Assembly (NCBI RefSeq): GCF_002953935.1
Contig: NZ_CP026514.1
Coordinates: forward strand, 1,860,001-1,924,000
Reading direction: 5' to 3'
DNA: 64,000 bases
Origin: Arthrobacter sp. PGP41
GTDB taxonomy: Bacteria; Actinomycetota; Actinomycetes; Actinomycetales; Micrococcaceae
Below are positions 1-64,000 of this stretch, piece after piece. Below the pieces are notes generated by a model. It had not been told where the DNA came from, ran no database searches, and saw only the letters and a program-made list of their open reading frames with translations. The position numbers and the translations under genes were made by a program. Each line of letters starts with the position of its first letter. The first letter of the stretch is position 1.

Positions 1-112
1 CGACAAACGTTGAGGCGAGCAGCACACCGATCGCGAGCCGATTGCGCCCGTCGACCTCCTGCGGATGAGTATGCGCCACATGAGGAAGCGATGCGGTGGA
101 GGTGCCTGACAT
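1..112 (-). CDS. MFS transporter, N-terminal fragment cut by window edge
   Basis: An open frame runs from an ATG at 112 leftwards out of the window. The visible 37 codons give a polar N-terminus of about 25 residues followed by the start of a hydrophobic helix (LAIGVLLASTFV), the usual opening of DHA2-type drug exporters. It is divergent from the TetR gene at 304 with two operator-like palindromes between them, the classic layout of an efflux pump and its repressor. Family assignment is inferred from this short stretch and the context only; the rest of the gene lies outside the window. Confidence 0.5.
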   Translation of the reverse strand, partial: MSGTSTASLPHVAHTHPQEVDGRNRLAIGVLLASTFV

Positions 113-231
113 AGCTACGTTCCGTTCATTGAGAGGTTGATTTGGAGGCGACGACACCCGGTCATCACGCTGGATCGACGAGTCAGACCTGTGGTGACAC
201 ACCATCGGCGACCAGCAGCGTGCTCTATAGT

Positions 232-279
232 GGAGAGCGTCTCCCATTAGGTGAACGACTATACGGAGACACTCTCCGT
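232..279. promoter_or_regulatory. Two palindromic TetR-type operators in divergent promoter
   Basis: Two copies of GGAGA-N3-TCTCC lie at 232-244 and 265-277. The second extends to a perfect 7-bp-arm palindrome (ACGGAGA-CAC-TCTCCGT, 263-279). Their centres are 33 bp apart, about three helical turns, so two dimers could bind the same face. They sit between the MFS start (112) and the TetR start (304), so autorepression plus control of the exporter is the natural reading. Confidence 0.7.
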
Positions 280-303
280 TTTGTCAAAAGTGAGGCAACC
301 GTT

Positions 304-927
304 ATGTCCAGGACCGCCACGAGCAGCGCCCGCGCCCCGCGGGCGGATGCCCGACGCAATCGAGATCACATCCTCGACGCCGCCGAGCAGTACTTCTCTA
401 AGCACGGAGTGGGCGGCTCGCTCGACGCGATCGCGAAACAAGCAGGCGTCGGCGCGGGAACCCTGTACCGGCATTTTCCCAACCGGGAAGCTCTGCTCGC
501 GGCCTTGCTCGCCGCGCGCGATGAGGCGTTGATGTCCCGCAGAGACGAGCTCCGCACCAAGGCGGCTAACGCGGCCGACGCACTCGACGGCTGGCTCGAA
601 GCGCTAACCGAGTGGGCAGGCGCGTTCGACGGGCTGCCCGACCCCCTCCGCGCTGCGGCGGCCACCAGCACATCCCCGCTCGCAGTTACATGCGAAGGAT
701 TCATCACAACAACCGAGGAGTTCTTGCACGCCGCACAACGAGATGGAAGTGCCCGGAAGGAGATTCGGGCACGGGATCTCTTCTTGGTCGCACTGGCCAC
801 GAGCTGGGTCCGCGGAGCGGCTTTGGCCGATGGCACATCCGCCGCGGCCCTGGCCGGTATCACCAGAAACGGGTGGGAACTGAACTCGTCCTACACACGC
901 GGGGTGTCAGCGACAACCGCCGACTAG
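304..927 (+). CDS. TetR/AcrR family transcriptional repressor
   Basis: The protein has 207 residues. Its N-terminal helix-turn-helix is clear: ILDAAEQYF, then AIAKQAGVGAGTLYRHFPNR around residues 18-60, followed by a helical ligand domain typical of the family in length. The ATG at 304 is preferred over the upstream frame-open starts because the conserved TetR fold begins about 15 residues later, and an earlier start would place the operators inside the coding region. It probably represses itself and the divergent MFS exporter through the palindromes at 232-279. The inducer is unknown. The next gene on this strand, 47 bp downstream, is a ruined reductase. Confidence 0.88.
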   Translation: MSRTATSSARAPRADARRNRDHILDAAEQYFSKHGVGGSLDAIAKQAGVGAGTLYRHFPNREALLAALLAARDEALMSRRDELRTKAANAADALDGWLEALTEWAGAFDGLPDPLRAAAATSTSPLAVTCEGFITTTEEFLHAAQRDGSARKEIRARDLFLVALATSWVRGAALADGTSAAALAGITRNGWELNSSYTRGVSATTAD

Positions 928-974
928 AACGTCACATCATATGGGACGGATCGACAACATTAAGGGAGAACACC

Positions 975-1555
975 ATGAACCGAATCGGAATCACGACTGG
1001 CCGTAAGGGCCGGCTACGAGGTCCTCATCGCAAACTCGCGAGGACCGGAGACACTTGCCGGCCTGATCGAAGAGCTCGGCCCTCGGGCGTAGGCCGGCGA
1101 CGTCCGCGCCGCAGTTGAGTTCGGCGACATCCCGGTCCTGGCCGTGCCGCTGGCCGCCTACCCGAACCTGCCTGTGGAGGCCTTCGCCGGGAAGACGATC
1201 CTCTCGACCGGGAACTACTACCCCTTCAACAACATCCTCTTCCACTACATCCCGAACCTCGCGCACTCCACTCCCCGGACCGCGCTGGCAATCGCCGGTG
1301 ACAACGACGAGGCCAAGACGCGGATCGCGGCGATCGTGGACGCCCTCGGCTTCGACACCATCGACGCCGGAACGCTAGCTGAGTCATGGCGCTTCGAACC
1401 GGACTCCGGTGCCTACACCCCGATCTACGCCGCCGACCTGGAAGGCATGAAGCGGGACTACCTCGGGGAACCCCGGAGCGCCTGTCTCCGCAGAACGCCT
1501 CGGGGAGCTACTCGCCGCTTCACACCGCCCCGACGTCGCCGCGCGACAGTTCTGA
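975..1555 (+). pseudogene. Degenerate Rossmann-fold NAD(P)-binding reductase
   Basis: A ribosome site (GGGAG) precedes ATG 975, but the frame breaks at once. Recognisable blocks then appear in sequence: ANSRGPETL, an in-frame stop near 1090, DIPVLAVPL, LSTGNYYPF, NNILFHYIPNLA, DALGFDTIDAGTLAESWRFEP and a C-terminal VAARQF before TGA 1555. All align with the intact reductase at 48749-49465. Compared with that gene it lacks the glycine-rich nucleotide loop, roughly 30 residues after NYYPF and part of the C-terminal region. It is a multiply deleted relic of the F420-oxidoreductase-like family that occurs five times in the window. Confidence 0.75.
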
Positions 1556-1638
1556 CCGCGACCTACTCAACAGGCCAGGAAAACACCTCTGGCACCCCGG
1601 AAGAGCGCCCCGACGCGGGACTCTCCCGGGGTTCAGGT

Positions 1639-2400
1639 CTAGTGGGCGGCGTAGCCGCCGTCGATGATCAGTTCCTCACCGGTGACGAATCCGGCCTCGT
1701 CGGACGCGAGATACAGGATGCCGTAAGCGACGTCTGATGCCTCGCCGATGTGCGGCGGCAGAATTGAGTTGGCGGCATCCGCAGCCTGTTCTTTGGTGAC
1801 GCCATAGTTCTTGATGAGGTTTGTGTAGATGGGCCCCGGGTGGACGGAGTTCACCCGGATACTGTCACCGGCGAAATAGTTTGCCGCGTGCTTGGTCAGG
1901 GATCGCACCGCACCCTTTGAAGCCGAGTAGGCGGCGCTGGCGCCATCGGCCGCCCCTGAGATGATTCCACCCAGCGACGACACGTTCACGATGGCTCCGC
2001 GCCCGGCGGTCTGCATGCTGGGAATGACGTTCTTCATTCCCAGCCAGGTGCCGGTGGTGTTGATCGCGAGTACCTTGTTCCACTCGTCGAGTTCAGTCTC
2101 GAGAAGACCCTTGGCGAGGGCGATGCCGGCGTTATTGACCAGGATGTCGATGGTCCCCCACGCAGCAGTGACGTCCGCGACCACGCTCTTCCAGGACTCG
2201 GGAGAACTGACGTCGAGCGTATGTGTGAGCACCTCCGCTCCCGTGGCGGCAATTTCCTCAACCGCACGGGCGAGTGCATCCTCGGAGATGTCGGTCGCGA
2301 CGACCTTGGCCCCCTCGGCTGCGAAGAGCTGAGCGGTGGCAAGACCGATACCGCTGGCAGCTCCGGTGATGATGGCAACCTTGCCTTTTAAGCGTGACAT
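1639..2400 (-). CDS. SDR family oxidoreductase
   Basis: This is a 253-residue classical short-chain dehydrogenase. It has the TGAASGIG cofactor loop near residue 12, NNAG near 88, and the catalytic Ser, Tyr and Lys in the VSS...AYSASKG region around 140-160. The C-terminus carries the VTGEELIIDGG motif. The ATG at 2400 is chosen because MSRLKGKVAIITG matches the start of its paralog at 10703; upstream in-frame codons lack family similarity. It probably oxidises or reduces a secondary alcohol or ketone using NAD(P). Substrate is unknown. It is close to the SDR at 9939-10703, which sits in a transporter operon. Confidence 0.9.
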   Translation of the reverse strand: MSRLKGKVAIITGAASGIGLATAQLFAAEGAKVVATDISEDALARAVEEIAATGAEVLTHTLDVSSPESWKSVVADVTAAWGTIDILVNNAGIALAKGLLETELDEWNKVLAINTTGTWLGMKNVIPSMQTAGRGAIVNVSSLGGIISGAADGASAAYSASKGAVRSLTKHAANYFAGDSIRVNSVHPGPIYTNLIKNYGVTKEQAADAANSILPPHIGEASDVAYGILYLASDEAGFVTGEELIIDGGYAAH

Positions 2401-2657
2401 GTGATGTTTCTCTGTTCTCTCAATATGGTCTCGCCGATGACGAGCCATGCGGCTATGTGGCCGCTCGTTTGTCGGCGGGGTCGCACTCGGACGCGTCCGG
2501 GCCGGGTTCCAGCCAGGAGATGAGCGCGGCATTCGGATCGCCGGCCAGGAATGTGGCGCGACGTCGAAGTGATCGGACGAAGGATCGTCCCGGGATCGTG
2601 TGAGGGCTTATGACCCGGCCAGCCGCAGCGCCCCCTGCCTATTCAGGCTCTCGAGAT

Positions 2658-3392
2658 TCACTCGTGTGCCGAACGGTTGATGGCGACCGTCTCGTCTAAC
2701 GAGGGCATTGCCTCGAGTGAAGCGAAGCGCTCGCCCAGCTGGTCACGCGTCACGGGCGCCTTGTCTTTCTCAGCCGCGGCAATAGCCTTGGCGAGGTCTT
2801 CCAGGCCCAGCTCGGTGCAGTAGGCCGGGGTGCCGGGCTGCTGACGCCACGAGTCGGCAATTACGCCGGCGTCGAAGGGGTCAAAGCCGGTGTCGTCAAC
2901 GAGGCCCATGACCGTCGCACGAGCCTCGGCGGAGTCCGCAGCGACAGGGATTGCAATTCGGCCAGGAGATCCTGCGGGGAGTCCCTTGGTCTGCTGGGTA
3001 CCGGCCAGTGCTGCATTCCATGTCTTAACCACGGGGCGCCCGAGCTGTTCCTGGCTCCATGCGCTTTCGACCTGACCGGCGTCGACGGCTGCTACCGGCC
3101 CGACCATGGATGGGTAGTAGTTCGAGGTGTCAACGATGATCGCGTCCGCGGGTGCCTTGGTGAGCAGATCGGTGAGCTTGGGCTGGACGGAAAACGGAAC
3201 CGACAGGATGACCACGTCACGGTCCTCCACTGCACCATCGAGTTCTACGGCATGTGCGCCCGCGGCGACGACCTCGGTGGCAATAGCCTCGGGTCCACGA
3301 GCATCGGCCACGTTCACATCGTGGCCGGCCTCGCTCAGTCGGCGTGCAAGGTTCCCGCCGATAGCTCCGGCGCCGATAACAGTAATCTTCAT
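2658..3392 (-). CDS. Rossmann-fold NAD(P)-binding reductase, F420-oxidoreductase-like
   Basis: The protein has 244 residues and starts MKITVIGAGAIGGN, a dinucleotide-binding loop of the NADPH:F420 oxidoreductase type. A VPFSVQ block, a DTSNYYP motif near residue 95 and a C-terminal DSWRQQPGTPAYC motif follow; the last two recur in all its paralogs here. AAAGGA lies 8 bases before the ATG at 3392. It is divergent from an ArsR gene with TGTAC dyads between them. Cofactor and substrate are not known; ketone or enone reduction is possible. Its central third is nearly identical at DNA level to the gene at 4615-5349. Confidence 0.85.
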   Translation of the reverse strand: MKITVIGAGAIGGNLARRLSEAGHDVNVADARGPEAIATEVVAAGAHAVELDGAVEDRDVVILSVPFSVQPKLTDLLTKAPADAIIVDTSNYYPSMVGPVAAVDAGQVESAWSQEQLGRPVVKTWNAALAGTQQTKGLPAGSPGRIAIPVAADSAEARATVMGLVDDTGFDPFDAGVIADSWRQQPGTPAYCTELGLEDLAKAIAAAEKDKAPVTRDQLGERFASLEAMPSLDETVAINRSAHE

Positions 3393-3435
3393 CTGGTTTT
3401 CCTTTGTCGCAGGATCCCATGGAGAGCACCAGGGG

Positions 3436-3495
3436 ATGTACACTAAGTCATGTACATAAAAAAGCGTAACACGATGTACGTGGATATGTGTACAT
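3436..3495. promoter_or_regulatory. TGTAC-type dyads between reductase and ArsR genes
   Basis: Two inverted repeats lie between the divergent genes. One has arms ATGTAC (3436-3441) and GTACAT (3452-3457). The other has arms GATGTAC (3473-3479) and GTACAT (3490-3495). The same dyad type is found before the sister reductase at 4514-4570. ArsR proteins bind such imperfect palindromes, so these are probable operators of the 3524 regulator. Confidence 0.65.
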
Positions 3496-3523
3496 GATGT
3501 CGGTTACAGGGAGGAATGATGCT

Positions 3524-3871
3524 GTGGCAAGTCGTTTAGCAAACCCGTTGACCATGCCGGATGAACAAGACCTGGACCTGTTCGCGGTGATGTCTGCGCT
3601 CGTCGACCCCACCCGCCGCGCGATCGTGGAAATGGTTGCCGCGGCGCCTGGAGAGGCGTGCAGCAGGTCGGACTTCGGCGTTTCGAAATCGGCACTGACC
3701 CGGCACTGGCGCGTTCTTCGAGAGGCGGGCGTCATCAAGCAAGAAGCCCAGGGCAATCGGCACAGGAACTGGCTCCGCAGAGAGGAGCTCGACCGACGCT
3801 TCCCTGGCCTGTTGGACTTGGTAATCGCCGCGGACGCGAGTTCCAAGACCGATTCACCTTCGAGTCACTAA
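3524..3871 (+). CDS. ArsR family winged-helix regulator
   Basis: This 115-residue protein has the ArsR fold: LVDPTRRAIVEMVA near residue 25, a recognition helix in SKSALTRHWRVLREAG near 55-70, and a wing GNRHRNW. No metal-binding Cys pair is evident, so it is likely a ligand sensor. GTG 3524 is chosen because AGGGAGGA (3508-3515) lies 8 bases upstream and the resulting MASR start matches the paralog at 48596 (MASRTSTPLT). Upstream GTG/ATG codons at 3488-3497 overlap the operator dyad and have no ribosome site. It likely represses the divergent reductase. Confidence 0.8.
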   Translation: MASRLANPLTMPDEQDLDLFAVMSALVDPTRRAIVEMVAAAPGEACSRSDFGVSKSALTRHWRVLREAGVIKQEAQGNRHRNWLRREELDRRFPGLLDLVIAADASSKTDSPSSH

Positions 3872-4186
3872 GAATCGCACCCGGAAGGCTCCATGCGCTG
3901 TTGCGCACGTGTCCCTGCCTCTTCTGCGGGGCTGCAGGGCGCGCCCGCAGTCCTAACGGAAAAGCGAGTGGGGCTGCGGATGGTGGGTGGCGGCTGGCTT
4001 CCGCTCTGGAGCGACTTGGAAATCAACCGCTTTTCGACGGCTACTGGTACCTTCGCGAGCTCCGGTTCGCGGAATTCTGAGGGTGGCGATGTTATCAAGT
4101 TGCGTCTCAGCGAAAACTGTCTCAGGTTCGTGACGATGAGGAGTTTGCGAGTCACAAAGGCCGAGTGAGACTTTTTGGATACACCC
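3872..4186. other. No gene recognised
   Basis: Both strands have only short frames without family motifs or good ribosome sites. The stretch lies between the intact ArsR gene and the ribokinase/ArsR relics and probably contains a rearrangement junction near 4187, where the ribokinase similarity stops abruptly. Confidence 0.4.
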
Positions 4187-4252
4187 GATGTCTAGGTTGA
4201 CGCTGCCGACGATGACGATATCGGGGGCGGGGTTGTATCTTCTTTTTTTCAT
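4187..4252 (-). pseudogene. Ribokinase (PfkB) 5' fragment
   Basis: From ATG 4252 the minus strand reads MKKRRYNPAPDIVIVGSVNLDI, the opening strand of PfkB-family sugar kinases (VxVGSxNxD). It is preceded by a good ribosome site (GAGGAG, 4261-4266 region). Similarity ends at about 4187, after some 22 residues. The matching 3' part of a ribokinase lies 2.2 kb away on the other strand at 6475-7134, so the original gene seems to have been split by rearrangement. Confidence 0.55.
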
Positions 4253-4282
4253 TGTTTTTTCTCCTCGTTTTTGTGGAGGTCT

Positions 4283-4470
4283 GGTGTTGTTCAGGCTCGT
4301 TCCGGCGATGCCGGGTACGCCGAAGTCGGAGCCGCTGCACCCGGTGCCGGGTTCCTGGGCGATGAACTCGATGAACGAGCGCCGGGTGGGACGTTCAGCG
4401 CGGACACGGCGAAGAGGTTGAGATCCTCCTCAGGCGGGCCATGAGGGAATTCGCCAAGCGACTGGCCGGC
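4283..4470 (-). pseudogene. Degenerate ArsR regulator
   Basis: The minus strand encodes pieces of the 3524 regulator in different frames: ASRLANSLM, then EEDLNLFAV, then TRRSFIEFIAQEPG...SGSDFGV. These align with ASRLANPLTM, EQDLDLFAV and TRRAIVEMVAAAPG...SRSDFGV. The start codon is lost, there are at least two frameshifts, and the recognition-helix half is missing. It lies divergent to the reductase at 4615, mirroring the intact pair at 2658-3871, so the two loci form an inverted duplication in which this regulator copy has died. Confidence 0.75.
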
Positions 4471-4513
4471 GTGGTTGCCCTATCCATCGGGTGGTGATCC
4501 ATCACAGACCAAA

Positions 4514-4570
4514 GATGTACACATTCAGGCGTACATCTGCTAGGCTTCTTGTACGCGAATGAGTGTACAT
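4514..4570. promoter_or_regulatory. TGTAC-type dyads upstream of second reductase
   Basis: GATGTAC (4514-4520) and GTACATC (4531-4537) form a 7-bp-arm inverted repeat. A second pair, TTGTAC (4549-4554) and GTGTACAT (4563-4570), follows. Sequence and spacing resemble the dyads at 3436-3495. As the local ArsR copy is ruined, the intact ArsR at 3524 may control both reductases. Confidence 0.6.
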
Positions 4571-4614
4571 TCGGTCCTCACCTGTCGTGGGACCAACCAA
4601 CGAAGGAAACACCT

Positions 4615-5349
4615 ATGAAGATCACAGTTATCGGCGCTGGAGCTATCGGCGGCAACATCGCACGTCGTCTCAGCGAAGCTCGACACGACGTTCTCGTCGC
4701 TGACGCCCGCGGACCGGAAGTCGTCGCTGAAGAAGTCCTCGCCGCGGGCGCGCTTGCTGCCGAGATGGACGCCGCGGTCACGGACCGCGACGTGATCGTG
4801 CTGGCGGTCCCGTTCTCGGTACAGCGGGATCTCGCAGATCTCCTGGCCAGTGTGTCTAGGGACACGATCGTGGTCGACACGTCGAACTATTACCCCTACA
4901 TGATGGGCCCGGTTGAGGCAGTAGACAACGGACAGGTCGAGAGCGAATGGAGCCAGGAGCAGCTCGGTCGTCCCGTGGTGAAGGCATGGAATGCAGCACT
5001 GGCCGGTACCCAGCAGACCAAGGGACTCCCCGCAGGATCTCCTGGCCGAATTGCAATCCCTGTCGCTGCGGACTCCGCCGAGGCTCGCGCTACGGTCATG
5101 GGCCTCGTGGGCGACACCGGCTTTGACCCCTTCGACGCCGGCGTAATTGCCGACTCGTGGCGCCAGCAGCCGGGCACCCCGGCCTACTGCACCGAGCTCG
5201 GCCTGGCAGACCTCGCCAAGGCTATTGCCGCGGCCGAGAAAGACAAGGCGACGATCACGCGTGACCGTCTCATCGAGTACTTCGGCTCTTTCGAGAAGAT
5301 GCCGTCTCTGGACGAAACTGTCGCGATCAACCGCGCAGCACATAATTAG
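4615..5349 (+). CDS. Rossmann-fold NAD(P)-binding reductase, F420-oxidoreductase-like
   Basis: This is a 244-residue paralog of the 2658-3392 protein and of equal length. It has the GAGAIGGN loop at residues 7-14, VPFSVQ, DTSNYYP and DSWRQQPGTPAYC. ATG 4615 follows a GAAGGA site and gives the same N-terminus (MKITVIG). The region corresponding to codons 125-210 is almost identical in DNA to the sister gene while the flanks have diverged, suggesting gene conversion. It is transcribed away from the ArsR relic. A ruined SDR follows and the two may have formed an operon. Biochemical role is unknown. Confidence 0.85.
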   Translation: MKITVIGAGAIGGNIARRLSEARHDVLVADARGPEVVAEEVLAAGALAAEMDAAVTDRDVIVLAVPFSVQRDLADLLASVSRDTIVVDTSNYYPYMMGPVEAVDNGQVESEWSQEQLGRPVVKAWNAALAGTQQTKGLPAGSPGRIAIPVAADSAEARATVMGLVGDTGFDPFDAGVIADSWRQQPGTPAYCTELGLADLAKAIAAAEKDKATITRDRLIEYFGSFEKMPSLDETVAINRAAHN

Positions 5350-5384
5350 CGTCTGCCAAAAACAGGGCAAACATCAGGCGACGT

Positions 5385-6112
5385 CTATACAGGAAGGCCG
5401 TAATCATCACAGGAGCGGCCGGGGGGCAAGGCAAGTTTGAGGCTAAGCTCTTCGCCCTTAGGGCACGAAGGTCGTCGCCACGGACCTCACGCGCTGTTAG
5501 AGAGACGGTCGCAGAGATCAAATGAAGCGACTGGATCCAAGGCAGCCGTCGGGCTCAAGCACAACATCGTCACGAAGAGCGACTGCGTCGACTTCGTTCC
5601 AAAGGCCGCTGAGGCGTTCGGCAAGGTGGACACCCCTGATCAACACCGGCCAGACACAGGATATGTGGGACATCGACGCCGGCGAGACGATCCGCATCCT
5701 CGACGTCAACATCCCCGGCACGCCGCTCGAAGCTGCGATGCCGAGATCAAGAAGAACGGCACGGGTTCGATCGTCAAGATCTCGTCTGCAGCCGGTCTCG
5801 TGGGCGGTGTCAGCGGTGGCCCAGCGGCGTACTCGGCTATCAAGGAGGCTCTGCGCGCGATCACGAAGAAGATCGCGCTGGACGTTGCCAAGGCCGACGT
5901 CCGCCTGAATACGGTCCGATCGCGGCTCACCCGCACCCCCATTATAGAAGCCATGTCGAAGGAAACCGCCGACGCGGTCCTCTCGAAGATCCCGATCTTC
6001 GGCGCCGATCCGATCGACATCACCTACCGCGTGCTCTTCCTCGCCGAGCCGCGGGTTCGTGACCGGAACCGACGCCGACATCATCATCGACGGCGGCCAC
6101 GCCGCCCAGTAA
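5385..6112 (+). pseudogene. Degenerate SDR oxidoreductase
   Basis: SDR motifs appear in order but in shifting frames: ITGAAGGQG (about 5405), TDL-like segment, NIVTKSD, AEAFGKVD, LDVNIPGT, ISSAAGLVGG with AYSAIKEA (5780-5850), then after another frameshift VTGTDADIIIDGG and the stop at 6110-6112. At least four frameshifts and a stop near 5522 rule out a working enzyme. The catalytic Tyr-x-x-x-Lys is still readable. It is followed 10 bases later by the intact Dabb gene, which kept its own ribosome site (AAAGGAGA). Confidence 0.8.
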
Positions 6113-6122
6113 AGGAGACACC

Positions 6123-6416
6123 ATGATCCGACACATCGTTTTATTCCGCGTCATCGAAGGCACACCGGCGAAGCGCGTGCAGGAGGCCATCGATCGACTT
6201 GAAGCACTCGTCGGTGTCATCCCCGGCCTGCGCTCTTTAAAGGCAGGCATCGACATAGGTATCGAAGGAAACTTCGACTTCGGCCTCGTCGCCGAGCTCG
6301 ATGACCGCGCCGCCCTGGAAGTGTTCTCGGCCGACCCCACCCACATGGAGGTGGCCATGTTCATCCTCGAGTTCCGCAAAAACACCGACATTGCCATCCT
6401 CGACCTCGAGATTTAA
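6123..6416 (+). CDS. Dabb (stress-responsive A/B barrel) domain protein
   Basis: This is a 97-residue protein covering one complete Dabb domain: MIRHIVLFRV at the start, a central helix ending LKAGIDIGIEG, FDFGLVAELDD, and HMEVAMFILEF near the C-terminus. Family members are dimeric ferredoxin-like barrels; some catalyse cyclisation or decarboxylation steps, most are uncharacterised. AAAGGAG sits 5 bases before ATG 6123. It ends the 4.6-6.4 kb unit, with a strong hairpin just downstream, and looks intact although the genes on both sides are decayed. Confidence 0.82.
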   Translation: MIRHIVLFRVIEGTPAKRVQEAIDRLEALVGVIPGLRSLKAGIDIGIEGNFDFGLVAELDDRAALEVFSADPTHMEVAMFILEFRKNTDIAILDLEI

Positions 6417-6420
6417 CAAC

Positions 6421-6454
6421 GCGGGGCCCCCGAACTAGCGGTTCGGGGCCCCGC
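6421..6454 (+). terminator. GC-rich hairpin terminator after Dabb gene
   Basis: GCGGGGCCCC(C)GAAC pairs with GTTCGGGGCCCCGC around a TAGCG loop, with one bulged C. It lies 5 bases after the Dabb stop. There is no long T tract, which is common for actinobacterial terminators. Confidence 0.7.
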
Positions 6455-6474
6455 TTGTGGCGATGGCAGACAAG

Positions 6475-7134
6475 GCGGGTTTCGGATCCCAGCAGAACTG
6501 TGACAGAACTTCGCCCGCAACTGCCGAAAACTCGATCGTCGTCGTCAGCGAGGCCAACGCGACGGTGAGTCCCCACAGCGTCACGGAAGCAGCCGAAGCT
6601 GCCGCAGAAGCAGCCGAAGTGCTCGCCTGAAGTGCCGCTGGACGTAATTCGCAGAGCTGCGCAGCGGTCGAGGGGGATCTTTGTGCTCAACCCCGCGCGG
6701 GCCCGAGCGCTCGACACGGAACTCCTGGTGCTGGTGCGATGTGATGTTCGTTAACGAAGGCGCGTTCGAGGTCATCTTCGGCCAGCGCGTCCCAGAGAAC
6801 CCGGCTCTGCTTGGGGGGCCATGGCCGGACGAAAGGCGCCGACCTTCCTCGTCGTAACTCTCGGAGGTCGAAGCGCCCTGATCTAGCTCAGCGGAGAGTC
6901 GACCCAGATCCCAGCGCCCTCGGTGAATGTGGTGGACACCACTGGCGCCGGCGACACTTTCGTGGGAGTCCTCGGTAACGCCCTGACCAAGGGCGAGTCC
7001 CTCCTCATGCCGCGAACAGGGCGGTCTGCCAGGCGTCCCTCTCGACGCAGTCCCTCGGTGCAACCTCTGGCATGCCCACGGCCGTCGTCGTCCGCGAACT
7101 CCAGGGAGAACCCGCCCCTGTCTACGACCAGTGA
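6475..7134 (+). pseudogene. Ribokinase (PfkB) 3' fragment, frameshifted
   Basis: Ribokinase blocks are readable in sequence but in different frames: AENSIVVVSEANATVSP with an Ala/Glu-rich helix, LNPARARALDTELL, NEGAFEVIFG, then the PfkB signature DTTGAGDTFVG at about 6936-6968, and a C-terminus ending VYDQ-stop at 7134. The N-terminal half is absent here; a matching N-terminal piece lies inverted at 4187-4252. It may be the remains of a sugar-kinase gene once linked to a sugar transporter. Confidence 0.75.
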
Positions 7135-7489
7135 GAACCAGCGCTCAGGCTGTTACGCCGTTTCCGGGAAGGTACACCTTGCCAGCTAGCATCTGGGCTG
7201 GGGCAACTCGTCGATATCGTGGTCCTTGCTGCCCTCTCGGTGGACCTTTCTCTTCCCCCCATGTAGATTCCGTCAAGCCATGGCGACATCCGGATATGGG
7301 ATAACGACGACCCCGGCACGGAAACGCTCATTCCAACCTTGCTTGCCGGGTGTACGAGGAGACGGTCTCTCTGCTAATCGTGTATCACGAGCAAGGAGGG
7401 CTTTCGGTACACCGAAGCGACGGCCCGCTGCGGGGTGAGAGTCTTTTTCGCCGCCTTGTTCGCTCTTGTTCGCCTCTCGGGGATCCGGC
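7135..7489. other. No gene recognised
   Basis: Between the ribokinase relic and the transposase scars no frame on either strand shows a motif or a convincing start. Terminal inverted repeats of an insertion sequence could not be identified by eye. Confidence 0.35.
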
Positions 7490-7656
7490 ACTGCACCACC
7501 GTCCCCGGCCCGGCCGCGGCAAGGATCCCGGACATCCTGGGCCGGGACTTCACTGCTTCGGCCCCGAACCAGCGCTACGTCGGGGACATGACCTACCTGC
7601 TGATCAAGGGCTCCAAGCCGTGGTACCTAGCCACCGTCATCGACCTGTACGCCTGA
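7490..7656 (+). mobile_element. IS3-family transposase fragment
   Basis: A 55-residue open stretch reads TTVPGPAAARIPDILGRDF, then APNQRYVGDMTYL and WYLATVIDLYA-stop. This is the start of the rve integrase core of IS3-type OrfB, with the first catalytic Asp in GDMTYL and the second in VIDLY. The gene is cut at both ends; neither the N-terminal half nor the third catalytic residue (Glu) is present. Confidence 0.75.
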
Positions 7657-7669
7657 ACGCCTCCAGCGC

Positions 7670-8035
7670 GTCCCGCCGTACCGGCCCACGTTCGCGGACC
7701 CGTATCGGAAGCACCTGCCCAGCCGCCGGGCGACCGAGCCCAGGGCCGGTTCAACAGCTCCTCCGCGAGACCCCTGAGCTGGGCTACCAGGGCAGCGGGA
7801 ACCAGCTGACCCCGTACCTGAACCAGGGCCGCACCAGGATGAGCGTCCCGGACCTCTTACCCCGCCTTGCCTCCCCGCCTCCCTCTAAGCAGACCGGACA
7901 GGCTCACCGTCGGACAGCAAGAGCGCCTCGACCAGCTCGCCGCCTCCTGCCCGGCGATCACCGCAGGGCTCAGCCTGGTCCAGGCGTTCGCCGCTCTTTT
8001 GGAGCCCAACGAGGCCAATCCCACCACCGCATCCT
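7670..8035 (+). mobile_element. ISL3-like transposase fragment, frameshifted
   Basis: Pieces in alternating frames resemble the middle of actinobacterial ISL3 transposases: FADPYRKHLPSRRA, VQQLLRETPELGYQGSGN, LNQGR, then SRPDRLTVGQQERLDQLAASCP and LVQAFAALLEP. At least two frameshifts separate them. With the IS3 scar immediately before it, this marks a hot spot of insertion next to the downstream catabolic operon. The assignment is by pattern only. Confidence 0.5.
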
Positions 8036-8090
8036 CCTCGCCTGAACGACGTTGGGCTCCACCACCGAAAGCGTGCCAGGGTAGCAAACT

Positions 8091-9797
8091 TTACTGACCC
8101 TCGCGGTTGGCCAATACGTTCTCCGGTCCACTGGGGACGATCGGGAGAATGATTCGCGAGGGACGTTTGCGGTCGTGGTAGAGCCGCTGCTGTGCGACGC
8201 GGATGGAAGTGCCCTCAGTCACGGGTTCCCCGGTGTTGAGGTTGCGGTCCCAGCGGGGGAAATTGCTGGAAGTCACCTGCACGCGCAGGCAGTGGCCCGC
8301 CTTTATAACGATGGAGGTCGACCACAGGTCGACATCGACCTCGTCGACACGCTCCGATTCGGTATGCACACGTGTTATCCCGTCGGTGATATTGCGCGAT
8401 ATGCCAGCCGCGTCGACCTCGCACAGCCGCACTACCCAGTCGGTGGAGGGACCGTCCGTGGAGGCGAAGATGGTTGCGCGCACGCGTCCGGTGATCTCGA
8501 GGTCAGCCTCAAGCGGATCGGTGGTGAAAACCAGAACGTCGTCACGGGCCTCCACGACGCGCTGGTCGAAAGGGCCTGCGGGGAAGTCGGAGGCCATTTG
8601 GATGCTTCCACCTCGGGTGATGACGGGGTCAGCCGGGTCGTAGGTGAAGCCCGACCCGGCCTCGTCAAGCTCGGGCACTGACCATGTCAGAGTCTTGTCC
8701 TCGTTGAGATACAGCGCCGTGTCTTTGGCCCGTGCGAGCGGCCAGTCCTCTTCGGACCTCCACTGGTTCGTACCCATAACGAAGATCAGGACACCGGGTT
8801 CGTGTGCGTGGGTGGCGGGCATGTCCTTTAGCCAGTGGTCGTACCACTCTCGCTCGATATCAGTGACCGTCTGTCCGCCCGGGGTCTGGGCGGAAAGGCC
8901 GAAGTTGATTTCACCGACCTGGCCTCCATTCCAAGGCGATGAGAGGCTGCCATGGTGCCAGGGCCCGATTACGAGGCGAGCGGTACGGCCGCGTGCCCGC
9001 AGGCCGACGTAGTTGTCGATGTCTCCTTGCAGAAAGAGGTCGTACCAGCCCGCGAACCCCAAGGTGGGAACGTCTATATCGTCGTACTTGCTTGAGACGC
9101 GTGTGTCCTCCATGGTTGTGGGATCCGCCAAGGCTCGGGTGACCCCGAGGTCCGGCTGACCTGTCGCCGCCAGCGCCGCAGGGGCACCTGCCGGTAGCTG
9201 CCAATACGTGCGGGTGGCGAGAGCGTCAAGGTCGGTGAACGTCGTCCCCAACTGCCTCATCATTGCGTCGGCCTCGAGCCCGGCCTTCGGGATCTGGCCC
9301 AAGGCGGTAAACAGTCCCCAGAAAAGGTTGTTTCCGAACTCGATCGCCCCGCCTCGGAACAGTAAGCCGTTGTCCGGGTCGGCGAAAGTTGTGGCAGGGA
9401 CGATGGTCGCCAGATGTGGGGGACGGGCAATCGCGGCGCTCCACTGGGTGCTGCCGAGATAGCTGGGGCCAAACATGCCCACCCTGCCGTTGCTGCCCGG
9501 TAGAGAAGCCGCCCATTCAACGGTGTCGTAGCCATCCTCGCGTTCGTGTTGCAAGGGATGCCACTCGCCGTCGGAAGTGAAGCGACCCCTGGAGTCCTGC
9601 GTGACCACCATGTAGCCAGCTCGCACCAACGTCCTGACGTCGAGCTGGCCGGTCTCCATCAAATTCTTGTCGTAAGGGTGGCGGGCAAGAAGAACAGGGA
9701 AAGGACCTTCTCCCTCAGGGCGGAAAACGTTTGCTCGCAAAATGGTGCCGTCGCGCATCGTGGCGGGAACGTCAAGTTGAAGGGTGATTTCATGCAT
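8091..9797 (-). CDS. CocE/NonD family alpha/beta hydrolase
   Basis: The 568-residue protein belongs to the S15/cocaine-esterase group. The catalytic triad is visible: Ser112 in GPSYLGS, Asp253 in GWYD and His282 in PWHH, with the Asp-His spacing (29) close to that of cocaine esterase. The N-terminal VPATMRDGTIL and RHPYDK and a C-terminal jelly-roll region follow the family pattern. AGAAGGA precedes ATG 9797. No signal peptide is seen, so it should act in the cytoplasm on an ester or amide. It is the last gene of the ABC-transporter operon, suggesting that the imported compound, or a product of it, is an ester. Confidence 0.9.
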   Translation of the reverse strand: MHEITLQLDVPATMRDGTILRANVFRPEGEGPFPVLLARHPYDKNLMETGQLDVRTLVRAGYMVVTQDSRGRFTSDGEWHPLQHEREDGYDTVEWAASLPGSNGRVGMFGPSYLGSTQWSAAIARPPHLATIVPATTFADPDNGLLFRGGAIEFGNNLFWGLFTALGQIPKAGLEADAMMRQLGTTFTDLDALATRTYWQLPAGAPAALAATGQPDLGVTRALADPTTMEDTRVSSKYDDIDVPTLGFAGWYDLFLQGDIDNYVGLRARGRTARLVIGPWHHGSLSSPWNGGQVGEINFGLSAQTPGGQTVTDIEREWYDHWLKDMPATHAHEPGVLIFVMGTNQWRSEEDWPLARAKDTALYLNEDKTLTWSVPELDEAGSGFTYDPADPVITRGGSIQMASDFPAGPFDQRVVEARDDVLVFTTDPLEADLEITGRVRATIFASTDGPSTDWVVRLCEVDAAGISRNITDGITRVHTESERVDEVDVDLWSTSIVIKAGHCLRVQVTSSNFPRWDRNLNTGEPVTEGTSIRVAQQRLYHDRKRPSRIILPIVPSGPENVLANREGQ

Positions 9798-9938
9798 GTG
9801 CTTGTCCTTCTGAAGTCGACCGCATCCACTACGATCCCGTTTCGGGGTCGTGGGCGGCTAGCTTATGAATGGTCGAAGCGATACCGCGACATCTTCGTTG
9901 GCAATGACGGCCCGCTGTAGTACTAGGAGTAGGTTTCC

Positions 9939-10703
9939 TCAGCGAGAGATGAATCCGCCGTCGATGACGAGCTCGCTACCGGTGATGAACTTTGCCTCGT
10001 CCGAGGCAAGGTAGAGCATGCCGTACGCGATGTCGGAGGCCTCCCCGGCGTGGGGCGGCAAAGGAACAGTTCCGGGGTTGGCCAGCGTTTCCCTGGTGAA
10101 CCCGTAACCACGGGTCAGGCCGGTATCGATCGGACCCGGATGCACCGAGTTTACCCGGATGCTGTCCTTTGCGAACCACTGGGCAGCGTGCTTTGTCAGG
10201 GACCGGACCGCACCCTTCGAGGCGGAATATGCCGCGCCCCCGCCGTCCCCGGCGCCACCACCGATAATCCCGGCGATCGACGAGACGTTCACAATGGAAC
10301 CGTGGCCGGCGGCCTGCATGGTGGGGATTACACTCTTCATCCCGAGCCAGGGTCCGGTGGCGTTGATGGCCATGACCTTGTTCCAGTCCTCCAGCCCGGC
10401 GTCGAGAATACCATTTGGCAGGGCAATGCCAGCATTGTTGATCAGGATGTCGATCGTGCCCCACTCCAGCAGGACGTCATCAACCACACGATTCCAATCC
10501 TCAACGGAAGAGACGTCGTGAGTGCGGGCGATTGCCTCGCCACCATCAGCCGTAACTTCATCGACCGCCTGCTGCAGTGCCTCCGCGGAGATGTCCGTAG
10601 CCAGTACCCGGGCCCCTTCGGCCACGAAGAGCTTGAGGGCGGAGAGCCCCAGTCCGCTGGCTGCACCCGTAATGATGGCGACCTTGCCGGCCAATCGTGA
10701 CAT
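9939..10703 (-). CDS. SDR family oxidoreductase
   Basis: This 254-residue classical SDR has TGAASGLG, NNAG, Ser in VSSIAGIIGG, and AYSASKG as the Tyr/Lys pair, ending GSELVIDGG. It is closely similar to the 1639-2400 protein, including an extra Gly-rich loop between the catalytic Ser and Tyr. ATG 10703 is preferred to ATG 10709 because AAGGA then lies 8 bases away instead of 2, and because MSRLAGKVAIITG matches the paralog. It lies between the permease and the CocE hydrolase genes in one operon, so it probably oxidises or reduces the transported compound. Confidence 0.9.
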   Translation of the reverse strand: MSRLAGKVAIITGAASGLGLSALKLFVAEGARVLATDISAEALQQAVDEVTADGGEAIARTHDVSSVEDWNRVVDDVLLEWGTIDILINNAGIALPNGILDAGLEDWNKVMAINATGPWLGMKSVIPTMQAAGHGSIVNVSSIAGIIGGGAGDGGGAAYSASKGAVRSLTKHAAQWFAKDSIRVNSVHPGPIDTGLTRGYGFTRETLANPGTVPLPPHAGEASDIAYGMLYLASDEAKFITGSELVIDGGFISR

Positions 10704-10761
10704 ATTCATATTCCTTCTCTGATAGGGGATTCTTCAGCAAAGCTGCCGTTGTCGCGGCAGG

Positions 10762-11778
10762 TCAGGCTTCTCCTGAGCGTTTCCGTGACCGGGTGTAGGC
10801 GTCGAGGGATACGGCGGCGAGTACGATCACGCCGAGGGCGACCTCTTGTGTTGCTTGCGGGAATGCGAGGATGTCGAAGACGTTGTTGATGGTTCCGAAG
10901 ATCAGGATGCCGACGAGGGTTCGCCACATGGCGCCTTCTCCGCCGAGCAGTGAAGTTCCGCCGATGATGACGATGGCGATCGAGTTGAGTGTGACTCCGA
11001 CGGCTACGCCTGGCTGTCCGACGCCGATGACCGATCCTAGGACGATGCCGGCGAGTGCGGCGAGCATGGCTGTCAGCACGTAGGTACTTGCGCGCAGTGA
11101 GGTTACGGGGAGTCCGGCCAGCCGTGCGGCTTCGTTGTTGCCGCCGATTGCGTAGATTCCCCGGCCGTAGACGGTTTTGGAAAGTGCGAACCATCCTGCC
11201 GCGACGAGGACCGCAAGAAGCCAGACGGAGAGCGGGGCTCCGAGGAAGTCTTCATCGGAAAGGAAGTCGTAGCCGCCCGTTGCCATGGAAACCGGTTTGG
11301 AGTTTGTGTACAGCAGGGTCAGGCCGCTGAACAAAGACGCGGTGGCGAGAGTTGCGATAAACGCGTTCACTTTCGCTTTTGTGATGAGGAGGGCGTTGAT
11401 CAGGCCGAGGAGGAATCCGATCGCCAGCGTGATGAGTATGGCCGGCCCCGCAGGCATCATGTGGGACAGCGTTGCGTAGGACACCCCGCCGATAGCCAGG
11501 ACGGCGGCCACCGAAAGGTCAAAGCCTCCTGCGATGATGATGAACGTCATCCCTACCGCGATAATGCCGACGGGCGCGTTCTGGGTCAGGATGTTGACCA
11601 GGTTTCCCGGGTTGAGGAACCGGGGATTGAGGATGACCGCTGTGATGACGAGGATGATGAGCACCCAGACCATCCCGAGACTTGCTGCTCTCTCTCGCAG
11701 GTTGAGGCTTTTGCCTGCTGTCACAGCAGGAATAACGGTTCCTTCCGGGGTGGTGTCCCGGTCGATGGTGGCGCTCAT
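10762..11778 (-). CDS. ABC transporter permease (ribose/branched-chain type)
   Basis: This is a 338-residue integral membrane protein with about eight to ten hydrophobic segments. After a 30-residue cytoplasmic tail, WVLIILVITAVILN begins the first helix. IAVGMTFIIIAGGFDLSV is the hallmark of the BPD_transp_2 (RbsC/XylH) permeases. The start overlaps the ATPase stop by 4 bases, indicating translational coupling. It forms the membrane channel for the two lipoprotein receptors encoded upstream. Family knowledge suggests sugars or small polar ligands; the operon content suggests something else may be carried. Confidence 0.93.
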   Translation of the reverse strand: MSATIDRDTTPEGTVIPAVTAGKSLNLRERAASLGMVWVLIILVITAVILNPRFLNPGNLVNILTQNAPVGIIAVGMTFIIIAGGFDLSVAAVLAIGGVSYATLSHMMPAGPAILITLAIGFLLGLINALLITKAKVNAFIATLATASLFSGLTLLYTNSKPVSMATGGYDFLSDEDFLGAPLSVWLLAVLVAAGWFALSKTVYGRGIYAIGGNNEAARLAGLPVTSLRASTYVLTAMLAALAGIVLGSVIGVGQPGVAVGVTLNSIAIVIIGGTSLLGGEGAMWRTLVGILIFGTINNVFDILAFPQATQEVALGVIVLAAVSLDAYTRSRKRSGEA

Positions 11779-13343
11779 GCGTGCTCCTTCAATCCAAACG
11801 CTGCTTGCAGTACGTCTTCCATGGCGATCTGCTGATCGCCGGTCCGCTCAAGGAGCCCCATGCTGTGGCCCTTGGCAATTACGAGCACCCGGTCGGACAC
11901 CGCCAACACTTCTTCAAGCTCGGACGAGACCATGATCACGGCAACGCCCTCGGCCGCCATCAGGCGTAACGTCTCCAGGAGTTCGCCCTTGGCGCCGACG
12001 TCGATGCCGCGTGTTGGCTCGTCGGCGAGGAGCACTCGGGGTCGGTCGTACAACCACCGTGCCATCAGCAACTTCTGCTGATTGCCGCCGGAGAACCTGT
12101 CGCTGCGTTCACCTAATCGGGCTACGGGGAAGTTCAGCCTGGAGGCTGCGTCGGCGACCATGGCACGGAGTTTCTTACGGACAATCACGCCCCCGGTTGA
12201 GGCGGAGCCAAGGTTGGAGAGGGCGATGTTGTCCGCCGCGCTGCGGAGCAGGACGAGCCCTTCTCCCTTGCGGTCCTCAGGGATTAGACCGATTCCGAGT
12301 TTGCGCGCGGCCCGCACAGTCCGCGGCCAGGCAGGCTCTGCGCCCGCCAGGCGGATGGTGCCCCGTGCAGTGGGTTCCGCGCCAGCGATCGCCCTAAGTA
12401 ACGTCGAACGGCCAGAACCTACCAAACCGGCGATGCCAAGTATTTCCCCGGGCCTCACGTCCAGGTCGATATTTTCAATGGCTCCCGGAACGGTGAGCCC
12501 AACCACCTCAAGAATCGGGGCAACGCCGGGCTCGATAGGTCCGGCGTGTATTTCCACCGGCTTGTCCAGGAGCACGCGGCTAAGCGTCTGGTCACCCCGC
12601 TGGTCACCGAGCATCGCACGCACGAGTTCAGCCCGGGATTTCTCCCCGCGCCTGCTCGTGGTGATGGCCCGGCCGTTCCTGAAGACCGTTATCCAGTCGG
12701 CAAGGCGTTCGATCTCGTCGAAGTTGTGGCTCACGATCACGATGGTGACACCGCGCTTGCGTAACCCTTCGATCGCCTTGTAGAGCGCCTCCCGCTCCTC
12801 GACGGCGAGCGAGGCGCTCGGCTCATCAAAGAGGATGACGCGCGGATCGATGACCAGGGACCGCATGATCTCGAGCAGCTGCTGCTCTGCGACCGAGAGG
12901 GTGCCTACGGGAACGCCCGCAGGTATGACCCTGACGTCCAGCTCGGTACACAGCTGGACGTAGCGGCGACGCATTTCGCGGCTGGAGAGAACTCCTAACC
13001 GGGACAGGACGGACCCAAGAAATACATTCGCTGCTGCATCCAGATGCGGGATGATCGTCAGTTCCTGATAGATGGCTGAGACGCCGCTCCGGCGTGCAGC
13101 GCGAAGGTTTCCCGGTTCAAGCGGTTCACCGAAGACTTCGACAACACCTCCGTCAAAGTCGACGCGACCGGCGATCGCACCCAGGGCTGTGGACTTTCCC
13201 GCTCCGTTCTCGCCGATCAGTGCATGTACTGTTCCTTCGTGGATCTCAACGTCCACGTCGATCAATGCGCGGGTGGCACCGTAGGTCTTCGATACCGCTT
13301 TAAGCGCGACGGCGATAGCCGGGTCCGATTGCGAAGGCTCCAT
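11775..13343 (-). CDS. ABC transporter ATP-binding protein, two fused NBDs (RbsA/MglA type)
   Basis: The protein has 522 residues with two nucleotide-binding domains. The first has Walker A GENGAGKST (residues 44-52), a degenerate signature near LSVAEQQ and Walker B VILFDEPSAS. The second has the altered P-loop GLVGSGRST, signature FSGGNQQK and Walker B VLLADEPTRGID. A non-canonical second P-loop is normal for RbsA-type ATPases. It is coupled to the permease gene by an ATGA overlap and separated from the receptor gene by an 81-bp spacer with a strong hairpin. Confidence 0.95.
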   Translation of the reverse strand: MEPSQSDPAIAVALKAVSKTYGATRALIDVDVEIHEGTVHALIGENGAGKSTALGAIAGRVDFDGGVVEVFGEPLEPGNLRAARRSGVSAIYQELTIIPHLDAAANVFLGSVLSRLGVLSSREMRRRYVQLCTELDVRVIPAGVPVGTLSVAEQQLLEIMRSLVIDPRVILFDEPSASLAVEEREALYKAIEGLRKRGVTIVIVSHNFDEIERLADWITVFRNGRAITTSRRGEKSRAELVRAMLGDQRGDQTLSRVLLDKPVEIHAGPIEPGVAPILEVVGLTVPGAIENIDLDVRPGEILGIAGLVGSGRSTLLRAIAGAEPTARGTIRLAGAEPAWPRTVRAARKLGIGLIPEDRKGEGLVLLRSAADNIALSNLGSASTGGVIVRKKLRAMVADAASRLNFPVARLGERSDRFSGGNQQKLLMARWLYDRPRVLLADEPTRGIDVGAKGELLETLRLMAAEGVAVIMVSSELEEVLAVSDRVLVIAKGHSMGLLERTGDQQIAMEDVLQAAFGLKEHA

Positions 13344-13365
13344 TGCCGGGTCTACTTTCTGTACT

Positions 13366-13403
13366 GGGCTGGGGCGGCGTTCGAGGGAACGTCGCCCCAG
13401 CCC
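13366..13403 (-). terminator. Intergenic hairpin between receptor and ATPase genes
   Basis: GGGCTGGGGCGGCGTTC pairs with GAACGTCGCCCCAGCCC around a GAGG loop, a 17-bp stem with one mismatch, 22 bases after the receptor stop. There is no T run. Such structures after receptor genes usually stabilise the upstream mRNA and cut read-through, giving more receptor than ATPase/permease. Confidence 0.7.
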
Positions 13404-13424
13404 AAGGTTGGGCGACCTGCGGTG

Positions 13425-14522
13425 TTAGCGCAGCTCGGCGGGCAGTTCTGAGATCGTTTCCTTCGTGACCACAAAAGGATTCTTTGCAGTGCCAATGACC
13501 GAGTCATCCACAAAACGGGGGCCGGCATCCCCTCGTTGCGCGGCCGCGATGGAGCTGAGGTTTGCCTTCATCTGGTTATAAGGAAAGAGCATCGTGGAGA
13601 GCTGGACGTTGCCGGCTTCTAATTGTTCGATCTGGAACTTGCCGAAACCGACGTCCGCAACATGGATCTTTTCGGAAAGACCGGCGTCTTTTGCGGCCTG
13701 GATGACGCCTTGGGTTAGGTCGGGCGCGGACGCAGACAGGATGAGGGTAGTGTCAGGATGGCCCTGCAGGTATGTCTGGGTCTTGTTGTACGCGTCAGTC
13801 GTGGTCCAGTCGGTGTAGATCGTGTCAATTGAATAGTCGGTGTTGTCCTGCGCAAGCTTTGCCATTGCGGCTTCTGTAACGCGCGTCTGAGTGTTGACCG
13901 CCGGGCCAAGTACGGCCACCACCTTCTGCTTACCCGGGTTAGCCTTTGCTGCGGCCGCCAACCAGCCGTCGACGTAGTCGCGGGTGGTGTTGCTGCCCAC
14001 GAAGTTCAAGGTGCCCGGGACCCAGACCTCGTCAACTGACTTACCGCTCTGATCTGTGCCGTCGTCGCAGAGGGGCGATCCTGAAATCGACGTGAGGATA
14101 TTAGCCTTTGCGAAATCCTCGGTGAGGAGCTTGCAGGACATCACGCCGTCGAGGGCCATAACTACCGCGGCGTCGAAGTTTCCGGACGTCATCGCTGTCT
14201 GCATTTGGTTGAGCTGCTTGTTCGGGTCATATCCTGCGTCAAATAAGGTCATGTCCATACCAAGTTCATTCGCAGTTTCCTTCGCCGCCCGCTCCTGCTC
14301 CAACCCGAACTCATTGGCGACTCCCGGGATAAAAACAGCGACCTTGAGGCCCTGGCCGGTCTTCAGGTTCACTTTCGTGTCGTTGCCGACATCGATTGCG
14401 ACCGTGCCGGCTGGACCCTGATTGCCCGGGTCGCCGCTGCTGTTTCCCGCGCAACCGGCCAAGGCGAGCAGTACCGCTGTGGATCCCGCGGCCAGCATGG
14501 CCCGCGACTTTGGTGTACGCAT
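13425..14522 (-). CDS. Substrate-binding lipoprotein of ABC transporter
   Basis: This 365-residue type I periplasmic-binding-protein-like receptor has a lipoprotein signal: MRTPKSR, a hydrophobic stretch and lipobox LALAGC with Cys24. It should be anchored outside the cell membrane. The mature domain begins LKVAVFIPGVANEFG and has AAVVMALDG and VVAVLGPAVNTQTR, the ribose-receptor-like pattern. It is a close paralog of the 14649-15734 protein upstream. Two tandem receptors for one ATPase/permease pair suggest two related ligands. Identity of ligand is unknown. Confidence 0.92.
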   Translation of the reverse strand: MRTPKSRAMLAAGSTAVLLALAGCAGNSSGDPGNQGPAGTVAIDVGNDTKVNLKTGQGLKVAVFIPGVANEFGLEQERAAKETANELGMDMTLFDAGYDPNKQLNQMQTAMTSGNFDAAVVMALDGVMSCKLLTEDFAKANILTSISGSPLCDDGTDQSGKSVDEVWVPGTLNFVGSNTTRDYVDGWLAAAAKANPGKQKVVAVLGPAVNTQTRVTEAAMAKLAQDNTDYSIDTIYTDWTTTDAYNKTQTYLQGHPDTTLILSASAPDLTQGVIQAAKDAGLSEKIHVADVGFGKFQIEQLEAGNVQLSTMLFPYNQMKANLSSIAAAQRGDAGPRFVDDSVIGTAKNPFVVTKETISELPAELR

Positions 14523-14648
14523 AATTCTCCTGATTGCTTGTTCCGGCGCCGTAGGCGGCCGGGATATATGTGATGCCGCGGGCTTCTTTGCTTCGCGATC
14601 GTGGCGTGGTCCGCCGACTCTGCTTAGGGGAGTGGCAGCTACCCGGGG

Positions 14649-15734
14649 CTAGCGCAGTTCGGGGGGAAGTTCGGAGATTGAGTCCTTCGTGATGGTGAAA
14701 GGACTCTTCGCCGTGCCAATGACCGAGTCATCCACAAAACGAGGGCCGGCATCCCCGCGTTGAGCCGCCGCGATGGTCTCGAGAGATACCTTTATCCCGT
14801 TGTATGGGAAGAACAGGGTTGAGAACTGGATGTTCCCCGCCTCGATCTGTTCGATCGAAAACCCGCCGAAACCCTGGTCTACGATGTGGATCTTGCCGAG
14901 AAGGCCCGCGTCGTCTACGGCTTCGACGATGCCCCGAGAGATGTCCGGCGTGTACATGGACAGGATGAGGGTGGTGTCCGGATGGCCCTGGAGGTAAGTC
15001 TGGGTCTCGTTGAACGTGCCTGTCGTGGTGTAGTCGGTGTAGAGCTTGTCGACCGTATAGTCAGGGTTGTCCTTCGCGAATTTCGCGAGGGCAACTTCAA
15101 TGACTCGCGTTTGGGCGGCGACAGCGGGACCAAGGACAGCAACAACCTTCTGCTTGCCGGGGTTCGCCTCGGCCGCGGCGGCAAACCAGCCATCGATGTA
15201 GGCGCGGGTGTTGTTGCTGCCGACGAAGTTCATGGTGCCGGGCGCCCATACCTCTTCAACCGATGCTCCGGTCTGATTAATGCCGTACTCGCACAGCGGC
15301 GTGACGTTGTTCACCACCAGGATGTTGGCCTTGGGGTAATCCTCGGTGATGGTCTTGCACACCACCGTGCCGTCGAGCGCCTGCACCACGGCGGCGTCGT
15401 AATCCCCGGATGCCAGCGCCGTCTGCATCTGGTTTAGCTGTTGACTCGGGTCGTAACTCCCGTCGAACAAGGTCATCTCCATGCCGAGCTCCTTGGCCGT
15501 CTCCTTCGCGGCGAGCTCCTGCGCCTGCCCGTACGCATTTGCTACGCCCGGGATGAATACGGCGACCTTGAGGTTGGGGCTGGCCTTCAGATTGACCGTC
15601 ATGTCGTTGCCGACATCGATCGCAACAGTGGCAGCGGGGCCTTGGCTGCTTGCGCTTTCAGCGCAACCAGCCAGAGCCAGCAGCACCGCCGTGGATCCAG
15701 CAGCCAACATAATTCGCGACTTCGTTGTTCGCAT
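14649..15734 (-). CDS. Substrate-binding lipoprotein of ABC transporter, paralog
   Basis: The first gene of the operon encodes 361 residues with the same signal and lipobox (LALAGC, Cys24) as its neighbour, LKVAVFIPGVANAYG at the start of the mature domain, and a nearly identical C-terminus (GPRFVDDSVIGTAKSPF). The ligand-facing middle differs more between the two (for example KANILVVNNVTPLCEYG here). This fits duplication followed by divergence in binding specificity. The spacer of 126 bases to the second receptor shows no terminator. Confidence 0.92.
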   Translation of the reverse strand: MRTTKSRIMLAAGSTAVLLALAGCAESASSQGPAATVAIDVGNDMTVNLKASPNLKVAVFIPGVANAYGQAQELAAKETAKELGMEMTLFDGSYDPSQQLNQMQTALASGDYDAAVVQALDGTVVCKTITEDYPKANILVVNNVTPLCEYGINQTGASVEEVWAPGTMNFVGSNNTRAYIDGWFAAAAEANPGKQKVVAVLGPAVAAQTRVIEVALAKFAKDNPDYTVDKLYTDYTTTGTFNETQTYLQGHPDTTLILSMYTPDISRGIVEAVDDAGLLGKIHIVDQGFGGFSIEQIEAGNIQFSTLFFPYNGIKVSLETIAAAQRGDAGPRFVDDSVIGTAKSPFTITKDSISELPPELR

Positions 15735-15924
15735 CTTTGCTCCTCGCGTTTCTTTCGCATGCTGTGAAGCGTGCGTCCCCTGGCCTCCCGTTTATCCGGC
15801 TGGCGCCGTTGACGACCGGAATACGGGGTGGCCCGCCAGCTTCTTTGCTCGGCGATCTTGGTGGGTGCTATGCCGACGGTACTTGTGTCATAGCTCACCC
15901 GTCAAGAGAAAACTTGCGCTATTT

Positions 15925-15963
15925 GTGAATCACTATCGTAATGCGCGATATGGAACGATTCAC
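15925..15963. promoter_or_regulatory. Nested dyads in ABC operon promoter region
   Basis: The 316-bp gap between the receptor gene (15734) and the small gene at 16051 holds no gene. It carries an outer inverted repeat GTGAATC (15925-15931) / GATTCAC (15957-15963) and an inner one TATCG (15934-15938) / CGATA (15946-15950). The symmetric AT-rich block lies about 190 bp before the first receptor gene and is a candidate operator. The cognate regulator is unknown; IclR at 39272 is one possibility. Confidence 0.45.
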
Positions 15964-16050
15964 CTAGTCATCGTCAATAATCGCCAGTCATGCGTGCTCG
16001 TGGGCTTGCTCCTTGCTGGTGGACCCCAGGCAGGCTAACCGGGTAGAACG

Positions 16051-16278
16051 TCACCTTCCGCCGTTGGCGGTCTCCCAGTTGTAGGTCATCCAGACCTCGA
16101 ATCCCTCGACTTTGCTGATCAATTGACGCTGGTTCACACCATCCGCCCCCAGCCAAAGGATCCTGTCGTCGGCCGTGACGGCGTCAACCATCCCTGTCCG
16201 GACAAACCGGCCATACTGTCTTATTTGTACGGATTCTCCAATAAGGGGAAGCCACTCATCTTGCTTGTGGAATGTCAT
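16051..16278 (-). CDS. Small hypothetical protein
   Basis: The frame encodes 75 residues beginning MTFHKQDEWLPLIGESVQI and containing IRQYGRFVRTGMVDAVTADDRILWL, which reads like a small beta-barrel with an SH3-like alternation of strands. It has no signal peptide or membrane helix and no recognised family. Codon choice is like that of the neighbours. It lies 141 bp behind the MFS gene on the same strand, beyond a strong hairpin, so it may be poorly read from the MFS promoter. Confidence 0.55.
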   Translation of the reverse strand: MTFHKQDEWLPLIGESVQIRQYGRFVRTGMVDAVTADDRILWLGADGVNQRQLISKVEGFEVWMTYNWETANGGR

Positions 16279-16314
16279 AGTTGTGTCCGTTGAATAGTGG
16301 TTTTCGGCTTGTGG

Positions 16315-16362
16315 GGCCGGTGAGCAACCCGCTGTTTTGAGTCCGCGACTTGCTCACCGGCC
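16315..16362 (-). terminator. Hairpin between MFS gene and small gene
   Basis: A perfect 13-bp inverted repeat, GGCCGGTGAGCAA (16315-16327) and TTGCTCACCGGCC (16350-16362), lies 58 bases after the MFS stop codon in the direction of transcription. It has a 22-base loop and no T tract. It probably ends the MFS transcript or protects its 3' end. Confidence 0.65.
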
Positions 16363-16419
16363 TTCGGCGAGAATGGCTCGCCGCCCGGAGGAGGCCTCCA
16401 GGATCAGCTTTAGGTCCTC

Positions 16420-17871
16420 TTAGTGGCTGGCAACATGGACCTTCGTGGGATCTGTCTCCGTGTCGACTGCATGCAGATCGGTGATGCGCTTCGGTGCCAG
16501 CACCGCCCAGACGATCACGAAGACAGCGATAATCACGGCCGATGCGATGTAGATACCGGCAAAGGTTGCCTCCGGAATGAATCCGTCGGCGCCGGGGACC
16601 AGCACATTCAAGATGATTGCGACGGCGATCATCGCTCCGACGAACTGGATGATGTTTTGCATGCCAACGGTCACTGCCATGTTGTCCTGGCGGCCAGCGG
16701 CTGCAACGAGGGTGTATCCCGTAGTCAGGCAGCTGAGGATCGTGAGCGCGTACAGGAACACCCACAACCAGGACAGCCAGACGTGGCCGTGGGCCAGGGC
16801 GAGTCCGAGGAAGACGAGGACCGCAGCAGATCCGGAAACAACCAGGACGGTCTTCGGTCCCAGGCGCCGAAGGCCCCATCGGGTCCACAGGTATCCCAAT
16901 GCCGCCCCGGGAATCATCGCGAGGAGTACGTATGAGGAGTCCAGGGCAGAGAGGCCATGGCCGTACCCGGACGAAGCCGGGGTCTGCAGCCATGCCGGCA
17001 GCACGATGAAGATGCCCTGGCCAACCAGGCTGATCAGGAGGATTCCGGAGTAGCCAATGAGAGTCTGCCGGATATCCATGTTGCGGAATGACACCAGGGG
17101 TTCCTGGGTGCGTCGCTGCTGAATGATCCAAGCAGCCAGTGTCACGGCACTGACGAGGAATGCTCCGAGCACCAGCGGTGAGGTCCAGCCCTGGCCGGGC
17201 CCTTCAGCAATGCCAACGAGGAGCGCCGTGACCCACACGCCGAGCCCCAGCGCGCCAAACCAGTCCAACTGGACCACAGCACGGGCGGCGGCAGGTGTCT
17301 CAGGTGACTTCAGAGCCAGGATCAGCATCACGCCGTACAAAGCAAAGGTCACCCAGAAGACGGTCTCCCACGGCAAACCCAGTCCAACGATGAGTCCGCC
17401 GGCAATAAGTGCGAGCGGCACAAGGACTGCCATCACTGTCGAGAGCACCAACGAGACCAGCCGGATTTGTCGGGCGGTAGCACGTGGACGCAGAAGTCCC
17501 CAGCTCAGTGGAATCGTGACCGCGAGGCCCATGAGGAACCGGCCCGCGACCAGAGGCCAGAAACCGTCGGCGGTTGCACCGAGGGCGCATCCCACCAGTG
17601 CCAAGACGATCAGTGCGATGAGAACCTTGCGATGCCCGAAAATATCACCCATCCGGGCGGTCAGGCTGACGGAAATCACGCTGCCCATCATCAGCGCGTT
17701 AAGGACCCACCCGATTTCCGAGCCCGTCAGGCCTGATTCAGTCGCGATCACCCCGATGAGCGGGGCGAGGATTCCGTACTGGATGTCAAGCGTTATGCCG
17801 CTCAGCAGGAGTAGGGCAATGATCGGTGTGCTTCGGCCGGTGCGGGGCTCGACCGCTATTGTTTGTGTCAT
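16420..17871 (-). CDS. MFS transporter, DHA2-like
   Basis: This 483-residue membrane protein probably has 14 helices. A short polar N-terminus is followed by PIIALLLLSGITLDIQYG; the loop 2-3 motif is ARMGDIFGHRKVL, and GRFLMGLAVTIPLSWGLLRP resembles motif C of proton antiporters. ATG 17871 has AAAGGTGG upstream and replaces a longer frame without a ribosome site. Its promoter is one of the eight AraC-type elements (18035-18101), so it is likely co-induced with the catabolic operons, either to import the substrate or export toxic intermediates. Confidence 0.88.
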   Translation of the reverse strand: MTQTIAVEPRTGRSTPIIALLLLSGITLDIQYGILAPLIGVIATESGLTGSEIGWVLNALMMGSVISVSLTARMGDIFGHRKVLIALIVLALVGCALGATADGFWPLVAGRFLMGLAVTIPLSWGLLRPRATARQIRLVSLVLSTVMAVLVPLALIAGGLIVGLGLPWETVFWVTFALYGVMLILALKSPETPAAARAVVQLDWFGALGLGVWVTALLVGIAEGPGQGWTSPLVLGAFLVSAVTLAAWIIQQRRTQEPLVSFRNMDIRQTLIGYSGILLISLVGQGIFIVLPAWLQTPASSGYGHGLSALDSSYVLLAMIPGAALGYLWTRWGLRRLGPKTVLVVSGSAAVLVFLGLALAHGHVWLSWLWVFLYALTILSCLTTGYTLVAAAGRQDNMAVTVGMQNIIQFVGAMIAVAIILNVLVPGADGFIPEATFAGIYIASAVIIAVFVIVWAVLAPKRITDLHAVDTETDPTKVHVASH

Positions 17872-18034
17872 CTTTGACCACCTTTTGTTTATATCCAGCA
17901 GCTGCTGGGATCGTTCCTGACGCGAAGAGCAGCGCATATGACTGGATCATTGGTTCGATCTGCCGACGACGTCGACGCCATGCGTTGTGCTCTGCGGAAG
18001 AATCCGGCTTCTTTGCCGGGCCAGTGCAGGCTTC

Positions 18035-18101
18035 AACGTTAAGTTGGAGGGACCCCGGCCCGGCATGGCAATGAACGCCGTCCGCATGGGAAAGTACGCC
18101 A
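18035..18101 (-). promoter_or_regulatory. AraC-type promoter element H (upstream of MFS 16420)
   Basis: Read on the minus strand it begins TGGCGTACTTTCCCAT, then 21 bp later CGGCGTTCATTGCCAT, and the -10-like TAACGT follows at the invariant 40-bp distance. It lies about 165 bp before the MFS start. The two boxes share the pattern NGGCGNNNNTTNCCAT, the best-conserved pair of the eight copies. Confidence 0.8.
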
Positions 18102-18138
18102 AGGTACGTTTGCGTTTATCAGGACAATGCGGGCAGGC

Positions 18139-19185
18139 TTAGGCCCCGGATGTGACGTTGGTTTTGTAGTGGGAAGCTTCCCGGTAGGCCGTGGGCGGCA
18201 TGCCCTTCCACCGTTTAAAGGCGATGGTGAAGCTCGCAGGCTCTGTATAGCCAAGCCTGCGGGATATGCGCGCTACCGAAAGATCCGTATTCGAGAGCAA
18301 ATCGGCGGCAAGGTCGCTCAGGGTCTTGTCCCGGAGCTGGGCGAAGTCGTCCCCGGTGAGTTCAAGCTTGCGCTGCAGGGTGCGAGGAGAAACTCGAAGT
18401 GTTGCGGCCACGTTTGCCAGTTTGCGGTTAAGCTCAGGGGCCGCCTTTATGGTCTTTGCGACAGTGTCGGCCCAGTCTCCGGTCGCCCTGAGAGTGTCGA
18501 CGATCTGGGTATCCGCCTTGATCCACGCCGCGTGCTGAAAGGCGTTACCGAAAGGAAGCTCCTGTGCTGACGTTGCTGGGTCCCACCATAGCCGCAGCGT
18601 TTCGGCGCCACAGTCGATCACGCAGGGAACGTTAGCCGCAAGTTCGGGGGAGGCTTCCGCGAGAGGGAATTCAATCTGGGTGAAAGGGAAAGGGCTGCCA
18701 TAGAGCCAGGTGAAATTCCGGGCAATGAAACAAAGGTCGCGGTAAACGCTGAACGGGATCAGCTCTTCCGGGGCATCGGGGTAGGTGAACTCCATCCCGG
18801 TTACTGCGCCATCCGGTGTCCTCAGTGACGCCAGTTCGAACAGCGCAGGGCCATAGTCAGTGGTACTCGCAACGTCTACCCACGCCTCGATGGTCGGCGC
18901 AGTAGCAAGGGCCAATCCTCTCACCCCGAAGGCGCCCAGTGAGTAAGCGCGCGCTGCGCGCACCCAGAGATCCACACGATCTTCTGTTAGACCAACGAAC
19001 TGAAGCTGGAAGGCCAATTCCTTCCTCGCAGGAATTGTCCCTCCCGGACGGTTCACCGCATCGGGGTCAATTTCCGCATGCGCGAGCGCGCTCTGCCAAT
19101 CCAGGTCCGCATCCTCAAGCAGTCCACGCAGTATGTGCACGCTAAAATTTGGTACCCGAAGGTTCTGGTATGTTCCCCCTTTCAC
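18139..19185 (-). CDS. AraC family regulator with arabinose-binding-like N-domain
   Basis: The 348-residue regulator has a long N-terminal ligand domain (NFSVHILRGLLEDADLDW start) and a C-terminal double helix-turn-helix: VSPRTLQRKLELTGDDF, then SVARISRRLGYTEPASFTIAFKRW and the PPTAYR ending. GTG 19185 is preferred to GTG 19194: AGAAGG then lies 8 bases upstream and MKGGTYQNLRVPNF lines up exactly with the paralog at 22568 (MKLSSYQNLRLPNF), giving equal lengths. It sits beside elements H and A, consistent with it activating those promoters. Confidence 0.9.
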   Translation of the reverse strand: MKGGTYQNLRVPNFSVHILRGLLEDADLDWQSALAHAEIDPDAVNRPGGTIPARKELAFQLQFVGLTEDRVDLWVRAARAYSLGAFGVRGLALATAPTIEAWVDVASTTDYGPALFELASLRTPDGAVTGMEFTYPDAPEELIPFSVYRDLCFIARNFTWLYGSPFPFTQIEFPLAEASPELAANVPCVIDCGAETLRLWWDPATSAQELPFGNAFQHAAWIKADTQIVDTLRATGDWADTVAKTIKAAPELNRKLANVAATLRVSPRTLQRKLELTGDDFAQLRDKTLSDLAADLLSNTDLSVARISRRLGYTEPASFTIAFKRWKGMPPTAYREASHYKTNVTSGA

Positions 19186-19387
19186 CGTCGCCACCTTCTG
19201 CCCCAGGCATACCGGGGCGACTTAGCAAGTCCAGGACGGGATGGGGGAAGCATCTCTCTCCTCTTCTTTGTGGAGGGACGGGCTCCTGCTCGAAAGCGCA
19301 TCGGCAAATCCGAGTATCAGAAGGCTCGTGAAGTCACGTCAGTAGCTTTGCACCTTCGGGGGCTTACAACACGCCAAAGAGCGCGTT

Positions 19388-19454
19388 TGGCGCGGTTTCC
19401 CATCTACTTGGCGTCGCTGGTCCTGCCGGTCCAACGCTGCGGGCTCCTAACGTT
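19388..19454 (+). promoter_or_regulatory. AraC-type promoter element A (upstream of small gene and GH15)
   Basis: In this 319-bp gap the element has box 1 TGGCGCGGTTTCCCAT, box 2 TGGCGTCGCTGGTCCT 21 bp later, and TAACGT at the -10 position (19448-19453). It faces the 49-residue gene at 19514 and GH15 at 19732. No second promoter for the AraC gene transcribed the other way was recognised. Confidence 0.78.
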
Positions 19455-19513
19455 GAAGCTAAGCAAGGCCTCGCAAGGGAGCCGAAACAAAGCAACGAAG
19501 GAGAGGAAACGAG

Positions 19514-19663
19514 ATGACGCGCGAAGAAGCCTTCACACTCTGCCCTTCAGACTCCTATGTGGAGCTCTACGGAAACCAGTGGCTCATCGTTCCGTTTGCA
19601 CCGGTCGCACAGCCTCAGTTCTTTGTCTGTACACCAGGCCAACGCAATGCCCAAGCACGGTAA
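19514..19663 (+). CDS. Small protein, 49 residues, unknown
   Basis: ATG 19514 is preceded by GGAGAGGAAACGAG and lies 60 bases after the -10 of element A, the right distance for a first gene. It encodes 49 residues starting MTREEAFTLCPSDSYVELYG and including NQWLIVPFAPVAQPQFF, ending GQRNAQAR. No family is recognised and no membrane segment is evident. Position (same strand, 68 bp before GH15) suggests a shared transcript. Coding is supported by promoter, ribosome site and codon use only. Confidence 0.5.
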   Translation: MTREEAFTLCPSDSYVELYGNQWLIVPFAPVAQPQFFVCTPGQRNAQAR

Positions 19664-19731
19664 GCAACCCTGCGTTCCTGCCCGGAGCCGCAAGGCCTAT
19701 GGGGATCTTTCATCTTGTGGTTGAGTGAAGC

Positions 19732-21525
19732 ATGGCTGCCCAGATTGAGGATTATGCGCTGCTTTCGGATCTCCACACCGGACCCCTTGTTTCCCGGCAG
19801 GGCAGTGTGGACTGGCTCTGCTTCCCGCGTTTCGACTCGCCCTCTGTCTTTGCCTCCCTGCTCGGGCACGAAGACCATGGCCGGTGGCTGCTAGCCCCGA
19901 GTCCGCCGGAGGCCGCTGTCGTGGACCGTCACTATGTGGACTCGACCTTCGTACTCCAAACAACGTGGCAGACCAATTCCGGAAAGGTCTTGGTGACGGA
20001 CTTCATGCCTGTGGGTGACGCCCAGCCATCACTCGTCCGGCGGGTAACCGGACTCAGCGGGACAGTTCAAATGCGTCAAGAGATAAGGATTCGGCCCCAG
20101 TACGCCACCGTACTGCCTTGGGTGAGCAGGATCCGCGACAGCGCGGCCCCCGGCGCCGAAATACTTCTCGCCATGTCCGGTCCGGACGCTCTGTCTTTGC
20201 GGGGCACCCCCCTTCCGCAAGCAGAAGACCACCGGCATGCGGGGGAGTTCACGGTCCAGCAGGGACTGAACGTGGACTTCCACCTAACATGGTTCCCTTC
20301 CTACCGCGACGTGCCGCCGGCCATCAATATTGACGCAGCCCTGGACGACGCCATCCACTACTGGACCACGTGGGCGGGCAATTGCCGCTACGACGGGCCC
20401 TATCAGAGTGTGGTCAAGCGTTCACTTCTGGTTTTACGGGCTCTAACCCACTACGAGACGGGCGGCATTGTCGCCGCTCCTACCACTTCCTTGCCTGAGG
20501 AGTTTGGCGGACCACGCAACTGGGACTATCGCTACTGTTGGCTGCGCGATGCATCCTTGACGCTCGAAGCCATGTTAACGCACGGCTACGAATCCGAAGC
20601 CCTGAAGTGGCGCAACTGGCTCCTGCGGGCGCTCGCGGGCGATCCAGAGGAACTGCAAATAATGTACGGCGTAGGGGGCGAACGCGACCTGACGGAAAAG
20701 GAACTCCCCCACCTGCCTGGCTATCAGGACGCCAGACCCGTTCGAATCGGCAACGCAGCCGTCTTCCAGCATCAGGCCGATGTTGTGGGGGAGGTGATGG
20801 TGGTACTGGAGAGGCTTCGCCTTGCCGGAGGTAAGGAGGACCATTTCTCCTGGGCCCTGCAGCGCGCCCTCCTTGGATCAGTGGACAAACACTTCGAAGA
20901 CAAAGACCTGGGGCTGTGGGAAATGCGGGGCGCTCCGCAGTACTTCACGCACTCCCGCGTCATGATGTGGGCAGCCTATGACAGCGGAGTACGGGCTGTC
21001 CGGGACCATGGACTGCCTGGACCGCTGGGGCACTGGGAGCGGCATCGGGATCGACTGGCGGCAGAAATAGCGGACCTCGGATTCAACCGCAACCTTAATT
21101 CCTTTACCCAGACATACGGGGGCGAGGAGACGGACGCGGCCCTGCTGGTCTTGCCGCAGGTCGGATTCCTCGGCTACGACGATGAGCGGATGCTGGGAAC
21201 AGTCGCCCAGTTGGAGAAGGACCTACTTACCGCAGGGGGCCTGATGATGCGCTACCGCACCGAGACCGGCGTCGACGGATTGGCGCCGGGGGAACATCCA
21301 TTCCTTGCCTGCTCCTTCTGGCTGGTGGAACAGTACGCACGCTCGGGCCGACTGGCAGACGCCAAGCACCTGATGGGCGACCTGGTGGGACTTTCCAATG
21401 ACCTCGGCCTGCTCAGCGAAGAATACGCCATGAACGAAAAACGGATGGCGGGAAACTTTCCACAAGCCTTCTCCCACCTAGCCCTGATACGGGCCGCAGA
21501 CGCCATGCGCAGCGCGGGCGTCTAA
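19732..21525 (+). CDS. Glycoside hydrolase family 15 protein (trehalase/glucoamylase-like)
   Basis: The 597-residue protein opens IEDYALLSDLHTGPLVSRQGSVDWLC, the actinobacterial GH15 trehalase-like N-terminus (super-sandwich domain). The (alpha/alpha)6 barrel carries GGPRNWDYRYCWLRDASL and GVGGERDLTEKELPHLPGY, where a catalytic Glu is expected, and a C-terminal ACSFWLVEQYARSGR segment. The family hydrolyses alpha-glucosidic bonds by inversion; trehalose or an alpha-glucoside is likely. No signal peptide is seen. It lies under AraC-type element A, so it may release the aglycone of a glucoside. It overlaps the end of the convergent AraC gene by 4 bases. Confidence 0.92.
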   Translation: MAAQIEDYALLSDLHTGPLVSRQGSVDWLCFPRFDSPSVFASLLGHEDHGRWLLAPSPPEAAVVDRHYVDSTFVLQTTWQTNSGKVLVTDFMPVGDAQPSLVRRVTGLSGTVQMRQEIRIRPQYATVLPWVSRIRDSAAPGAEILLAMSGPDALSLRGTPLPQAEDHRHAGEFTVQQGLNVDFHLTWFPSYRDVPPAINIDAALDDAIHYWTTWAGNCRYDGPYQSVVKRSLLVLRALTHYETGGIVAAPTTSLPEEFGGPRNWDYRYCWLRDASLTLEAMLTHGYESEALKWRNWLLRALAGDPEELQIMYGVGGERDLTEKELPHLPGYQDARPVRIGNAAVFQHQADVVGEVMVVLERLRLAGGKEDHFSWALQRALLGSVDKHFEDKDLGLWEMRGAPQYFTHSRVMMWAAYDSGVRAVRDHGLPGPLGHWERHRDRLAAEIADLGFNRNLNSFTQTYGGEETDAALLVLPQVGFLGYDDERMLGTVAQLEKDLLTAGGLMMRYRTETGVDGLAPGEHPFLACSFWLVEQYARSGRLADAKHLMGDLVGLSNDLGLLSEEYAMNEKRMAGNFPQAFSHLALIRAADAMRSAGV

Positions 21526-22568
21526 GCCTTGGACCTTCCGCTGTTCTTGTATCGGGACGCTTCCCTGTAGGCCGTCGGCGGCATCCCATTCCACCGTTTG
21601 AAGGCGATGGTGAAGCTCGTTGGGTCCGTGTAACCCAGAGTGCGTGATATCCGTGCGACAGAGTGATCCGTTTTCGAGAGCAGATCGCCGGCCAGGTCAC
21701 GCAGGGCTTTGTCCCGGAGCTGGGCGAAGTCGTCTCCGGTGAGTTCGAGCTTGCGCTGCAGGGTACGGGGCGAGACCCGCAGTGTTGCGGCCACATTTGC
21801 TAGTTTGCGGTTGAGCTCTGGCGCGGCTTTTATGGTCTTCATGACAGTGTCGGGCCAGTCGCCGGTTGCCCTTAGATTGTCAAGAATCTGGTGATCCGCT
21901 TTGAGCCATGCTTCGTGTTGAAAGGCGTTACCGAAGGGGAGCTCCTGTACCGATGTTTCCGGAGCCCACCAGAGCCGCAGTGCATCCGATCCGCAGTCGA
22001 TGACGCACGGGACGAAGGGAAAAATCTCAGGGGAGGCTTCTGCCAGAGGGAAATCGATCCGGGTGAAGGGGAAAGGGCCGCCGTACATCCATGTGAAAGT
22101 TCGGGCAATAACGCAGAAATCGCGGTAGACGCTGAACGGGATGAGCTCTGCAGGGGTATCGGGGTAGGTGTACTCCATACCGGTCACAGTGCCATCCAAC
22201 GTCCGGAGAGGCGTAATTTCCATCAGGCCGGGGGCATAGTCTGTTGAGCTGCCGGCTTCTACCCAGGCCCCAATGGTCGGCGCGGTAGCGAGGGCCAATC
22301 CGCGTATGCCGAAGGATCCTAGTGTGTAAGCCTGTGCGGCCTTCACCCAGAGGTCGACACGATCTTTTGTGAGAGCCACGAACTGCAGTTGGAACGCCAA
22401 CTCCTTCTTCGCAGGAATAGTGCCTCCCGGGCGGTCGATCGCGTCGGGGTCGATTTCCGCGTTTGTGAGCGCAGTTTGCCAATCAAGGTCCGCGTCCTTC
22501 AACACCGCGCATAGTCCGTGAACGCTGAAGTTGGGTAGTCGCAGATTCTGATAAGAGCTTAGTTTCAC
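21522..22568 (-). CDS. AraC family regulator, paralog of 18139-19185
   Basis: This 348-residue protein is the same length as its paralog and highly similar along the whole chain. The helix-turn-helix part is VSPRTLQRKLELTGDDF and SVARISRTLGYTDPTSFTIAFKRW. GTG 22568 has AAAGGAGG upstream. It is divergent from the flavin-reductase operon with element B between them. Recognition helices of the two paralogs are almost the same, so both may bind the same boxes; differences lie in the ligand domain, suggesting two inducers for one regulon. Confidence 0.9.
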   Translation of the reverse strand: MKLSSYQNLRLPNFSVHGLCAVLKDADLDWQTALTNAEIDPDAIDRPGGTIPAKKELAFQLQFVALTKDRVDLWVKAAQAYTLGSFGIRGLALATAPTIGAWVEAGSSTDYAPGLMEITPLRTLDGTVTGMEYTYPDTPAELIPFSVYRDFCVIARTFTWMYGGPFPFTRIDFPLAEASPEIFPFVPCVIDCGSDALRLWWAPETSVQELPFGNAFQHEAWLKADHQILDNLRATGDWPDTVMKTIKAAPELNRKLANVAATLRVSPRTLQRKLELTGDDFAQLRDKALRDLAGDLLSKTDHSVARISRTLGYTDPTSFTIAFKRWNGMPPTAYREASRYKNSGRSKA

Positions 22569-22705
22569 TGCTGCCTCCTTTCACCGTTGAGGAAGAGGCG
22601 CTCCAGCAATTCAGGGCCTCAGTGCGACGAGTATCAGCGGCCCAGCATGTGAAGCACGTCACCAGCTTTGCATCCCACGCCATGTATTCACAAGTTGCCC
22701 GAGCA

Positions 22706-22772
22706 TGACGCAGTTTCCCATCTGTTTGGCATGTCTTGCCATGCCGCTTACCTCACCTGCGCACCTAACGTT
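22706..22772 (+). promoter_or_regulatory. AraC-type promoter element B (upstream of monooxygenase operon)
   Basis: Box 1 is TGACGCAGTTTCCCAT (22706), box 2 is TGGCATGTCTTGCCAT (22727) and TAACGT starts at 22766. It is followed by the leader with AAAGGAGATCCGGTG (22808-22837) that recurs at 44209 and 46264. Confidence 0.8.
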
Positions 22773-22829
22773 GAAGCCCTGAGCAAGGGCCGGCAGTGAA
22801 GCCGGCGCACTGATATCAAAGGAGATCCG

Positions 22830-23366
22830 GTGAGCTTATCCATCACCCAAAGCCTTGAACCGGCAATAACTGCCGACGAATTCAAGGCGGCATTCCGCAA
22901 CCATCCCGGCGGTGTCGCTGTTATCACGGCTGATGCGGGGAACGGGCCGGTCGGCCTGACTGCAACGTCTGTCATTTCGGCCAGTGCCGAACCTGCGATT
23001 CTCGCATTCTCAGTGTCGGAATTTTCGTCCAGCACTCCGACTATCCTCGGCGCAGACACCGTCATCGTCCATTTACTGGGCGCTGACCAAGTGGACATCG
23101 CCAAACTCTGCGCCACCAGCGGAATTGACCGCTTTGCTGACACCTCTCTCTGGTCGCGACTGGAGACCGGCGAGCCCTACTTTGTGGGGGCCCAGGCTTG
23201 GATCCGGGGCAGGATCATCAACTCGATGGCCGCCGGTGGGTCGTCCATCGTGGCCGTCGAGGCGCTCCAGGCGTCACCGGCGCTGTCAGCAGACACGGCG
23301 CCTGCAGACCCGCTGGTCTACCACAACCGGCGCTGGCACGCCCTTGGGGATGCATCCCAGATCTGA
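22830..23366 (+). CDS. Flavin reductase (FMN-binding split barrel)
   Basis: The protein has 178 residues with the flavin-reductase-like fold: FRNHPGGVAVITADAGNGPVG, LTATSVISASAEPAILAFSVS, and a C-terminal PLVYHNRRWHAL. Such proteins supply reduced FMN to two-component monooxygenases. GTG 22830 has an ideal AAAGGAGAT. The luciferase-like monooxygenase that would use the FMNH2 starts 75 bp downstream, so the two form a two-component system at the head of a long operon (22.8-33.1 kb). Confidence 0.9.
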   Translation: MSLSITQSLEPAITADEFKAAFRNHPGGVAVITADAGNGPVGLTATSVISASAEPAILAFSVSEFSSSTPTILGADTVIVHLLGADQVDIAKLCATSGIDRFADTSLWSRLETGEPYFVGAQAWIRGRIINSMAAGGSSIVAVEALQASPALSADTAPADPLVYHNRRWHALGDASQI

Positions 23367-23440
23367 ACCGTGACCCCGCCGGTCATAACAAATCCAACCT
23401 GTTCCACATCCAATTTCATCTTCCCGAAAGGACGGCGATT

Positions 23441-24643
23441 ATGAGCATCGCATCCAACGAAACTTCCACCGGCCCTTCCGTTGATCGCGACTTCGTTGCG
23501 GACTATACAGTCGAGCGTGATAACGGCCCAATGGTCGGAGGCGACAACGCTTTCAAGGTGGCGATCTTCGGCGCGAACGTGTCCACGGGGCAGGGCGGCC
23601 TGAACTTCGCCGACAACAGCATCAAGCTTGGCAACTGGGGCGAAGTGCAGCATCTCGCGCAGAAAGCGGACCGGTACGGCGTGGACGGGTTCATCCCCAT
23701 CGCGCGCTGGCAGGGGCTCGCCGGTCCCGACCGGCCTTGGGGCCGTCAGTTCGAGACGTTCACCTGGGCCGCGGGACTGGCCGCGGTGACCCAGAACATC
23801 CAGATCATCGCCACCTGCAACGTGCAGTTCATCAACCCCGTGATGGGCGCGAAAATGGTGACCACCATTGACCACATCAGCGGCGGCCGCATGGGGCTCA
23901 ACGTCACAGCGGGCTACTTCAAGCCTGAATACGATATCTTCGGCGTGGAGCTCCCCGAGCACGACGTTCGTTACGAACTCGCCGACGAGTGGATTGAGAT
24001 CGCCGAGCGTCTGTGGGCCAATGAGGAGCAGGAGTTCGACTTCGACGGCAAGTTCTTTAACCTGAAGGGCGCGCAGGCGCACCCGAAGCCCGTGCAGTCC
24101 CCCCGCCCGATGGTGATGAGCGCCGGTTCGAGCCCCGCAGGTCAGGAGTTCGCGTTCAAGCACGCAAACGTCTTGTTCGCATCGGTGGCAAGCGTCGAGC
24201 ACAGCGGCGAGCTCACGCCGAAAATCCGGCAGAAAGCCGACGCGGCCGGTCGCGAGGACCTCGGCCTGTGGGCGGGCGCGCACATCATCGTCAAGGACAC
24301 CGAGAAGGAAGCACGCGCCTACGCCGACTACGTGACAGAGAGCACCGACTGGGAGAGCGCGCTTCGCTACCGCGAAATCATCCGCAGCGGCACCCAGAGC
24401 TTCAACTGGGATGAGTACAAGCAGTCCGAGGACTACAAGCGTGACGAGTCCGTGAGGGCCTTTGGCCGCGCGGCGCTCATGCCGATCACGGGCACCCCCG
24501 AGATGGTGGTCGAGGAGCTGCAGAAGTTGCAGGCCTCGGGCATCACCGGCATCTGCACCGGCCTCGTCGACTATGACGAGGGCCTCGACCGGCTGAACGA
24601 GCAGGTCTTCCCGCTGATGCGCGAGGCGGGCCTGCGCGCCTGA
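23441..24643 (+). CDS. LLM-class flavin-dependent monooxygenase
   Basis: The 400-residue protein has the bacterial-luciferase-like barrel: LAQKADRYGVDGFIPIARW, FTWAAGLAAVTQNIQIIATCNV, DHISGGRMGLNVTAGY, and HANVLFASV. The pattern is closest to the RutA/SsuD/NtaA branch, which uses FMNH2 and O2 to cleave C-N, C-S or C-C bonds or to insert oxygen. ATG 23441 follows an AAAGGA site; the open frame extending further upstream overlaps the reductase and is not used. Substrate is unknown. In cyclic-ketone pathways, members of this superfamily act as type II Baeyer-Villiger enzymes, one candidate role here. Confidence 0.9.
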   Translation: MSIASNETSTGPSVDRDFVADYTVERDNGPMVGGDNAFKVAIFGANVSTGQGGLNFADNSIKLGNWGEVQHLAQKADRYGVDGFIPIARWQGLAGPDRPWGRQFETFTWAAGLAAVTQNIQIIATCNVQFINPVMGAKMVTTIDHISGGRMGLNVTAGYFKPEYDIFGVELPEHDVRYELADEWIEIAERLWANEEQEFDFDGKFFNLKGAQAHPKPVQSPRPMVMSAGSSPAGQEFAFKHANVLFASVASVEHSGELTPKIRQKADAAGREDLGLWAGAHIIVKDTEKEARAYADYVTESTDWESALRYREIIRSGTQSFNWDEYKQSEDYKRDESVRAFGRAALMPITGTPEMVVEELQKLQASGITGICTGLVDYDEGLDRLNEQVFPLMREAGLRA

Positions 24644-24679
24644 CGACCAAAGCGTCCATCCAGAAAGGAGTGAACACAG

Positions 24680-25198
24680 ATGACTTTTCCTGATCCCAAG
24701 AAATTCCAACTCGTCGTCGCGGGACCGAACGAATCCGGCGAAGCAGACTTCCTCGAAGTTGGCCCGGCCGCCGAATTCGACTTCCCCGGCGTGGCAGCGG
24801 GCGCTTTCTACTGGGCCGTGGACGGAGGCCACAGCAAAACGAACTTCGGTGCCCCGCCAAGCAAGGTCGCCCTAGCGGGACGCAATGGATCCACCTTCGG
24901 TATCAGCAGCTTCCCCGCGCACTCGTCAGGCGAAGTGGACGCGGCGACGCTCGACGAAAGCATGAGCGCCACCGACGACGGCGACGCCGGAATGCACGCG
25001 AGCGACACCATCGATTACGAGGTGGTTATCTCAGGCAAGGTGGACCTTGTACTCCCCGGCGGTAAGAAGCGCACGCTCGTTCCGGGAGACCTGCTCGTCA
25101 TGGCCGGCGTACCCCATGCTTGGAAGAACCCCTACGACGAGGACTGCGTCTACGTCGTGGTCACGGTCGGTTTCAACACCCCTGAGGCCGCATCATGA
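24680..25198 (+). CDS. Cupin domain protein
   Basis: The protein has 172 residues. The cupin core is in the C-terminal half: SDTIDYEVVISGKVDLVL, PGGKKRTLVPGDLLVMAGVPHAWKNP, with the motif 2 PxxxxHxW His and an earlier Asp/Glu pair. The first half reads as a beta-rich extension. AAAGGAG precedes ATG 24680. Its stop overlaps the next start by 4 bases. Cupins of this sort are small isomerases, dioxygenases or ligand sensors; its placement after the monooxygenase suggests it acts on that product. Confidence 0.85.
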   Translation: MTFPDPKKFQLVVAGPNESGEADFLEVGPAAEFDFPGVAAGAFYWAVDGGHSKTNFGAPPSKVALAGRNGSTFGISSFPAHSSGEVDAATLDESMSATDDGDAGMHASDTIDYEVVISGKVDLVLPGGKKRTLVPGDLLVMAGVPHAWKNPYDEDCVYVVVTVGFNTPEAAS

Positions 25199-26145
25199 GC
25201 CTGACCTCACCCGGCAAGGCGCTGCGTGCAGTCTTCGACAGTCCCGAAACGGCACTGGTGCCGTTCGGCGCCTTGCCGCTCCACGCACAGATGGCGCAGC
25301 ACGCCGGCTTCGATGCCTTCCAGCTCTCCGGCGGTATGTCTGCCTGGTGGCAGGGAGTCTCCGACACGGGATGGCTCACCCTCACCGAGGTGGTTGAGCA
25401 CGCAAAGCGCACTGCCCGCGCCGCTGACATTCCCATTTATTGCGACGCCGATACCGGCTTTGGTGCGCCGATCAACGTTCAGCGCACGGTGTCCGAGTTC
25501 ATTGACGCGGGCGTCGCCGGAATCCACATTGAGGATCAGCGGGAGCCCAAGAAATCAGGCGGTGTCGCCGGGATCGAACTGGTGTCGGACGCCGAGGCTA
25601 TCGGACGACTCAACGCAGCCGTGGATGCCCGCGACAAATTGGACAGCGATTTCGTCATCGTTGCCCGTACAGACGGCTACGGAGCCGCCGGCGGTGGCGT
25701 GGATGAGGCGATCCGCCGCGCCCAGCTCTACAAAGCCGAGACCGGCGCGGACGTCATCTTCTACGAGGGATTCCATACCTGGGAGCAGGCCGAATTCGCG
25801 CTGAAGGAGACGCCCGGGCCAGCCTACGCCGTCGGGGTTCCGCTGATCGGACGTAAGACCGTCGCCGAGATGACAAAGATTGGCCAGGCGATACAGCCCG
25901 TGGCCTTCGTGCTTCCCGGGGTCAAAGAGGTTTGGCGCTTGCTGATGCAGGTCAAGAAATCAGGAGAGGCTACGCCCATCGGCGAGTACATCGACCACTT
26001 GAACGATGGCCCCGACAGTATCGGCTGGGGCGCAATGTTCGGTCGTCCCTTGACCGACTACGTGCGTGAAACCGAGGACAGGTTCCTCCCCCAGGACTCG
26101 CGCCGCAACTATGACAACAACGTCCACGTTGGAGAGAGCTACTAA
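25195..26145 (+). CDS. Isocitrate lyase/PEP mutase family enzyme
   Basis: The 316-residue barrel protein has DADTGFGAPINV (metal-binding Asp region), GVAGIHIEDQREPKKSG and VARTDGYGAAGGG. The position of the catalytic Cys in isocitrate and methylisocitrate lyases (KKCGH) is KKSG here, so a classic lyase mechanism with a Cys acid is unlikely; oxaloacetate decarboxylase, PEP mutase-like or dimethylmalate-lyase-like chemistry remains open. It overlaps the cupin gene (ATGA) and the next SDR, so it is tightly co-translated. A second, distant member is at 34298-35173. Confidence 0.85.
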   Translation: MSLTSPGKALRAVFDSPETALVPFGALPLHAQMAQHAGFDAFQLSGGMSAWWQGVSDTGWLTLTEVVEHAKRTARAADIPIYCDADTGFGAPINVQRTVSEFIDAGVAGIHIEDQREPKKSGGVAGIELVSDAEAIGRLNAAVDARDKLDSDFVIVARTDGYGAAGGGVDEAIRRAQLYKAETGADVIFYEGFHTWEQAEFALKETPGPAYAVGVPLIGRKTVAEMTKIGQAIQPVAFVLPGVKEVWRLLMQVKKSGEATPIGEYIDHLNDGPDSIGWGAMFGRPLTDYVRETEDRFLPQDSRRNYDNNVHVGESY

Positions 26146-26162
26146 TGAATGAGGAGAAACTG

Positions 26163-26921
26163 ATGATGAAAGACAAAGCCGGACTCGTCACCGGCGCGGG
26201 CTCGGGCATTGGCCGGGCTAGTGCCCTGGCGTTCGCAAAGAACGGCGCGCGCGTAGTGGTGTCCGATATTGATGAGGCAGCCGGGCGCGAAACGGTGGAG
26301 ATCATCGCAGCAGCTGGTGGGAAGGCTGTCTTCTTCCAGTGTGATGTCAGCGACGAGGAGCAGGTCAAGGGCCTTGTCGATGCGACGGTGTCGAACTTCG
26401 GGCAGCTGGACTTCGCTTTCAACAATGCCGGGATGAACGGGGTCTTCGCACCTATTGGGGAGACCGACAGCGCGACCTGGGACCGGGTCATGAAGGTGAA
26501 CCTGTACAGCACCTTCTACTGCCTTAAGCACGAAGTCAACGCGATGCTGAAGACCGGTGGCGGTGCGATCGTCAACACTGCTTCTGCTGCGGGCCTCGTA
26601 GGAATCGCCAACAACGCCCCGTACACCGCCTCGAAGTTTGGCGTTGTCGGGATCACGAGGAACGCGGCCATGGACTACGGCCCCCTGGGCATTCGCATCA
26701 ACGCCCTCACACCCGGATCGACGACGAGTCCCATGATGAAGAACGCTTTCGAGCAGAACCCGCCCGAATTCCGGGAAAGGATTCTGTCGGCGATCCCGAT
26801 GCGCGACCTGGCCGAACCCGAGGATCAGGCAGATGCCGTTGTGTGGCTCTGCTCTGACCAAGCCCGCATGGTTACCGGAATCTCCCTGGCGGTCGACGGC
26901 GGCTGGCTGGCCGGCAAGTAA
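26163..26921 (+). CDS. SDR family oxidoreductase
   Basis: This 252-residue SDR has TGAGSGIG, NNAG, Ser in TASAAGLVG, PYTASKFG and the VTGISLAVDGG ending. An ATG at 26145 overlaps the previous stop, but ATG 26163 has AGGAG six bases upstream and gives the usual short N-terminus (MMKDKAGLVTG), so it is preferred. The acidic residue after the second strand (SDID) suggests NAD(H). It is the first of three SDRs in the operon and probably oxidises a ring alcohol. Confidence 0.9.
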   Translation: MMKDKAGLVTGAGSGIGRASALAFAKNGARVVVSDIDEAAGRETVEIIAAAGGKAVFFQCDVSDEEQVKGLVDATVSNFGQLDFAFNNAGMNGVFAPIGETDSATWDRVMKVNLYSTFYCLKHEVNAMLKTGGGAIVNTASAAGLVGIANNAPYTASKFGVVGITRNAAMDYGPLGIRINALTPGSTTSPMMKNAFEQNPPEFRERILSAIPMRDLAEPEDQADAVVWLCSDQARMVTGISLAVDGGWLAGK

Positions 26922-26963
26922 GTGGCACTGCCATCCGGTTCAAAAAATATGGAGCAACTGAAA

Positions 26964-27887
26964 ATGACTAATCTTGATTTCAACGGCCGGGTGGCAATCG
27001 TCACGGGCGCAGGACAGGGAATGGGCCGCGAGCACGCAAAGATGCTCGCCTCCCGCGGGGCGCGGGTCGTCGTCAATGACGTCAACGCGGCGAACGCAGC
27101 CGAAGCTGTGGCCGAAATAACCAACGCAGGCGGCACCGCAGTGGTGGACAGTCATAACGTCGTCACCGAGGCGCCTGAGATCGTCCAGACCGCACTCGAC
27201 TCCTTTGGGCAGCTCGACATCGTCGTGAACAACGCCGGGATTAATGCGTTCGGCCGCTTCTGGGAGATGGAAGCCGACACGTGGTGGCGCATCTTCGACG
27301 TGGCCGTCAAGGGCGTCGTCGGAGTCTCACGTGCTGCCATGCCGCACCTCATCGCCTCAGGCACTGGGCGGCTTATCAACATCTCGTCAAACGGGGTCAT
27401 GGGCGTGCCCACGGACTCGGCCTACAACGCCGCCAAGGCCGCCATCTGGGGTCTCGGCATCACCCTCGCGGCCGAGGCCCGCGAGGTGGGAGTTCAAGTC
27501 ACCACGCTGATGCCGGTTGCCTTGACGCCGATGACGGAGGACGCCTTCCCTAACCCCGTCATTAAGGACGCGATGCGCACGACCGTTCCGGCAAGCTCGG
27601 TGTCTGCCTTCGTAACGTGGTTGGCGCACCAGGACACGGCAGTTTTCGGCGAAACGTTTGAGATCGCCGGAGTTGCTGCCGGTCGCGTCGCGATTGCCGG
27701 CATGCCGCGAATGAAGGTCGAAGCGCCCACGCCGGAGAGCTGGGCCGACAGCGGAGAGGTGCTCATGAAGGACGGCGAGCTGCGGGCATTCCGCAACGCG
27801 AGCGAGTCGTTCCGCGACCAGATGGTGTACTTGGCGCCGGAGCTGGACGAGGTCCTCCCCGCCAACGCGGCAGACGTCTCGAGGTGA
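26964..27887 (+). CDS. SDR family oxidoreductase
   Basis: This is a 307-residue SDR, about 50 longer than the classical form. TGAGQGMG is near residue 13, NNAG near 92, Ser in ISSNGVMG and AYNAAKAA follow. The extra C-terminal part (after TFEIAGVAAGRVAIAG) lacks the common V-T-G-x4-V-D-G-G ending and may form a lid or dimer arm. ATG 26964 has GGAG nine bases upstream and fits the family start; earlier in-frame codons at 26922 and 26949 do not. It sits 42 bp after the previous SDR. Confidence 0.88.
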   Translation: MTNLDFNGRVAIVTGAGQGMGREHAKMLASRGARVVVNDVNAANAAEAVAEITNAGGTAVVDSHNVVTEAPEIVQTALDSFGQLDIVVNNAGINAFGRFWEMEADTWWRIFDVAVKGVVGVSRAAMPHLIASGTGRLINISSNGVMGVPTDSAYNAAKAAIWGLGITLAAEAREVGVQVTTLMPVALTPMTEDAFPNPVIKDAMRTTVPASSVSAFVTWLAHQDTAVFGETFEIAGVAAGRVAIAGMPRMKVEAPTPESWADSGEVLMKDGELRAFRNASESFRDQMVYLAPELDEVLPANAADVSR

Positions 27888-27963
27888 CCGCGTCGCTGCA
27901 TAACCGTCTCTTACCGGCAAGATCACGGCCAACACTGGCTCTCAACTCAAAACAAGGATTCTC

Positions 27964-28707
27964 ATGAAGATCGGCATTCTAGGAGCAGGTTCGATAGGCG
28001 CGACACTCGCCCGCAAATTGAGTGGAGCCGGCCATGATGTTAAGGTTGCGAATTCCCGTGGCCCCGAAACCATCAGTTCCGACATTGTGGCATCGGGGGC
28101 ACGACCAGTAGAAGCAAGCAGCGCTGTCACCGACGTCGATGTCCTCATCACGTCCATGCCGCTCAGCCGGATGCCCGAGGTTAGAACCCTTATCACCGAC
28201 CTCCCGGCCAACGCCGTCATCATCGACACGTCCAACTACTACCCCCTGCGTGATGGGCGGGTGGAAGCCTTGGAAGACGGGCAGGTCGAAAGCGTCTGGA
28301 TTACCGAGCAGCTCGGGCGCCCGGTTGCGAAGGCCTGGAACGCCATCACGGCCGAGTCATTCGAGGCCTATGGAAGAAAAGATGGGGATCCCGAACGGAT
28401 TGCCATCCCTGTGGCCGCGGATCGCGATCGCGACAAGGCGGTAGCAATGGCCCTCGTCGAGGAGACCGGGTTTGACGCGGTCGACGCCGGATCCCTGGCG
28501 GACTCCTGGCGCCAGCAGCCCGGAGCGCCCAGCTACTGCACCGACTTCACGCGCGAGACGCTACGGGAGGCCCTTGCTGCCGCTGAGAAGGCCCGGCTGC
28601 CGCAGCGACGGGACATCGCGCTTGCAGCCATCATGGAACGGTTCCCGGACTATTCGAAAGTCACTGCGGACTACCTTGTCCGACTGCATCGGGCCATCTA
28701 CAGCTGA
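27964..28707 (+). CDS. Rossmann-fold NAD(P)-binding reductase, F420-oxidoreductase-like
   Basis: The 247-residue protein starts MKIGILGAGSIGATLARKL, has VANSRGPET, DTSNYYP and DSWRQQPGAPSYCTD, the signatures shared with the proteins at 2658, 4615 and 48749. AAGGA lies 7 bases before the ATG. Unlike the other copies it has no ArsR partner and sits inside the main catabolic operon between an SDR and the thiolase. That position argues for a direct catabolic step, for example reduction of a C=C or C=O bond in the ring-derived intermediate. Confidence 0.87.
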   Translation: MKIGILGAGSIGATLARKLSGAGHDVKVANSRGPETISSDIVASGARPVEASSAVTDVDVLITSMPLSRMPEVRTLITDLPANAVIIDTSNYYPLRDGRVEALEDGQVESVWITEQLGRPVAKAWNAITAESFEAYGRKDGDPERIAIPVAADRDRDKAVAMALVEETGFDAVDAGSLADSWRQQPGAPSYCTDFTRETLREALAAAEKARLPQRRDIALAAIMERFPDYSKVTADYLVRLHRAIYS

Positions 28708-28749
28708 ACTCGTGACAAATCACCGTCGGCCGCAGGCCAAGGAGCAGTA

Positions 28750-29940
28750 GTGAACCTCAAAGAAGATGTAGTCATCGTCGGGGCTGCCCGGACTCCCCAG
28801 GGCCGGATGATGGGCCAGCTCGCCACGGTTTCCGCCGTCGAGCTCGGCGGGGTTGCAATCGCTGCCGCTTTGGACAGGGCAGGCATTAGTGCTGATGCTG
28901 TTGACGCCGTTGTCATGGGCCATGTGATCCAGGCAGGGGCCGGCCAGAACCCTGCACGGCAGGCAGCGGTAGCCGGGGGGATACCGCTGAGTGCCCACGC
29001 CGTCACCGTGAATAAGGTGTGCCTGTCCGGGCTGAGCGCGATCATCGAAGCCAGCCGGCTGCTCCAGCTTGGAGAAGCGGAAGTGGTCATCGCAGGGGGA
29101 CAGGAATCGATGAGTAATGCCCCGCACCTGCTTCGCGGTTCCCGGGCAGGGCATCTCTACGGGGATGCAGTGCTGACAGACGCCCTTGCCCGCGACGGAC
29201 TCACCGATGCCTTCGACCAAGAGTCAATGGGCCTCAACACTGATCGTGCCAATGACTTGCTCGGCATCGGACGGGCCGAGCAGGACAAGGCCGCTGCAGA
29301 CTCCCACCGGCGGGCAGCAGCGGCCCAAGGTTCAGGGTACTTCGATAAGGAAATAGTTCCGGTCAAAGTGCCGCGTCGCCGGGGAGGGCCTGAACTGGCA
29401 GGCAGCGACGAGGGCGTCCGGCCGGACAGCAATGAGGAGTCCCTCAGCAAACTTCGCCCGGCGTTCTCCCCCGCGGGTACCGTCACGGCCGGCAACGCCT
29501 CACCGCTCACGGATGGCGCTGCCGCCGTCGTCCTGACCACGCGCGGCTATGCGGAAGCCCACGGCTTAGAGGTCGTGGCGGTACTAGGGGCCCACGGTCA
29601 GATCGCCGGCCCCGACACATCACTGCCGGACAAACCAGCCCAGGCCATAGCGAAGGCGCTTGGAGCCGCAGGTTGGACTGCGGGGGAGCTGGACCTCGTG
29701 GAGATCAACGAAGCGTTCGCTTCCGTGGCGCTCCACTCGGCGGCGCAGCTCGGAATTGGGATGGACAGGGTCAACGTCAACGGCGGTGCCATTGCTCTCG
29801 GACACCCCATCGGCGCCTCGGGGGCACGAGTCGTCGTCTCGGCCGTGTACGAACTCCAACGCCGCGGAAGGGGCAAGGCCGTGGTGGCCCTCTGCGGTGG
29901 AGGCGGGCAGGGCGAGGCACTGCTCCTGTCCCTGAGCTGA
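28750..29940 (+). CDS. Thiolase (acetyl-CoA acyltransferase)
   Basis: The 396-residue thiolase has the nucleophilic Cys in [10 protein letters not shown] near residue 90, [13 protein letters not shown], the NEAFA motif near 320, [10 protein letters not shown] with the catalytic His near 350 and the CGGGGQG motif near 380. GTG 28750 has AAGGAG upstream. It would cleave a 3-oxoacyl-CoA produced by the hydratases and dehydrogenases in the window, releasing acetyl- or propionyl-CoA. Length and motifs are complete. Confidence 0.95.
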
Positions 29941-29943
29941 TAG

Positions 29944-30573
29944 ATGACTGAAGTATTTGAGCTCATGAAGGAGGCTGCGTCGAAAAACGGCAACACGGCG
30001 GACTGGGCCGCCGAACTGCAGCAACTTCGGGTCCTTGTTGCCAAGCAGGAGTTGAACGAGAACATGATCCGCTATTGCCGGGGCATGGACCGCAAGGACC
30101 TTGACCTGGTGAAGTCCACCTACTGGCCTGAAGCGACTGAAGATCATGGCATGTTCGTGGGCCTGTCCCATGATTTCTGCGACTGGGCGTATTCCATGCG
30201 GCGGGAGTCCGCCCACAAGGCCAGTCACTACGTAACCAACATACTCATTGAATTGAACGGCAACCAGGCCAGGCGTGAAACGGCGTTTATCTACCTGGCC
30301 ATACCGGCCGACGGCGGCCCTACCGACCTTCTTTTGGGCCGTTACCGGGATCTGTGCGAGCGGCGCCAGGGGGAGTGGAAGGTGCTCGCGAGGACTTGCG
30401 TGTGGGACGGGGCGCAAAGACTCGCTCCGGAAGCGGACGTCGCCGAGCTGTTCGGCATTCCGCCCACGTCCAACTTCGGCGACCGCTATCCGCACGACCC
30501 GACCTATGCCACGGATTGGGGAAAAGCAGCCCCGGTCCAGACTACGAATGCAAAGGAGCATCTTAATGACTAG
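29944..30573 (+). CDS. SnoaL-like (NTF2 fold) protein
   Basis: The protein has 209 residues. After a 30-residue N-terminal helix comes the SnoaL_4 type cone: [55 protein letters not shown] and [19 protein letters not shown]. It resembles the 49708 protein and the small NTF2-fold subunits or isomerases of ring-degrading pathways. Start is 3 bases after the thiolase stop; the end overlaps the next SDR start. An isomerase, hydratase or dehydratase role is possible. Confidence 0.82.
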
Positions 30574-31486
30574 CGATCAAATCCTCGCTGGAAAGCACGT
30601 CCTCATTACCGGCGCCGGCCGCGGACTCGGCGAGGCGTATGCACGCGCAGCCGCAGCGGAAGGCGCCCGAGTGGTTGTCTCCGACATCAATGCCGCAAGC
30701 GCCGAGGCCGTGGCGGAGTCAATCAACCGCGAGGGCGGCGAAGCATTAGCCGTCGCGGCGGACGTCACCGATTGGGACAGTTGCCAGCGGCTGGTCGCTG
30801 CTGCGGTGGAGCGCTTCGGGAAGCTGGACGGCCTGGTCAACAACGCCGGCTACCTGGAGACCGTGACTGCCGGGCAGGAGACCCACGAGCACATTCGCCG
30901 CCACGTCGACATCAACGTCTGCGGTACTTACTTCATGTCAGTCCACGGTCTCGCAGCCATGGAGGGAAAGGGGTCGATTGTCAACGTGACCTCGGGCGCG
31001 GTTGTGGGTCTTCGGATGATGAGCGCCTATGCCGCAGCCAAGGCGGCGATCGCCTCCTTGACCTTCGCTTGGGCCACCGAGTTCGGCGCCGAAGGTGGAG
31101 AAATCCGGGTCAACGCCATGGCGCCCCACGCCGACACACCGATGATGACGGCAGGAACCGAGGCGTACACGAAATTCTTTGGCGGAAACCCTGTTGCGCC
31201 GCCGCCTTCCACGAACGCTCCAGTGGTTCTCTATCTCCTGTCCGATCTCAGCAAGGGAGTAAACGGCCAGGTAGTCCGCTTTGCGAACGGGCATGACCTG
31301 ATGCTGCTGTCGCACCCCGCCATCGTCGACTCCGCCCTCACCCGCGAGACATGGACGCCCCTTGATGTCAGCGCGGCGTTCGATGATGTGCTGCGCTCCA
31401 GGATGCAGCCGTGCGGCCAACTGACGTACATGGACTCCCGCAGCACAGAGCCCGAACTGACGGAGTTTGCAGGAGTCAGCCAGTGA
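30566..31486 (+). CDS. SDR family oxidoreductase
   Basis: This 306-residue SDR has TGAGRGLGEAYARA, NNAG, Ser in VTSGAVVG and AYAAAKAA. The C-terminal third beyond VVRFANGHDL is an extension seen in large-type bacterial SDRs. ATG 30566 has AAAGGAG at the right distance and overlaps the SnoaL-like stop by 8 bases; the open frame further upstream is antifunctional overlap. Its stop overlaps the GTG of the FAD monooxygenase, showing tight coupling. Confidence 0.88.
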   Translation: MTSDQILAGKHVLITGAGRGLGEAYARAAAAEGARVVVSDINAASAEAVAESINREGGEALAVAADVTDWDSCQRLVAAAVERFGKLDGLVNNAGYLETVTAGQETHEHIRRHVDINVCGTYFMSVHGLAAMEGKGSIVNVTSGAVVGLRMMSAYAAAKAAIASLTFAWATEFGAEGGEIRVNAMAPHADTPMMTAGTEAYTKFFGGNPVAPPPSTNAPVVLYLLSDLSKGVNGQVVRFANGHDLMLLSHPAIVDSALTRETWTPLDVSAAFDDVLRSRMQPCGQLTYMDSRSTEPELTEFAGVSQ

Positions 31487-33105
31487 ACCAGCGGAACGAA
31501 CCCGCGAAGCGCAGCGTCGACGTCGTGATTATTGGAGCCGGTCCGGTCGGGCTTTCGGCGGCGATCCTTCTGGGACGGTTCGGCGTCGACACGCTCGTGG
31601 TCGAGCGACGGACCGAGCGGTCGCGCCACCCCAGGTCCCGGGCGGTCAGTTGCCGCACCATGGAGGTATTTCGCGAGCTAGGCCTCACCGAAGAAGTGCG
31701 GGCAGCGGCGCTTCCCGGTGGACCACGCCGCCTGCTCGGAAGCGATGCCGTATCACCGTGGCGCTCAGTCGTCACCAGCAACGCGCATGCGAGTGGACCC
31801 GCGGACACCAGCCTCGGTCCGGAGACGCTGGACGTAGTTCTGTGCTCCCAGGACGCGCTTGAGCCGATCCTCGTTGACGCGGCGCAGGCCGAGGACAGCG
31901 TCACCCTCCAGTTCGGCAAGACTGTGTCGACGGTGAACGACACAGGGGCAGAGGTTCTCGTGTCCATCACCAGTGACAAGGGCCCCGAAGTCGTCGCCGC
32001 AAAGTATGTGATCGCAGCCGACGGCGCCGCCAGCCAGGTGCGCACCGCCTTGGGGATCGGGAGCACCGGGGATCAGGACCTGCAGACAGCGGTGAGTGTG
32101 CTGTTCCGGTCGCCTGTCATCCAGCGACGCACGGGCGACCCGTCCAGCTTCATCTATCTCGATAATCCGGACACGATCGGGGCTGTGGTGATCGCTCCCG
32201 TGGACGCGACCGACCGCGTGGCGATGCTGGGCCGCCCACTGGTCATGGACAGGATGCCCTTCGAAGACATCGACTGGACGACGCAAATACGCGACGCGAT
32301 CGGGGATCCCGATGAGTCGGTGGAATTGATGGACGCCCGGACCTGGACCGTGGGCGCCTGGGTGGCCGACCGCTACCAGTCCGGCCGGATCCTGCTCGCC
32401 GGAGACGCGGTGCACGTCATGCCTCCTTACGGCGGGTTCAACCAGAACACCGGCATCCAGGACGTCCACAACATCGCATGGAAGCTGGCAGCCGTCCTCA
32501 AGGGCTGGGCGGATCCCGCCCTCCTGGAGACCTACGAAGTGGAGCGGCGGCCAGTCGCAGTGTTCAACATGGCCGAAGCTGTTCGCAACTTCCGCTCCAT
32601 TGTTGGCAACGCCGATGAAGGCCCGCGCTCCTTCCGGCCGGAAAACTTCGTACACCCCGGCCTGGACATCGGATTCCGCTATGACCGGGGAGCGGTTGCC
32701 GGAGCCACGTCACCCGATGCCGGCTGGCCCGTGGGAACGTTCACCCCCACTGCTGCCGTGGGTGAACGCGCACCGCATGTCTGGCTTAACGCCGAGGCCA
32801 CTGTCTCCACGCTTGACCTGTTCGGACGTGAACTAACCATTCTTGCGCGCCCCAATTCGGAGCCTGCACGGGAGGCGGCGCGGCGGGCAGAGATCCACGG
32901 CATTCCCTACAGCTCGGTGACCTTCGGGCACTTGGGGGACTTCGTTGCTGCCGAGGCTGAGTGGGCGGCCGCTTACCGCGTTAACGGGGACGAAGCCATC
33001 CTTGTACGGCCCGACGGTCACGTACTTGCCCGCTTGGACGGCAGCGACCCCGGCGCTGCCGAGCGTGCACTGCTTGCATACGCTGGCCGGACGACCGCTG
33101 CATGA
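31483..33105 (+). CDS. FAD-dependent monooxygenase (MhpA/PheA-like)
   Basis: The 540-residue protein belongs to the aromatic hydroxylase group A. It has VVIIGAGPVGLSAAILLGRFG at the N-terminus, RSRAVSCRTMEVFRELGL, the mid-chain AADGAASQVRTALG (DG motif) and the second FAD motif ILLAGDAVHVMPPYGGFN with GIQDVHN. A C-terminal thioredoxin-like region follows. GTG 31483 overlaps the preceding stop, with AGGAG 8 bases upstream. Such enzymes use NAD(P)H and O2 to hydroxylate phenols or enolised ring ketones. It ends the 22.8-33.1 kb operon. Confidence 0.92.
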   Translation: MNQRNEPAKRSVDVVIIGAGPVGLSAAILLGRFGVDTLVVERRTERSRHPRSRAVSCRTMEVFRELGLTEEVRAAALPGGPRRLLGSDAVSPWRSVVTSNAHASGPADTSLGPETLDVVLCSQDALEPILVDAAQAEDSVTLQFGKTVSTVNDTGAEVLVSITSDKGPEVVAAKYVIAADGAASQVRTALGIGSTGDQDLQTAVSVLFRSPVIQRRTGDPSSFIYLDNPDTIGAVVIAPVDATDRVAMLGRPLVMDRMPFEDIDWTTQIRDAIGDPDESVELMDARTWTVGAWVADRYQSGRILLAGDAVHVMPPYGGFNQNTGIQDVHNIAWKLAAVLKGWADPALLETYEVERRPVAVFNMAEAVRNFRSIVGNADEGPRSFRPENFVHPGLDIGFRYDRGAVAGATSPDAGWPVGTFTPTAAVGERAPHVWLNAEATVSTLDLFGRELTILARPNSEPAREAARRAEIHGIPYSSVTFGHLGDFVAAEAEWAAAYRVNGDEAILVRPDGHVLARLDGSDPGAAERALLAYAGRTTAA

Positions 33106-33313
33106 TCCCGGGAGAGCTCGACCTGCCGCCGCCGGGAGGTTGAGGGCACCGCACGAACACACCGCTATTCCTGGCGCAGTTTTTCCATCTCTACTATTGA
33201 GAACTCGCGCTATTTGTATATATGGTTCATATTACGAGAGTACGGTCAGTGGCCGGACAAGTCGTGATGTAGCCGCAACTCATCGCCCAATCACAGAAAT
33301 AAGGAGATTCACG

Positions 33314-34129
33314 ATGGCGTGGATAACGTTTGATGACTACAAGGACAAGTACCAGCACATCAAACTGGAACGAGATGAAGACGGCATTCTGCTTGTCACG
33401 TTCCACACGGATGGCAGCGACGTGGTCTGGGGTGTAGGAGTCCATGACAATGTTTCATCGCTTTGGGATGACATCAGCAGGGACCGGGGCAACCGCGTTG
33501 TCATCATCACCGGGGCGGGCGACACCTTCATCGACAAGGAAGCCCCAATTGAAAACAAGAACTGGGTCACGCCCGAAATCTGGCTCGGCCTCCATCACGA
33601 CGCCAAGCGCCTTGTGCTGGGCCACCTCGACATCGAAGTCCCGATGATCGCCGCAGTGAACGGTCCCGCAAGGTATCACAACGAGCAGGCGCTGCTCTGC
33701 GACATCGTCATCGCTTCCGAGGATGCCGTATTCGCCGATCATGCACACTTCTCCCAGGGAAACATTCCCGGCGACGGGATGCAGATTATCTGGCCGCTGG
33801 TTATTGGTTTGAACCGCGGTCGGTACTTCCACCTCACCGGACAGGAGATCACTGCGCAGCAGGCCTACGAATGGGGTGCCGTGAACGAAGTGGTGCCCAA
33901 GGATCAGGTAGTTGCGAGGGCATACGAACTCGCACGGATGCTGGCTGCGAAGCCTACGCTGACGCTGCGTTCCACCCGGATGCTGATGGTGAACGAGCTC
34001 AAGAAGACCATGAATGACGCGGTCAGCCACGGAATGATGACCGAAGGTCTTGTTGCCATGGGCGAAGGCTGGAATCCGACTCCGCTCACCGGACCGGAAC
34101 TCGCCGCGGGCGTCAAGACTCCCGCCTGA
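33314..34129 (+). CDS. 6-oxocamphor hydrolase-like beta-diketone hydrolase (crotonase fold)
   Basis: The 271-residue crotonase-superfamily protein matches 6-oxocamphor hydrolase of Rhodococcus, as I remember it, along its length: YQHIKLERD, VVIITGAGDTF, IEVPMIAAVNGP, NIPGDGMQIIWP, LNRGRYFHLTGQE, EWGAVNEVV. The residues reported as important in that enzyme fall at the same numbers: His122, His145, Asp154 and Glu244. This argues for hydrolytic retro-Claisen cleavage of a cyclic 1,3-diketone instead of enoyl-CoA hydration. AAGGAG precedes ATG 33314. It is a monocistronic unit with its own promoter region and a strong terminator. Confidence 0.85.
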   Translation: MAWITFDDYKDKYQHIKLERDEDGILLVTFHTDGSDVVWGVGVHDNVSSLWDDISRDRGNRVVIITGAGDTFIDKEAPIENKNWVTPEIWLGLHHDAKRLVLGHLDIEVPMIAAVNGPARYHNEQALLCDIVIASEDAVFADHAHFSQGNIPGDGMQIIWPLVIGLNRGRYFHLTGQEITAQQAYEWGAVNEVVPKDQVVARAYELARMLAAKPTLTLRSTRMLMVNELKKTMNDAVSHGMMTEGLVAMGEGWNPTPLTGPELAAGVKTPA

Positions 34130-34138
34130 CGCAAACGG

Positions 34139-34171
34139 AAGCGCCGACGACTTGAGATGTCGTCGGCGCTT
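34139..34171 (+). terminator. Intrinsic terminator after the diketone hydrolase gene
   Basis: AAGCGCCGACGAC (34139-34151), a 7-base loop and GTCGTCGGCGCTT (34159-34171) form a perfect 13-bp stem followed by TCT. It starts 9 bases after the stop codon. Confidence 0.85.
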
Positions 34172-34240
34172 TCTGCTCTTGTTTAGCTGCGCTGACCAAG
34201 GGCGTGGGATGTTCGCCACGCGAATCGCTGTAAACAACGA

Positions 34241-34281
34241 AACCGTTCCTGGCAGGAACCAAAGCCCGGCCGGGAACGGTT
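34241..34281 (-). terminator. Terminator for the convergent lyase gene
   Basis: AACCGTTCC (34241-34249) pairs with GGAACGGTT (34273-34281). On the minus strand the stem is followed by a T-rich run (TTTCGTTGTTT), which fits termination of the lyase gene ending at 34298. Confidence 0.65.
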
Positions 34282-34297
34282 GCGTCTGAAAGATCTG

Positions 34298-35173
34298 TCA
34301 GGAATAACCGAAGTGGCGGGCACGGCGGGCCCACTCTGCCGCATCGATTGCTTCCATGATGGGCAGGTAGGCGCCGCCTTCTGCTTCACCCTCGAGCAAC
34401 TCACCACGCGCCAGGAGGGACAGGTTCTCGCGGAAGCCTGCCACGGCCCCGTTCACGGTGTTGATGACCAGCAGCATCTTCACGCCGGCGTCTTCGAGTT
34501 CCTGGCGCTCCTCTAGGGTTGGATTCTTCACGGTCACCATGACGTACTTGCCAGGGACGACTGCCGAGAGCTTGGGCAAGTCGAGAAGGGGATAGCCGCA
34601 CGGATAGAGCATGTCTGCGCCGGCGGCAGAATAAGCAGCCATGCGCTCAGCGAGATTGTCGAAGCCAAAGCGGCTGGCATCCGAGCGGGCAACGATCACC
34701 GTGTCCGGGGACGTCCGGGCTTCCACGCAGGCACGGATGATGTTGCTCATCTCCTCGACGCTGCGAAGTTTGAGTTGCGGCTTCCAGCGCTCTCCGCCGT
34801 CTTTGGGTGTCCAAAAGTGCTTCGTTGCGGGCACCATGTCTTCGACGAGCAGGGCTGCGACGCCGGCTTGCTCGGCAAGCTGGACGCCGCGGAAGGCTTG
34901 GAGAGGTGATCCTCCTGCATCATCGAAGTCGAGAATGAGTGGCAGATCGGTGATTGCCGTGATGCGCCTGCCGGCCTCGATGAGTTCGCCCTGGGAAATA
35001 AAGCCGTTATCCGGCACCCCGTAGTGGAAGTTGGAGTAGGTGCCGCCGGCGATGAGCACGACGTCGAAGCCGGCTTGCTCAATCATCTTCGCCGAGAGTG
35101 CATCGTAGGCTCCCGGCGCGATGATCATTTTGGAGTCCGCAAGCAGTTCCCGGAGTCTTTGTGCGGGTTTCAT
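34298..35173 (-). CDS. Isocitrate lyase/PEP mutase family enzyme
   Basis: The 291-residue protein starts RELLADSKMIIAPGAYDALSAKM, the family hallmark, followed by ILDFDDAGGSP for the metal site, VAALLVEDMVPATKHF and VARSDASRF. The flexible loop where methylisocitrate lyases have KKCGH is ATKHFWTP here, so the catalytic Cys is missing, as in oxaloacetate decarboxylases or PEP mutases. AAGGGA lies before ATG 35173. It stands alone on the minus strand between the diketone hydrolase and a crotonase, with a divergent AT-rich promoter region. Confidence 0.87.
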   Translation of the reverse strand: MKPAQRLRELLADSKMIIAPGAYDALSAKMIEQAGFDVVLIAGGTYSNFHYGVPDNGFISQGELIEAGRRITAITDLPLILDFDDAGGSPLQAFRGVQLAEQAGVAALLVEDMVPATKHFWTPKDGGERWKPQLKLRSVEEMSNIIRACVEARTSPDTVIVARSDASRFGFDNLAERMAAYSAAGADMLYPCGYPLLDLPKLSAVVPGKYVMVTVKNPTLEERQELEDAGVKMLLVINTVNGAVAGFRENLSLLARGELLEGEAEGGAYLPIMEAIDAAEWARRARHFGYS

Positions 35174-35345
35174 GGGCTTTTCCCTTCTTTTCGTCGGAGT
35201 TTATGGCTACGACGGGAAAGAGTTTTCGCGGAACGTAGCGGTGTTACTATCGTATCACGCTAACTACATTCACTATTTGAAATATGCCAACAAGGGAGTC
35301 AGCACCGTGTTGCTCTCTCCTCATCAAACGATCCAAAGGAAGACC

Positions 35346-36182
35346 ATGCAACAGACCAAGCCCCAAGAGGCAGTAAGCAACAACACCAATGAACCGAGCG
35401 TTCACGTCAGCAACTCCGGAGGAGTTCGCGTCATAACGATCACCCGTCCGCACAAGCGCAACGCGATTGACCGGCCCACCGCCCTCGCGCTTGCGGCCGC
35501 GTTCGATGAATTTGATGCCGATGATTCTGCCAGCATCGCCATCCTCACCGGTGCAGGCGGATATTTCTCGGCCGGCGCCGACCTCGTATCGGTTGCAGCA
35601 GGGGATGTCCCGGTCATCGACGGACGCGGCTTCGCCGGCATCACCCGCCGGCCGCCGGTGAAACCTGTCATTGCCGCCGTCGAGGGCTACGCCTACGCGG
35701 GAGGATTTGAGCTTGCCCTTGCATGCGACTTGATCGTCGCCAGCTCAACGGCGTCGTTTGCCCTGCCCGAGGTAAAACGGGGACTCATCGCAGCCGGCGG
35801 CGGGCTGCTCCGCCTGCCGGACCGTATGCCCTATCACATCGCAATGGAACTGGCGCTGCTGGGGGAGCCCATCACTGCGGCACGCCTCGCCGAGCTCGGC
35901 CTCATCAACAGGCTGACGGACCCGGGCAAAGCGCTCGACACCGCGCTCGAACTCGCCGGGAAAATCCAGCTCAACGGCCCCGTGGCAATGAAGACCGCCA
36001 AGCGCATCATTACGGAGTCGCGGTATGCGGCGGCGGAGGCGCGCTTCGCTGCCCAGGAAGAAATCGTTGCTCCCTTGCGAAGCGGACCGGAAGCACGTGA
36101 GGGCGCCCTGGCTTTCGTGGAACGGCGCGACCCGGCATGGGTTGCCGCTGCACAGGCAACGCGGGCCACTGAAGCACCGTAA
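35346..36182 (+). CDS. Enoyl-CoA hydratase/isomerase (crotonase)
   Basis: The 278-residue protein has ITRPHKRNAIDRPTALAL, the oxyanion-hole segments SAGADLVSVA and GYAYAGGFELALACDLIVA, ALPEVKRGLIAAGGG near the usual catalytic Glu site, and ARLAELGLINRLTD. ATG 35346 is preceded by AAAGGAAG; the longer upstream frame is not used. It would hydrate or isomerise an enoyl-CoA in the degradation pathway. It is divergent from the lyase; the shared promoter region contains an AT-rich TATCGTATCACGC sequence resembling those before other units. Confidence 0.9.
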   Translation: MQQTKPQEAVSNNTNEPSVHVSNSGGVRVITITRPHKRNAIDRPTALALAAAFDEFDADDSASIAILTGAGGYFSAGADLVSVAAGDVPVIDGRGFAGITRRPPVKPVIAAVEGYAYAGGFELALACDLIVASSTASFALPEVKRGLIAAGGGLLRLPDRMPYHIAMELALLGEPITAARLAELGLINRLTDPGKALDTALELAGKIQLNGPVAMKTAKRIITESRYAAAEARFAAQEEIVAPLRSGPEAREGALAFVERRDPAWVAAAQATRATEAP

Positions 36183-36191
36183 TCAGTATTC

Positions 36192-36258
36192 TGGCATGGC
36201 TTCCTACGTCATTGGCGTCCTATGCCGTGTCGCTCAAGGTCCGCCGGCTCTTAGCGTT
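36192..36258 (+). promoter_or_regulatory. AraC-type promoter element C (upstream of creatinase-like gene)
   Basis: Box 1 TGGCATGGCTTCCTAC (36192), box 2 TGGCGTCCTATGCCGT (36213) and TAGCGT at 36252. It begins only 10 bp after the crotonase stop. Its 170-base leader contains CACTGACAACGGATATCCGGTGGGCTT (36283-36309), a decayed copy of the leader seen after elements B, D and E, in which the AAAGGAG has been lost. Confidence 0.75.
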
Positions 36259-36426
36259 ATCTCAGAACAAACGTCGGATGATCACTGACAACGGATATCC
36301 GGTGGGCTTCCCGAACTTCTACGGGACGCCCGTGGCTCCCGGAAGGCCCGACCGCATCGCCGCGGACGACGCCTCGATAGCCGCGGGACCACCGTTCAGC
36401 ACAAAAAATGAAAGGCCAAGGCAACG

Positions 36427-37683
36427 ATGCCCGAAAACCACCAGAAATTGCACTTCGGACCGGCGCGTACAGAACTGCACGTAGGCGTTGATCTCGACCG
36501 GATGCGCCGTGAACGCGCTGACCGTATGCGGGCACTGATGCGTTCGAAGGGCATACCGGCGCTGCTGCTCACTGGCGCGGACAATGTGCGTTATCTGACG
36601 GGTTTTTGGTGGGGGGAATTCTCGCTCCAGGTCGGCTACGCACTGTTCTTCGCAGACGACGAACCAATCGTGTTCGCGCCGGCGGGATCACTCCAGCAAA
36701 TGCCCGACCAGGCTCCCTGGATCAAGCACTGGCGCCCAGCCATCTCCTGGCTTGGCGGTGTGGCGCCCAGTTCTGCCATTGCCGAACTGTCAGCTGTTTT
36801 CGCGGCACAGATTCGCGATGAGCTCGCCGCACGTTCCCTCGCGGGCGAGCGTCTCGCAGTCAGCGAAATCGATGAGCCAGGCATGAATGCGCTGGCCGAT
36901 GCCGGAATCGAGACGATCCCCGGGCTCCCGCTGCTGCTCGAATGCTCAACGATCAAGACAGCTGACGAAATTTCCTGTATCTCGATGGCAGCGAGCTTGA
37001 GCACTGCAGGCTTCGAGGCGACACGGGCCGCGTTGCGGCCCGGAACCAAGCAGGCCCAGATTGCCTTGATGGCCCGCCGCGCCATCGAAGATGCCGGCGC
37101 GGAAGTGGGGGCTGCCCGTCTGCTCTCCGGTCCGCTGTCATTCCCCCGGGGGATCAGCGGCGGAGACCGCATCGTTGAGCATGGCGATCTCGCGTACCTG
37201 CTCACCTGCGGAACTTCCTACATGGGGTACACGGCGTGCCTCTACCGCCAGTACGTCGTCGGCCGCGCTCCCACCTCAGCCGAGCGCTCCTCCTACACGA
37301 AGCTGACGGACCGCCTGGATCTGGCCATGTCGCTCATGAAACCAGGCGCCAGCACGGCTGACGTGGCCGCCGTACTTGCACCCGCGGAAGACCTCGGCTT
37401 TCCGTCCGAGGCGGAATGCTTCAGCATCGAACTCGGACACGGGATCGGCCTCGTCAACGCAGGATCGCGGGCAATCCACTACAACCCGCCGACTATCACG
37501 CGCTCGTGGTCACTTGCCCATCCTGAGGAGATCAAAGAAGGCATGGTCATTGCCATCGAAGGGATCGAAGGGGAGCACCGGGTGGGAGGTGTACGTCTCG
37601 AGAACCTCGTTGTCGTCACGGCCAACGGTGCGGAACTGCTTGACCACTACCCGCGCCTCGACATGGTCCAAACCGCCGGGTGA
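36427..37683 (+). CDS. M24-fold creatinase-like hydrolase without the usual metal ligands
   Basis: The 418-residue pita-bread protein has an N-terminal creatinase domain (ALLLTGADNVRYLTGF) and a C-terminal M24 domain. Of the five metal ligands of aminopeptidase P-type enzymes, the two aspartates are absent: the first site reads TCG (260-262) instead of DxG and the second ACLYR with Cys271. His338 in ELGHGIGL, Glu378 and Glu392 remain. This is the situation in metal-independent creatinase, so C-N hydrolysis without metal is plausible. It is driven by element C and followed 40 bp later by a CocE hydrolase, probably as one transcript. Confidence 0.85.
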   Translation: MPENHQKLHFGPARTELHVGVDLDRMRRERADRMRALMRSKGIPALLLTGADNVRYLTGFWWGEFSLQVGYALFFADDEPIVFAPAGSLQQMPDQAPWIKHWRPAISWLGGVAPSSAIAELSAVFAAQIRDELAARSLAGERLAVSEIDEPGMNALADAGIETIPGLPLLLECSTIKTADEISCISMAASLSTAGFEATRAALRPGTKQAQIALMARRAIEDAGAEVGAARLLSGPLSFPRGISGGDRIVEHGDLAYLLTCGTSYMGYTACLYRQYVVGRAPTSAERSSYTKLTDRLDLAMSLMKPGASTADVAAVLAPAEDLGFPSEAECFSIELGHGIGLVNAGSRAIHYNPPTITRSWSLAHPEEIKEGMVIAIEGIEGEHRVGGVRLENLVVVTANGAELLDHYPRLDMVQTAG

Positions 37684-37723
37684 GCATCCCAGCCGATGTG
37701 GAAGCAACACAGCGAAGGTTGCC

Positions 37724-39286
37724 ATGAAGCTCATAGTTGAAAAGCATGTCCCTATCAAAATGCGCGACGGCGTTACTCTCTCCGCAGATGTGTATCGGCC
37801 AAGTGAGGGGGAACCCCGCTCCACAGTGCTGATACGGACGCCTTACTGCAAAGATGACCCAGCACATGCCAACACGTGGATTAACGTTTTGCGCGCCGTG
37901 GAGTGCGGATGGGTGGTGGTGGTTCAGGACGTACGGGGACGGTTCCGGAGCGAAGGCCAGTTCGTGCCTTTTGTGAATGAAGCCGACGATGGTGTGGACA
38001 CTATCCAATGGGTACGTGAACAGTTATGGTCCGACGGCAACGTGGGTATGGTGGGCGGCTCGTACGTAGGTCTCAGCCAATGGTTGGCGGCAGCGACGAA
38101 CCCTGAAGGCCTCATTGGCATCGTTCCCGCTGTGACCGCTGACGACGTCCATTCCGGCTGGCTTTATGAGGATGACAACGTCGTGTTGGGATTCCTTGCA
38201 CACTGGGTATCAGTTCTCCTGGCGAGCAGCCGAATCGATGAGGAAAGCCGGCCGCGGATCGCAGCCTTGGAGCGGAACGTCGCAGAGGTGCGCATCCGCA
38301 CCTTCCACCAACTGCTCGAGGAGGCCGGTGATTTCGCGCCCTATCTGCAGGACTGGCGGGATAGAAGCCGTTCCCTGGTGGATCCCGAGCTGGCCGGGCG
38401 GGTTGAAGTGCCAGCTTTCGTCATCGGAGGATGGTTCGACATTTTCCTTCCGGGAACGGTAGCCAGTTTTGTCCGCCGGGAGGCCGCCGGCACGAGGAAC
38501 GCCCATGATCGACTCCTGATAGGACCTTGGGCGCATGGCCTGATGGGCGGCTGGTTCCCGGCCCACTCGTTCGGGCCGGCATCTTCGTTCGACAGCCTTG
38601 ACCCGACGTCGCTCCAACTTGGTTGGCTGGAGGAAGTGCGTGATGGGCGCAACCACTCTGAGCATCCTGTGACTGTTTTCTCCATGGGAGCTGATGAATG
38701 GCGGTGCTTCTCAAGCTGGCCGCCTGAGGGCGCCGAGCGGGTGCAACTTCGACTGCGCCCCAGCAACACAGAGGATCCCACGGCCATCATGGCTGCCCGG
38801 ACGGCGTCGTCAGTGGATTCCCCCGTCCCGACGATCGGCGGGCGGACATTTTTCCCCGGCTACAAAGTGGGTGCGAACTCAGGTCCGCGCTTGTTGGAGG
38901 CATTGCATGCCCATAAGGACGTGCACGCCTTCGTTTCGGAGCCACTGGATGACGATATCGAAATCATGGGCACTGTTACGTGCCTTATCAAAGTGACCGC
39001 TGCTGGCCCGACGCCGGTCGTCGTCAAGCTGGCAACGCTCGACAGTACAGGTGCCCCTGAGTTGCTGTGCGAGGGATCGTCGTACAGCAGGACGGGCGAT
39101 GGAAACGCGGAGTCAATCAGCGTGAATTTGGGTTCCACTTCGGTTCGCGTGGCGAAAGGCATGCGTTTGTGCGCCTACCTTGCCACGTCGGATTTCCCCC
39201 GCTTGGAGGACGGGCCCCGGACATCCTTGAACGTTTGTGCGGAGGAGGGGCCCGTACTGGAACTTGACGTATTAGGGCTGGGGTGA
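37724..39286 (+). CDS. CocE/NonD family alpha/beta hydrolase
   Basis: This is a 520-residue member of the cocaine-esterase group. Ser113 in GGSYVGLS, Asp239 in GGWFD and His271 in PWAHG form the expected triad (spacing 32). ATG 37724 has GAAGG upstream and gives the typical start KHVPIKMRDGVTLSADVYRP. The last 15 bases overlap the convergent IclR gene. It is a distant relative of the 8091-9797 hydrolase. As it follows the creatinase-like gene, the pair may act on an amide/ester or lactone arising from the BVMO step. Confidence 0.9.
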   Translation: MKLIVEKHVPIKMRDGVTLSADVYRPSEGEPRSTVLIRTPYCKDDPAHANTWINVLRAVECGWVVVVQDVRGRFRSEGQFVPFVNEADDGVDTIQWVREQLWSDGNVGMVGGSYVGLSQWLAAATNPEGLIGIVPAVTADDVHSGWLYEDDNVVLGFLAHWVSVLLASSRIDEESRPRIAALERNVAEVRIRTFHQLLEEAGDFAPYLQDWRDRSRSLVDPELAGRVEVPAFVIGGWFDIFLPGTVASFVRREAAGTRNAHDRLLIGPWAHGLMGGWFPAHSFGPASSFDSLDPTSLQLGWLEEVRDGRNHSEHPVTVFSMGADEWRCFSSWPPEGAERVQLRLRPSNTEDPTAIMAARTASSVDSPVPTIGGRTFFPGYKVGANSGPRLLEALHAHKDVHAFVSEPLDDDIEIMGTVTCLIKVTAAGPTPVVVKLATLDSTGAPELLCEGSSYSRTGDGNAESISVNLGSTSVRVAKGMRLCAYLATSDFPRLEDGPRTSLNVCAEEGPVLELDVLGLG

Positions 39287-40093
39287 GTCGCCTTCTTCGT
39301 CGTCCAGGCGGCGGGCTTCCATCAGGGCATCGAGGCACTGCTGGAAGTGCTCCTCGTTGGTAAAGCGATGAAGCGGGACCGTAATCGACAATGCGGTGCG
39401 GGGGCGCTGCGATCCTTCGAAGATTGGAACTGCCATGCCACAGACGCCCAGGACGTATTCCTGGTGGTCCAGTGCGTAACCACGTGACCTGGTCAACTCA
39501 AGATCGGCCAGGAATTCAGGAAGGGTGGTGATCGTGTGTTCGGTTCGTCTGGTGAGTTCACCCTCGACGGAGCGGACCCGTTCCATTTGTAAATCCGGAC
39601 CGAAGGCGAGGAGTGCCTTCCCGGAGGCGCGTGCATGGATGTCGCCGGAAACACCGACCCGCAGGTCGGCCACCCTGACGGCGTGGCTGCCTTCCTCCAC
39701 GGCAACCACGGTGACGGTGCCTCCCTGCCATGCGGACAAGTAGGCGCTTTCGCCAGTCGCTTCAACCACCATTTTCAGGAGACGGAGTGCCAGCGGAGAG
39801 GGACGCCAGTCCTCTTCCACCCGCGAACTTAGATCCAGAATTTTCCCGGCAGCGAGCTTGTAGGTGCGCTCGTTACGTTCCAGGTAACCGGCATGTACAA
39901 GTGTCGCCAGCAAATGCGACGTCGTCGCAATGTGCAGGTTGACTGCGCTCGCGATCGACTGAGCCCGCATCGGCTCCTTCGACGCCGCAACGACATCAAC
40001 GATGTTGAGCGCACGGGCAACCGACTGGACCAAGTCCTTCGGTGCTTCGGTGTCGGTGGACGTTTTAGCGGCTGTCTTAGCTGTACTTGCCAT
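39272..40093 (-). CDS. IclR family transcriptional regulator
   Basis: The 273-residue protein has an N-terminal winged helix, LVQSVARALNIVDVVAASKEPM and ATTSHLLATLVHAGYLER (about residues 21-75), and an IclR effector domain with VRVADLRVGVSGDIHARASGKALLAF and the conserved GYALDHQEYVLGVCGMAVPI. ATG 40093 is used because the family start follows soon after; no clear ribosome site is present, so the message may be leaderless. It is divergent from the VOC/CoA-ligase/MaoC operon and is the likely regulator of that unit and perhaps of others with similar AT-rich sites. Confidence 0.9.
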   Translation of the reverse strand: MASTAKTAAKTSTDTEAPKDLVQSVARALNIVDVVAASKEPMRAQSIASAVNLHIATTSHLLATLVHAGYLERNERTYKLAAGKILDLSSRVEEDWRPSPLALRLLKMVVEATGESAYLSAWQGGTVTVVAVEEGSHAVRVADLRVGVSGDIHARASGKALLAFGPDLQMERVRSVEGELTRRTEHTITTLPEFLADLELTRSRGYALDHQEYVLGVCGMAVPIFEGSQRPRTALSITVPLHRFTNEEHFQQCLDALMEARRLDDEEGDSPQP

Positions 40094-40175
40094 GCGGAAA
40101 TCATACGCACATGGCGAAAGAAGGGCCACAAGGCCACGACAAGGGTCCCTGCCCGCAGGGGCAGCAGTTTATCCG

Positions 40176-40240
40176 TTGACAGCAGCCAGAAGGGTAGCGT
40201 AGTTATTACATTATGAAAGCAACTATCACAAAGAGAGAGT
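40176..40240 (+). promoter_or_regulatory. Promoter and candidate IclR site of VOC operon
   Basis: TTGACA at 40176-40181 is a good -35. About 18 bp on lies an AT-rich stretch with TAGTTATTACATTATGAAAG and an inverted repeat TAGTT (40200-40204) / AACTA (40220-40224) that covers the start codon at 40213. The block CATTATGAAAG recurs at 58983 before the MHS transporter gene. A shared regulator is possible. Confidence 0.4.
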
Positions 40241-40809
40241 TCGGGGATGGTGGCAACGGTGCCACGCCCGGCGCCGCGAAGGACCTTGGAGGCCTCCCGG
40301 AGGTCCATTCCGCAGGTCCTGTTCCAATCGGAAGCGTGGGACAGGTGGGGATCCTCGTGTCGGACCTCGACGAGGCCATCGACTTGTACGGACGCGCCTT
40401 CGGCATCGAAGAGTGGAATTGTTACCACTACGACCAGGAGTTCATGCCCTGGTCGCGCTTTGGCGCCGAGGAAGGTGCTTTCGCGATGCGCCTCGCCATG
40501 GGCGGTTCCAATCCGCAGATCGAACTCATCCAGCCCTTGGCCGGCCCAAGCATCTACCACGAGTTCGCCGAGCAGGGCCGCACCGGCCTCCACCACCTGG
40601 GTGTATTCGTGGACAACCTGGATGCGGCGATCGCGCTTATGGAGGGAGCCGGCTACCGGGTTACCCAAACAGCGCGCGGTTATGGCCAGGGCGGCGATGG
40701 CGGATTCGCCTACTTTGACACCGACCGTGATCTCGGCGTGGTGGTCGAGGCAATAGAAATTCCGGCTACCCGAAGGCCGGCGACCGTGCGACGGACTGGA
40801 GGAATGTAA
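40213..40809 (+). CDS. VOC (glyoxalase/bleomycin-type) family protein
   Basis: The 198-residue protein has a 40-residue leader and one VOC domain pair: GSVGQVGILVSDLDEAIDLYGRAFGI, then TGLHHLGVFVDNLDAAIALMEGAGY and a closing FAYFDTDRDLGVVVEAIE. His and Glu residues in HHLGV and VVEAIE are candidate metal ligands. VOC proteins are extradiol dioxygenases, epimerases or lyases. Position before a CoA ligase and a MaoC protein suggests a methylmalonyl-CoA-epimerase-like or isomerase step. No clear ribosome site; the transcript may be leaderless. Confidence 0.85.
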   Translation: MKATITKREFGDGGNGATPGAAKDLGGLPEVHSAGPVPIGSVGQVGILVSDLDEAIDLYGRAFGIEEWNCYHYDQEFMPWSRFGAEEGAFAMRLAMGGSNPQIELIQPLAGPSIYHEFAEQGRTGLHHLGVFVDNLDAAIALMEGAGYRVTQTARGYGQGGDGGFAYFDTDRDLGVVVEAIEIPATRRPATVRRTGGM

Positions 40810-42936
40810 ATGTTGGAGAGCAAGACTGTTTTGAGCCCCGTGCGCATCGATAACCCGTTGAAGGCAGAGAGTGTAGCTGTGGTTGGTCCCTCCCGGGACC
40901 CCTGGAAGACCTCAGGGCGGACACTCGATTACCTATCCCGCCTCGGATTCGAGGGGCGGTACTACGCGGTCAGCAGCGTGCACAAGGAAGTGCTCGGTGT
41001 ACCCACGGTGGAGACGCTCTCCGACCTCCCCGAGGTGCCCGACGTCGCCGTCCTCGTGGGGCCCGCCGACAGGGTCATCGAGGATCTGCGCGAATGCGTC
41101 GCGCTTGGCGTCCCCTTCGCGGTCGCGTTCGCCGCCGGCTTCGGTGAAACCGGCCGGAATGACCGCGACGAGCTGCTCCGTGCGGAATTGGCTAAGGGCA
41201 CTACCCGACTCATCGGCCCTAACTGCATCGGCTTCATGCACGTTGGCCGGTCACTGACCGCAACCTTCTCATCTGTCCTGCAACGTGGTGCAATTCCGGC
41301 CGGTCACGTGGCGATGTTCAGCCAGAGCGGCGGACTGGGAAACGCGCTCATGCAGTCCCTCGCCGCACGCGGCGCCAGCGGATTGAGCGCCTGGGCCAGC
41401 TCCGGGAACGAGATTTCGACGGGCTTTACCGACTGGGCGCAGTGGCTGGGCGCTGATCCGGACACGCATGTCCTCACCTGCATCGTCGAGAGCTTCAGCG
41501 CAAACGATGATCTCGAGGCCGCTGCAACCGCTGCGGGGGATCGCGGTATCCCGGTCATCATCCTGAAGCTGGGCCGGTCCACCCGCGGCGCGATGAGCGC
41601 CCAGTCCCATACCGGCAAACTCGCAGGCAGCGGCCGCGTCGCTCTAAGCGTCCTCCGCCACCGTTTCGGAATGGTGTGCACCTCGCCGGAGCAGCTCCTT
41701 GACCTGACCGAGACCTTCGACGTCTTCCACGGGCGGCTCTCCGGCCGCGACCAGGAGTTGACCGTAGTCACCACCTCCGGCGCCCAGGTAGGGCTTTGGA
41801 ACGACCTGGCCGACGACCGCGGCCTGGCGTTCCGCGATCTTGAACCGGAAGCGCTCCACTCAATAGGCGAGGCGGTGGGCAGCAATCACCTCGGCAATCC
41901 CATCGACGTCGGAGTACAGTCCACAACTGCTGACTACCTGCGCATCGTTGAGCGGGTTCTCGCCACGACGTCCGGCGGATGGGTCATCGTGACGGCGACC
42001 CGGCTCGCGCACGACTTCGATGAGCTGGCGGCCGGCATCGCCGCGATGACCATCCCGGCGGAAGTTCGTGTCATGGTAGTCCCGCTGTCCGAGGACGACC
42101 GGGTCACCGCGGCCCAGGCCGGCATCCTGCGCAATGCAGGAGTTCTGTCCCTGCCCACAGCCGGACGGGCACTGGATGCCATCGCGGCCGCATCCTCCTG
42201 GTCGCAGGTCCAAAGCACCCGTGCCAACCGCGGCGAACTAGTGGGGGCGGCGCTGAAGGCGGTGACAACGGGCGGGATGTGCAACCTGACCTGGCACGAA
42301 GTGGCCGGATCCCTGGCTAAGTCCGGTGTTCCTGTACCGGCAAGCCGCGCCGTCCGTGATGTCGACGGCGTCGTCCGGGCTGCCGAGGAAATCGGCTTCC
42401 CTGTAGCGATCAAAATCGATGATGCAGAGATCCTTCACAAGGCCGACGCCGGAGGCGTCTTCATCGGCGTCAATGACTCCGACAGCGCCCGCGCGGCAGC
42501 CTCCCATCTCACATCCATCCAGGGGGAGGCCGCGACGATCTCCGTCCAGGCAATGGCGCCAGGGAAGACCGAAGTCCTCGTAGGGCTCCGGCGCGATCCC
42601 GAGTTCGGTCCAGTCCTCGTCATCGGCGCGGGAGGCGGTATGACTGAGGCGATTGACGATATCAGTGTCCTTCCGCTGCCGGTGTCCCGGCCCGAGGTCC
42701 GCCAAGCCATCTCTGACGCGCGAGTGGTGGCCACCAGCCTGCGCGGGGAGGCCGGCGGGAAGACCCTTGACGCGCTCACTACTACTGTGATGGACATTCT
42801 TGCCTGGGCGGAACAGCAGGGGAACATCCACGAATTTGAGTTCAATCCGATCCTCGCGGACCCGGCAACAGCAACCGTCACTGTCGTCGACGCCGTTGTG
42901 TCGGTCCACACCACCTCGGCAGGACCAACACCATGA
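40810..42936 (+). CDS. Acyl-CoA synthetase, ADP-forming (acetate-CoA ligase family)
   Basis: The 708-residue fused protein has the CoA-binding domain first (SVAVVGPSRDPWKTSGRTL), the flavodoxin-like ligase part with FSQSGGLGNALMQSLAARG and the phospho-histidine loop SHTGKLAGS near residue 263, and a C-terminal ATP-grasp domain (GFPVAIKIDDAEILHKADAGG, VLVIGAGGGMTEAIDD). It converts a carboxylic acid, CoA and ATP to acyl-CoA, ADP and phosphate. It starts just after the VOC gene and overlaps the MaoC gene by 4 bases. It is the only acid-activating enzyme seen in the window. Confidence 0.93.
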   Translation: MLESKTVLSPVRIDNPLKAESVAVVGPSRDPWKTSGRTLDYLSRLGFEGRYYAVSSVHKEVLGVPTVETLSDLPEVPDVAVLVGPADRVIEDLRECVALGVPFAVAFAAGFGETGRNDRDELLRAELAKGTTRLIGPNCIGFMHVGRSLTATFSSVLQRGAIPAGHVAMFSQSGGLGNALMQSLAARGASGLSAWASSGNEISTGFTDWAQWLGADPDTHVLTCIVESFSANDDLEAAATAAGDRGIPVIILKLGRSTRGAMSAQSHTGKLAGSGRVALSVLRHRFGMVCTSPEQLLDLTETFDVFHGRLSGRDQELTVVTTSGAQVGLWNDLADDRGLAFRDLEPEALHSIGEAVGSNHLGNPIDVGVQSTTADYLRIVERVLATTSGGWVIVTATRLAHDFDELAAGIAAMTIPAEVRVMVVPLSEDDRVTAAQAGILRNAGVLSLPTAGRALDAIAAASSWSQVQSTRANRGELVGAALKAVTTGGMCNLTWHEVAGSLAKSGVPVPASRAVRDVDGVVRAAEEIGFPVAIKIDDAEILHKADAGGVFIGVNDSDSARAAASHLTSIQGEAATISVQAMAPGKTEVLVGLRRDPEFGPVLVIGAGGGMTEAIDDISVLPLPVSRPEVRQAISDARVVATSLRGEAGGKTLDALTTTVMDILAWAEQQGNIHEFEFNPILADPATATVTVVDAVVSVHTTSAGPTP

Positions 42937-44081
42937 CCAGCGCCACTACCGGCGTGCCGGCAAAGCAGATCACCGATGAAGACGTGGCCTACATGAAGAG
43001 CTTCATTGGTGAGTCAGCCGTCGTTGTGCAATGGAACGAGGAGGCCAGCACCGACTCAATCCGCCACTACGCATGGGGGATCGGTGACGAGAACCCGCTG
43101 TGGCTGTCGGATTCGTACGCGCAGACAACGCGTCACGGCACCCGGATCGCACCCCCCACATTCCTCTACTCCGTGTGTGACGCCGAAGTCGCGATGGGGA
43201 TGTCGGAGGGCATCCAGGCTATCCACCTTGATGCCGACCTCGACTTCCGCCGGCCGATACGCCTGGGCGAGCGGGTCCGCGCCCGCGCCTTCGTCGAAAA
43301 CGTCCGTGAACGCGTGGGCCGCCGCTCCGGTCGCCTGGTGGAGCAGGTGGGGCGCACCGATTACTTCGTCGGTGAGGAACTTGTCGGGATCGTCCGCAAT
43401 ACGATCGTATGCGTGGCTCGAAGTTCCGAGGGCCAGCGCATGCACGAACCGCGCGACCCCCATGTCTACACGGACGAGGAAAAGGAACAGATCCGGGCCG
43501 CGATCCTGGCTGAGGAGATCCGCGGCCAGCGCACGCGCTTCGCGGAGACGGTGTCCGTCGGCGATGTTGTACCGCAGGTCGTCAAGGGTCCACTCGACCT
43601 CATCACCATGACCGCGTACTATGCCGGAGCGATCGGTACCGCCGGCTACCGCGGGGTCGAGACCCGCGTGCGCCAACAGGAGCGGGTGAGGAACGGGGAC
43701 CCAAGCGCGCCGACGAACCTCGGTCCCGAGCACTTCCTCTCCGAGCCCTTCCCAAGCCTGGGGCACCAGGACGCCGCCATGGCGCACGCCATCGGCATGC
43801 CGGGAGCGTACGACAACGGCAATCAGCGCGTCTCGTGGATGGCACACTGCGTGACCAACTGGATGGGGGACGACGCGGATCTCGTATCGCTTTCGGTGCG
43901 CATCAAACAGCCCGGTGTCTTCGGTGACACCCAGTGGATCGGAGGCGAGGTCACCCGCGTGTTCCGGGACGAGGCCCACGGAGCGTGCGCTGAGGTCACG
44001 ATGAAGGCCATCAATCAACTGGGTGTGGAGACCACGAGTGCCGTGGCGGTCGTCTCGCTGGCCGAGACCCGGAGCAGTTGA
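42933..44081 (+). CDS. MaoC-like double hot-dog acyl-CoA hydratase/dehydratase
   Basis: The 382-residue protein has two hot-dog regions. The N-terminal one has WGIGDENPLWLSDSYAQTTRHGTRIAPPTFLYS, resembling the FAS1-type MaoC dehydratase pattern; the second half has DLITMTAYYAGAIG, GAYDNGNQRVSWMAHCVTNW and VSLSVRIKQPGVFGDTQW. It would hydrate an enoyl-CoA or dehydrate a hydroxyacyl-CoA. The ATGA overlap couples it to the CoA ligase, which makes its substrate likely to be the CoA ester formed by that enzyme. Confidence 0.88.
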   Translation: MTSATTGVPAKQITDEDVAYMKSFIGESAVVVQWNEEASTDSIRHYAWGIGDENPLWLSDSYAQTTRHGTRIAPPTFLYSVCDAEVAMGMSEGIQAIHLDADLDFRRPIRLGERVRARAFVENVRERVGRRSGRLVEQVGRTDYFVGEELVGIVRNTIVCVARSSEGQRMHEPRDPHVYTDEEKEQIRAAILAEEIRGQRTRFAETVSVGDVVPQVVKGPLDLITMTAYYAGAIGTAGYRGVETRVRQQERVRNGDPSAPTNLGPEHFLSEPFPSLGHQDAAMAHAIGMPGAYDNGNQRVSWMAHCVTNWMGDDADLVSLSVRIKQPGVFGDTQWIGGEVTRVFRDEAHGACAEVTMKAINQLGVETTSAVAVVSLAETRSS

Positions 44082-44108
44082 CCCACGTCCGGTCGAAGCG
44101 TGAATAGC

Positions 44109-44175
44109 TGACGCATTTTCCCGCCTTATTGGCGTCCATTGCCATGCCGGTCAGGACCCGGCGGCTCTTAGCGTT
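44109..44175 (+). promoter_or_regulatory. AraC-type promoter element D (upstream of BVMO)
   Basis: Box 1 TGACGCATTTTCCCGC (44109), box 2 TGGCGTCCATTGCCAT (44130), TAGCGT at 44169. Box 2 is the best match to the consensus. It is followed by the repeated leader CACTGACATCAAAGGAGATCC(G)GTG at 44209-44233. Confidence 0.8.
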
Positions 44176-44230
44176 ATTTGTGAACAAAGATCGGCGAAGT
44201 AGCCGACGCACTGACATCAAAGGAGATCCG

Positions 44231-44296
44231 GTGGGCTTTTCAAAAGTACAGAACCAGGATGGGTTGTTCCATCCAACGAGTGGTGACGCCCAGTGA
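44231..44296 (+). CDS. 21-residue leader ORF overlapping BVMO start
   Basis: GTG 44231 has an ideal AAAGGAGAT and opens a 21-codon frame (MGFSKVQNQDGLFHPTSGDAQ in one-letter code, one over the limit if extended) whose TGA overlaps the GTG at 44293 of the monooxygenase. Equivalent start sites after elements B and E open the real genes there, so this is probably a truncated relic of a duplicated 5' end that now couples translation to the BVMO. Confidence 0.4.
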   Translation: MGFSKVQNQDGLFHPTSGDAQ

Positions 44297-46029
44297 CCAG
44301 TGAAGACGCGCGTCCAGGGAGCGAAGCCATGTCAAACAACCACCTCCAGAACCCCGCGGGTGAGACTGAGGAATATTCCGTCGTCGTCATCGGCGCGGGC
44401 ATGGGGGGCATCTACGCCCTCCACCGGTTCGCCGACCTGGGACACGACGTTCACGGCTTCGAAGGAGCAGACGGCGTCGGGGGCGTCTGGTATCACAACG
44501 CCTACCCGGGCGCCCGCGTGGACTTGGAGAGCCACAGCTACGCCTTCATGTTTGATCCCGAGTTGTACGCGGGATGGGACTGGAGCGAGCGATATGCCGC
44601 ACAACCCGAAATCCTGCGGTACTTGAACTACGTGGCGGACCGCCTCGATGTGCGCCGCAACCTCTCACTAAGCACCTGGGTGACGTCCGCCGATTGGCAG
44701 CCCCAGGAGAACAAGTACCTCATCAAGACCAATACCGGCCGAACGGTTTGGGCTCGCTATCTGGTGATGGCGACAGGACAGCTCTCCAAGCCGCGGAAGC
44801 CGGACTTCCCGGGACTCGACGATTTCGAGGGGGAGTGGTATCAAACCGCACATTGGCCTCAAACCCCCGTTGAGATTGCCGGCAAGCGCGTGGCCCTCAT
44901 TGGAACGGGGTCTTCGGGTGTGCAGGCTGCTACGGAAATGGCCAAAACAGCCGCGCAACTCTACGTCCTGCAGCGGACCCCGAACTACTCGATCCCCGCA
45001 CACAATGGACCGGCGGACAGGAGGAAGAAGGCCCGCCTCAACAAGAAGGTTCTGCAACTGCGTGACGAGTCATATAACTCCCCGGTCGGTTATGTTATGC
45101 AGGGCTTTGCGGGCAAGGCTTCCGACTTCTCGGAAGAACAGCAGCAGCAGATTCTCGAGTCCAGATGGGCCTTCGGGGGCCAGACCCTGCTCGGAACTTT
45201 CTCCGATCAGGGGACGAACATCGATGTCAACAACGTCGTCGCAGAGTTCGTCCGCGGCAAGATCCGCGACATGATCGACGATCCCGAGACCGCCGAGAAG
45301 CTCATGCCTACCTCCTACCCGATTGGCATCCGTCGGCTCTGCATTGATACCGGGTATTACCCGATCTTCAATCAAAGCAATGTCAGTCTCGTGGACTTGA
45401 GAAGTGATCCGATCGAGCGCATCACCAAGACGGGGATTAAGACCCGGAACAATGGGTACGAGGTTGACCTGATCGTCTTTGCCCTCGGCTTCGAGGCCTT
45501 TACGGGCGCCCTCGACCAGGCCAACGTCCGCAACGAGCACGGCCAGCAGCCGAGCGACCGGTGGAAGCATAAGCCGCAGACCCATCTGGGGGTGATGACG
45601 CATGGATTCCCGAACCTGTTTATGCTTACCGGTGCGCAAAGCCCGAGTGTGCTCGCAAACTTCTTCGTGGGGAACAACCAACACGTTGATTTGGTGGCCG
45701 ACATCATTGCGCAGGCCGAAAAGAAGGGCGCAGTCCGCATCGAGGCCAGCCTTGAGGCAGAGCGGGAGTGGGGCGATCACTGCAATGAGATTGCGGCGCC
45801 GCTCTTGCGCCGTGCCGTGGACAACTACATGGTCCATGTCAACAAGTACGACGGCTCGCGCTATTTCATTCCGTATGCGGGTGGCTTCGACAAGTACGTC
45901 AAAAAGGTTCAAGAAGTTGTCGCCGACGACTACCGCGGCTTTGTGTTCACAAAGGCTTTTGCACCTGGTAATTCAGGACAAAGCACGAACGAAAACCGAA
46001 GCCTTGACGCGGTCCTCACGGCAAAGTAG
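44293..46029 (+). CDS. Baeyer-Villiger-type flavin monooxygenase
   Basis: The protein has up to 578 residues. It has the FAD motif VVVIGAGMGGIYALHRF (30-46), the YPGARVDLESH region typical of cyclohexanone/phenylacetone monooxygenases, the NADPH motif VALIGTGSSGVQAATEM, and at 178-189 the type I fingerprint FEGEWYQTAHWP. The consensus FxGxxxHxxxWP has His at position 184, here Gln, with a His three residues later. Alternative start ATG 44329 has GGGAG upstream and removes 12 residues. It likely converts a cyclic ketone to a lactone. A terminator follows. Confidence 0.9.
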   Translation: MTSEDARPGSEAMSNNHLQNPAGETEEYSVVVIGAGMGGIYALHRFADLGHDVHGFEGADGVGGVWYHNAYPGARVDLESHSYAFMFDPELYAGWDWSERYAAQPEILRYLNYVADRLDVRRNLSLSTWVTSADWQPQENKYLIKTNTGRTVWARYLVMATGQLSKPRKPDFPGLDDFEGEWYQTAHWPQTPVEIAGKRVALIGTGSSGVQAATEMAKTAAQLYVLQRTPNYSIPAHNGPADRRKKARLNKKVLQLRDESYNSPVGYVMQGFAGKASDFSEEQQQQILESRWAFGGQTLLGTFSDQGTNIDVNNVVAEFVRGKIRDMIDDPETAEKLMPTSYPIGIRRLCIDTGYYPIFNQSNVSLVDLRSDPIERITKTGIKTRNNGYEVDLIVFALGFEAFTGALDQANVRNEHGQQPSDRWKHKPQTHLGVMTHGFPNLFMLTGAQSPSVLANFFVGNNQHVDLVADIIAQAEKKGAVRIEASLEAEREWGDHCNEIAAPLLRRAVDNYMVHVNKYDGSRYFIPYAGGFDKYVKKVQEVVADDYRGFVFTKAFAPGNSGQSTNENRSLDAVLTAK

Positions 46030-46043
46030 ATAGACAGCCATCG

Positions 46044-46092
46044 GGCTCCCCGGAAGCCGGACTGGTCATCCAGTTCAGGCTTGCGGGGAGCC
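46044..46092 (+). terminator. Terminator after BVMO gene
   Basis: GGCTCCCC(G)GAAGCC pairs with GGCTTGCGGGGAGCC, with an inner ACTGG/CCAGT stem, followed by TTCTTATT. It lies 14 bases after the stop. Confidence 0.8.
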
Positions 46093-46165
46093 TTCTTATT
46101 CCCGCCCTCTGGTTGCCGACATGCGGCGCAAGGGCTTTTGCCGGCCCCGCGAGAGGACACACTTT

Positions 46166-46232
46166 TGGCGCGGTTTCATTCCTTGTTGGCGCCGATGGCC
46201 ATCCCGGTGCAGCCCCACCCGCACTTAGCGTT
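46166..46232 (+). promoter_or_regulatory. AraC-type promoter element E (upstream of SDR 46316)
   Basis: Box 1 TGGCGCGGTTTCATTC (46166), box 2 TGGCGCCGATGGCCAT (46187), TAGCGT at 46226. The leader CACTGAGATCAAAGGAGATCCCGTGAGCTT occupies 46264-46293. Confidence 0.78.
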
Positions 46233-46315
46233 GATTGTGGGCGAAGTCAGCAAGAAGGCTACGCACTGAGATCAAAGGAGATCCCGTGAGCTTCCCCGGA
46301 CGTGAAGGAATAGCA

Positions 46316-47065
46316 ATGAGCAACGTACTCGAAGGCAAGACCGCAATAATCACCGGTGCCGGCTCAGGCATGGGTTTGGCAACTGCCCGCCTTTTTCATC
46401 AGCAGGGCGCAAACATCGTCTTGGCGGACTTCTCGGGGGCCCAGGAGAAAACGGCTGTGGAGCTCGGAGACCGAACGGTGCCGATCCAAGCTGACATTTC
46501 AAAAGCTGGAGACGCGAAAGCAATGGTTGATCTGGCAATTAGCGAGTTCGGTGGCCTCGACATTCTTTGCAATATTGCAGGGGCAAATGCTCCCATGGTG
46601 CAGCACCATGAGGCGCTGGAGTCGGACTTCGACAAGATGATTAACGTAAATCTCCGGGGCGCTTTCCTCACAATGAAGTATGCAATTCCCGCCATGCTCG
46701 AGCAGGGCGGGGGATCGATCGTCAACGTGGCCTCGGCTGCAGCCTTGATGGGGACGCCTCTCTACGGCGGTTACAGCGCAGCCAAGACCGGCCTCCTCGG
46801 GCTGACCCGCACCATCGCCCTCGAATACGCGGAGCGGAATATCCGCGCAAACTCCATCTGCCCTGGCCCCATAAGGACTCCAATGATGGAAGAAGCTCTG
46901 GCGGAAAACCCTGCCGCCGCCGACTATCTCATCAATATGGTTCCGGCACGTCGCGTCGGAACCGCAGAAGAAGTAGCCAATGCCGTCCTGTTCCTCGCCA
47001 GTGAGCAGTCTTCGTACATCACCGGCGTCGCACTGCCTATCGATGGCGGCCAGACGGCCGCGTAA
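46316..47065 (+). CDS. SDR family oxidoreductase
   Basis: The SDR has 249 residues from ATG 46316: TGAGSGMG, NIAG (in place of NNAG), Ser in VASAAALMG, GYSAAKTG and ITGVALPIDGG. A GTG at 46286, in frame, has the stronger AAAGGAGAT site and would add MSFPGREGIA; this start corresponds exactly to the start of the flavin reductase after element B, so a 10-residue extension derived from a duplicated leader is quite possible. Both starts are open. It lies between the BVMO and a flavin reductase and probably supplies or removes a ring ketone. Confidence 0.88.
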   Translation: MSNVLEGKTAIITGAGSGMGLATARLFHQQGANIVLADFSGAQEKTAVELGDRTVPIQADISKAGDAKAMVDLAISEFGGLDILCNIAGANAPMVQHHEALESDFDKMINVNLRGAFLTMKYAIPAMLEQGGGSIVNVASAAALMGTPLYGGYSAAKTGLLGLTRTIALEYAERNIRANSICPGPIRTPMMEEALAENPAAADYLINMVPARRVGTAEEVANAVLFLASEQSSYITGVALPIDGGQTAA

Positions 47066-47140
47066 CTGCCCAGACGTATTCGGCCCGGGAATGGTCAAAG
47101 AGCGATAGTTCCCACACGGGCACCGAGAGGAAGAAAACCC

Positions 47141-47680
47141 ATGACCCAAAAATTTATGACCCGGCCGAAGGTCAGCGCATTCGGCAACGACCCTTTGCTG
47201 GTGAGAAGCACGTTCGCACAGTTTCCGTCAGGAGTGGCGGTGCTCGCGGTCGAATCCGGCGACGAGAAGCATGCACTCGTCGCGTCATCGTTCATGGTTG
47301 GCGTGTCGCTCGAACCGTGCCTCGTCGCGGTAGCTGTGCAGAAGTCGTCGGAGACATGGGAGCAGATCAAGGATGCGGCTTCACTTGGGGTTTCGATCTT
47401 TGGCAAGGGGCAGGGACATCTGACCCGCAAGCTCGCAGGCAAGGACCGTGCTGCACGTTTTGAGCAGGTGGCTATCGACGTCGGTGAGGACGGGGCAGTG
47501 TTCATAGAAGATGCGGCGTTGTGGCTCGAGTGCTCGGTCCACGAAGTTTCAGAGGCCGGCGATCACTGGATGGCGCTGCTTGAGGTGAAGAAGCTCGGAG
47601 TGGGCGAAAACGAGCCGCTCATTTGGCACGGCGCCAAGTTCCGCGAGCTCGTCAACGCTCAGTCGATCGACGTCGTGTAG
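47141..47680 (+). CDS. Flavin reductase (FMN-binding split barrel)
   Basis: The 179-residue protein has RSTFAQFPSGVAVLAVESGDEKHALVASSFMVGVSLEPCLVAVAVQ, the flavin-binding pattern of this family, and ends with IWHGAKFREL, equivalent to the YHNRRWHAL ending of the 22830 reductase. GAGAGGAAG precedes ATG 47141. It follows the SDR by 75 bp in the element E transcript. Its monooxygenase partner is uncertain; the LLM enzyme at 23441 or one elsewhere are options, since the BVMO next door needs no separate reductase. Confidence 0.88.
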   Translation: MTQKFMTRPKVSAFGNDPLLVRSTFAQFPSGVAVLAVESGDEKHALVASSFMVGVSLEPCLVAVAVQKSSETWEQIKDAASLGVSIFGKGQGHLTRKLAGKDRAARFEQVAIDVGEDGAVFIEDAALWLECSVHEVSEAGDHWMALLEVKKLGVGENEPLIWHGAKFRELVNAQSIDVV

Positions 47681-47715
47681 CAGACAGAGCGGTTGCTGTG
47701 CGTTGGAATGACAAT

Positions 47716-48258
47716 ATGAGCGTCGTTGATGCGGCGTCCGGCGGGAGGTTTCCCTCGCGCGCTGCGCATGACATCCCAGCGGACCGGACCGTGATAGCGG
47801 CCGTCATCCAGTGGCGGGACAAGATTGCACTGTTCAGAAGAAGCGGAAATCTTGGCCACGACAGAGGCCTTTGGCACTGCATTACCGGATTTATGGAAGC
47901 CGGGGCCACGCCTGAACAGCAGACCCTTGAAGAGTTGTTTGAAGAAGCCGGTCTGCAAACCAAAGACCTCCTGGGACTCCTGCCGGGACCGGACTTGGTG
48001 GTGGCTGACGGCTTGGGCAATCCGTGGCTCATCCATACCTTCACTGCCTTGACGTCCCGACGGCGGCTGAAGATCAATTGGGAAAACGATGCCTACCGGT
48101 GGACCGCTCCGCACAAGGCCAAGCGTTTCACTAACCGCGTGGACTGGCTGGACAACGTACTCGATGCGACCGGTCATGTCCCGCGTACCGTTCCGGCACC
48201 TGAACCCGGGGCATCCCCGGGATGGATCCTGCGTGCCGCTCCAGGTCAGGAGGCCTGA
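47716..48258 (+). CDS. Nudix hydrolase with altered Nudix box
   Basis: The 180-residue protein has the Nudix fold: DRTVIAAVIQWRDKIALFRRSG, GLWHCITGFMEAGATPEQQ and LEELFEEAGL. Against GX5EX7REUXEEXGU the first Glu is Ala and the Arg is Glu, but the EExxEE metal cluster is intact, so hydrolysis of a nucleoside-diphosphate derivative remains possible. ATG 47716 lacks a strong ribosome site; GTG 47698 would add six residues. It closes the element E unit and overlaps the convergent ArsR gene by 13 bases. Confidence 0.8.
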   Translation: MSVVDAASGGRFPSRAAHDIPADRTVIAAVIQWRDKIALFRRSGNLGHDRGLWHCITGFMEAGATPEQQTLEELFEEAGLQTKDLLGLLPGPDLVVADGLGNPWLIHTFTALTSRRRLKINWENDAYRWTAPHKAKRFTNRVDWLDNVLDATGHVPRTVPAPEPGASPGWILRAAPGQEA

Positions 48259-48596
48259 CGATCCCCGTGGTTGAAGTGGGCAGCCTCCTGGAGGATCAGT
48301 TTCAGCAGGCCGGGGAAGCGCACTTCCAGGTCATCGCTGCGCAGCCGGCTCATGCGGCGGACACCTACGTCATGCTGATGGATCACGCCAGCCTCACGCA
48401 ACACCCGAAAGTGGCGGGTCCCGGCAGACTTTGTCACTGGCAGGGCAAAGTCGGTGCACGGGATGTCCTCGTTGCTGCCAGCCAGCTTGATGACGATCCC
48501 CAGCCGCACCGGGTCAGTCACGGCAGCCATCAGGCGGAACAGGTCCAGTTCACTTACGTCAGGGTGCGTGAGGGGGGTGGAAGTTCGGCTGGCCAT
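48246..48596 (-). CDS. ArsR family winged-helix regulator
   Basis: This 116-residue paralog of the 3524 regulator starts MASRTSTPLTHPDVSELDLF and has VTDPVRLGIVIKLAG, the recognition helix in TKSAGTRHFRVLREAGVI and the wing region GVRRMSRL. No metal-binding motif is seen. It is divergent from the reductase at 48749, the third ArsR/reductase pair in the window, and has a clear palindrome (48620-48647) just upstream, suggesting autorepression and control of the reductase. Confidence 0.85.
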   Translation of the reverse strand: MASRTSTPLTHPDVSELDLFRLMAAVTDPVRLGIVIKLAGSNEDIPCTDFALPVTKSAGTRHFRVLREAGVIHQHDVGVRRMSRLRSDDLEVRFPGLLKLILQEAAHFNHGDRQAS

Positions 48597-48619
48597 GTGC
48601 CCAGTCTATCGCCAAAACC

Positions 48620-48647
48620 GCCTATGTTTACGCTGACGCGAACATAG
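48620..48647. promoter_or_regulatory. ArsR operator palindrome
   Basis: CCTATGTT (48620-48627) and AACATAGG (48640-48647) are perfect 8-bp arms 12 bp apart, 24 bp from the ArsR start and 100 bp from the reductase start. The arm sequence differs from the TGTAC dyads of the other ArsR pair. Confidence 0.75.
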
Positions 48648-48748
48648 GATACGTTTAACGCCAGGCCCACCCACCAGTGCGTGCCATCAACGGGCCGTAG
48701 CTTTCAGGTTCCCGCCCCATCCACGACTCTCGACTGAGGAAACAAAAA

Positions 48749-49465
48749 ATGCCCACCCTTGGAATCATTGGCACCGGGAACATCGGTGCTGCCATCGCTC
48801 GTCTCGCCGTAAGTGCCGGCATCCCCGTAGTGCTGTCCAATTCCCGCGGCCCGGAGACTCTTGCCAGCCTTGTCTCAGAGTTGGGTCCCCTGGCTTCCGC
48901 AGGCACCATCGAGCAGTCGGCGGCGGCCGGAGACATAGTTGTGTTGTCCGTGCCGCTGACCGCGCACACTGCTATTCCTGCGTCCCTGCTTGAAGGCAAG
49001 GCGGTGCTCGACACCACAAACTACTACCCGTTCCGGGACGGAAGGGTTGCAGAGCTCGACGAGGAAAGGGTGACTACTAGCGAGCTCGTGCTACGGCACT
49101 TTCAAGGAGCCGGCCTGACGAAGGCCTTTAACAACATCCTCGCGCACCACATCCCCCAGCTGGCGCGCCCCTCTGGCGCCCCCGATCGTACCGCCCTGCC
49201 CGTGGCTGGCGATGACGCTTCCGCCAAGACCAAGGTCATGAGCCTTATCGAGCAACTGGGCTTCGATGCAGTGGACGCCGGTCCGTTGGCTGAGAGCTGG
49301 CGTTTCGAGCCGGAAGCCCGTGCCTACACCAAGCTTTACCTGGCGGACCCCGCAACCCCGGACGACCGCATGCTCGAAGCTCCCGCCGCGCCGGTGCCCG
49401 CTGAACGGCTGCGTGACGCACTGAAGCGCGCCGAACCGGTTCGGGTTGCCGCGCGCACCTTCTAG
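48749..49465 (+). CDS. Rossmann-fold NAD(P)-binding reductase, F420-oxidoreductase-like
   Basis: The 238-residue protein has LGIIGTGNIGAAIARLA, SNSRGPETLASL, VVLSVPLTAHTAIP, DTTNYYPFRDGR, KAFNNILAHHIPQLARP and DAGPLAESWRFEP. It is the intact counterpart of the relic at 975-1555 and a more distant paralog of the proteins at 2658, 4615 and 27964. The ALDTTNYYP and AESWRFEP blocks correspond to DTSNYYP and DSWRQQP there. Regulation by the divergent ArsR is likely. Function unknown; reduction of a carbonyl or enone is a reasonable guess. Confidence 0.85.
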   Translation: MPTLGIIGTGNIGAAIARLAVSAGIPVVLSNSRGPETLASLVSELGPLASAGTIEQSAAAGDIVVLSVPLTAHTAIPASLLEGKAVLDTTNYYPFRDGRVAELDEERVTTSELVLRHFQGAGLTKAFNNILAHHIPQLARPSGAPDRTALPVAGDDASAKTKVMSLIEQLGFDAVDAGPLAESWRFEPEARAYTKLYLADPATPDDRMLEAPAAPVPAERLRDALKRAEPVRVAARTF

Positions 49466-49582
49466 GAACCATTCCACGCCTGCTGGCCTGAGTGGCACGC
49501 CTTTGACGGCGGCACTAAGGTCAGCGGCGCATGCGCGTTCTTACACGGTGCCGACGGAGGCCGTCCCGGTAGCGGGCGCGCC

Positions 49583-49649
49583 TGACGCAGTTTCCCAACT
49601 GCATGGCGCCCAAGATGCTATCCGTCCAGCAACGCCTGCTTTTAGCGTA
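49583..49649 (+). promoter_or_regulatory. AraC-type promoter element F (upstream of SnoaL-like gene)
   Basis: Box 1 TGACGCAGTTTCCCAA (49583), box 2 TGGCGCCCAAGATGCT (49604), TAGCGT at 49643. The start codon at 49708 lies 60 bases after the -10. Confidence 0.75.
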
Positions 49650-49707
49650 GTTTCTCACGAGGGCCGCAAAGAAGCTGCCTGGCGTTTGGAATAGAAAGTC
49701 TGGATAC

Positions 49708-50247
49708 ATGTCCCTCACAGATGCTCAACTGACTGAGTTGTATGACAAACAAGCCCTCCATGACAACCTCATGTTGTATGCGAGGGGCGCCGACCGGCAC
49801 GACCGCGAGCTGATGAAATCCACATATTGGCCTGATTCATTCGATAATCACGGCGGCTATGTCGGAAACGGCCAGGAGTGGGCTGATGCAGCCATGACCT
49901 GGCACGACAAGATCCACAGCTGCAGCCACCACATCTCCAACGTCCTGTCCGAGATCGACGGCAACCGGGCCAAGCGCGAAAGCACGTTCATCTGCGTGGT
50001 CCCGTTCAAGGACCCCGAGGTGACAATGTTCCAGGCCGGCCGCTACCGCGACTTGTGCGAAAAGCGCGACGGCGTGTGGAAAATCCTTCACCGCACCTGC
50101 ATCTGGGACTGGATCGACGTCCGGCCCGTCAACTCGGACTGGGACATCGTGGGCGTCCCCCGCGTCTCGCACTGGGGAGCCTGGCATCCCGAGGACCCGA
50201 TCTACAAGGACTGGGTCGACAGCCCGCCGACCGAATTCTCGCGGTAG
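49708..50247 (+). CDS. SnoaL-like (NTF2 fold) protein
   Basis: The 179-residue protein has ALHDNLMLYARGADRHDRELMKSTYWPDSFDNHGGYVG, then HHISNVLSEIDGNRAKRESTFI and [28 protein letters not shown]. It shares the RGxDRxDxxLxKSTYWP, SHHxxN and GRYRDLCE blocks with the protein at 29944. Acidic and His residues in these blocks could form an active site, as in SnoaL_4-type isomerases/hydratases and small dioxygenase subunits. It is a single gene between element F and a bidirectional terminator. Confidence 0.83.
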   Translation: MSLTDAQLTELYDKQALHDNLMLYARGADRHDRELMKSTYWPDSFDNHGGYVGNGQEWADAAMTWHDKIHSCSHHISNVLSEIDGNRAKRESTFICVVPFKDPEVTMFQAGRYRDLCEKRDGVWKILHRTCIWDWIDVRPVNSDWDIVGVPRVSHWGAWHPEDPIYKDWVDSPPTEFSR

Positions 50248-50285
50248 CCCTGCACCTGCTCAGCTGGCTTTCCATGAACCACCTA

Positions 50286-50325
50286 AAAGCGCCTGCCGGT
50301 CCTCTACTGGGCCGGCAGGCGCTTT
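50286..50325. terminator. Bidirectional terminator between convergent genes
   Basis: AAAGCGCCTGCCGG (50286-50299) and CCGGCAGGCGCTTT (50312-50325) are perfect 14-bp arms with A and T ends, between the SnoaL-like stop (50247) and the ALDH stop (50339). Confidence 0.88.
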
Positions 50326-50338
50326 GGCGTTTGCGGTT

Positions 50339-51841
50339 TTAGTTGGCGTAGGGGTCGGCGATGCCGATGTATTGGGTGGTGGTGTATTCGGCGATGCCCT
50401 CTGATCCGCCTTCGCGGCCGAGGCCGGATTGCTTGACGCCGCCGAAGGGTGCGGCGGCGTTGGAGATGACGCCGGCGTTGAAACCGACCATGCCGAATTC
50501 GATCTGTTCTGCCACGCGCAGGAGCCGGTTGAAGTCGCGGCTGTACAGGTAGGAGGCGAGGCCGTATTCGCTGGCGTTGGCCAGCCGGACGGCGTCCTCT
50601 TCCGTTGTGAAGGTGGTGACGGGGGCGACGGGTCCGAAGATTTCCTGGCCCAGGATCGCAGCATCGTTGGGCACGCCTCCGAGGACCGTGGGCTGGTAGA
50701 AGTAGCCGGGACCATCCACGGGTGCGCCGCCGGTGACGGCTGTTGCTCCGGCGTCGACGGCGGCACTCACCAGTGCGTGCACGTCGTCCCTGGCGCCGGC
50801 GTCGATCAGCGGGCCCACCTGGGTGGCGGGGTCGGTGCCGCGGCCGGTGGCCAGCGCGCCCATCGCCGCGGCGAACTTGGCCGTGAATTCGGTTGCGACG
50901 GATTCGTGGACGAGGAAACGGTTGGCGGCGGTGCAGGCTTCACCCATGTTCCGCATCTTGGCAGCCATGGCACCTTCGACAGCTTTGTCGAGGTCGGCGT
51001 CTTCGAACACGATGAACGGTGCGTTCCCGCCAAGCTCCATCGAGGTGCGGAGTACGATCTGGGCGGCGTCGGCCATGAGGCGTTTGCCGACGGGGGTGGA
51101 GCCGGTGAAGCTCACCTTCCGGAGGCGTGAGTCCTTCAACAGCGGCCCGGAGATCCCGGACGCGGACGAGGAGGCGACGACATTCAGGACCCCGGCGGGC
51201 AGGCCGGCGTCGAGCATGGTCTGGGCGAAGTACTGCGCCGTCAAAGGGGTGAGTTTGGCGGGCTTGAGGACCATGGTGCAGCCGGCGGCGACGGCGGGGG
51301 CGACCTTGCGGGTGGCCATGGCCAGCGGGAAGTTCCAGGGCGTGATGAGCAGGCACGGTCCGACAGGCTTGTGCTGGACCAGGATCTTGTTCTTGCCCTC
51401 CGGGGTGGTGAGATAGCGGCCGTAGTCGCGGACCGTTTCCTCGGAGAACCAGCGCAGGAACTCCGCGCCGTAGGTGACCTCGCCGCGGGCTTCGGCCAGG
51501 GGTTTGCCCATTTCCAGGGTCATCAGCAGGGCGAAGTCCTCGGCGCGTTCGGTGACCAGGTCAAAGGCGCGGCGCAGGATCTCGGCCCGCACCCGGGGTG
51601 CGGTCCGCGCCCAGGACGACTGGGCGGCGTCGGCCGCGTCCAGCGCGGCGACCGCGTCATCGCTCGTGGCGGAGGCGAGGGTGGCGAGCACCTGCCCGGT
51701 AGCAGGATCATGCACGTCAAACGTGCCGCCGTCGGACGCCTCCCGCCACTGGCCCCCAATCAGCAGACCGGTCGGAACGGAAGCGAGCAGGGATGCCTCG
51801 CGCTCGGGGGAAATGGCAGGGGATATTGCGGAAACAGTCAT
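50339..51841 (-). CDS. Aldehyde dehydrogenase (succinate-semialdehyde type)
   Basis: The 500-residue enzyme has TPWNFPLAMATRKVAPAVAAG, the NAD(P) site FTGSTPVGKRLM, the catalytic Glu in MELGGNAPFIV near residue 270 and the Cys in GEACTAANRF near 304, and ends FGGVKQSGLGREGGSEG. All catalytic residues are present. It resembles GabD-like semialdehyde dehydrogenases. It is the last gene of the minus-strand unit led by the E1 gene and would oxidise an aldehyde, perhaps the product of the ThDP enzyme encoded just before it. Confidence 0.94.
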   Translation of the reverse strand: MTVSAISPAISPEREASLLASVPTGLLIGGQWREASDGGTFDVHDPATGQVLATLASATSDDAVAALDAADAAQSSWARTAPRVRAEILRRAFDLVTERAEDFALLMTLEMGKPLAEARGEVTYGAEFLRWFSEETVRDYGRYLTTPEGKNKILVQHKPVGPCLLITPWNFPLAMATRKVAPAVAAGCTMVLKPAKLTPLTAQYFAQTMLDAGLPAGVLNVVASSSASGISGPLLKDSRLRKVSFTGSTPVGKRLMADAAQIVLRTSMELGGNAPFIVFEDADLDKAVEGAMAAKMRNMGEACTAANRFLVHESVATEFTAKFAAAMGALATGRGTDPATQVGPLIDAGARDDVHALVSAAVDAGATAVTGGAPVDGPGYFYQPTVLGGVPNDAAILGQEIFGPVAPVTTFTTEEDAVRLANASEYGLASYLYSRDFNRLLRVAEQIEFGMVGFNAGVISNAAAPFGGVKQSGLGREGGSEGIAEYTTTQYIGIADPYAN

Positions 51842-51867
51842 AAAACGAAGTCCTTAAGAGTTGTAGG

Positions 51868-51915
51868 GGTTTCGGCAGGCTCAACTGCCGTTGGCCGGTT
51901 TCGACAGGCTCAACC
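51868..51915. repeat. Two tandem copies of a short actinobacterial intergenic repeat
   Basis: GGTTTCGGCAGGCTCAAC (51868-51885) and GGTTTCGACAGGCTCAACC (51897-51915) lie 29 bp apart in the spacer between the ThDP enzyme gene and the ALDH gene. The 19-mer is familiar as a dispersed intergenic repeat of Arthrobacter-like genomes; this is from memory. Confidence 0.6.
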
Positions 51916-51942
51916 ATCAGGCTGAGGGCTGGTGGAGGAGAA

Positions 51943-53628
51943 TCAGTAGGCTTTGACCCTCTGCTCAACCACTAAATGGATGAGTGCAAACATTCGATTT
52001 TCATCGATCGCGTGAAGCGCTGCTGCGATTGCACCTGGAATGTCGGCGTCGCGTTCCACCTTTATGCCGAAACCCCCAAAGGCCTGTGCCATGAGCGCGA
52101 ACTCCGGGTTTTTCAATTGGGTGCCCGAAACACGTTCGGGGTAATGGCGCTCTTGATGCGTGCGGATAGTCCCGTACTCCTGGTTGTCCATCACGATGAC
52201 CAGGGGAGTGGCGCCATACTGTGCCGCGGTTGCCAGTTCCTGCCCATTCATGAGGAATTCGCCGTCTCCGGCGATCGTCACTACGCGCCTGCCAGGGTAT
52301 TCCAGTGATGCGGCGATAGCGGACGGTATGGAGTAGCCCATGGAGCCATTGCGGGCGCTGATCATGGAGGCGTAGCGCTGGGTGGGGAAGTATCGGTGCG
52401 CCCAGTTGGTGTGTTCGCCGGCGCCGAGGGTGACCATGGCGTCATGGGGGAGGGTTGGGACGAGGTTGGCCATCAGGGTGTCCATCCGAGCCGGACCGGC
52501 CGACGACGTCGCCGGGGGAAGCGCGGCGAAGGCTTCCTGCTCCCTGCGCATCTTCGATGTCCAGTTCACCCATTCGTCCTTGACCGGAAGTTCGATCTTG
52601 GCCAGGTCCCTTACGAACACGTCGGGTTTGGCCAGGATCTGGTAGGAGACGGGTCCGGAGCGCCCCCGGAGGGAGGGGTCGATGGTGACGAGGAAGTTCT
52701 TTTTTGTCCAGTCCTGTCGGCAAAGGAATCCGTCGGTAATAACATCCCCCGGGACCGTGCCCACAAAGACCAGCAGGTCGGTTTCTTCCAGCAAGTCGTA
52801 CGTGGGGCGGGGCCGGCCGTAGCCGATCGGGCCTACGTAGGAGGGCGAATCGAACGGAATTGTGCCCTCGGTGCGCCACTCGGCCGCGGCAGGAATGTGG
52901 TGCTTTTCCAGCCAGCGCGTCAGCTGGTCGGCGCCTTCCTGCGTCCAGTCGTTTCCGCCGGTGACAAACAGCGGTTTGCTGGACGCCGCGAGGGCGTCAG
53001 CCAGCGCGGCCGCGTCCACGGTGGTCATGCCACCGGTCGCGACCGGGATGGGTGGATGGAGTTCGGCCGGGATCTGCTGCCGGATGACGTCCTCGGGCAG
53101 GCCAATGACAACCGGGCCCGGCCTGCCGCTCATGGCCGCGAAGAGGGCTTCGGCGACGATTTCGGAGGCACGTTCGGCGTGATCGAGGACCATCACGCGT
53201 TTGGCGCCGGTGTCGAACCAGGCTTTGATGTCGAATTCCTGAAAGGCCTCGCGGTCCCGGTGGGCGAAGGGGATCAGACCCACAAACAGCACCATGGGGG
53301 TGGAGTCCTGCCACGCGGTGTGCAGGCCGACGTGGGCATTGGCGGCGCCGGGCCCGCGGGTAACCATCGCGATTCCCGGCAGCTGGTTCATCTTGCCGTC
53401 AGCCTCGGCCATGTAGGTTGCGCCACCTTCATGACGGCACACGATGGTTTCGATGGACGAGTCGTGGAGTCCGTCAAGAACGTCCAGGAAGCTCTCACCC
53501 GGCACCACATGGGCCCGCTTGATGCCGTGGGAGGCGAGCGTATCAACAATGACGTGCCCGGCGGACTTACGGGATGCCTGCAGCAGCTCCTCTGGCAATT
53601 CATCTTGCTCTGCCGTTACTTGTGTCAT
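51943..53628 (-). CDS. ThDP-dependent enzyme (acetolactate synthase/decarboxylase-like)
   Basis: The 561-residue protein has the three-domain ThDP layout. The N-terminal PYR domain has VVPGESFLDVLDGL and the activating Glu in CRHEGGATYMAEADGK (around residue 66). A central domain begins near 200 (LADALAASSKPLFVTGGNDW). The PP domain has the cofactor motif GDGEFLMNGQELATAAQYG ending in DNQEYGTI. It could decarboxylate or ligate a 2-oxo acid or cleave a 1,2-diketone. It lies between the E2 and ALDH genes, so an aldehyde product passing to ALDH is plausible. Confidence 0.9.
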   Translation of the reverse strand: MTQVTAEQDELPEELLQASRKSAGHVIVDTLASHGIKRAHVVPGESFLDVLDGLHDSSIETIVCRHEGGATYMAEADGKMNQLPGIAMVTRGPGAANAHVGLHTAWQDSTPMVLFVGLIPFAHRDREAFQEFDIKAWFDTGAKRVMVLDHAERASEIVAEALFAAMSGRPGPVVIGLPEDVIRQQIPAELHPPIPVATGGMTTVDAAALADALAASSKPLFVTGGNDWTQEGADQLTRWLEKHHIPAAAEWRTEGTIPFDSPSYVGPIGYGRPRPTYDLLEETDLLVFVGTVPGDVITDGFLCRQDWTKKNFLVTIDPSLRGRSGPVSYQILAKPDVFVRDLAKIELPVKDEWVNWTSKMRREQEAFAALPPATSSAGPARMDTLMANLVPTLPHDAMVTLGAGEHTNWAHRYFPTQRYASMISARNGSMGYSIPSAIAASLEYPGRRVVTIAGDGEFLMNGQELATAAQYGATPLVIVMDNQEYGTIRTHQERHYPERVSGTQLKNPEFALMAQAFGGFGIKVERDADIPGAIAAALHAIDENRMFALIHLVVEQRVKAY

Positions 53629-53692
53629 GAAATTCAGGCCTTTTCGCTGGATGCCGCGTCTTTGCGCAACAGGATTCAGTTAGTGGATGCGA

Positions 53693-55006
53693 TTACAGGA
53701 GAATGCTGAGCGGGTTCTCTATGCGCGTCTTGAAAGCGGACAGCAATTGGGCTGCCACCGCACCGTCGATGACCCGGTGGTCTGCGGAGAGGGTGCAACT
53801 CATCACTGTGGCAACTGCCAGCTGGCCGTCGCGCACCACCGGGCGTTGCTCGGCCGCCCCCACGGCCAGGATCCCGGCTTGGGGCGGGTTGAGAATCGCG
53901 GAGAACTCCCGCGTCCCGTACATCCCCAGGTTCGTTAAGCTAAAGGACCCGCCCTCGAGTTCCTGTTGCCGGATCCGGCCGGCGCCCGCGCGTGCTTTGT
54001 AGTCGCCCATGGTTCTGCCCAAGGAGCTGAGGGAGAGGCTCTCCAGACCGCGAACCACCGGTGTCAGCAGCCCGTCCGCGGTGGCGATGGCCACGGAGAC
54101 ATCCACCGTGGAATAGTGGCGGATGGCGCCACCTTGCCATGACACGTTCGCGGCTGGCACGTCCACAATCGCACCTCCCAGGGCTTTGAGGACAAGATCG
54201 TTGACGGTTGCCTTTTGCCCCGCGGGGAGCGAGTCCTGATTAATTTGCTTGCGTAAAGCCAGGAGTGCGTCCATTTCGACGTCGATGGAGACGTAGAAAT
54301 GGGGAACGGTTGTCTTCGACTCGGTGAGCCGCCGTGCGATGGCCTTCCGCATGCCCGAGAGCGGTACGTCCTGGTAGTTTTGCACCCCTGGCGCCTGCTG
54401 CGCTTCCGCTGGGGACAGCAGGACAGTTTCTTCCGGCCTTGGAATTGACTCGGGGGTGGCTGCCTGCTGCCGGCGGGCAGCTTCAACATCTCCTCGCAGG
54501 ATCCTGCCGTTGGGTCCGGAGCCTGCCAAGGCTGAGAGGTCGACGCCCAGTTCTTTTGCAAGCTTTCGAGCAAGGGGTGACCCGAATACGCGCGAGTCAC
54601 GTCCCTGAGCATTGCGGGCCGGCTCCTGGGTCGCGTCCGGAGCCGCAGGCCGCGTGTCCCGCCGGGTTGTTGGTGCTTCGGTGTCCTCGGGCACGGGGTG
54701 CTCGGCAAGGCTGTGGGAGGCGCCGCCCGCGGAGGCGATTTGCTTGTCTACGGACGCTTCGTCTTCCCCCGCTTCTACGAGCACAGCAATGGGCTCACCG
54801 ACACCCACGGAAGTTCCCGGCTGTATTAACAGCCTTCCGATAGTGCCGGGAAACTCAGCCTGCAGTTCAACAGTGGCCTTTTCAGTCTCAATTTCGGCGA
54901 TGGGCTGTCCGGCGGCGATGGTGTCACCTATTTTTACGAGCCAGTCCTGGAGTGCTGCCTCGGTGGCGTCTGCGACGACGGCGGGCATGGTGATGATGGT
55001 TGCCAT
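53693..55006 (-). CDS. Dihydrolipoamide acyltransferase (E2)
   Basis: The 437-residue E2 has a lipoyl domain with the modified Lys in EIETEKATVE (near residue 44), a Pro/Ala-rich linker, a peripheral-subunit-binding domain (SPLARKLAKELGVDLSALAGSGPNGRILRGDVE, about 143-175) and a catalytic domain with LSADHRVIDGA, where the His and Asp form the active site. It accepts the acyl group from E1 and passes it to CoA. No E3 gene is in the window, so the complex must borrow one. The spacer to E1 is 26 bases. Confidence 0.93.
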   Translation of the reverse strand: MATIITMPAVVADATEAALQDWLVKIGDTIAAGQPIAEIETEKATVELQAEFPGTIGRLLIQPGTSVGVGEPIAVLVEAGEDEASVDKQIASAGGASHSLAEHPVPEDTEAPTTRRDTRPAAPDATQEPARNAQGRDSRVFGSPLARKLAKELGVDLSALAGSGPNGRILRGDVEAARRQQAATPESIPRPEETVLLSPAEAQQAPGVQNYQDVPLSGMRKAIARRLTESKTTVPHFYVSIDVEMDALLALRKQINQDSLPAGQKATVNDLVLKALGGAIVDVPAANVSWQGGAIRHYSTVDVSVAIATADGLLTPVVRGLESLSLSSLGRTMGDYKARAGAGRIRQQELEGGSFSLTNLGMYGTREFSAILNPPQAGILAVGAAEQRPVVRDGQLAVATVMSCTLSADHRVIDGAVAAQLLSAFKTRIENPLSILL

Positions 55007-55032
55007 GATGAATGTCCTTCGATGGATCGGGT

Positions 55033-57249
55033 TCAGGAACGGCCGAGGTTGCGGGCTACTTCGTCGAAGCCGGCAAGGACGTCGTTGAGATCAGCGTTCG
55101 CAGCGGCCTCAAGGACCTTCGAGATACTCGGCGCCGCTTCCTTGCCCGTAACCCGCTGGACGGGCTGGTCGAGGTAGTCGAAGAATCTGCGCTGGATCTC
55201 GTCCGAGAGCCAGCCGCCATATGAGGTGCCGCGGGCACCTTGCTCGACGATCAGGACGTTGTTGGTTTTCTGGATTGAGGCGCCGACGGTGTCCCAGTCC
55301 AGGGAGGCCCGGTCAAGCCAGCGCAGATCAATAACTTCCGGGTCAAGATCCGGGCGTTGCTCAGCCGCCTGCAGCGAAACGTCCACCATGTTCAGGTAGC
55401 TCAGTACGGTGACGCCTTCGCCTGCCCGCCGGACGGCAGCTTTGCCGACAGGCAACTGGTAATCAAGATTCCCTTCGGGAATGCTTCCTTTGGTCCCGTA
55501 GAGGTCGACGTGTTCAAGAACGAGCACCGGGTCCTGGAGTTCCAAAGCTGTGTTCATCAGCCCGATATAGTCGTGCGGTGTTGACGGCGCTACGATGCGC
55601 CACCCCGGGTTGTTGGCAAAGATGCCTGCCGGGTCCATGGAATGCTGGGAGCCATAGCCGGCTCCCATTGCCACCTTGGAGCGAAGCACCACAGGCATGG
55701 AGGACTGGCCGCCGAACATGTGCCGGGCCTTGCCAATCTGGTTGAAAATCTGGTCAGCGGCTACCCACAGGAAGTCCGAATACATGAACTCGACGACCGG
55801 CTTATAGCGCCCGGTCATGGACAGGCCGCCTGCCAGACCGGCGAATGCGTTCTCGCTGATCGGAGTGCCCAGGACCCGGTCGGGATAAGCATCTTTCAGG
55901 CCCCGGGTAGCCCCGTTGGTCCCGCCTTTGAGCCGGTGCACATCTTCGCCGAGGACCAGCACGCCCGGGTCCAGGTCCATTCGGCGGCCGAGTACATCTG
56001 CAATTGCATCCACGAAGCGGCGCTCCACGGTGCCCTCTTCGATTTGTTCGCCGGATGCTGCGCCGGTCAATGCCGGTTCGCTCCTGACATCGGTATCCAC
56101 GGCCGCGGGATCCGGCCAAAGAATGGGGCGGATCCGGCGGGCGCCTTTAGCGCTTTCCGGGTCCTTCTCCGTGATTTCGTCAACTATTCGGGTAATTTGC
56201 TCCGTGATGTGCGAGGTGAGATCGCTCAGTTGTTCGTCCGTGAGGAGGCCGCGCCGGGTCATCTCTGCAGCCAGCTTGGCCAAGGGGTCGCGGTCACGCC
56301 AATGCTTCTCCTCCTCCTTAGTTCGGTATCCAAAAGCGCTGCCGGGGAAGGGACCGTTCTGGTGGAAATAGCGGTAGGTTTCCGCCTCGATGAGGGTTGC
56401 TCCCATGCCGGCGCGCATGTGGTCGACTGCTGCCTTTTGGGCAAGGTAGACAGCGAGGGGATCCATGCCGTCCACACGCCAGGACCTGATTCCGAAGCCC
56501 GGGCCACGAGCTGCCAGCCGAGATTCCCCGGTTACGTCGGAAACGTGGGTCGAGACAGCGTACAGATTGTTTTCGATGTAGAAGCACAGCGGCAGGCGCC
56601 AGGCAGCGGCCAAGTTCATGGTCTCAAGCGTTGACCCGATGTTCGAGGCGCCGTCACCGAAATAGGTTACGGTGACCCCCATCCCATCTGCCTGCCCGCC
56701 GTCGTCCTGGATTTCTGCGTCATGGCGCTGGGCCCAGGCATTGCCCGCAGCAAGCGGCACTCCGCCACCCACGATCGCGTTAGTGCCCAAAGCTCCGGCC
56801 TCAAGCCACTGCAGGTGCATTGAGCCGCCCCGGCCACCGCTGAAGCCAGCCTTGAGGCCCAAAATCTCGGACATCGTCCGTCGGATGAACTCCGTGACCT
56901 GGTCGTTCTTTATCCCGTCGATGATGGACATGCCGTTCGGGAACAGATAGGCAAGACCTTTTGCCAGGAACTGGTGATGGCCACGATGGGTGCCGTTGAC
57001 GCCGTCGGCTCCCCGCAGCGCAAGAATGGATCCCACGGCGGCTCCCTCCTGGCCAATGCTGGAGTGGGCGGGGCCGTGTACCAGGCCCTCTGCCGCCAGC
57101 TGCAGGACAACTTCCTCAAAAATGCGAATGGTGTGCATCTGAACCAGCATGGATTCGAGCAATTCGGGAGCTGCTGCGTCCCAGTCTTCGCGCGTCGTGC
57201 GCAGCTCTGTGCACTCTGTCGAGTAGGTCAAGGGCGTGGTGGTTGACAT
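55033..57249 (-). CDS. 2-oxoacid dehydrogenase E1, alpha and beta fused
   Basis: The 738-residue protein carries both E1 subunits in one chain. The alpha half has MHTIRIFEEVVLQLAAEG, HSSIGQEGAAVG, the ThDP motif GDGASNIGSTLE ending in YIENN, and ARGPGFGIRSWRVDG. The beta half begins near residue 425 with RRFVDAIADVLGRRMDLDP and has EDVHRLKGGTNGATRGL, ISENAFAGLAGG and QSSMPVVLRSK. ATG 57249 has GGGAG upstream. Fused E1 proteins are known in actinobacteria. Substrate may be acetoin or a branched 2-oxo acid. It leads the E1-E2-ThDP-ALDH operon under a divergent GntR. Confidence 0.92.
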   Translation of the reverse strand: MSTTTPLTYSTECTELRTTREDWDAAAPELLESMLVQMHTIRIFEEVVLQLAAEGLVHGPAHSSIGQEGAAVGSILALRGADGVNGTHRGHHQFLAKGLAYLFPNGMSIIDGIKNDQVTEFIRRTMSEILGLKAGFSGGRGGSMHLQWLEAGALGTNAIVGGGVPLAAGNAWAQRHDAEIQDDGGQADGMGVTVTYFGDGASNIGSTLETMNLAAAWRLPLCFYIENNLYAVSTHVSDVTGESRLAARGPGFGIRSWRVDGMDPLAVYLAQKAAVDHMRAGMGATLIEAETYRYFHQNGPFPGSAFGYRTKEEEKHWRDRDPLAKLAAEMTRRGLLTDEQLSDLTSHITEQITRIVDEITEKDPESAKGARRIRPILWPDPAAVDTDVRSEPALTGAASGEQIEEGTVERRFVDAIADVLGRRMDLDPGVLVLGEDVHRLKGGTNGATRGLKDAYPDRVLGTPISENAFAGLAGGLSMTGRYKPVVEFMYSDFLWVAADQIFNQIGKARHMFGGQSSMPVVLRSKVAMGAGYGSQHSMDPAGIFANNPGWRIVAPSTPHDYIGLMNTALELQDPVLVLEHVDLYGTKGSIPEGNLDYQLPVGKAAVRRAGEGVTVLSYLNMVDVSLQAAEQRPDLDPEVIDLRWLDRASLDWDTVGASIQKTNNVLIVEQGARGTSYGGWLSDEIQRRFFDYLDQPVQRVTGKEAAPSISKVLEAAANADLNDVLAGFDEVARNLGRS

Positions 57250-57308
57250 CTTTGGCTCCCATGGGGCGTACGTGCTTGGGTTAGGCGTTCGTCCAACCAT
57301 AGGTGGAC

Positions 57309-57374
57309 GAATGGATCCAATGCAAGGAGCAGGGCCCCTAATCTTGCGCCAAAGATCCATGAATGGATCCATTC
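57309..57374. promoter_or_regulatory. Two GntR operators between E1 and GntR genes
   Basis: GAATGGATCCAATG (57309-57322) and the perfect palindrome GAATGGATCCATTC (57361-57374) lie with centres 52 bp apart, close to five helical turns. Both share GAATGGATCCA. The pair occupies the divergent promoter of the E1 operon and the FCD-type GntR gene. Confidence 0.75.
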
Positions 57375-57398
57375 GTCCTAAGTCCGTATGCTGTAGGT

Positions 57399-58070
57399 AT
57401 GTCCACCCAATCTGTTCTGTTGAAGAAATCGGGCGCTGCTAGCCAGCGCATCGCAGACGAACTAAGTCAGAGGATCCTCGACGGGGACCTCGCGCCTGGT
57501 ACAAGGATCCGACAGGAGCAGATCGCAGAAGAGTTCGGCGTCAGCAGGCTGCCGATCCGTGAAGCCTTGCGAATTCTTGAATCGCACGGACTCGTCACGC
57601 TGGTCGCCTCATCTGGGGCCTGGGTCAGTTCCATGAATCTCGCTGAGTGCCAGGAGACGTATCTGATCAGAGAACGGCTTGAGCCGCTCGCGCTGGGCCA
57701 GGCCATCGACAGCGTCAGCATTGAAACCTTGGATCGGCTCACTCAGTTGGCCAGCGAGATGGAGAGCTGCCAGGTGGTGGAGGACTTCGTCGAACTGGAC
57801 CGTGAATTCCACCTGTTGAGCTTTCAGGATGCGGGCATGCCGACCTTGCTGGAGATAGTCGAGCGGCTCTGGAACACCACCCAGCATTACCGGCGCGCGT
57901 ACGTGCAGTTGATCGGTCCCGAGGGGCTGGACGACACGCATTTGGAGCACAGGCTCCTTGTGGCGGCCATCCGCCGGCGTGACTCCCGCTCTGCGGAGGA
58001 ATTGCTGGCCATGCATGTCCGCAAAACCCGCATGGCCCTGCTTGATCACCCTGAAATATTCGATCGCTAG
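57399..58070 (+). CDS. GntR family regulator (FadR/FCD type)
   Basis: The 223-residue protein has an N-terminal winged helix (QRIADELSQRILDGDLAPGTRIRQEQIAEEFGVSRLPIREALRILESHGLV, residues 15-65) and an all-helical FCD domain with the metal-binding pattern: Asp and His in ELDREFHLL, His in LEHRLLVAAI and a C-terminal MHVRKTRM. ATG 57399 matches the family start. It most likely represses the divergent E1 operon until a metabolite binds. The VOC gene follows 21 bp later in the same transcript. Confidence 0.92.
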   Translation: MSTQSVLLKKSGAASQRIADELSQRILDGDLAPGTRIRQEQIAEEFGVSRLPIREALRILESHGLVTLVASSGAWVSSMNLAECQETYLIRERLEPLALGQAIDSVSIETLDRLTQLASEMESCQVVEDFVELDREFHLLSFQDAGMPTLLEIVERLWNTTQHYRRAYVQLIGPEGLDDTHLEHRLLVAAIRRRDSRSAEELLAMHVRKTRMALLDHPEIFDR

Positions 58071-58091
58071 AAATAGTTGTTGGAGAACCAC

Positions 58092-58646
58092 ATGAACCAG
58101 GACGCCGAACAGCAAGACATTGCCCTCAAGGAACGGCGCGGACTGCCGGGTATCCGTGGAACGGACCATATCGGGTTCACAGTGCCCGATATGGAGCAGG
58201 CCCACGAATTCTTCGTCAACGTCATAGGGTGCCAGCATGTCTACTCGCTGGGGCCATACCCTCAGGACCCCGAGTTGATGCGGACAAATCTTAACGTCCA
58301 CCCGGAGGCGACACTGGCGGAGATACGCTTCTACCGCTGCTTCAACGGAGCGAATTTTGAGGTCTTCAACTACTCCTCCCCGGATCAACGGCGGGAACAG
58401 CCCCGCAACAGTGACATTGGCGGTCATCACCTCGCCTTCTATGTCGAGGACCTCGACGTAGCTGTCGACTATCTCAGAAACCAGGGGATCCAGGTGCTCG
58501 GGGAACCGACCTCAAGTTCAGGAGCCAGCAAGGGCCAGCGTTGGGTCTACTTCTTGGCGCCGTGGGGAATGCAATTCGAACTCGTGTCTTTTCCGCAGGG
58601 AAAAGCGTACGAATCACAATCCCCACTGCGGCTCTGGATGCCCTAG
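58092..58646 (+). CDS. VOC family protein
   Basis: The 184-residue protein has two beta-alpha-beta-beta-beta modules: GTDHIGFTVPDMEQAHEFFVNVIG with the first His, and IGGHHLAFYVEDLDVAVDYLRNQG, FEVFNYSS and a closing APWGMQFELVSFP with the last Glu. His, His and Glu are in the metal-ligand positions of glyoxalase I-like and epimerase proteins. ATG 58092 has GGAG six bases upstream. Co-transcribed with gntR, it may make or remove the effector of the regulator or act on a product of the E1 complex. Confidence 0.87.
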   Translation: MNQDAEQQDIALKERRGLPGIRGTDHIGFTVPDMEQAHEFFVNVIGCQHVYSLGPYPQDPELMRTNLNVHPEATLAEIRFYRCFNGANFEVFNYSSPDQRREQPRNSDIGGHHLAFYVEDLDVAVDYLRNQGIQVLGEPTSSSGASKGQRWVYFLAPWGMQFELVSFPQGKAYESQSPLRLWMP

Positions 58647-58700
58647 AGGGAGCTGACGCTTCGCAATACCGGGTCGATCCCCGGCGCAGGCCAGCTGGTC

Positions 58701-58930
58701 CTAACCCGCGCAGAGTTTCTGCGAGCGGCCAGCTGCGGTGTCGAGGGCTTCAATGTAGCGAGTGAGCGCATCGCGGTTGTGGATCAGAAGATCGATTTCT
58801 GGGACATCCGCGCGCGCTCATGCAGCCACCAAGCCCTGCTCTTCGTAGTACAGCAGCGTGCGTGCCGGAACACCTGACCGCTTTGCCAGTCCTCCGATAC
58901 GCCTGGCATTCCTTCGCTGGGGAACTGCGC
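58701..58930 (-). pseudogene. MerR-family regulator relic
   Basis: In the 499-bp gap between the VOC and MHS genes the minus strand reads RIGGLAKRSGVPARTLLYYEEQGLV, the MerR DNA-binding helix pair, then a stop at about 58820, and in another frame EIDLLIHNRDALTRYIEALDTAAG to a stop at 58701. The start and the middle of the gene are lost. The remainder of the gap (58647-58700, 58931-59145) has only the promoter region of the transporter. Confidence 0.65.
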
Positions 58931-59145
58931 CGGCACTATCACTAGTGGCATTGCTTAAAGGGCCACAAGGTCAGAAGTATCGCATTATGAAAGGTAGATA
59001 GGCTATACGAAAGTTTCTCTTGACGCACTGTCTGAATCGAACTAGCTTCGACGTACCGACCCGGCCGCACGAAGAAGAGCGTCTGGCGGGATCCACCTGT
59101 AACCCGGTCGCCTTTGGTGCCGGCGGAAAACACCCAGGAGAACAC

Positions 59146-60516
59146 ATGCGGACAACGAAGTCGCAGGCCCTGCTGACTACTGGATTAAAGGCGGAACAGG
59201 ACGTGCCCATCGTCCAACCCGCAGAATCCAAGGAGTTCGGGCCAGACCAGAAGAAGCTGCTGCACCGCACTGTCGCCGGCAGCGTCGTCGGCAACATCAT
59301 CGAGCAATACGACTTTGTGCTTTACGGATCGGTTGCCGCCCTGGTCTTCGGCAAGCTGTTTTTTCCGACCTTCGATCCGACTGTCGCCCTGCTTGCCGCG
59401 TTCGGGACCTATTCCGTCGGTTTCATTGCCCGCCCGCTCGGTAGCCTGGTGGCGGGGCATGTCGGTGACCTCCGCGGTCGTAAGGGCGTCCTGGTTGCCA
59501 TGCTGCTCATCGCCGGGATTTCAACGACCGCCATGGGACTTCTTCCGACCTATGCTGTTGTTGGGATCTGGGCACCGTTATTTCTCGTCACCCTGCGGTT
59601 CGTGCAGGGCTTCTCGTTTGGCGGAGAATACGGTGGCGCCATTCTGATGGTCAGCGAGACGGCTCCCCGGGAAAAGCGGGGCTTTTATACCGGATTCATC
59701 CCGGCATCGTCAGCGGTAGGCGGGCTGCTTTCAACAGGGGTGCTCTTCGCTCTGAGTTTCATGCCAGCGGAGACGTTCGAAGCGTGGGGCTGGCGCGTCC
59801 CTTTCCTTGCGTCGATCATCCTCGTCGTGACTGGCCTCATCATTCGGCTTCGGCTCAAAGAGACCCCGGTATACAAGAACGCCGAGACGCAGGGAAAGAT
59901 CACCCGTAAGCCCATCCTCGAAGTGATAAAGGCCAACCCAAAGGAGCTACTCCTCGCGGCGGGAATCAGTTTCGGATTCGGCACGCTCACCTATGGCGTA
60001 GTGACCTGGTTATTGAGCTACATCACCAACAACCTCAAGCTTGACGCGGGTGTGGGTCTCATTGCGCTAACCATCGCTTTCGTCTTCTACGGCCTCAGCG
60101 ACTGGGTGAGCTCAGCTATCTCTGACCGGGTAGGTCGACGGCCGGTCATACTCACAGGTGGAATTGCTTTTGCCGTCTGGTCATTTCCGATGTTCTCGCT
60201 GATCGACACAAGGAACTCCATACTCATCACGCTGGCGATGGCAGTTGCACTTATCCTATGCGGAATGATTTACGGCCCGCTTGCCTCGCTGATCAGTGAG
60301 CTCTTTGCCACCAAATTTCGTTACAGCGGCGCATCGATGGGCTACCAGCTCGGCCAGACCCTGGGCGGTGGATTCTCGCCCCTGATCGCAACGGCCCTCT
60401 ACGCAGCAACACGGACTTCCTTTTCGGTCGCGCTCTATCTCGTGATTGCCGGGCTCATCACCGCCGCCTGTGTGTTCTTCCTAACGGAAACCAATGGACG
60501 AGACCTCACACAATAA
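59146..60516 (+). CDS. MFS transporter, metabolite:H+ symporter (MHS) family
   Basis: The 456-residue, 12-helix protein has the MHS hallmarks: HRTVAGSVVGNIIEQYDFVLYG before helix 1, GHVGDLRGRKGVLV in loop 2-3, RFVQGFSFGGEYGGAILMVSE and APREKRGFYTG. ATG 59146 follows CAGGAGAACAC; frame-open starts upstream lack ribosome sites. MHS carriers bring in carboxylates such as shikimate, ketoglutarate or aromatic acids. The promoter region has an AT-rich block TATCGCATTATGAAAG near 58979 like that before the VOC operon, so it may be the uptake system for the acid activated at 40810. Confidence 0.92.
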   Translation: MRTTKSQALLTTGLKAEQDVPIVQPAESKEFGPDQKKLLHRTVAGSVVGNIIEQYDFVLYGSVAALVFGKLFFPTFDPTVALLAAFGTYSVGFIARPLGSLVAGHVGDLRGRKGVLVAMLLIAGISTTAMGLLPTYAVVGIWAPLFLVTLRFVQGFSFGGEYGGAILMVSETAPREKRGFYTGFIPASSAVGGLLSTGVLFALSFMPAETFEAWGWRVPFLASIILVVTGLIIRLRLKETPVYKNAETQGKITRKPILEVIKANPKELLLAAGISFGFGTLTYGVVTWLLSYITNNLKLDAGVGLIALTIAFVFYGLSDWVSSAISDRVGRRPVILTGGIAFAVWSFPMFSLIDTRNSILITLAMAVALILCGMIYGPLASLISELFATKFRYSGASMGYQLGQTLGGGFSPLIATALYAATRTSFSVALYLVIAGLITAACVFFLTETNGRDLTQ

Positions 60517-60535
60517 CCGTCAGTCAACTGTCACC

Positions 60536-60570
60536 GGCTCTGCCCTCTCCCGCTGGCAGCGGGCAGAGCC
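60536..60570 (+). terminator. Terminator after MHS transporter
   Basis: GGCTCTGCCC (60536-60545) pairs with GGGCAGAGCC (60561-60570), 20 bases after the stop. The 15-base loop contains a further short stem. Confidence 0.75.
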
Positions 60571-60600
60571 TGGACCAGGAGCGGATCGGTGGCCACAAAA

Positions 60601-60667
60601 TGGCGCATATTCGGGCGTTGTTGGCGTGGATGGCTATGAGCGGCCCGTGCGGGTCGCTTTTAGCCTT
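60601..60667 (+). promoter_or_regulatory. AraC-type promoter element G (upstream of 60832)
   Basis: Within the 315-bp gap after the MHS gene: box 1 TGGCGCATATTCGGGC (60601), box 2 TGGCGTGGATGGCTAT (60622), TAGCCT at 60661. It is the most diverged copy but keeps both spacings. It drives the 70-residue gene and the DHA2 exporter. Confidence 0.7.
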
Positions 60668-60831
60668 ATATGAGAATGAGGCTTAAGCGGGACAACCATC
60701 GCACTGCCACTAAAGCCGGGCTTTGTTGTGGGATTGACCATGATCCAGTGCTCCACTTTCGTCCGCTCTGCCATAACCCGCCATGCTCGGTTTGAAGAGC
60801 AACATCACTTTCGGAAGGTCTTTCGACGGCA

Positions 60832-61044
60832 ATGAATTACAGTTCGGATAATTCCATCACTTTCACGATCCAGCGACGCGCAGAATTGGAGCACCGCCTC
60901 GATACTGCGGTGGGCAAACTGCTTAAGAATGCGAAACTGCGGAAGCAGGGCATGCTGGTGACGCGTAGCAGCCCTGAGACCTTTACCGTCAGCCTGAGTG
61001 AAAAAGTACCGTACGGCACAACCATGGAGAAAATGAGCTGGTAG
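60832..61044 (+). CDS. Small hypothetical protein, 70 residues
   Basis: This protein starts MNYSSDNSITFTIQRRAELE and continues with a basic helix (TAVGKLLKNAKLRKQGMLVTR) and a beta-rich end (TFTVSLSEKVPYG). It is soluble, basic and without a recognised family. Its TAG overlaps the GTG start of the exporter gene by one base, so the two are coupled. It could be an accessory or regulatory factor of the exporter. Ribosome site before ATG 60832 is weak. Confidence 0.6.
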   Translation: MNYSSDNSITFTIQRRAELEHRLDTAVGKLLKNAKLRKQGMLVTRSSPETFTVSLSEKVPYGTTMEKMSW

Positions 61045-62507
61045 TGACGACAGCGACTGCCGACGGAGTCGGGTTTCGGTCCCGGCGGGGCCCCGTCCTT
61101 ATTGCCCTGATGGTTGCGTCTGGCTTGGTGGCGATTGATTCGACGATTGTTGCGACGGCCATACCTTCAATCGTGCATGACGTGGGCGGCTTCACTTCCT
61201 TTCCCTGGCTTTTCTCGGCCTATTTGTTGGCACAGGCTGTCTGCGTGCCCGTCTACGCCAAGCTGTCTGACGTTGTCGGCCGCAAGCCGATCATCCTCTG
61301 CGGTATCGGTCTTTTCCTGCTCGGTTCGATCCTCTGCGGAGTTGCGTGGAGCATGCCCGCCCTCATTGCGTTCCGCGTGTTGCAGGGCCTGGGCGCGGGA
61401 GCAGTCCTGCCGATGGCAATGACCATCGTCGGCGATATCTACACGCCGACTGAACGGGCTAAGGTGCAAGGCTACCTTGCCAGCGTTTGGGCACTTTCGT
61501 CAGTCGCGGGCCCAACCTTAGGCGACTTGTTCGCGTCGCTAGGCATCTGGCGCGGGATCTTCCTGCTGAACATCCCACTCTGCCTCCTGGCTGGGTGGAT
61601 GCTGATCCGAGCGTTCCACGAACGCATCGAGCGCGGCAAACACCATGTGGACTATTTGGGGGCAATACTGCTAACTCTTTCCCTTAGCCTGCTGATCCTC
61701 GGGGCTCTCGAGGGCGGCCTGGCATGGGCGTGGAACTCCGTCACCAGCATCTCCGTGTTTGGAGTCGGGGCGCTCCTGTTCGCGGTGTTCGTTCTCGTCG
61801 AGAGGAGGGCAGCCGAGCCGGTGCTACCGCCGTGGGTAGTGTCCAGGCGTCTGCTGGCCACGACGTCGATGATCTCTTTCGGTATTGGTGCAATCATGTT
61901 CGGCCTTACTGCCTACGTGCCCACGTTCCTCTTAGGATCCCTCTCGACCTCCCCGGTTCTGGCCGGGCTCGCCCTGGCAGCACTGACTATCGGCTGGCCG
62001 ATCAGTGCTTCACAGGCTGGCCGGTTCTATTTTCGCATCGGATACCGGAAGACGGCACTGATCGGTGTCATGGTCGCTGTCATCGGTACATCGGTCCTAA
62101 CACTCACGGCCACTTCCCCCAACGTTCCGGTTGTGGCGGCGTGTTGTTTCGTCGTCGGACTGGGACTGGGGCTGGTAGCCACCCCGATCCTCATTGCCGC
62201 CCAGTCAAGTGTCGAATGGAATGAGCGCGGCGTAGTCACGGGTACTAATCTCTTCTCCCGTTCGATTGGAAGCTCCATCGGCGTCGCCGTTTTCGGGGCA
62301 GTAGCTAACTCGATATATGCCGGCGTCCCCGGCGGTGATTCTGACCCCCAGACAATTGTGTCTGCGACTACTGCAGTCTTCGTGGCCGTGCTGGTCAGTG
62401 CCATACTCACCGTTGTCGCCGTTATCGCTATGCCCGCGGTCGGCGGCACCAAGAGCACCGGCCTCGAGGCACCTACCGAGGCCGGTGCGGCCTCCGCACA
62501 TGGTTAG
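61044..62507 (+). CDS. MFS transporter, DHA2 (EmrB/QacA-like) family
   Basis: The 487-residue membrane protein has about 14 helices. Helix 1 carries LIALMVASGLVAIDSTIVATAIPSIV, the D1 motif of DHA2 exporters; loop 2-3 has AKLSDVVGRKPIIL; FRVLQGLGAGAVLPMAMTIVGDIY and VWALSSVAGPTLGDLFA carry motif C-like glycines and prolines. GTG 61044 overlaps the previous stop. It is a proton-driven exporter, likely for a toxic substrate or intermediate, under element G. Confidence 0.9.
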   Translation: MTTATADGVGFRSRRGPVLIALMVASGLVAIDSTIVATAIPSIVHDVGGFTSFPWLFSAYLLAQAVCVPVYAKLSDVVGRKPIILCGIGLFLLGSILCGVAWSMPALIAFRVLQGLGAGAVLPMAMTIVGDIYTPTERAKVQGYLASVWALSSVAGPTLGDLFASLGIWRGIFLLNIPLCLLAGWMLIRAFHERIERGKHHVDYLGAILLTLSLSLLILGALEGGLAWAWNSVTSISVFGVGALLFAVFVLVERRAAEPVLPPWVVSRRLLATTSMISFGIGAIMFGLTAYVPTFLLGSLSTSPVLAGLALAALTIGWPISASQAGRFYFRIGYRKTALIGVMVAVIGTSVLTLTATSPNVPVVAACCFVVGLGLGLVATPILIAAQSSVEWNERGVVTGTNLFSRSIGSSIGVAVFGAVANSIYAGVPGGDSDPQTIVSATTAVFVAVLVSAILTVVAVIAMPAVGGTKSTGLEAPTEAGAASAHG

Positions 62508-62596
62508 AATCCTTGGCGCTATAGATCTGTGAACTTGCCGAATTGGATCGCCGCCGATGTTCCGGCCTTCTACTCAACTCCTACAACAATCCTGCG

Positions 62597-63631
62597 TTAT
62601 GGCAGTTCGAAGGGCAGTGTTTTGTAGGCGGTGTCTTTGTTCATGTTCCAGCCGGCGACGATGCCGGAGCCGATCATTTGGTCGCTGAGGCGGGCGAGGC
62701 GGTAGGCGGGGTCGGTGTCGAGTGCGAGTTGGAGGAATTGGTGGGCTTTGCTGCCTCTACCTTCCCACCAGTTGATGTAGCCAATGGTCGTGAGGACCGG
62801 CGCTGCGTGTTCTGCACTGGTTCGGGTGTAGGCGTGCAAGAGCAGTTGTTGTGCCCATTCGATGCGTGACCACTTCGGGGCCTGGTCGGTTTGGGCGAAC
62901 AAGATCCGCTGCATTGGCTCGTCCACTCCTGGAATGTCTGCGATTAGCCGGTCGCGGATCGCCGGGAACTGCAGGTTCGCGACCAGGGCGTGGCAGTCGT
63001 CGTCGCTCGGGAAGGTCTTGGAGTCGAGCATGTCTGCCCAGAGTTGCCGGCCCTGTTGGAGCGCGGTGTCGGTGGGTTGGGATGCGATAGTGTCCATGTG
63101 GTGTTCGACGGCGATCGCTTTGGCTGCTGCCTGGCTGGTGGTTGGCAGGGTGACGCGGTCGGTAGGTTCGACGAAGCTGCCGCGATAGATGAATTCGGCG
63201 TTGATCGCGCTGGTCTGGGTGGAGTTGACGGGCAGGGCGAGGCTGGTGCCGGGTTCGCCGTCGTAGGGGGAAAAGGTTTCGTCGCCGACGAAGAGTCCGT
63301 CCCGGATGGTGATGCCCTGTTCGGCGAGGACCCCGGTGAGAGCGGCGATGGTGCCGGCGTGGGGTTTGGCCTGTCCGTGCTGGGCGGTTTCGCTGGTGTA
63401 GACGGCAAAGAGGATGGACGTGGCGGTGGTGTCGCTGGTCAGGTAATGAGCGACGGTGCGTGCGTAAGGGATTTCCTGACCAGTCTCTCGGGGGAGGTCG
63501 ATGCGCAGTGTCGCACCGATGCTGTTCTCGTTCAAGGTGATGCAGACCAAGCTTTCCTGTGGCCAGAAGCCCAAGGTGTGCCCGATGAAACTGAGCACAT
63601 CTGATGGTGTTGTGATCGTTAGCTTTTCCAT
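62597..63631 (-). CDS. DUF4192 domain protein
   Basis: The 344-residue protein starts MEKLTITTPSDVLSFIGHTLGFWPQESLVCITL, the opening of DUF4192, has EIPYARTVAHYLTSD and a C-terminal WWEGRGSKAHQFLQLALDTDPAYRLARL segment shared by the family. Function is unknown; members occur widely in actinobacterial chromosomes and plasmids. ATG 63631 has AAAGGGA upstream; the longer upstream frame is not supported. It is convergent with the exporter and appears unrelated to the catabolic genes, possibly marking the edge of the island. Confidence 0.85.
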   Translation of the reverse strand: MEKLTITTPSDVLSFIGHTLGFWPQESLVCITLNENSIGATLRIDLPRETGQEIPYARTVAHYLTSDTTATSILFAVYTSETAQHGQAKPHAGTIAALTGVLAEQGITIRDGLFVGDETFSPYDGEPGTSLALPVNSTQTSAINAEFIYRGSFVEPTDRVTLPTTSQAAAKAIAVEHHMDTIASQPTDTALQQGRQLWADMLDSKTFPSDDDCHALVANLQFPAIRDRLIADIPGVDEPMQRILFAQTDQAPKWSRIEWAQQLLLHAYTRTSAEHAAPVLTTIGYINWWEGRGSKAHQFLQLALDTDPAYRLARLSDQMIGSGIVAGWNMNKDTAYKTLPFELP

Positions 63632-64000
63632 GATCCCTTTGTTTCCCTTCACCCTTGTGTTGCTGTGCTTTTGCGGTTGTTGGTTGTGGGCGTCGTTCTG
63701 GTAGGGGACCACCCGCTGGGCTGAGGGGCCGAAGTGCAACTTGGGGGACCGGCGCCGGGGCCGAAAACTTCAGCTGGAGCCAACGCTCCACCGGTTCGAT
63801 GACGAAGTTTTCGGTTCGGGGTCGGCGCGGTAGCGCCCTGGTTGCGCGGAGGACCCGCCCAGCGATCATTGGACATATCAGAATGACAAGCAGCGATTGA
63901 ACTTCTGCCTGTCTATCGATACCGAGTAACCAAGCGGCATGACCTACCAAGATATGGACGGTTCAGAACCCTCGCCGTGACTGTGGCTGGGCATGCGGAG
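63632..64000. other. No gene recognised; long inverted repeat
   Basis: This 369-bp stretch has no convincing gene. It contains CCGAAAACTTC (63761-63771) and GAAGTTTTCGG (63804-63814) as perfect arms, extended outward by GCGCCG/CGGCGC and inward by a small GGAGC/GCTCC hairpin. It could fold as one large stem-loop of about 80 bases upstream of the DUF4192 gene. Confidence 0.45.

Follow-up and report, generated by a model that had tools for sequence, protein, structure and literature searches.

The window, a 64,000-nucleotide stretch of Arthrobacter sp. PGP41 DNA, contains a large oxidative catabolic cluster with its transporters and two AraC-type regulator genes. The features concerned are given below, with functions assigned through Pfam unless stated otherwise.

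16420..17937, minus strand: MFS transporter, a proposed regulon member whose upstream site is also present in A. hankyongi and in the genome G208
18139..19194, minus strand: AraC1, with an N-terminal PF12625 sensor domain and a C-terminal HTH_18 domain; candidate activator
19514..19663, plus strand: 49-aa ORF, the first gene past the site at 19388, under coding constraint
19732..21525, plus strand: GH15 family protein, second gene of the 49-aa ORF unit
21522..22568, minus strand: AraC2, paralogue of AraC1 with the same HTH1 helix (Pfam, alignment)
22830..34129, plus strand: catabolic operon, its extent predicted from gene order
36427..39286, plus strand: M24 creatinase-like protein and CocE/NonD-type hydrolase (Pfam, NCBIfam)
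44293..46029, plus strand: Baeyer-Villiger monooxygenase (BVMO), best PDB relative phenylacetone monooxygenase
46316..47065, plus strand: SDR (Pfam; start codon)
49708..50247, plus strand: SnoaL-like protein
60832..61044, plus strand: 70-aa ORF, overlapping the start of the DHA2 gene
61044..62507, plus strand: DHA2-type MFS exporter (Pfam MFS_1; the name DHA2 is that of a first-pass annotation of this DNA)

The catabolic operon is made up of a flavin reductase, an LLM monooxygenase, a cupin, a lyase of the PEP-mutase/ICL family and SDRs, followed by F420_oxidored-like, thiolase, SnoaL-like, FAD hydroxylase and enoyl-CoA hydratase family proteins. The LLM protein lies near RutA/SfnG, below the NCBIfam cut-offs, the lyase near methylisocitrate/dimethylmalate lyases, and the FAD hydroxylase near RebC/RdmE/dichlorophenol hydroxylase. 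As homology gives enzyme classes only, no substrate is named here. The 49-aa ORF has orthologues at 92-100% in seven relatives (one matched over 44 of 49 residues) and at 67-70% in G208, and in the five divergent relatives included in the count the changes fall mostly at codon position 3. A site precedes this ORF in G208 as well, with only short GH15 fragments within the stretch read.

Scanning both strands of the window recovers eight elements of 70 bp, each consisting of two boxes and a TANNNT, at all of the places given by the first-pass annotation.

18032..18101, minus strand: before the MFS transporter; box 1 18101-18085, box 2 18080-18064, -10 TAACGT 18041-18036; 7/7 relatives
19388..19457, plus strand: before the 49-aa ORF/GH15 unit; box 1 19388-19404, box 2 19409-19425, -10 TAACGT 19448-19453; 7/7 relatives
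22706..22775, plus strand: before the flavin reductase/LLM monooxygenase operon; box 1 22706-22722, box 2 22727-22743, -10 TAACGT 22766-22771; 7/7 relatives
36192..36261, plus strand: before the creatinase-like M24 gene; box 1 36192-36208, box 2 36213-36229, -10 TAGCGT 36252-36257; 7/7 relatives and G208
44109..44178, plus strand: before BVMO; box 1 44109-44125, box 2 44130-44146, -10 TAGCGT 44169-44174; 7/7 relatives
46166..46235, plus strand: before the SDR (ATG 46316); box 1 46166-46182, box 2 46187-46203, -10 TAGCGT 46226-46231; 7/7 relatives
49583..49652, plus strand: before the SnoaL-like gene; box 1 49583-49599, box 2 49604-49620, -10 TAGCGT 49643-49648; 5/7 relatives and the A. hankyongi SnoaL orthologue
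60601..60670, plus strand: before the 70-aa ORF and DHA2-type exporter; box 1 60601-60617, box 2 60622-60638, -10 TAGCCT 60661-60666; 7/7 relatives

The spacing described earlier is exact in every case: the period from box 1 to box 2 is 21 bp (8/8), and the TANNNT begins at element position 61 (8/8), which is 39 bp downstream of the first base of box 2 or, in the earlier wording, 40 bp past the base preceding it. The two boxes that had been described as T(G/A)GCG are real but better written TG(G/A)C(G/A), the element boxes being of TGRCR-N6-CCCAT type with the consensus TGGCG-N6-CCCAT. Box 2 abuts the -35 region as had been claimed, and the lack of a good -35 hexamer holds too, the closest match to TTGACA across the eight sites being 3/6. 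The downstream genes named earlier stand for the listed units except at 60601, where the 70-aa ORF (60832-61044) precedes DHA2.

When each element was excluded from its own matrix and both window strands were scanned, the held-out elements scored 35.7-75.6 bits and ranked in the top eight each time, with the best non-site position at no more than 2.4 bits. A sequence-only covariance model run over the 4.27-Mb genome, in which 150 of 2316 first-look candidates were scored, found only the eight elements (49-66 bits, E <= 2.9e-12), and the next place reached 17.9 bits (E = 0.017). The eight elements trained this model, so the scan demonstrates absence elsewhere rather than independent discovery. 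Together the two scans rule out a chance origin. The first-pass annotation had held that equal numbers of matches at random or intragenic places would count against a regulon, and the scan of the chromosome turned up no comparable match elsewhere. The matrix-type scan of the replicon and related genomes that it had proposed as a check returned only these eight sites here. In seven relatives, one of which (G138) hardly differs from the window, 54 of the 56 places examined have a site upstream of the orthologous gene. A search of Rfam over 16000-62500 gave no match at the gathering score.

The SnoaL site is missing in two of the seven relatives, in one of which (G202) the gene is present at 93%. 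Across orthologous sites, conservation stands at 0.91 and 0.94 for the two boxes and at 0.94 for the -10 block, against 0.74 for the upstream flank; the downstream flank is at 0.84 overall. Two sites depart from this contrast, the 22706 site with an upstream flank at 0.95 and box 1 of the SnoaL site at 0.72 versus 0.70. G208 carries five sites, which precede the MFS, LLM, flavin reductase, M24 and 49-aa ORF orthologues. In six genomes that had no part in training the model (three from Nocardia and three Streptomyces-like), the top genome-wide match lies 87-325 bp from the AraC homologue (6/6), and these AraC-side sites face the same LLM monooxygenase gene (6/6), with two of the Nocardia sites lacking TANNNT. 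G1100 and G865 gave additional matches of 37-41 bits. The flavin reductase/LLM operon is accompanied by a site in A. hankyongi, Nocardia and Streptomyces-like genomes alike. Of 73 sites compared, 71 have a TANNNT as their -10, in the canonical place in 67.

Within the genus, 206 genomes were scanned with 24 candidates scored per genome and stricter filters, and full-length element matches occur in exactly the nine genomes whose AraC homologue reaches at least 75% identity. Three AraC-less genomes hold weak, incomplete matches (22-27 bits), all within long open frames. In G207 and G091, with a 65% AraC homologue, the interval between AraC and flavin reductase holds no more than a degenerate element, and G074, with a 40% homologue, has only an incomplete 20-bit match on a different contig. 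The clusters are linked, so co-occurrence of AraC and site would by itself also be expected from co-transfer. A wider genus-level regulon without AraC was considered and rejected: of 38 other relatives, 24 had a match at E <= 0.1, none above 19.6 bits. Plasmid searches returned only distant relatives, the best AraC at 44%, and R2 had no match in the plasmid stretch concerned.

The two AraC paralogues reported among the sites are both present. They belong to the AraC/XylS family by PF12833 (HTH_18 / HTH_AraC; E 1.7e-16 for AraC1, 6.2e-16 for AraC2) and by the N-terminal PF12625 effector/dimerisation domain (E 3.9e-13 and 3.7e-12). The HTH1 helix of AraC1 reads SPRTLQRK (R271, Q274, R275) and is identical in AraC2, while the HTH2 helix is nearly so; overall the two are 88% identical in the DNA-binding domain and 74% in the sensor domain. 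A. hankyongi has a site at each of the operon, the MFS gene and the SnoaL gene, the third of which was picked up with a model built from the other two. Box position 5 is C in all six of its boxes versus none of 146 boxes (73 sites) elsewhere, and its AraC helix reads SPRTLRRK, a Gln-to-Arg change from the SPRTLQRK of the other aligned site-bearing homologues. Of 82 AraC homologues compared, nine have the SPRTLRRK helix, one of them perhaps the A. hankyongi protein. The changed Gln aligns (a weak match, E 0.069) with MarA Gln45, which is described in PMC3315485 as contacting bases. This is likely a natural shift in the operator specificity of an AraC regulon. The A. hankyongi DNA-binding domain is 80% identical to that of AraC1, so that a fifth of positions differ, and residues besides the Gln-to-Arg change may matter for specificity in what is one event in one species.

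The first-pass annotation knew of no described regulon with this geometry. It is in fact shared by XylS, MekR, MtlR and CphR (PMC4514859, PMC6205950), and novelty of the geometry was rejected, since AraC/XylS class II activators have this same layout. Consistent with such promoters, the direct half-sites here fall within the 20-22 bp range (21 bp, 8/8), and the proximal half-site abuts or overlaps a weak -35 at a TANNNT distance that is fixed in 8/8. XylS/Pm, MekR/PmekA and MtlR/PmtlE have tandem 15-bp half-sites that repeat every 21-22 bp and end at the -35 region: 21 for XylS (operator TGCA-N6-GGNTA-N6-TGCA-N6-GGNTA), 21 for MekR, and 22 for MtlR (-72..-58 and -50..-36) (PMC4514859). They differ in being proteobacterial, in half-site sequence and in having one promoter each described in that account. 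The closest likeness in setting is CphR/cphA2A1, a two-component monooxygenase system of the actinobacterium Rhodococcus sp. YH-5B, which also has an AraC-type activator, divergent monooxygenase genes and two direct half-sites, at -55..-69 and -35..-49 (PMC6205950). CphR uses TGCA-N6-GGNTA at a spacing of 20 with one target operon described, whereas here TGGC-N7-CCCAT recurs at a spacing of 21 before eight targets; the XylS/CphR half-site is absent, the consensus being TGGCG-N6-CCCAT. In sequence the half-site resembles the TAGC-N7-TCCATA of E. coli AraC (PMC4514859). E. coli AraC, which acts at araI1-I2, has another sensor domain and other targets.

AdpA of Streptomyces recognizes the consensus TGGCSNGWWY. 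Its DNA-binding domain is also AraC-type, and two HTH1 arginines are described as reading DNA in PMC8994273; judged by their spacing of four, these align with R271 and R275. Unlike the PF12625 of AraC1 and AraC2, the sensor domain of AdpA is ThiJ/PfpI (PMC8994273), and AdpA is described as a global regulator of hundreds of genes, unlike the local cluster here. VirS (PDB 8rcx) is a weak sequence match (E 5.9e-6), and its binding sites were not found in the literature search.

On these sequence-level observations (the elements, their spacing, uniqueness in the genome, conservation, the AraC-side place in three genera and the parallel change in A. hankyongi), the eight switch sequences are real, and most likely two sister AraC proteins land on them and switch the degradation genes on jointly. 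With high confidence we read them as operator-promoters of the class II AraC/XylS type that belong to a single local catabolic regulon, and the single AraC-bound regulon proposed earlier, with monomers in tandem two helical turns apart, gains support at the level of sequence. Because a site is found next to the AraC gene in other genera too, sites and AraC co-occur in the genus, and box and helix change together in A. hankyongi, AraC1 and/or AraC2 are very probably the regulators. Two monomers would bind head-to-tail at box 1 (about -72 to -56 from the predicted transcription start) and box 2 (about -51 to -35), each placing one HTH on TGGC (HTH1, to judge from what changed in A. hankyongi) and the other on CCCAT/GCCAT. 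The proximal monomer would replace the missing -35 hexamer and recruit RNA polymerase to the TANNNT -10. A presumed inducer at the PF12625 domain of AraC1 and/or AraC2 would trigger activation, which we infer rather than repression, so that MFS uptake, the 49-aa ORF/GH15 unit, the flavin reductase/LLM operon, M24, BVMO, SDR, SnoaL and the DHA2 exporter would be switched on together.

It is very unlikely that another regulator binds the boxes and that the AraC genes are bystanders. IclR (39272) and GntR (57363) genes do lie inside the cluster (Pfam), and an unlinked factor could be imagined, but the tandem direct half-sites TGGC-N7-CCCAT are AraC-like, the site keeps its place beside an AraC gene in Nocardia and Streptomyces-like genomes, and the A. 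hankyongi box change is paired with an altered recognition helix in its AraC. Alternatively, the elements may descend from a duplicated promoter-leader cassette and owe their likeness to recent copying with no bound regulator. Several leaders are alike past the -10 as far as the Shine-Dalgarno region (CGCACTGACATCAAAGGAGATC), and the stretch from box 2 to the -10 is above background (0.42-0.55 between blocks), so copying probably happened. As the whole explanation, it is extremely improbable. Mean ungapped pairwise identity peaks in the boxes (0.66 and 0.65) and the -10 block (0.70), drops to 0.34 directly past the -10 and is at background in the outer flanks (0.26-0.28; null mean 0.264, maximum 0.342 in 200 draws); orthologues mostly keep the boxes over the upstream flank, with the two site exceptions noted, and the elements recur at the same operon in other genera.

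The two paralogues, with one HTH1 helix and diverged sensors, may read the same eight operators and so integrate two inducers at every promoter, with A. hankyongi respecified (G to C at position 5, Q to R); we put this forward tentatively, at somewhat below an even chance. That only one paralogue acts here, the other being a decoy or having other targets, or that the AraC proteins also repress without inducer in the manner of the AraC light switch, seems rather unlikely. A single AraC homologue was found with sites in G208, six Nocardia and A. hankyongi in the stretch read, and the sensor domains differ by 26%, which speaks for this reading; against it, the HTH1 helix is identical and the HTH2 helix nearly identical in both, and the genome scan, with a model blind to a different motif, gave no second class of strong sites.

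A literature search on the regulon and cluster, precedents for the geometry and relatives did not find the regulon, with subscription journals mostly outside its coverage, and the AraC regulon of this cluster appears to be undescribed. What is new is the regulon, the paralogue pair that combines a common DNA-reading helix with diverged sensor domains, and what is likely a natural shift in operator specificity. The regulon provides a testable map of co-acting genes and their transporters for a large oxidative catabolic cluster whose core is common to Arthrobacter, Nocardia and Streptomyces-like genomes, and this map narrows the substrate search. For the evolution of AraC operator specificity, the two paralogues together with the A. 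hankyongi shift make a clean natural example and, given the inducer, the promoters could be used as actinobacterial expression parts.

The first-pass annotation proposed that eight copies of one promoter architecture lie in the window, and all eight are present in the sequence at the coordinates it gave. Each is a 70-bp element in which box 1 is followed 21 bp later by box 2 and then by a TANNNT -10. Two AraC paralogues, both made up of PF12625 and HTH_18, sit among them as candidate regulators.

Elements, the genes behind them and the candidate regulators
18101 (-): element before an MFS transporter
18139..19194 (-): AraC1
19388 (+): element before a 49-aa ORF and a GH15 protein
21522..22568 (-): AraC2
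22706 (+): element before a long oxidative operon (flavin reductase, luciferase-like monooxygenase or LLM, cupin, PEP-mutase/isocitrate-lyase-family lyase, SDRs, thiolase, FAD hydroxylase, enoyl-CoA hydratase family)
36192 (+): element before an M24/CocE-type unit
44109 (+): element before a Baeyer-Villiger monooxygenase gene
46166 (+): element before an SDR gene
49583 (+): element before a gene for a SnoaL-like protein
60601 (+): element before an MFS exporter, with a 70-aa ORF in between

Aligned without gaps, the eight elements share 14 invariant columns (T1 G2 C4, T10 T11 C12, G23 G24 C25, T37, T61 A62 C64 T66). Their mutual identity is greatest in the boxes and -10 (0.65-0.70), drops to 0.42-0.55 between these blocks and is at background level in the outer flanks. 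Scored with a matrix built from the other seven, each element places among the eight highest-scoring positions in a scan of both window strands (35.7-75.6 bits), and the best non-site position reaches at most 2.4 bits. The architecture also stood out in a scan of the whole 4,270,237-base genome with R1, a sequence-only model of the eight elements. All eight scored 49.1-66.2 bits there, and no other place exceeded 17.9 bits, with 150 of 2316 first-look candidates scored. The cluster also encodes an IclR regulator (39272-40129) and a GntR regulator (57363-58070). Divergent to the GntR gene is a minus-strand block at 50339-57372 (aldehyde dehydrogenase, TPP enzyme, 2-oxoacid dehydrogenase E2 and E1), before which the matrix scan of the window found no AraC-type site.

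Within the genus, the elements follow AraC1. The protein is matched at 100% in Pseudarthrobacter sp. GA104 and at 94-98% in three Arthrobacter strains, which places the window in an Arthrobacter-group genome. Homologues at E <= 1e-40 were detected in 12 of the 206 genomes of the genus, counting its own. Nine genomes carry one of at least 75% identity, and full-length R1 matches are confined to the same nine (scan with stricter filters, 24 candidates scored per genome). A cut-off of E <= 0.001 admits twelve genomes, the three additional matches being truncated (22-27 bits) and all within long open frames; 38 other relatives gave no R1 match above 19.6 bits. In seven relatives, one of which (G138) is almost identical to the window, 54 of 56 sites were recovered, and all 54 precede the orthologue of the matching window gene (81-100% identity). 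Both missing sites are SnoaL sites, absent from G202, though the gene is present at 93%, and from G045, where the gene is matched in fragments only. Identity of orthologous sites to the window is 91% in box 1 and 94% in both box 2 and the -10 block; the 60 bp upstream are at 74% and the 90 bp downstream at 84%. Two sites show no such contrast with the upstream flank, namely 22706 (upstream 95%) and box 1 of the SnoaL site (72 vs 70%).

The G208 cluster is spread over different contigs. Five sites there (three recovered by genome-wide R1) precede orthologues of the MFS, LLM, second flavin reductase, M24 and 49-aa ORF genes, and R2, a broader model of 17 sites, adds a sixth at C17:5247. In G207 and G091 (AraC homologue 65%), the AraC/flavin reductase interval holds a degenerate element only, judged by eye, with R2 scores of 21.7 and 13.7 bits, respectively. 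The sole match in G074 (homologue 40%) is truncated, 20 bits, and on another contig. In G091 the LLM gene matches in three separate pieces (L156 10265-11767) and, by eye, part of the operator next to the AraC gene looks deleted; the locus reads as a putative decaying copy of the cluster. In G214 an additional full-length site (L151 3484-3552, contig 96; 20.8 bits R1, 34 bits R2) lies upstream of ORF 2972-3490, taken by eye for another SnoaL-like protein, so the regulon of that species may be larger than in the window.

The association is also seen outside the genus. In Nocardia fusca and two N. carnea strains, whose AraC homologue is at 71%, a site of 44-46 bits (R1) stands before an LLM-cupin-lyase-SDR-flavin reductase operon, and a weaker one of 18-29 bits adjoins the AraC gene; the gene check in the third genome covered the LLM gene only. 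R2 was run on six genomes without sites in the model, three more from Nocardia (a set so named from coordinates identical to N. carnea) and three from a genus that is probably Streptomyces, since its 72-74% homologues bear Streptomyces names. In all six, the top genome-wide match (40-56 bits) is separated from the AraC homologue by 87-325 bp and oriented toward the LLM gene. The probable Streptomyces genomes are independent of R2 training at genus level, and the Nocardia genomes not fully so, as two N. fusca sites are in R2. Further R2 matches occur in G1100 (37 bits) and G865 (41 and 21 bits). AraC homologues of such grade are rare, found in 3 of 392 genomes of the probable Streptomyces set, 6 of 150 Nocardia genomes and 2 of 396 in a phylum sample, own included. 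Two homologues of 65-66% (P0046, P0053) are labelled Sinorhizobium meliloti and Rhizobium mongolense, which suggests transfer to alphaproteobacteria or a mislabelled contig.

The sharpest link between the boxes and an AraC protein, whose binding is predicted from sequence, comes from Arthrobacter hankyongi. The 21-bp period and -10 place of the window are kept in the three sites of this species, which precede the orthologues of the flavin reductase/LLM operon, MFS and SnoaL genes; the third was found by R2, trained on the first two. Box position 5 is C in all six boxes, compared with G or A in every one of 146 boxes from 73 other sites (many orthologous to each other) and G in both boxes of the seven sites from the six genomes searched with R2. 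Alone among aligned site-bearing homologues, the A. hankyongi AraC reads SPRTLRRK instead of SPRTLQRK. Going by a weak PDB match that aligns query 32-100 with 1bl0 43-112 (E 0.069), the changed residue, Q274 in AraC1, corresponds to position 45 of MarA, with 1bl0 chain numbering assumed to be that of MarA. Excerpts of PMC3315485 give MarA Trp42, Gln45 and Arg46 as base contacts. The box/helix change is a single evolutionary event, and the DNA-binding domain of this AraC is 80% identical to AraC1, a fifth of positions differing. AraC1 and AraC2 have identical HTH1 and nearly identical HTH2 helices (DNA-binding domains 88%, sensor domains 74% identical), and both paralogues may use the sites. 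In some genomes one AraC homologue was found, which suggests that one protein could suffice.

With a start placed 7 bp past TANNNT, box 1 would span approximately -72 to -56 and box 2 -51 to -35. These positions are comparable to those of MtlR (-72..-58 and -50..-36, excerpted from PMC4514859) and CphR (-69..-55 and -49..-35, excerpted from PMC6205950), so the elements are predicted to be ordinary class II activator sites, and the claim that no described regulon has such a geometry is not supported. The half-site, TGGC-N7-CCCAT, resembles the TAGC-N7-TCCATA of Escherichia coli AraC in the excerpt of PMC4514859. The sites would presumably serve activation instead of repression, with an inducer acting on the regulon. 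A search of open-licence papers found no description of it; the kind of regulon is already known, and the individual one seems undescribed. The features that stand out most are the pair of paralogues for a single set of operators and the changed box position in A. hankyongi.

In several leaders a short hairpin lies directly behind the start, and a Shine-Dalgarno stretch common to them comes next, in several cases CGCACTGACATCAAAGGAGATC.

Leader hairpins
18004-18019 (-): window
22789-22806 (+): window
44191-44206 (+): window
L153, L179, L180, L059: further leaders

The stems vary from leader to leader with complementarity kept, for example GCCGGC-AGTGAA-GCCGGC, TCGGC-GAAGTA-GCCGA and, in a SnoaL orthologue, GGCAGC-AAAGAA-GCTGCC. 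Perfect stems of at least 5 bp occur in 3/8 window, 6/16 other and 4/8 G161 leaders. Shuffles gave means of 0.8, 1.35 and 0.9 and reached the observed count in 4.7%, 0/300 and 0.3%, respectively. A control block farther downstream has stems in 1/8, 3/16 and 0/8, and an upstream block in 0, 1 and 0. The test was devised after the hairpins were noticed, and such stems are missing from the other five leaders of the window as well as from the tested Nocardia leaders; the hairpin is thus offered as a lead only. It may be an mRNA-stabilising element or the trace of a copied promoter-leader cassette.

Two small ORFs follow the elements. The 70-aa ORF (60832-61044) lies upstream of the DHA2 exporter and overlaps its start. 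The 49-aa ORF (19514-19663), the first gene behind its own site, is 92-100% identical in seven relatives and 67-70% in G208. Because it is conserved and its changes among relatives fall mostly at codon position 3, it is predicted to be a real small protein.
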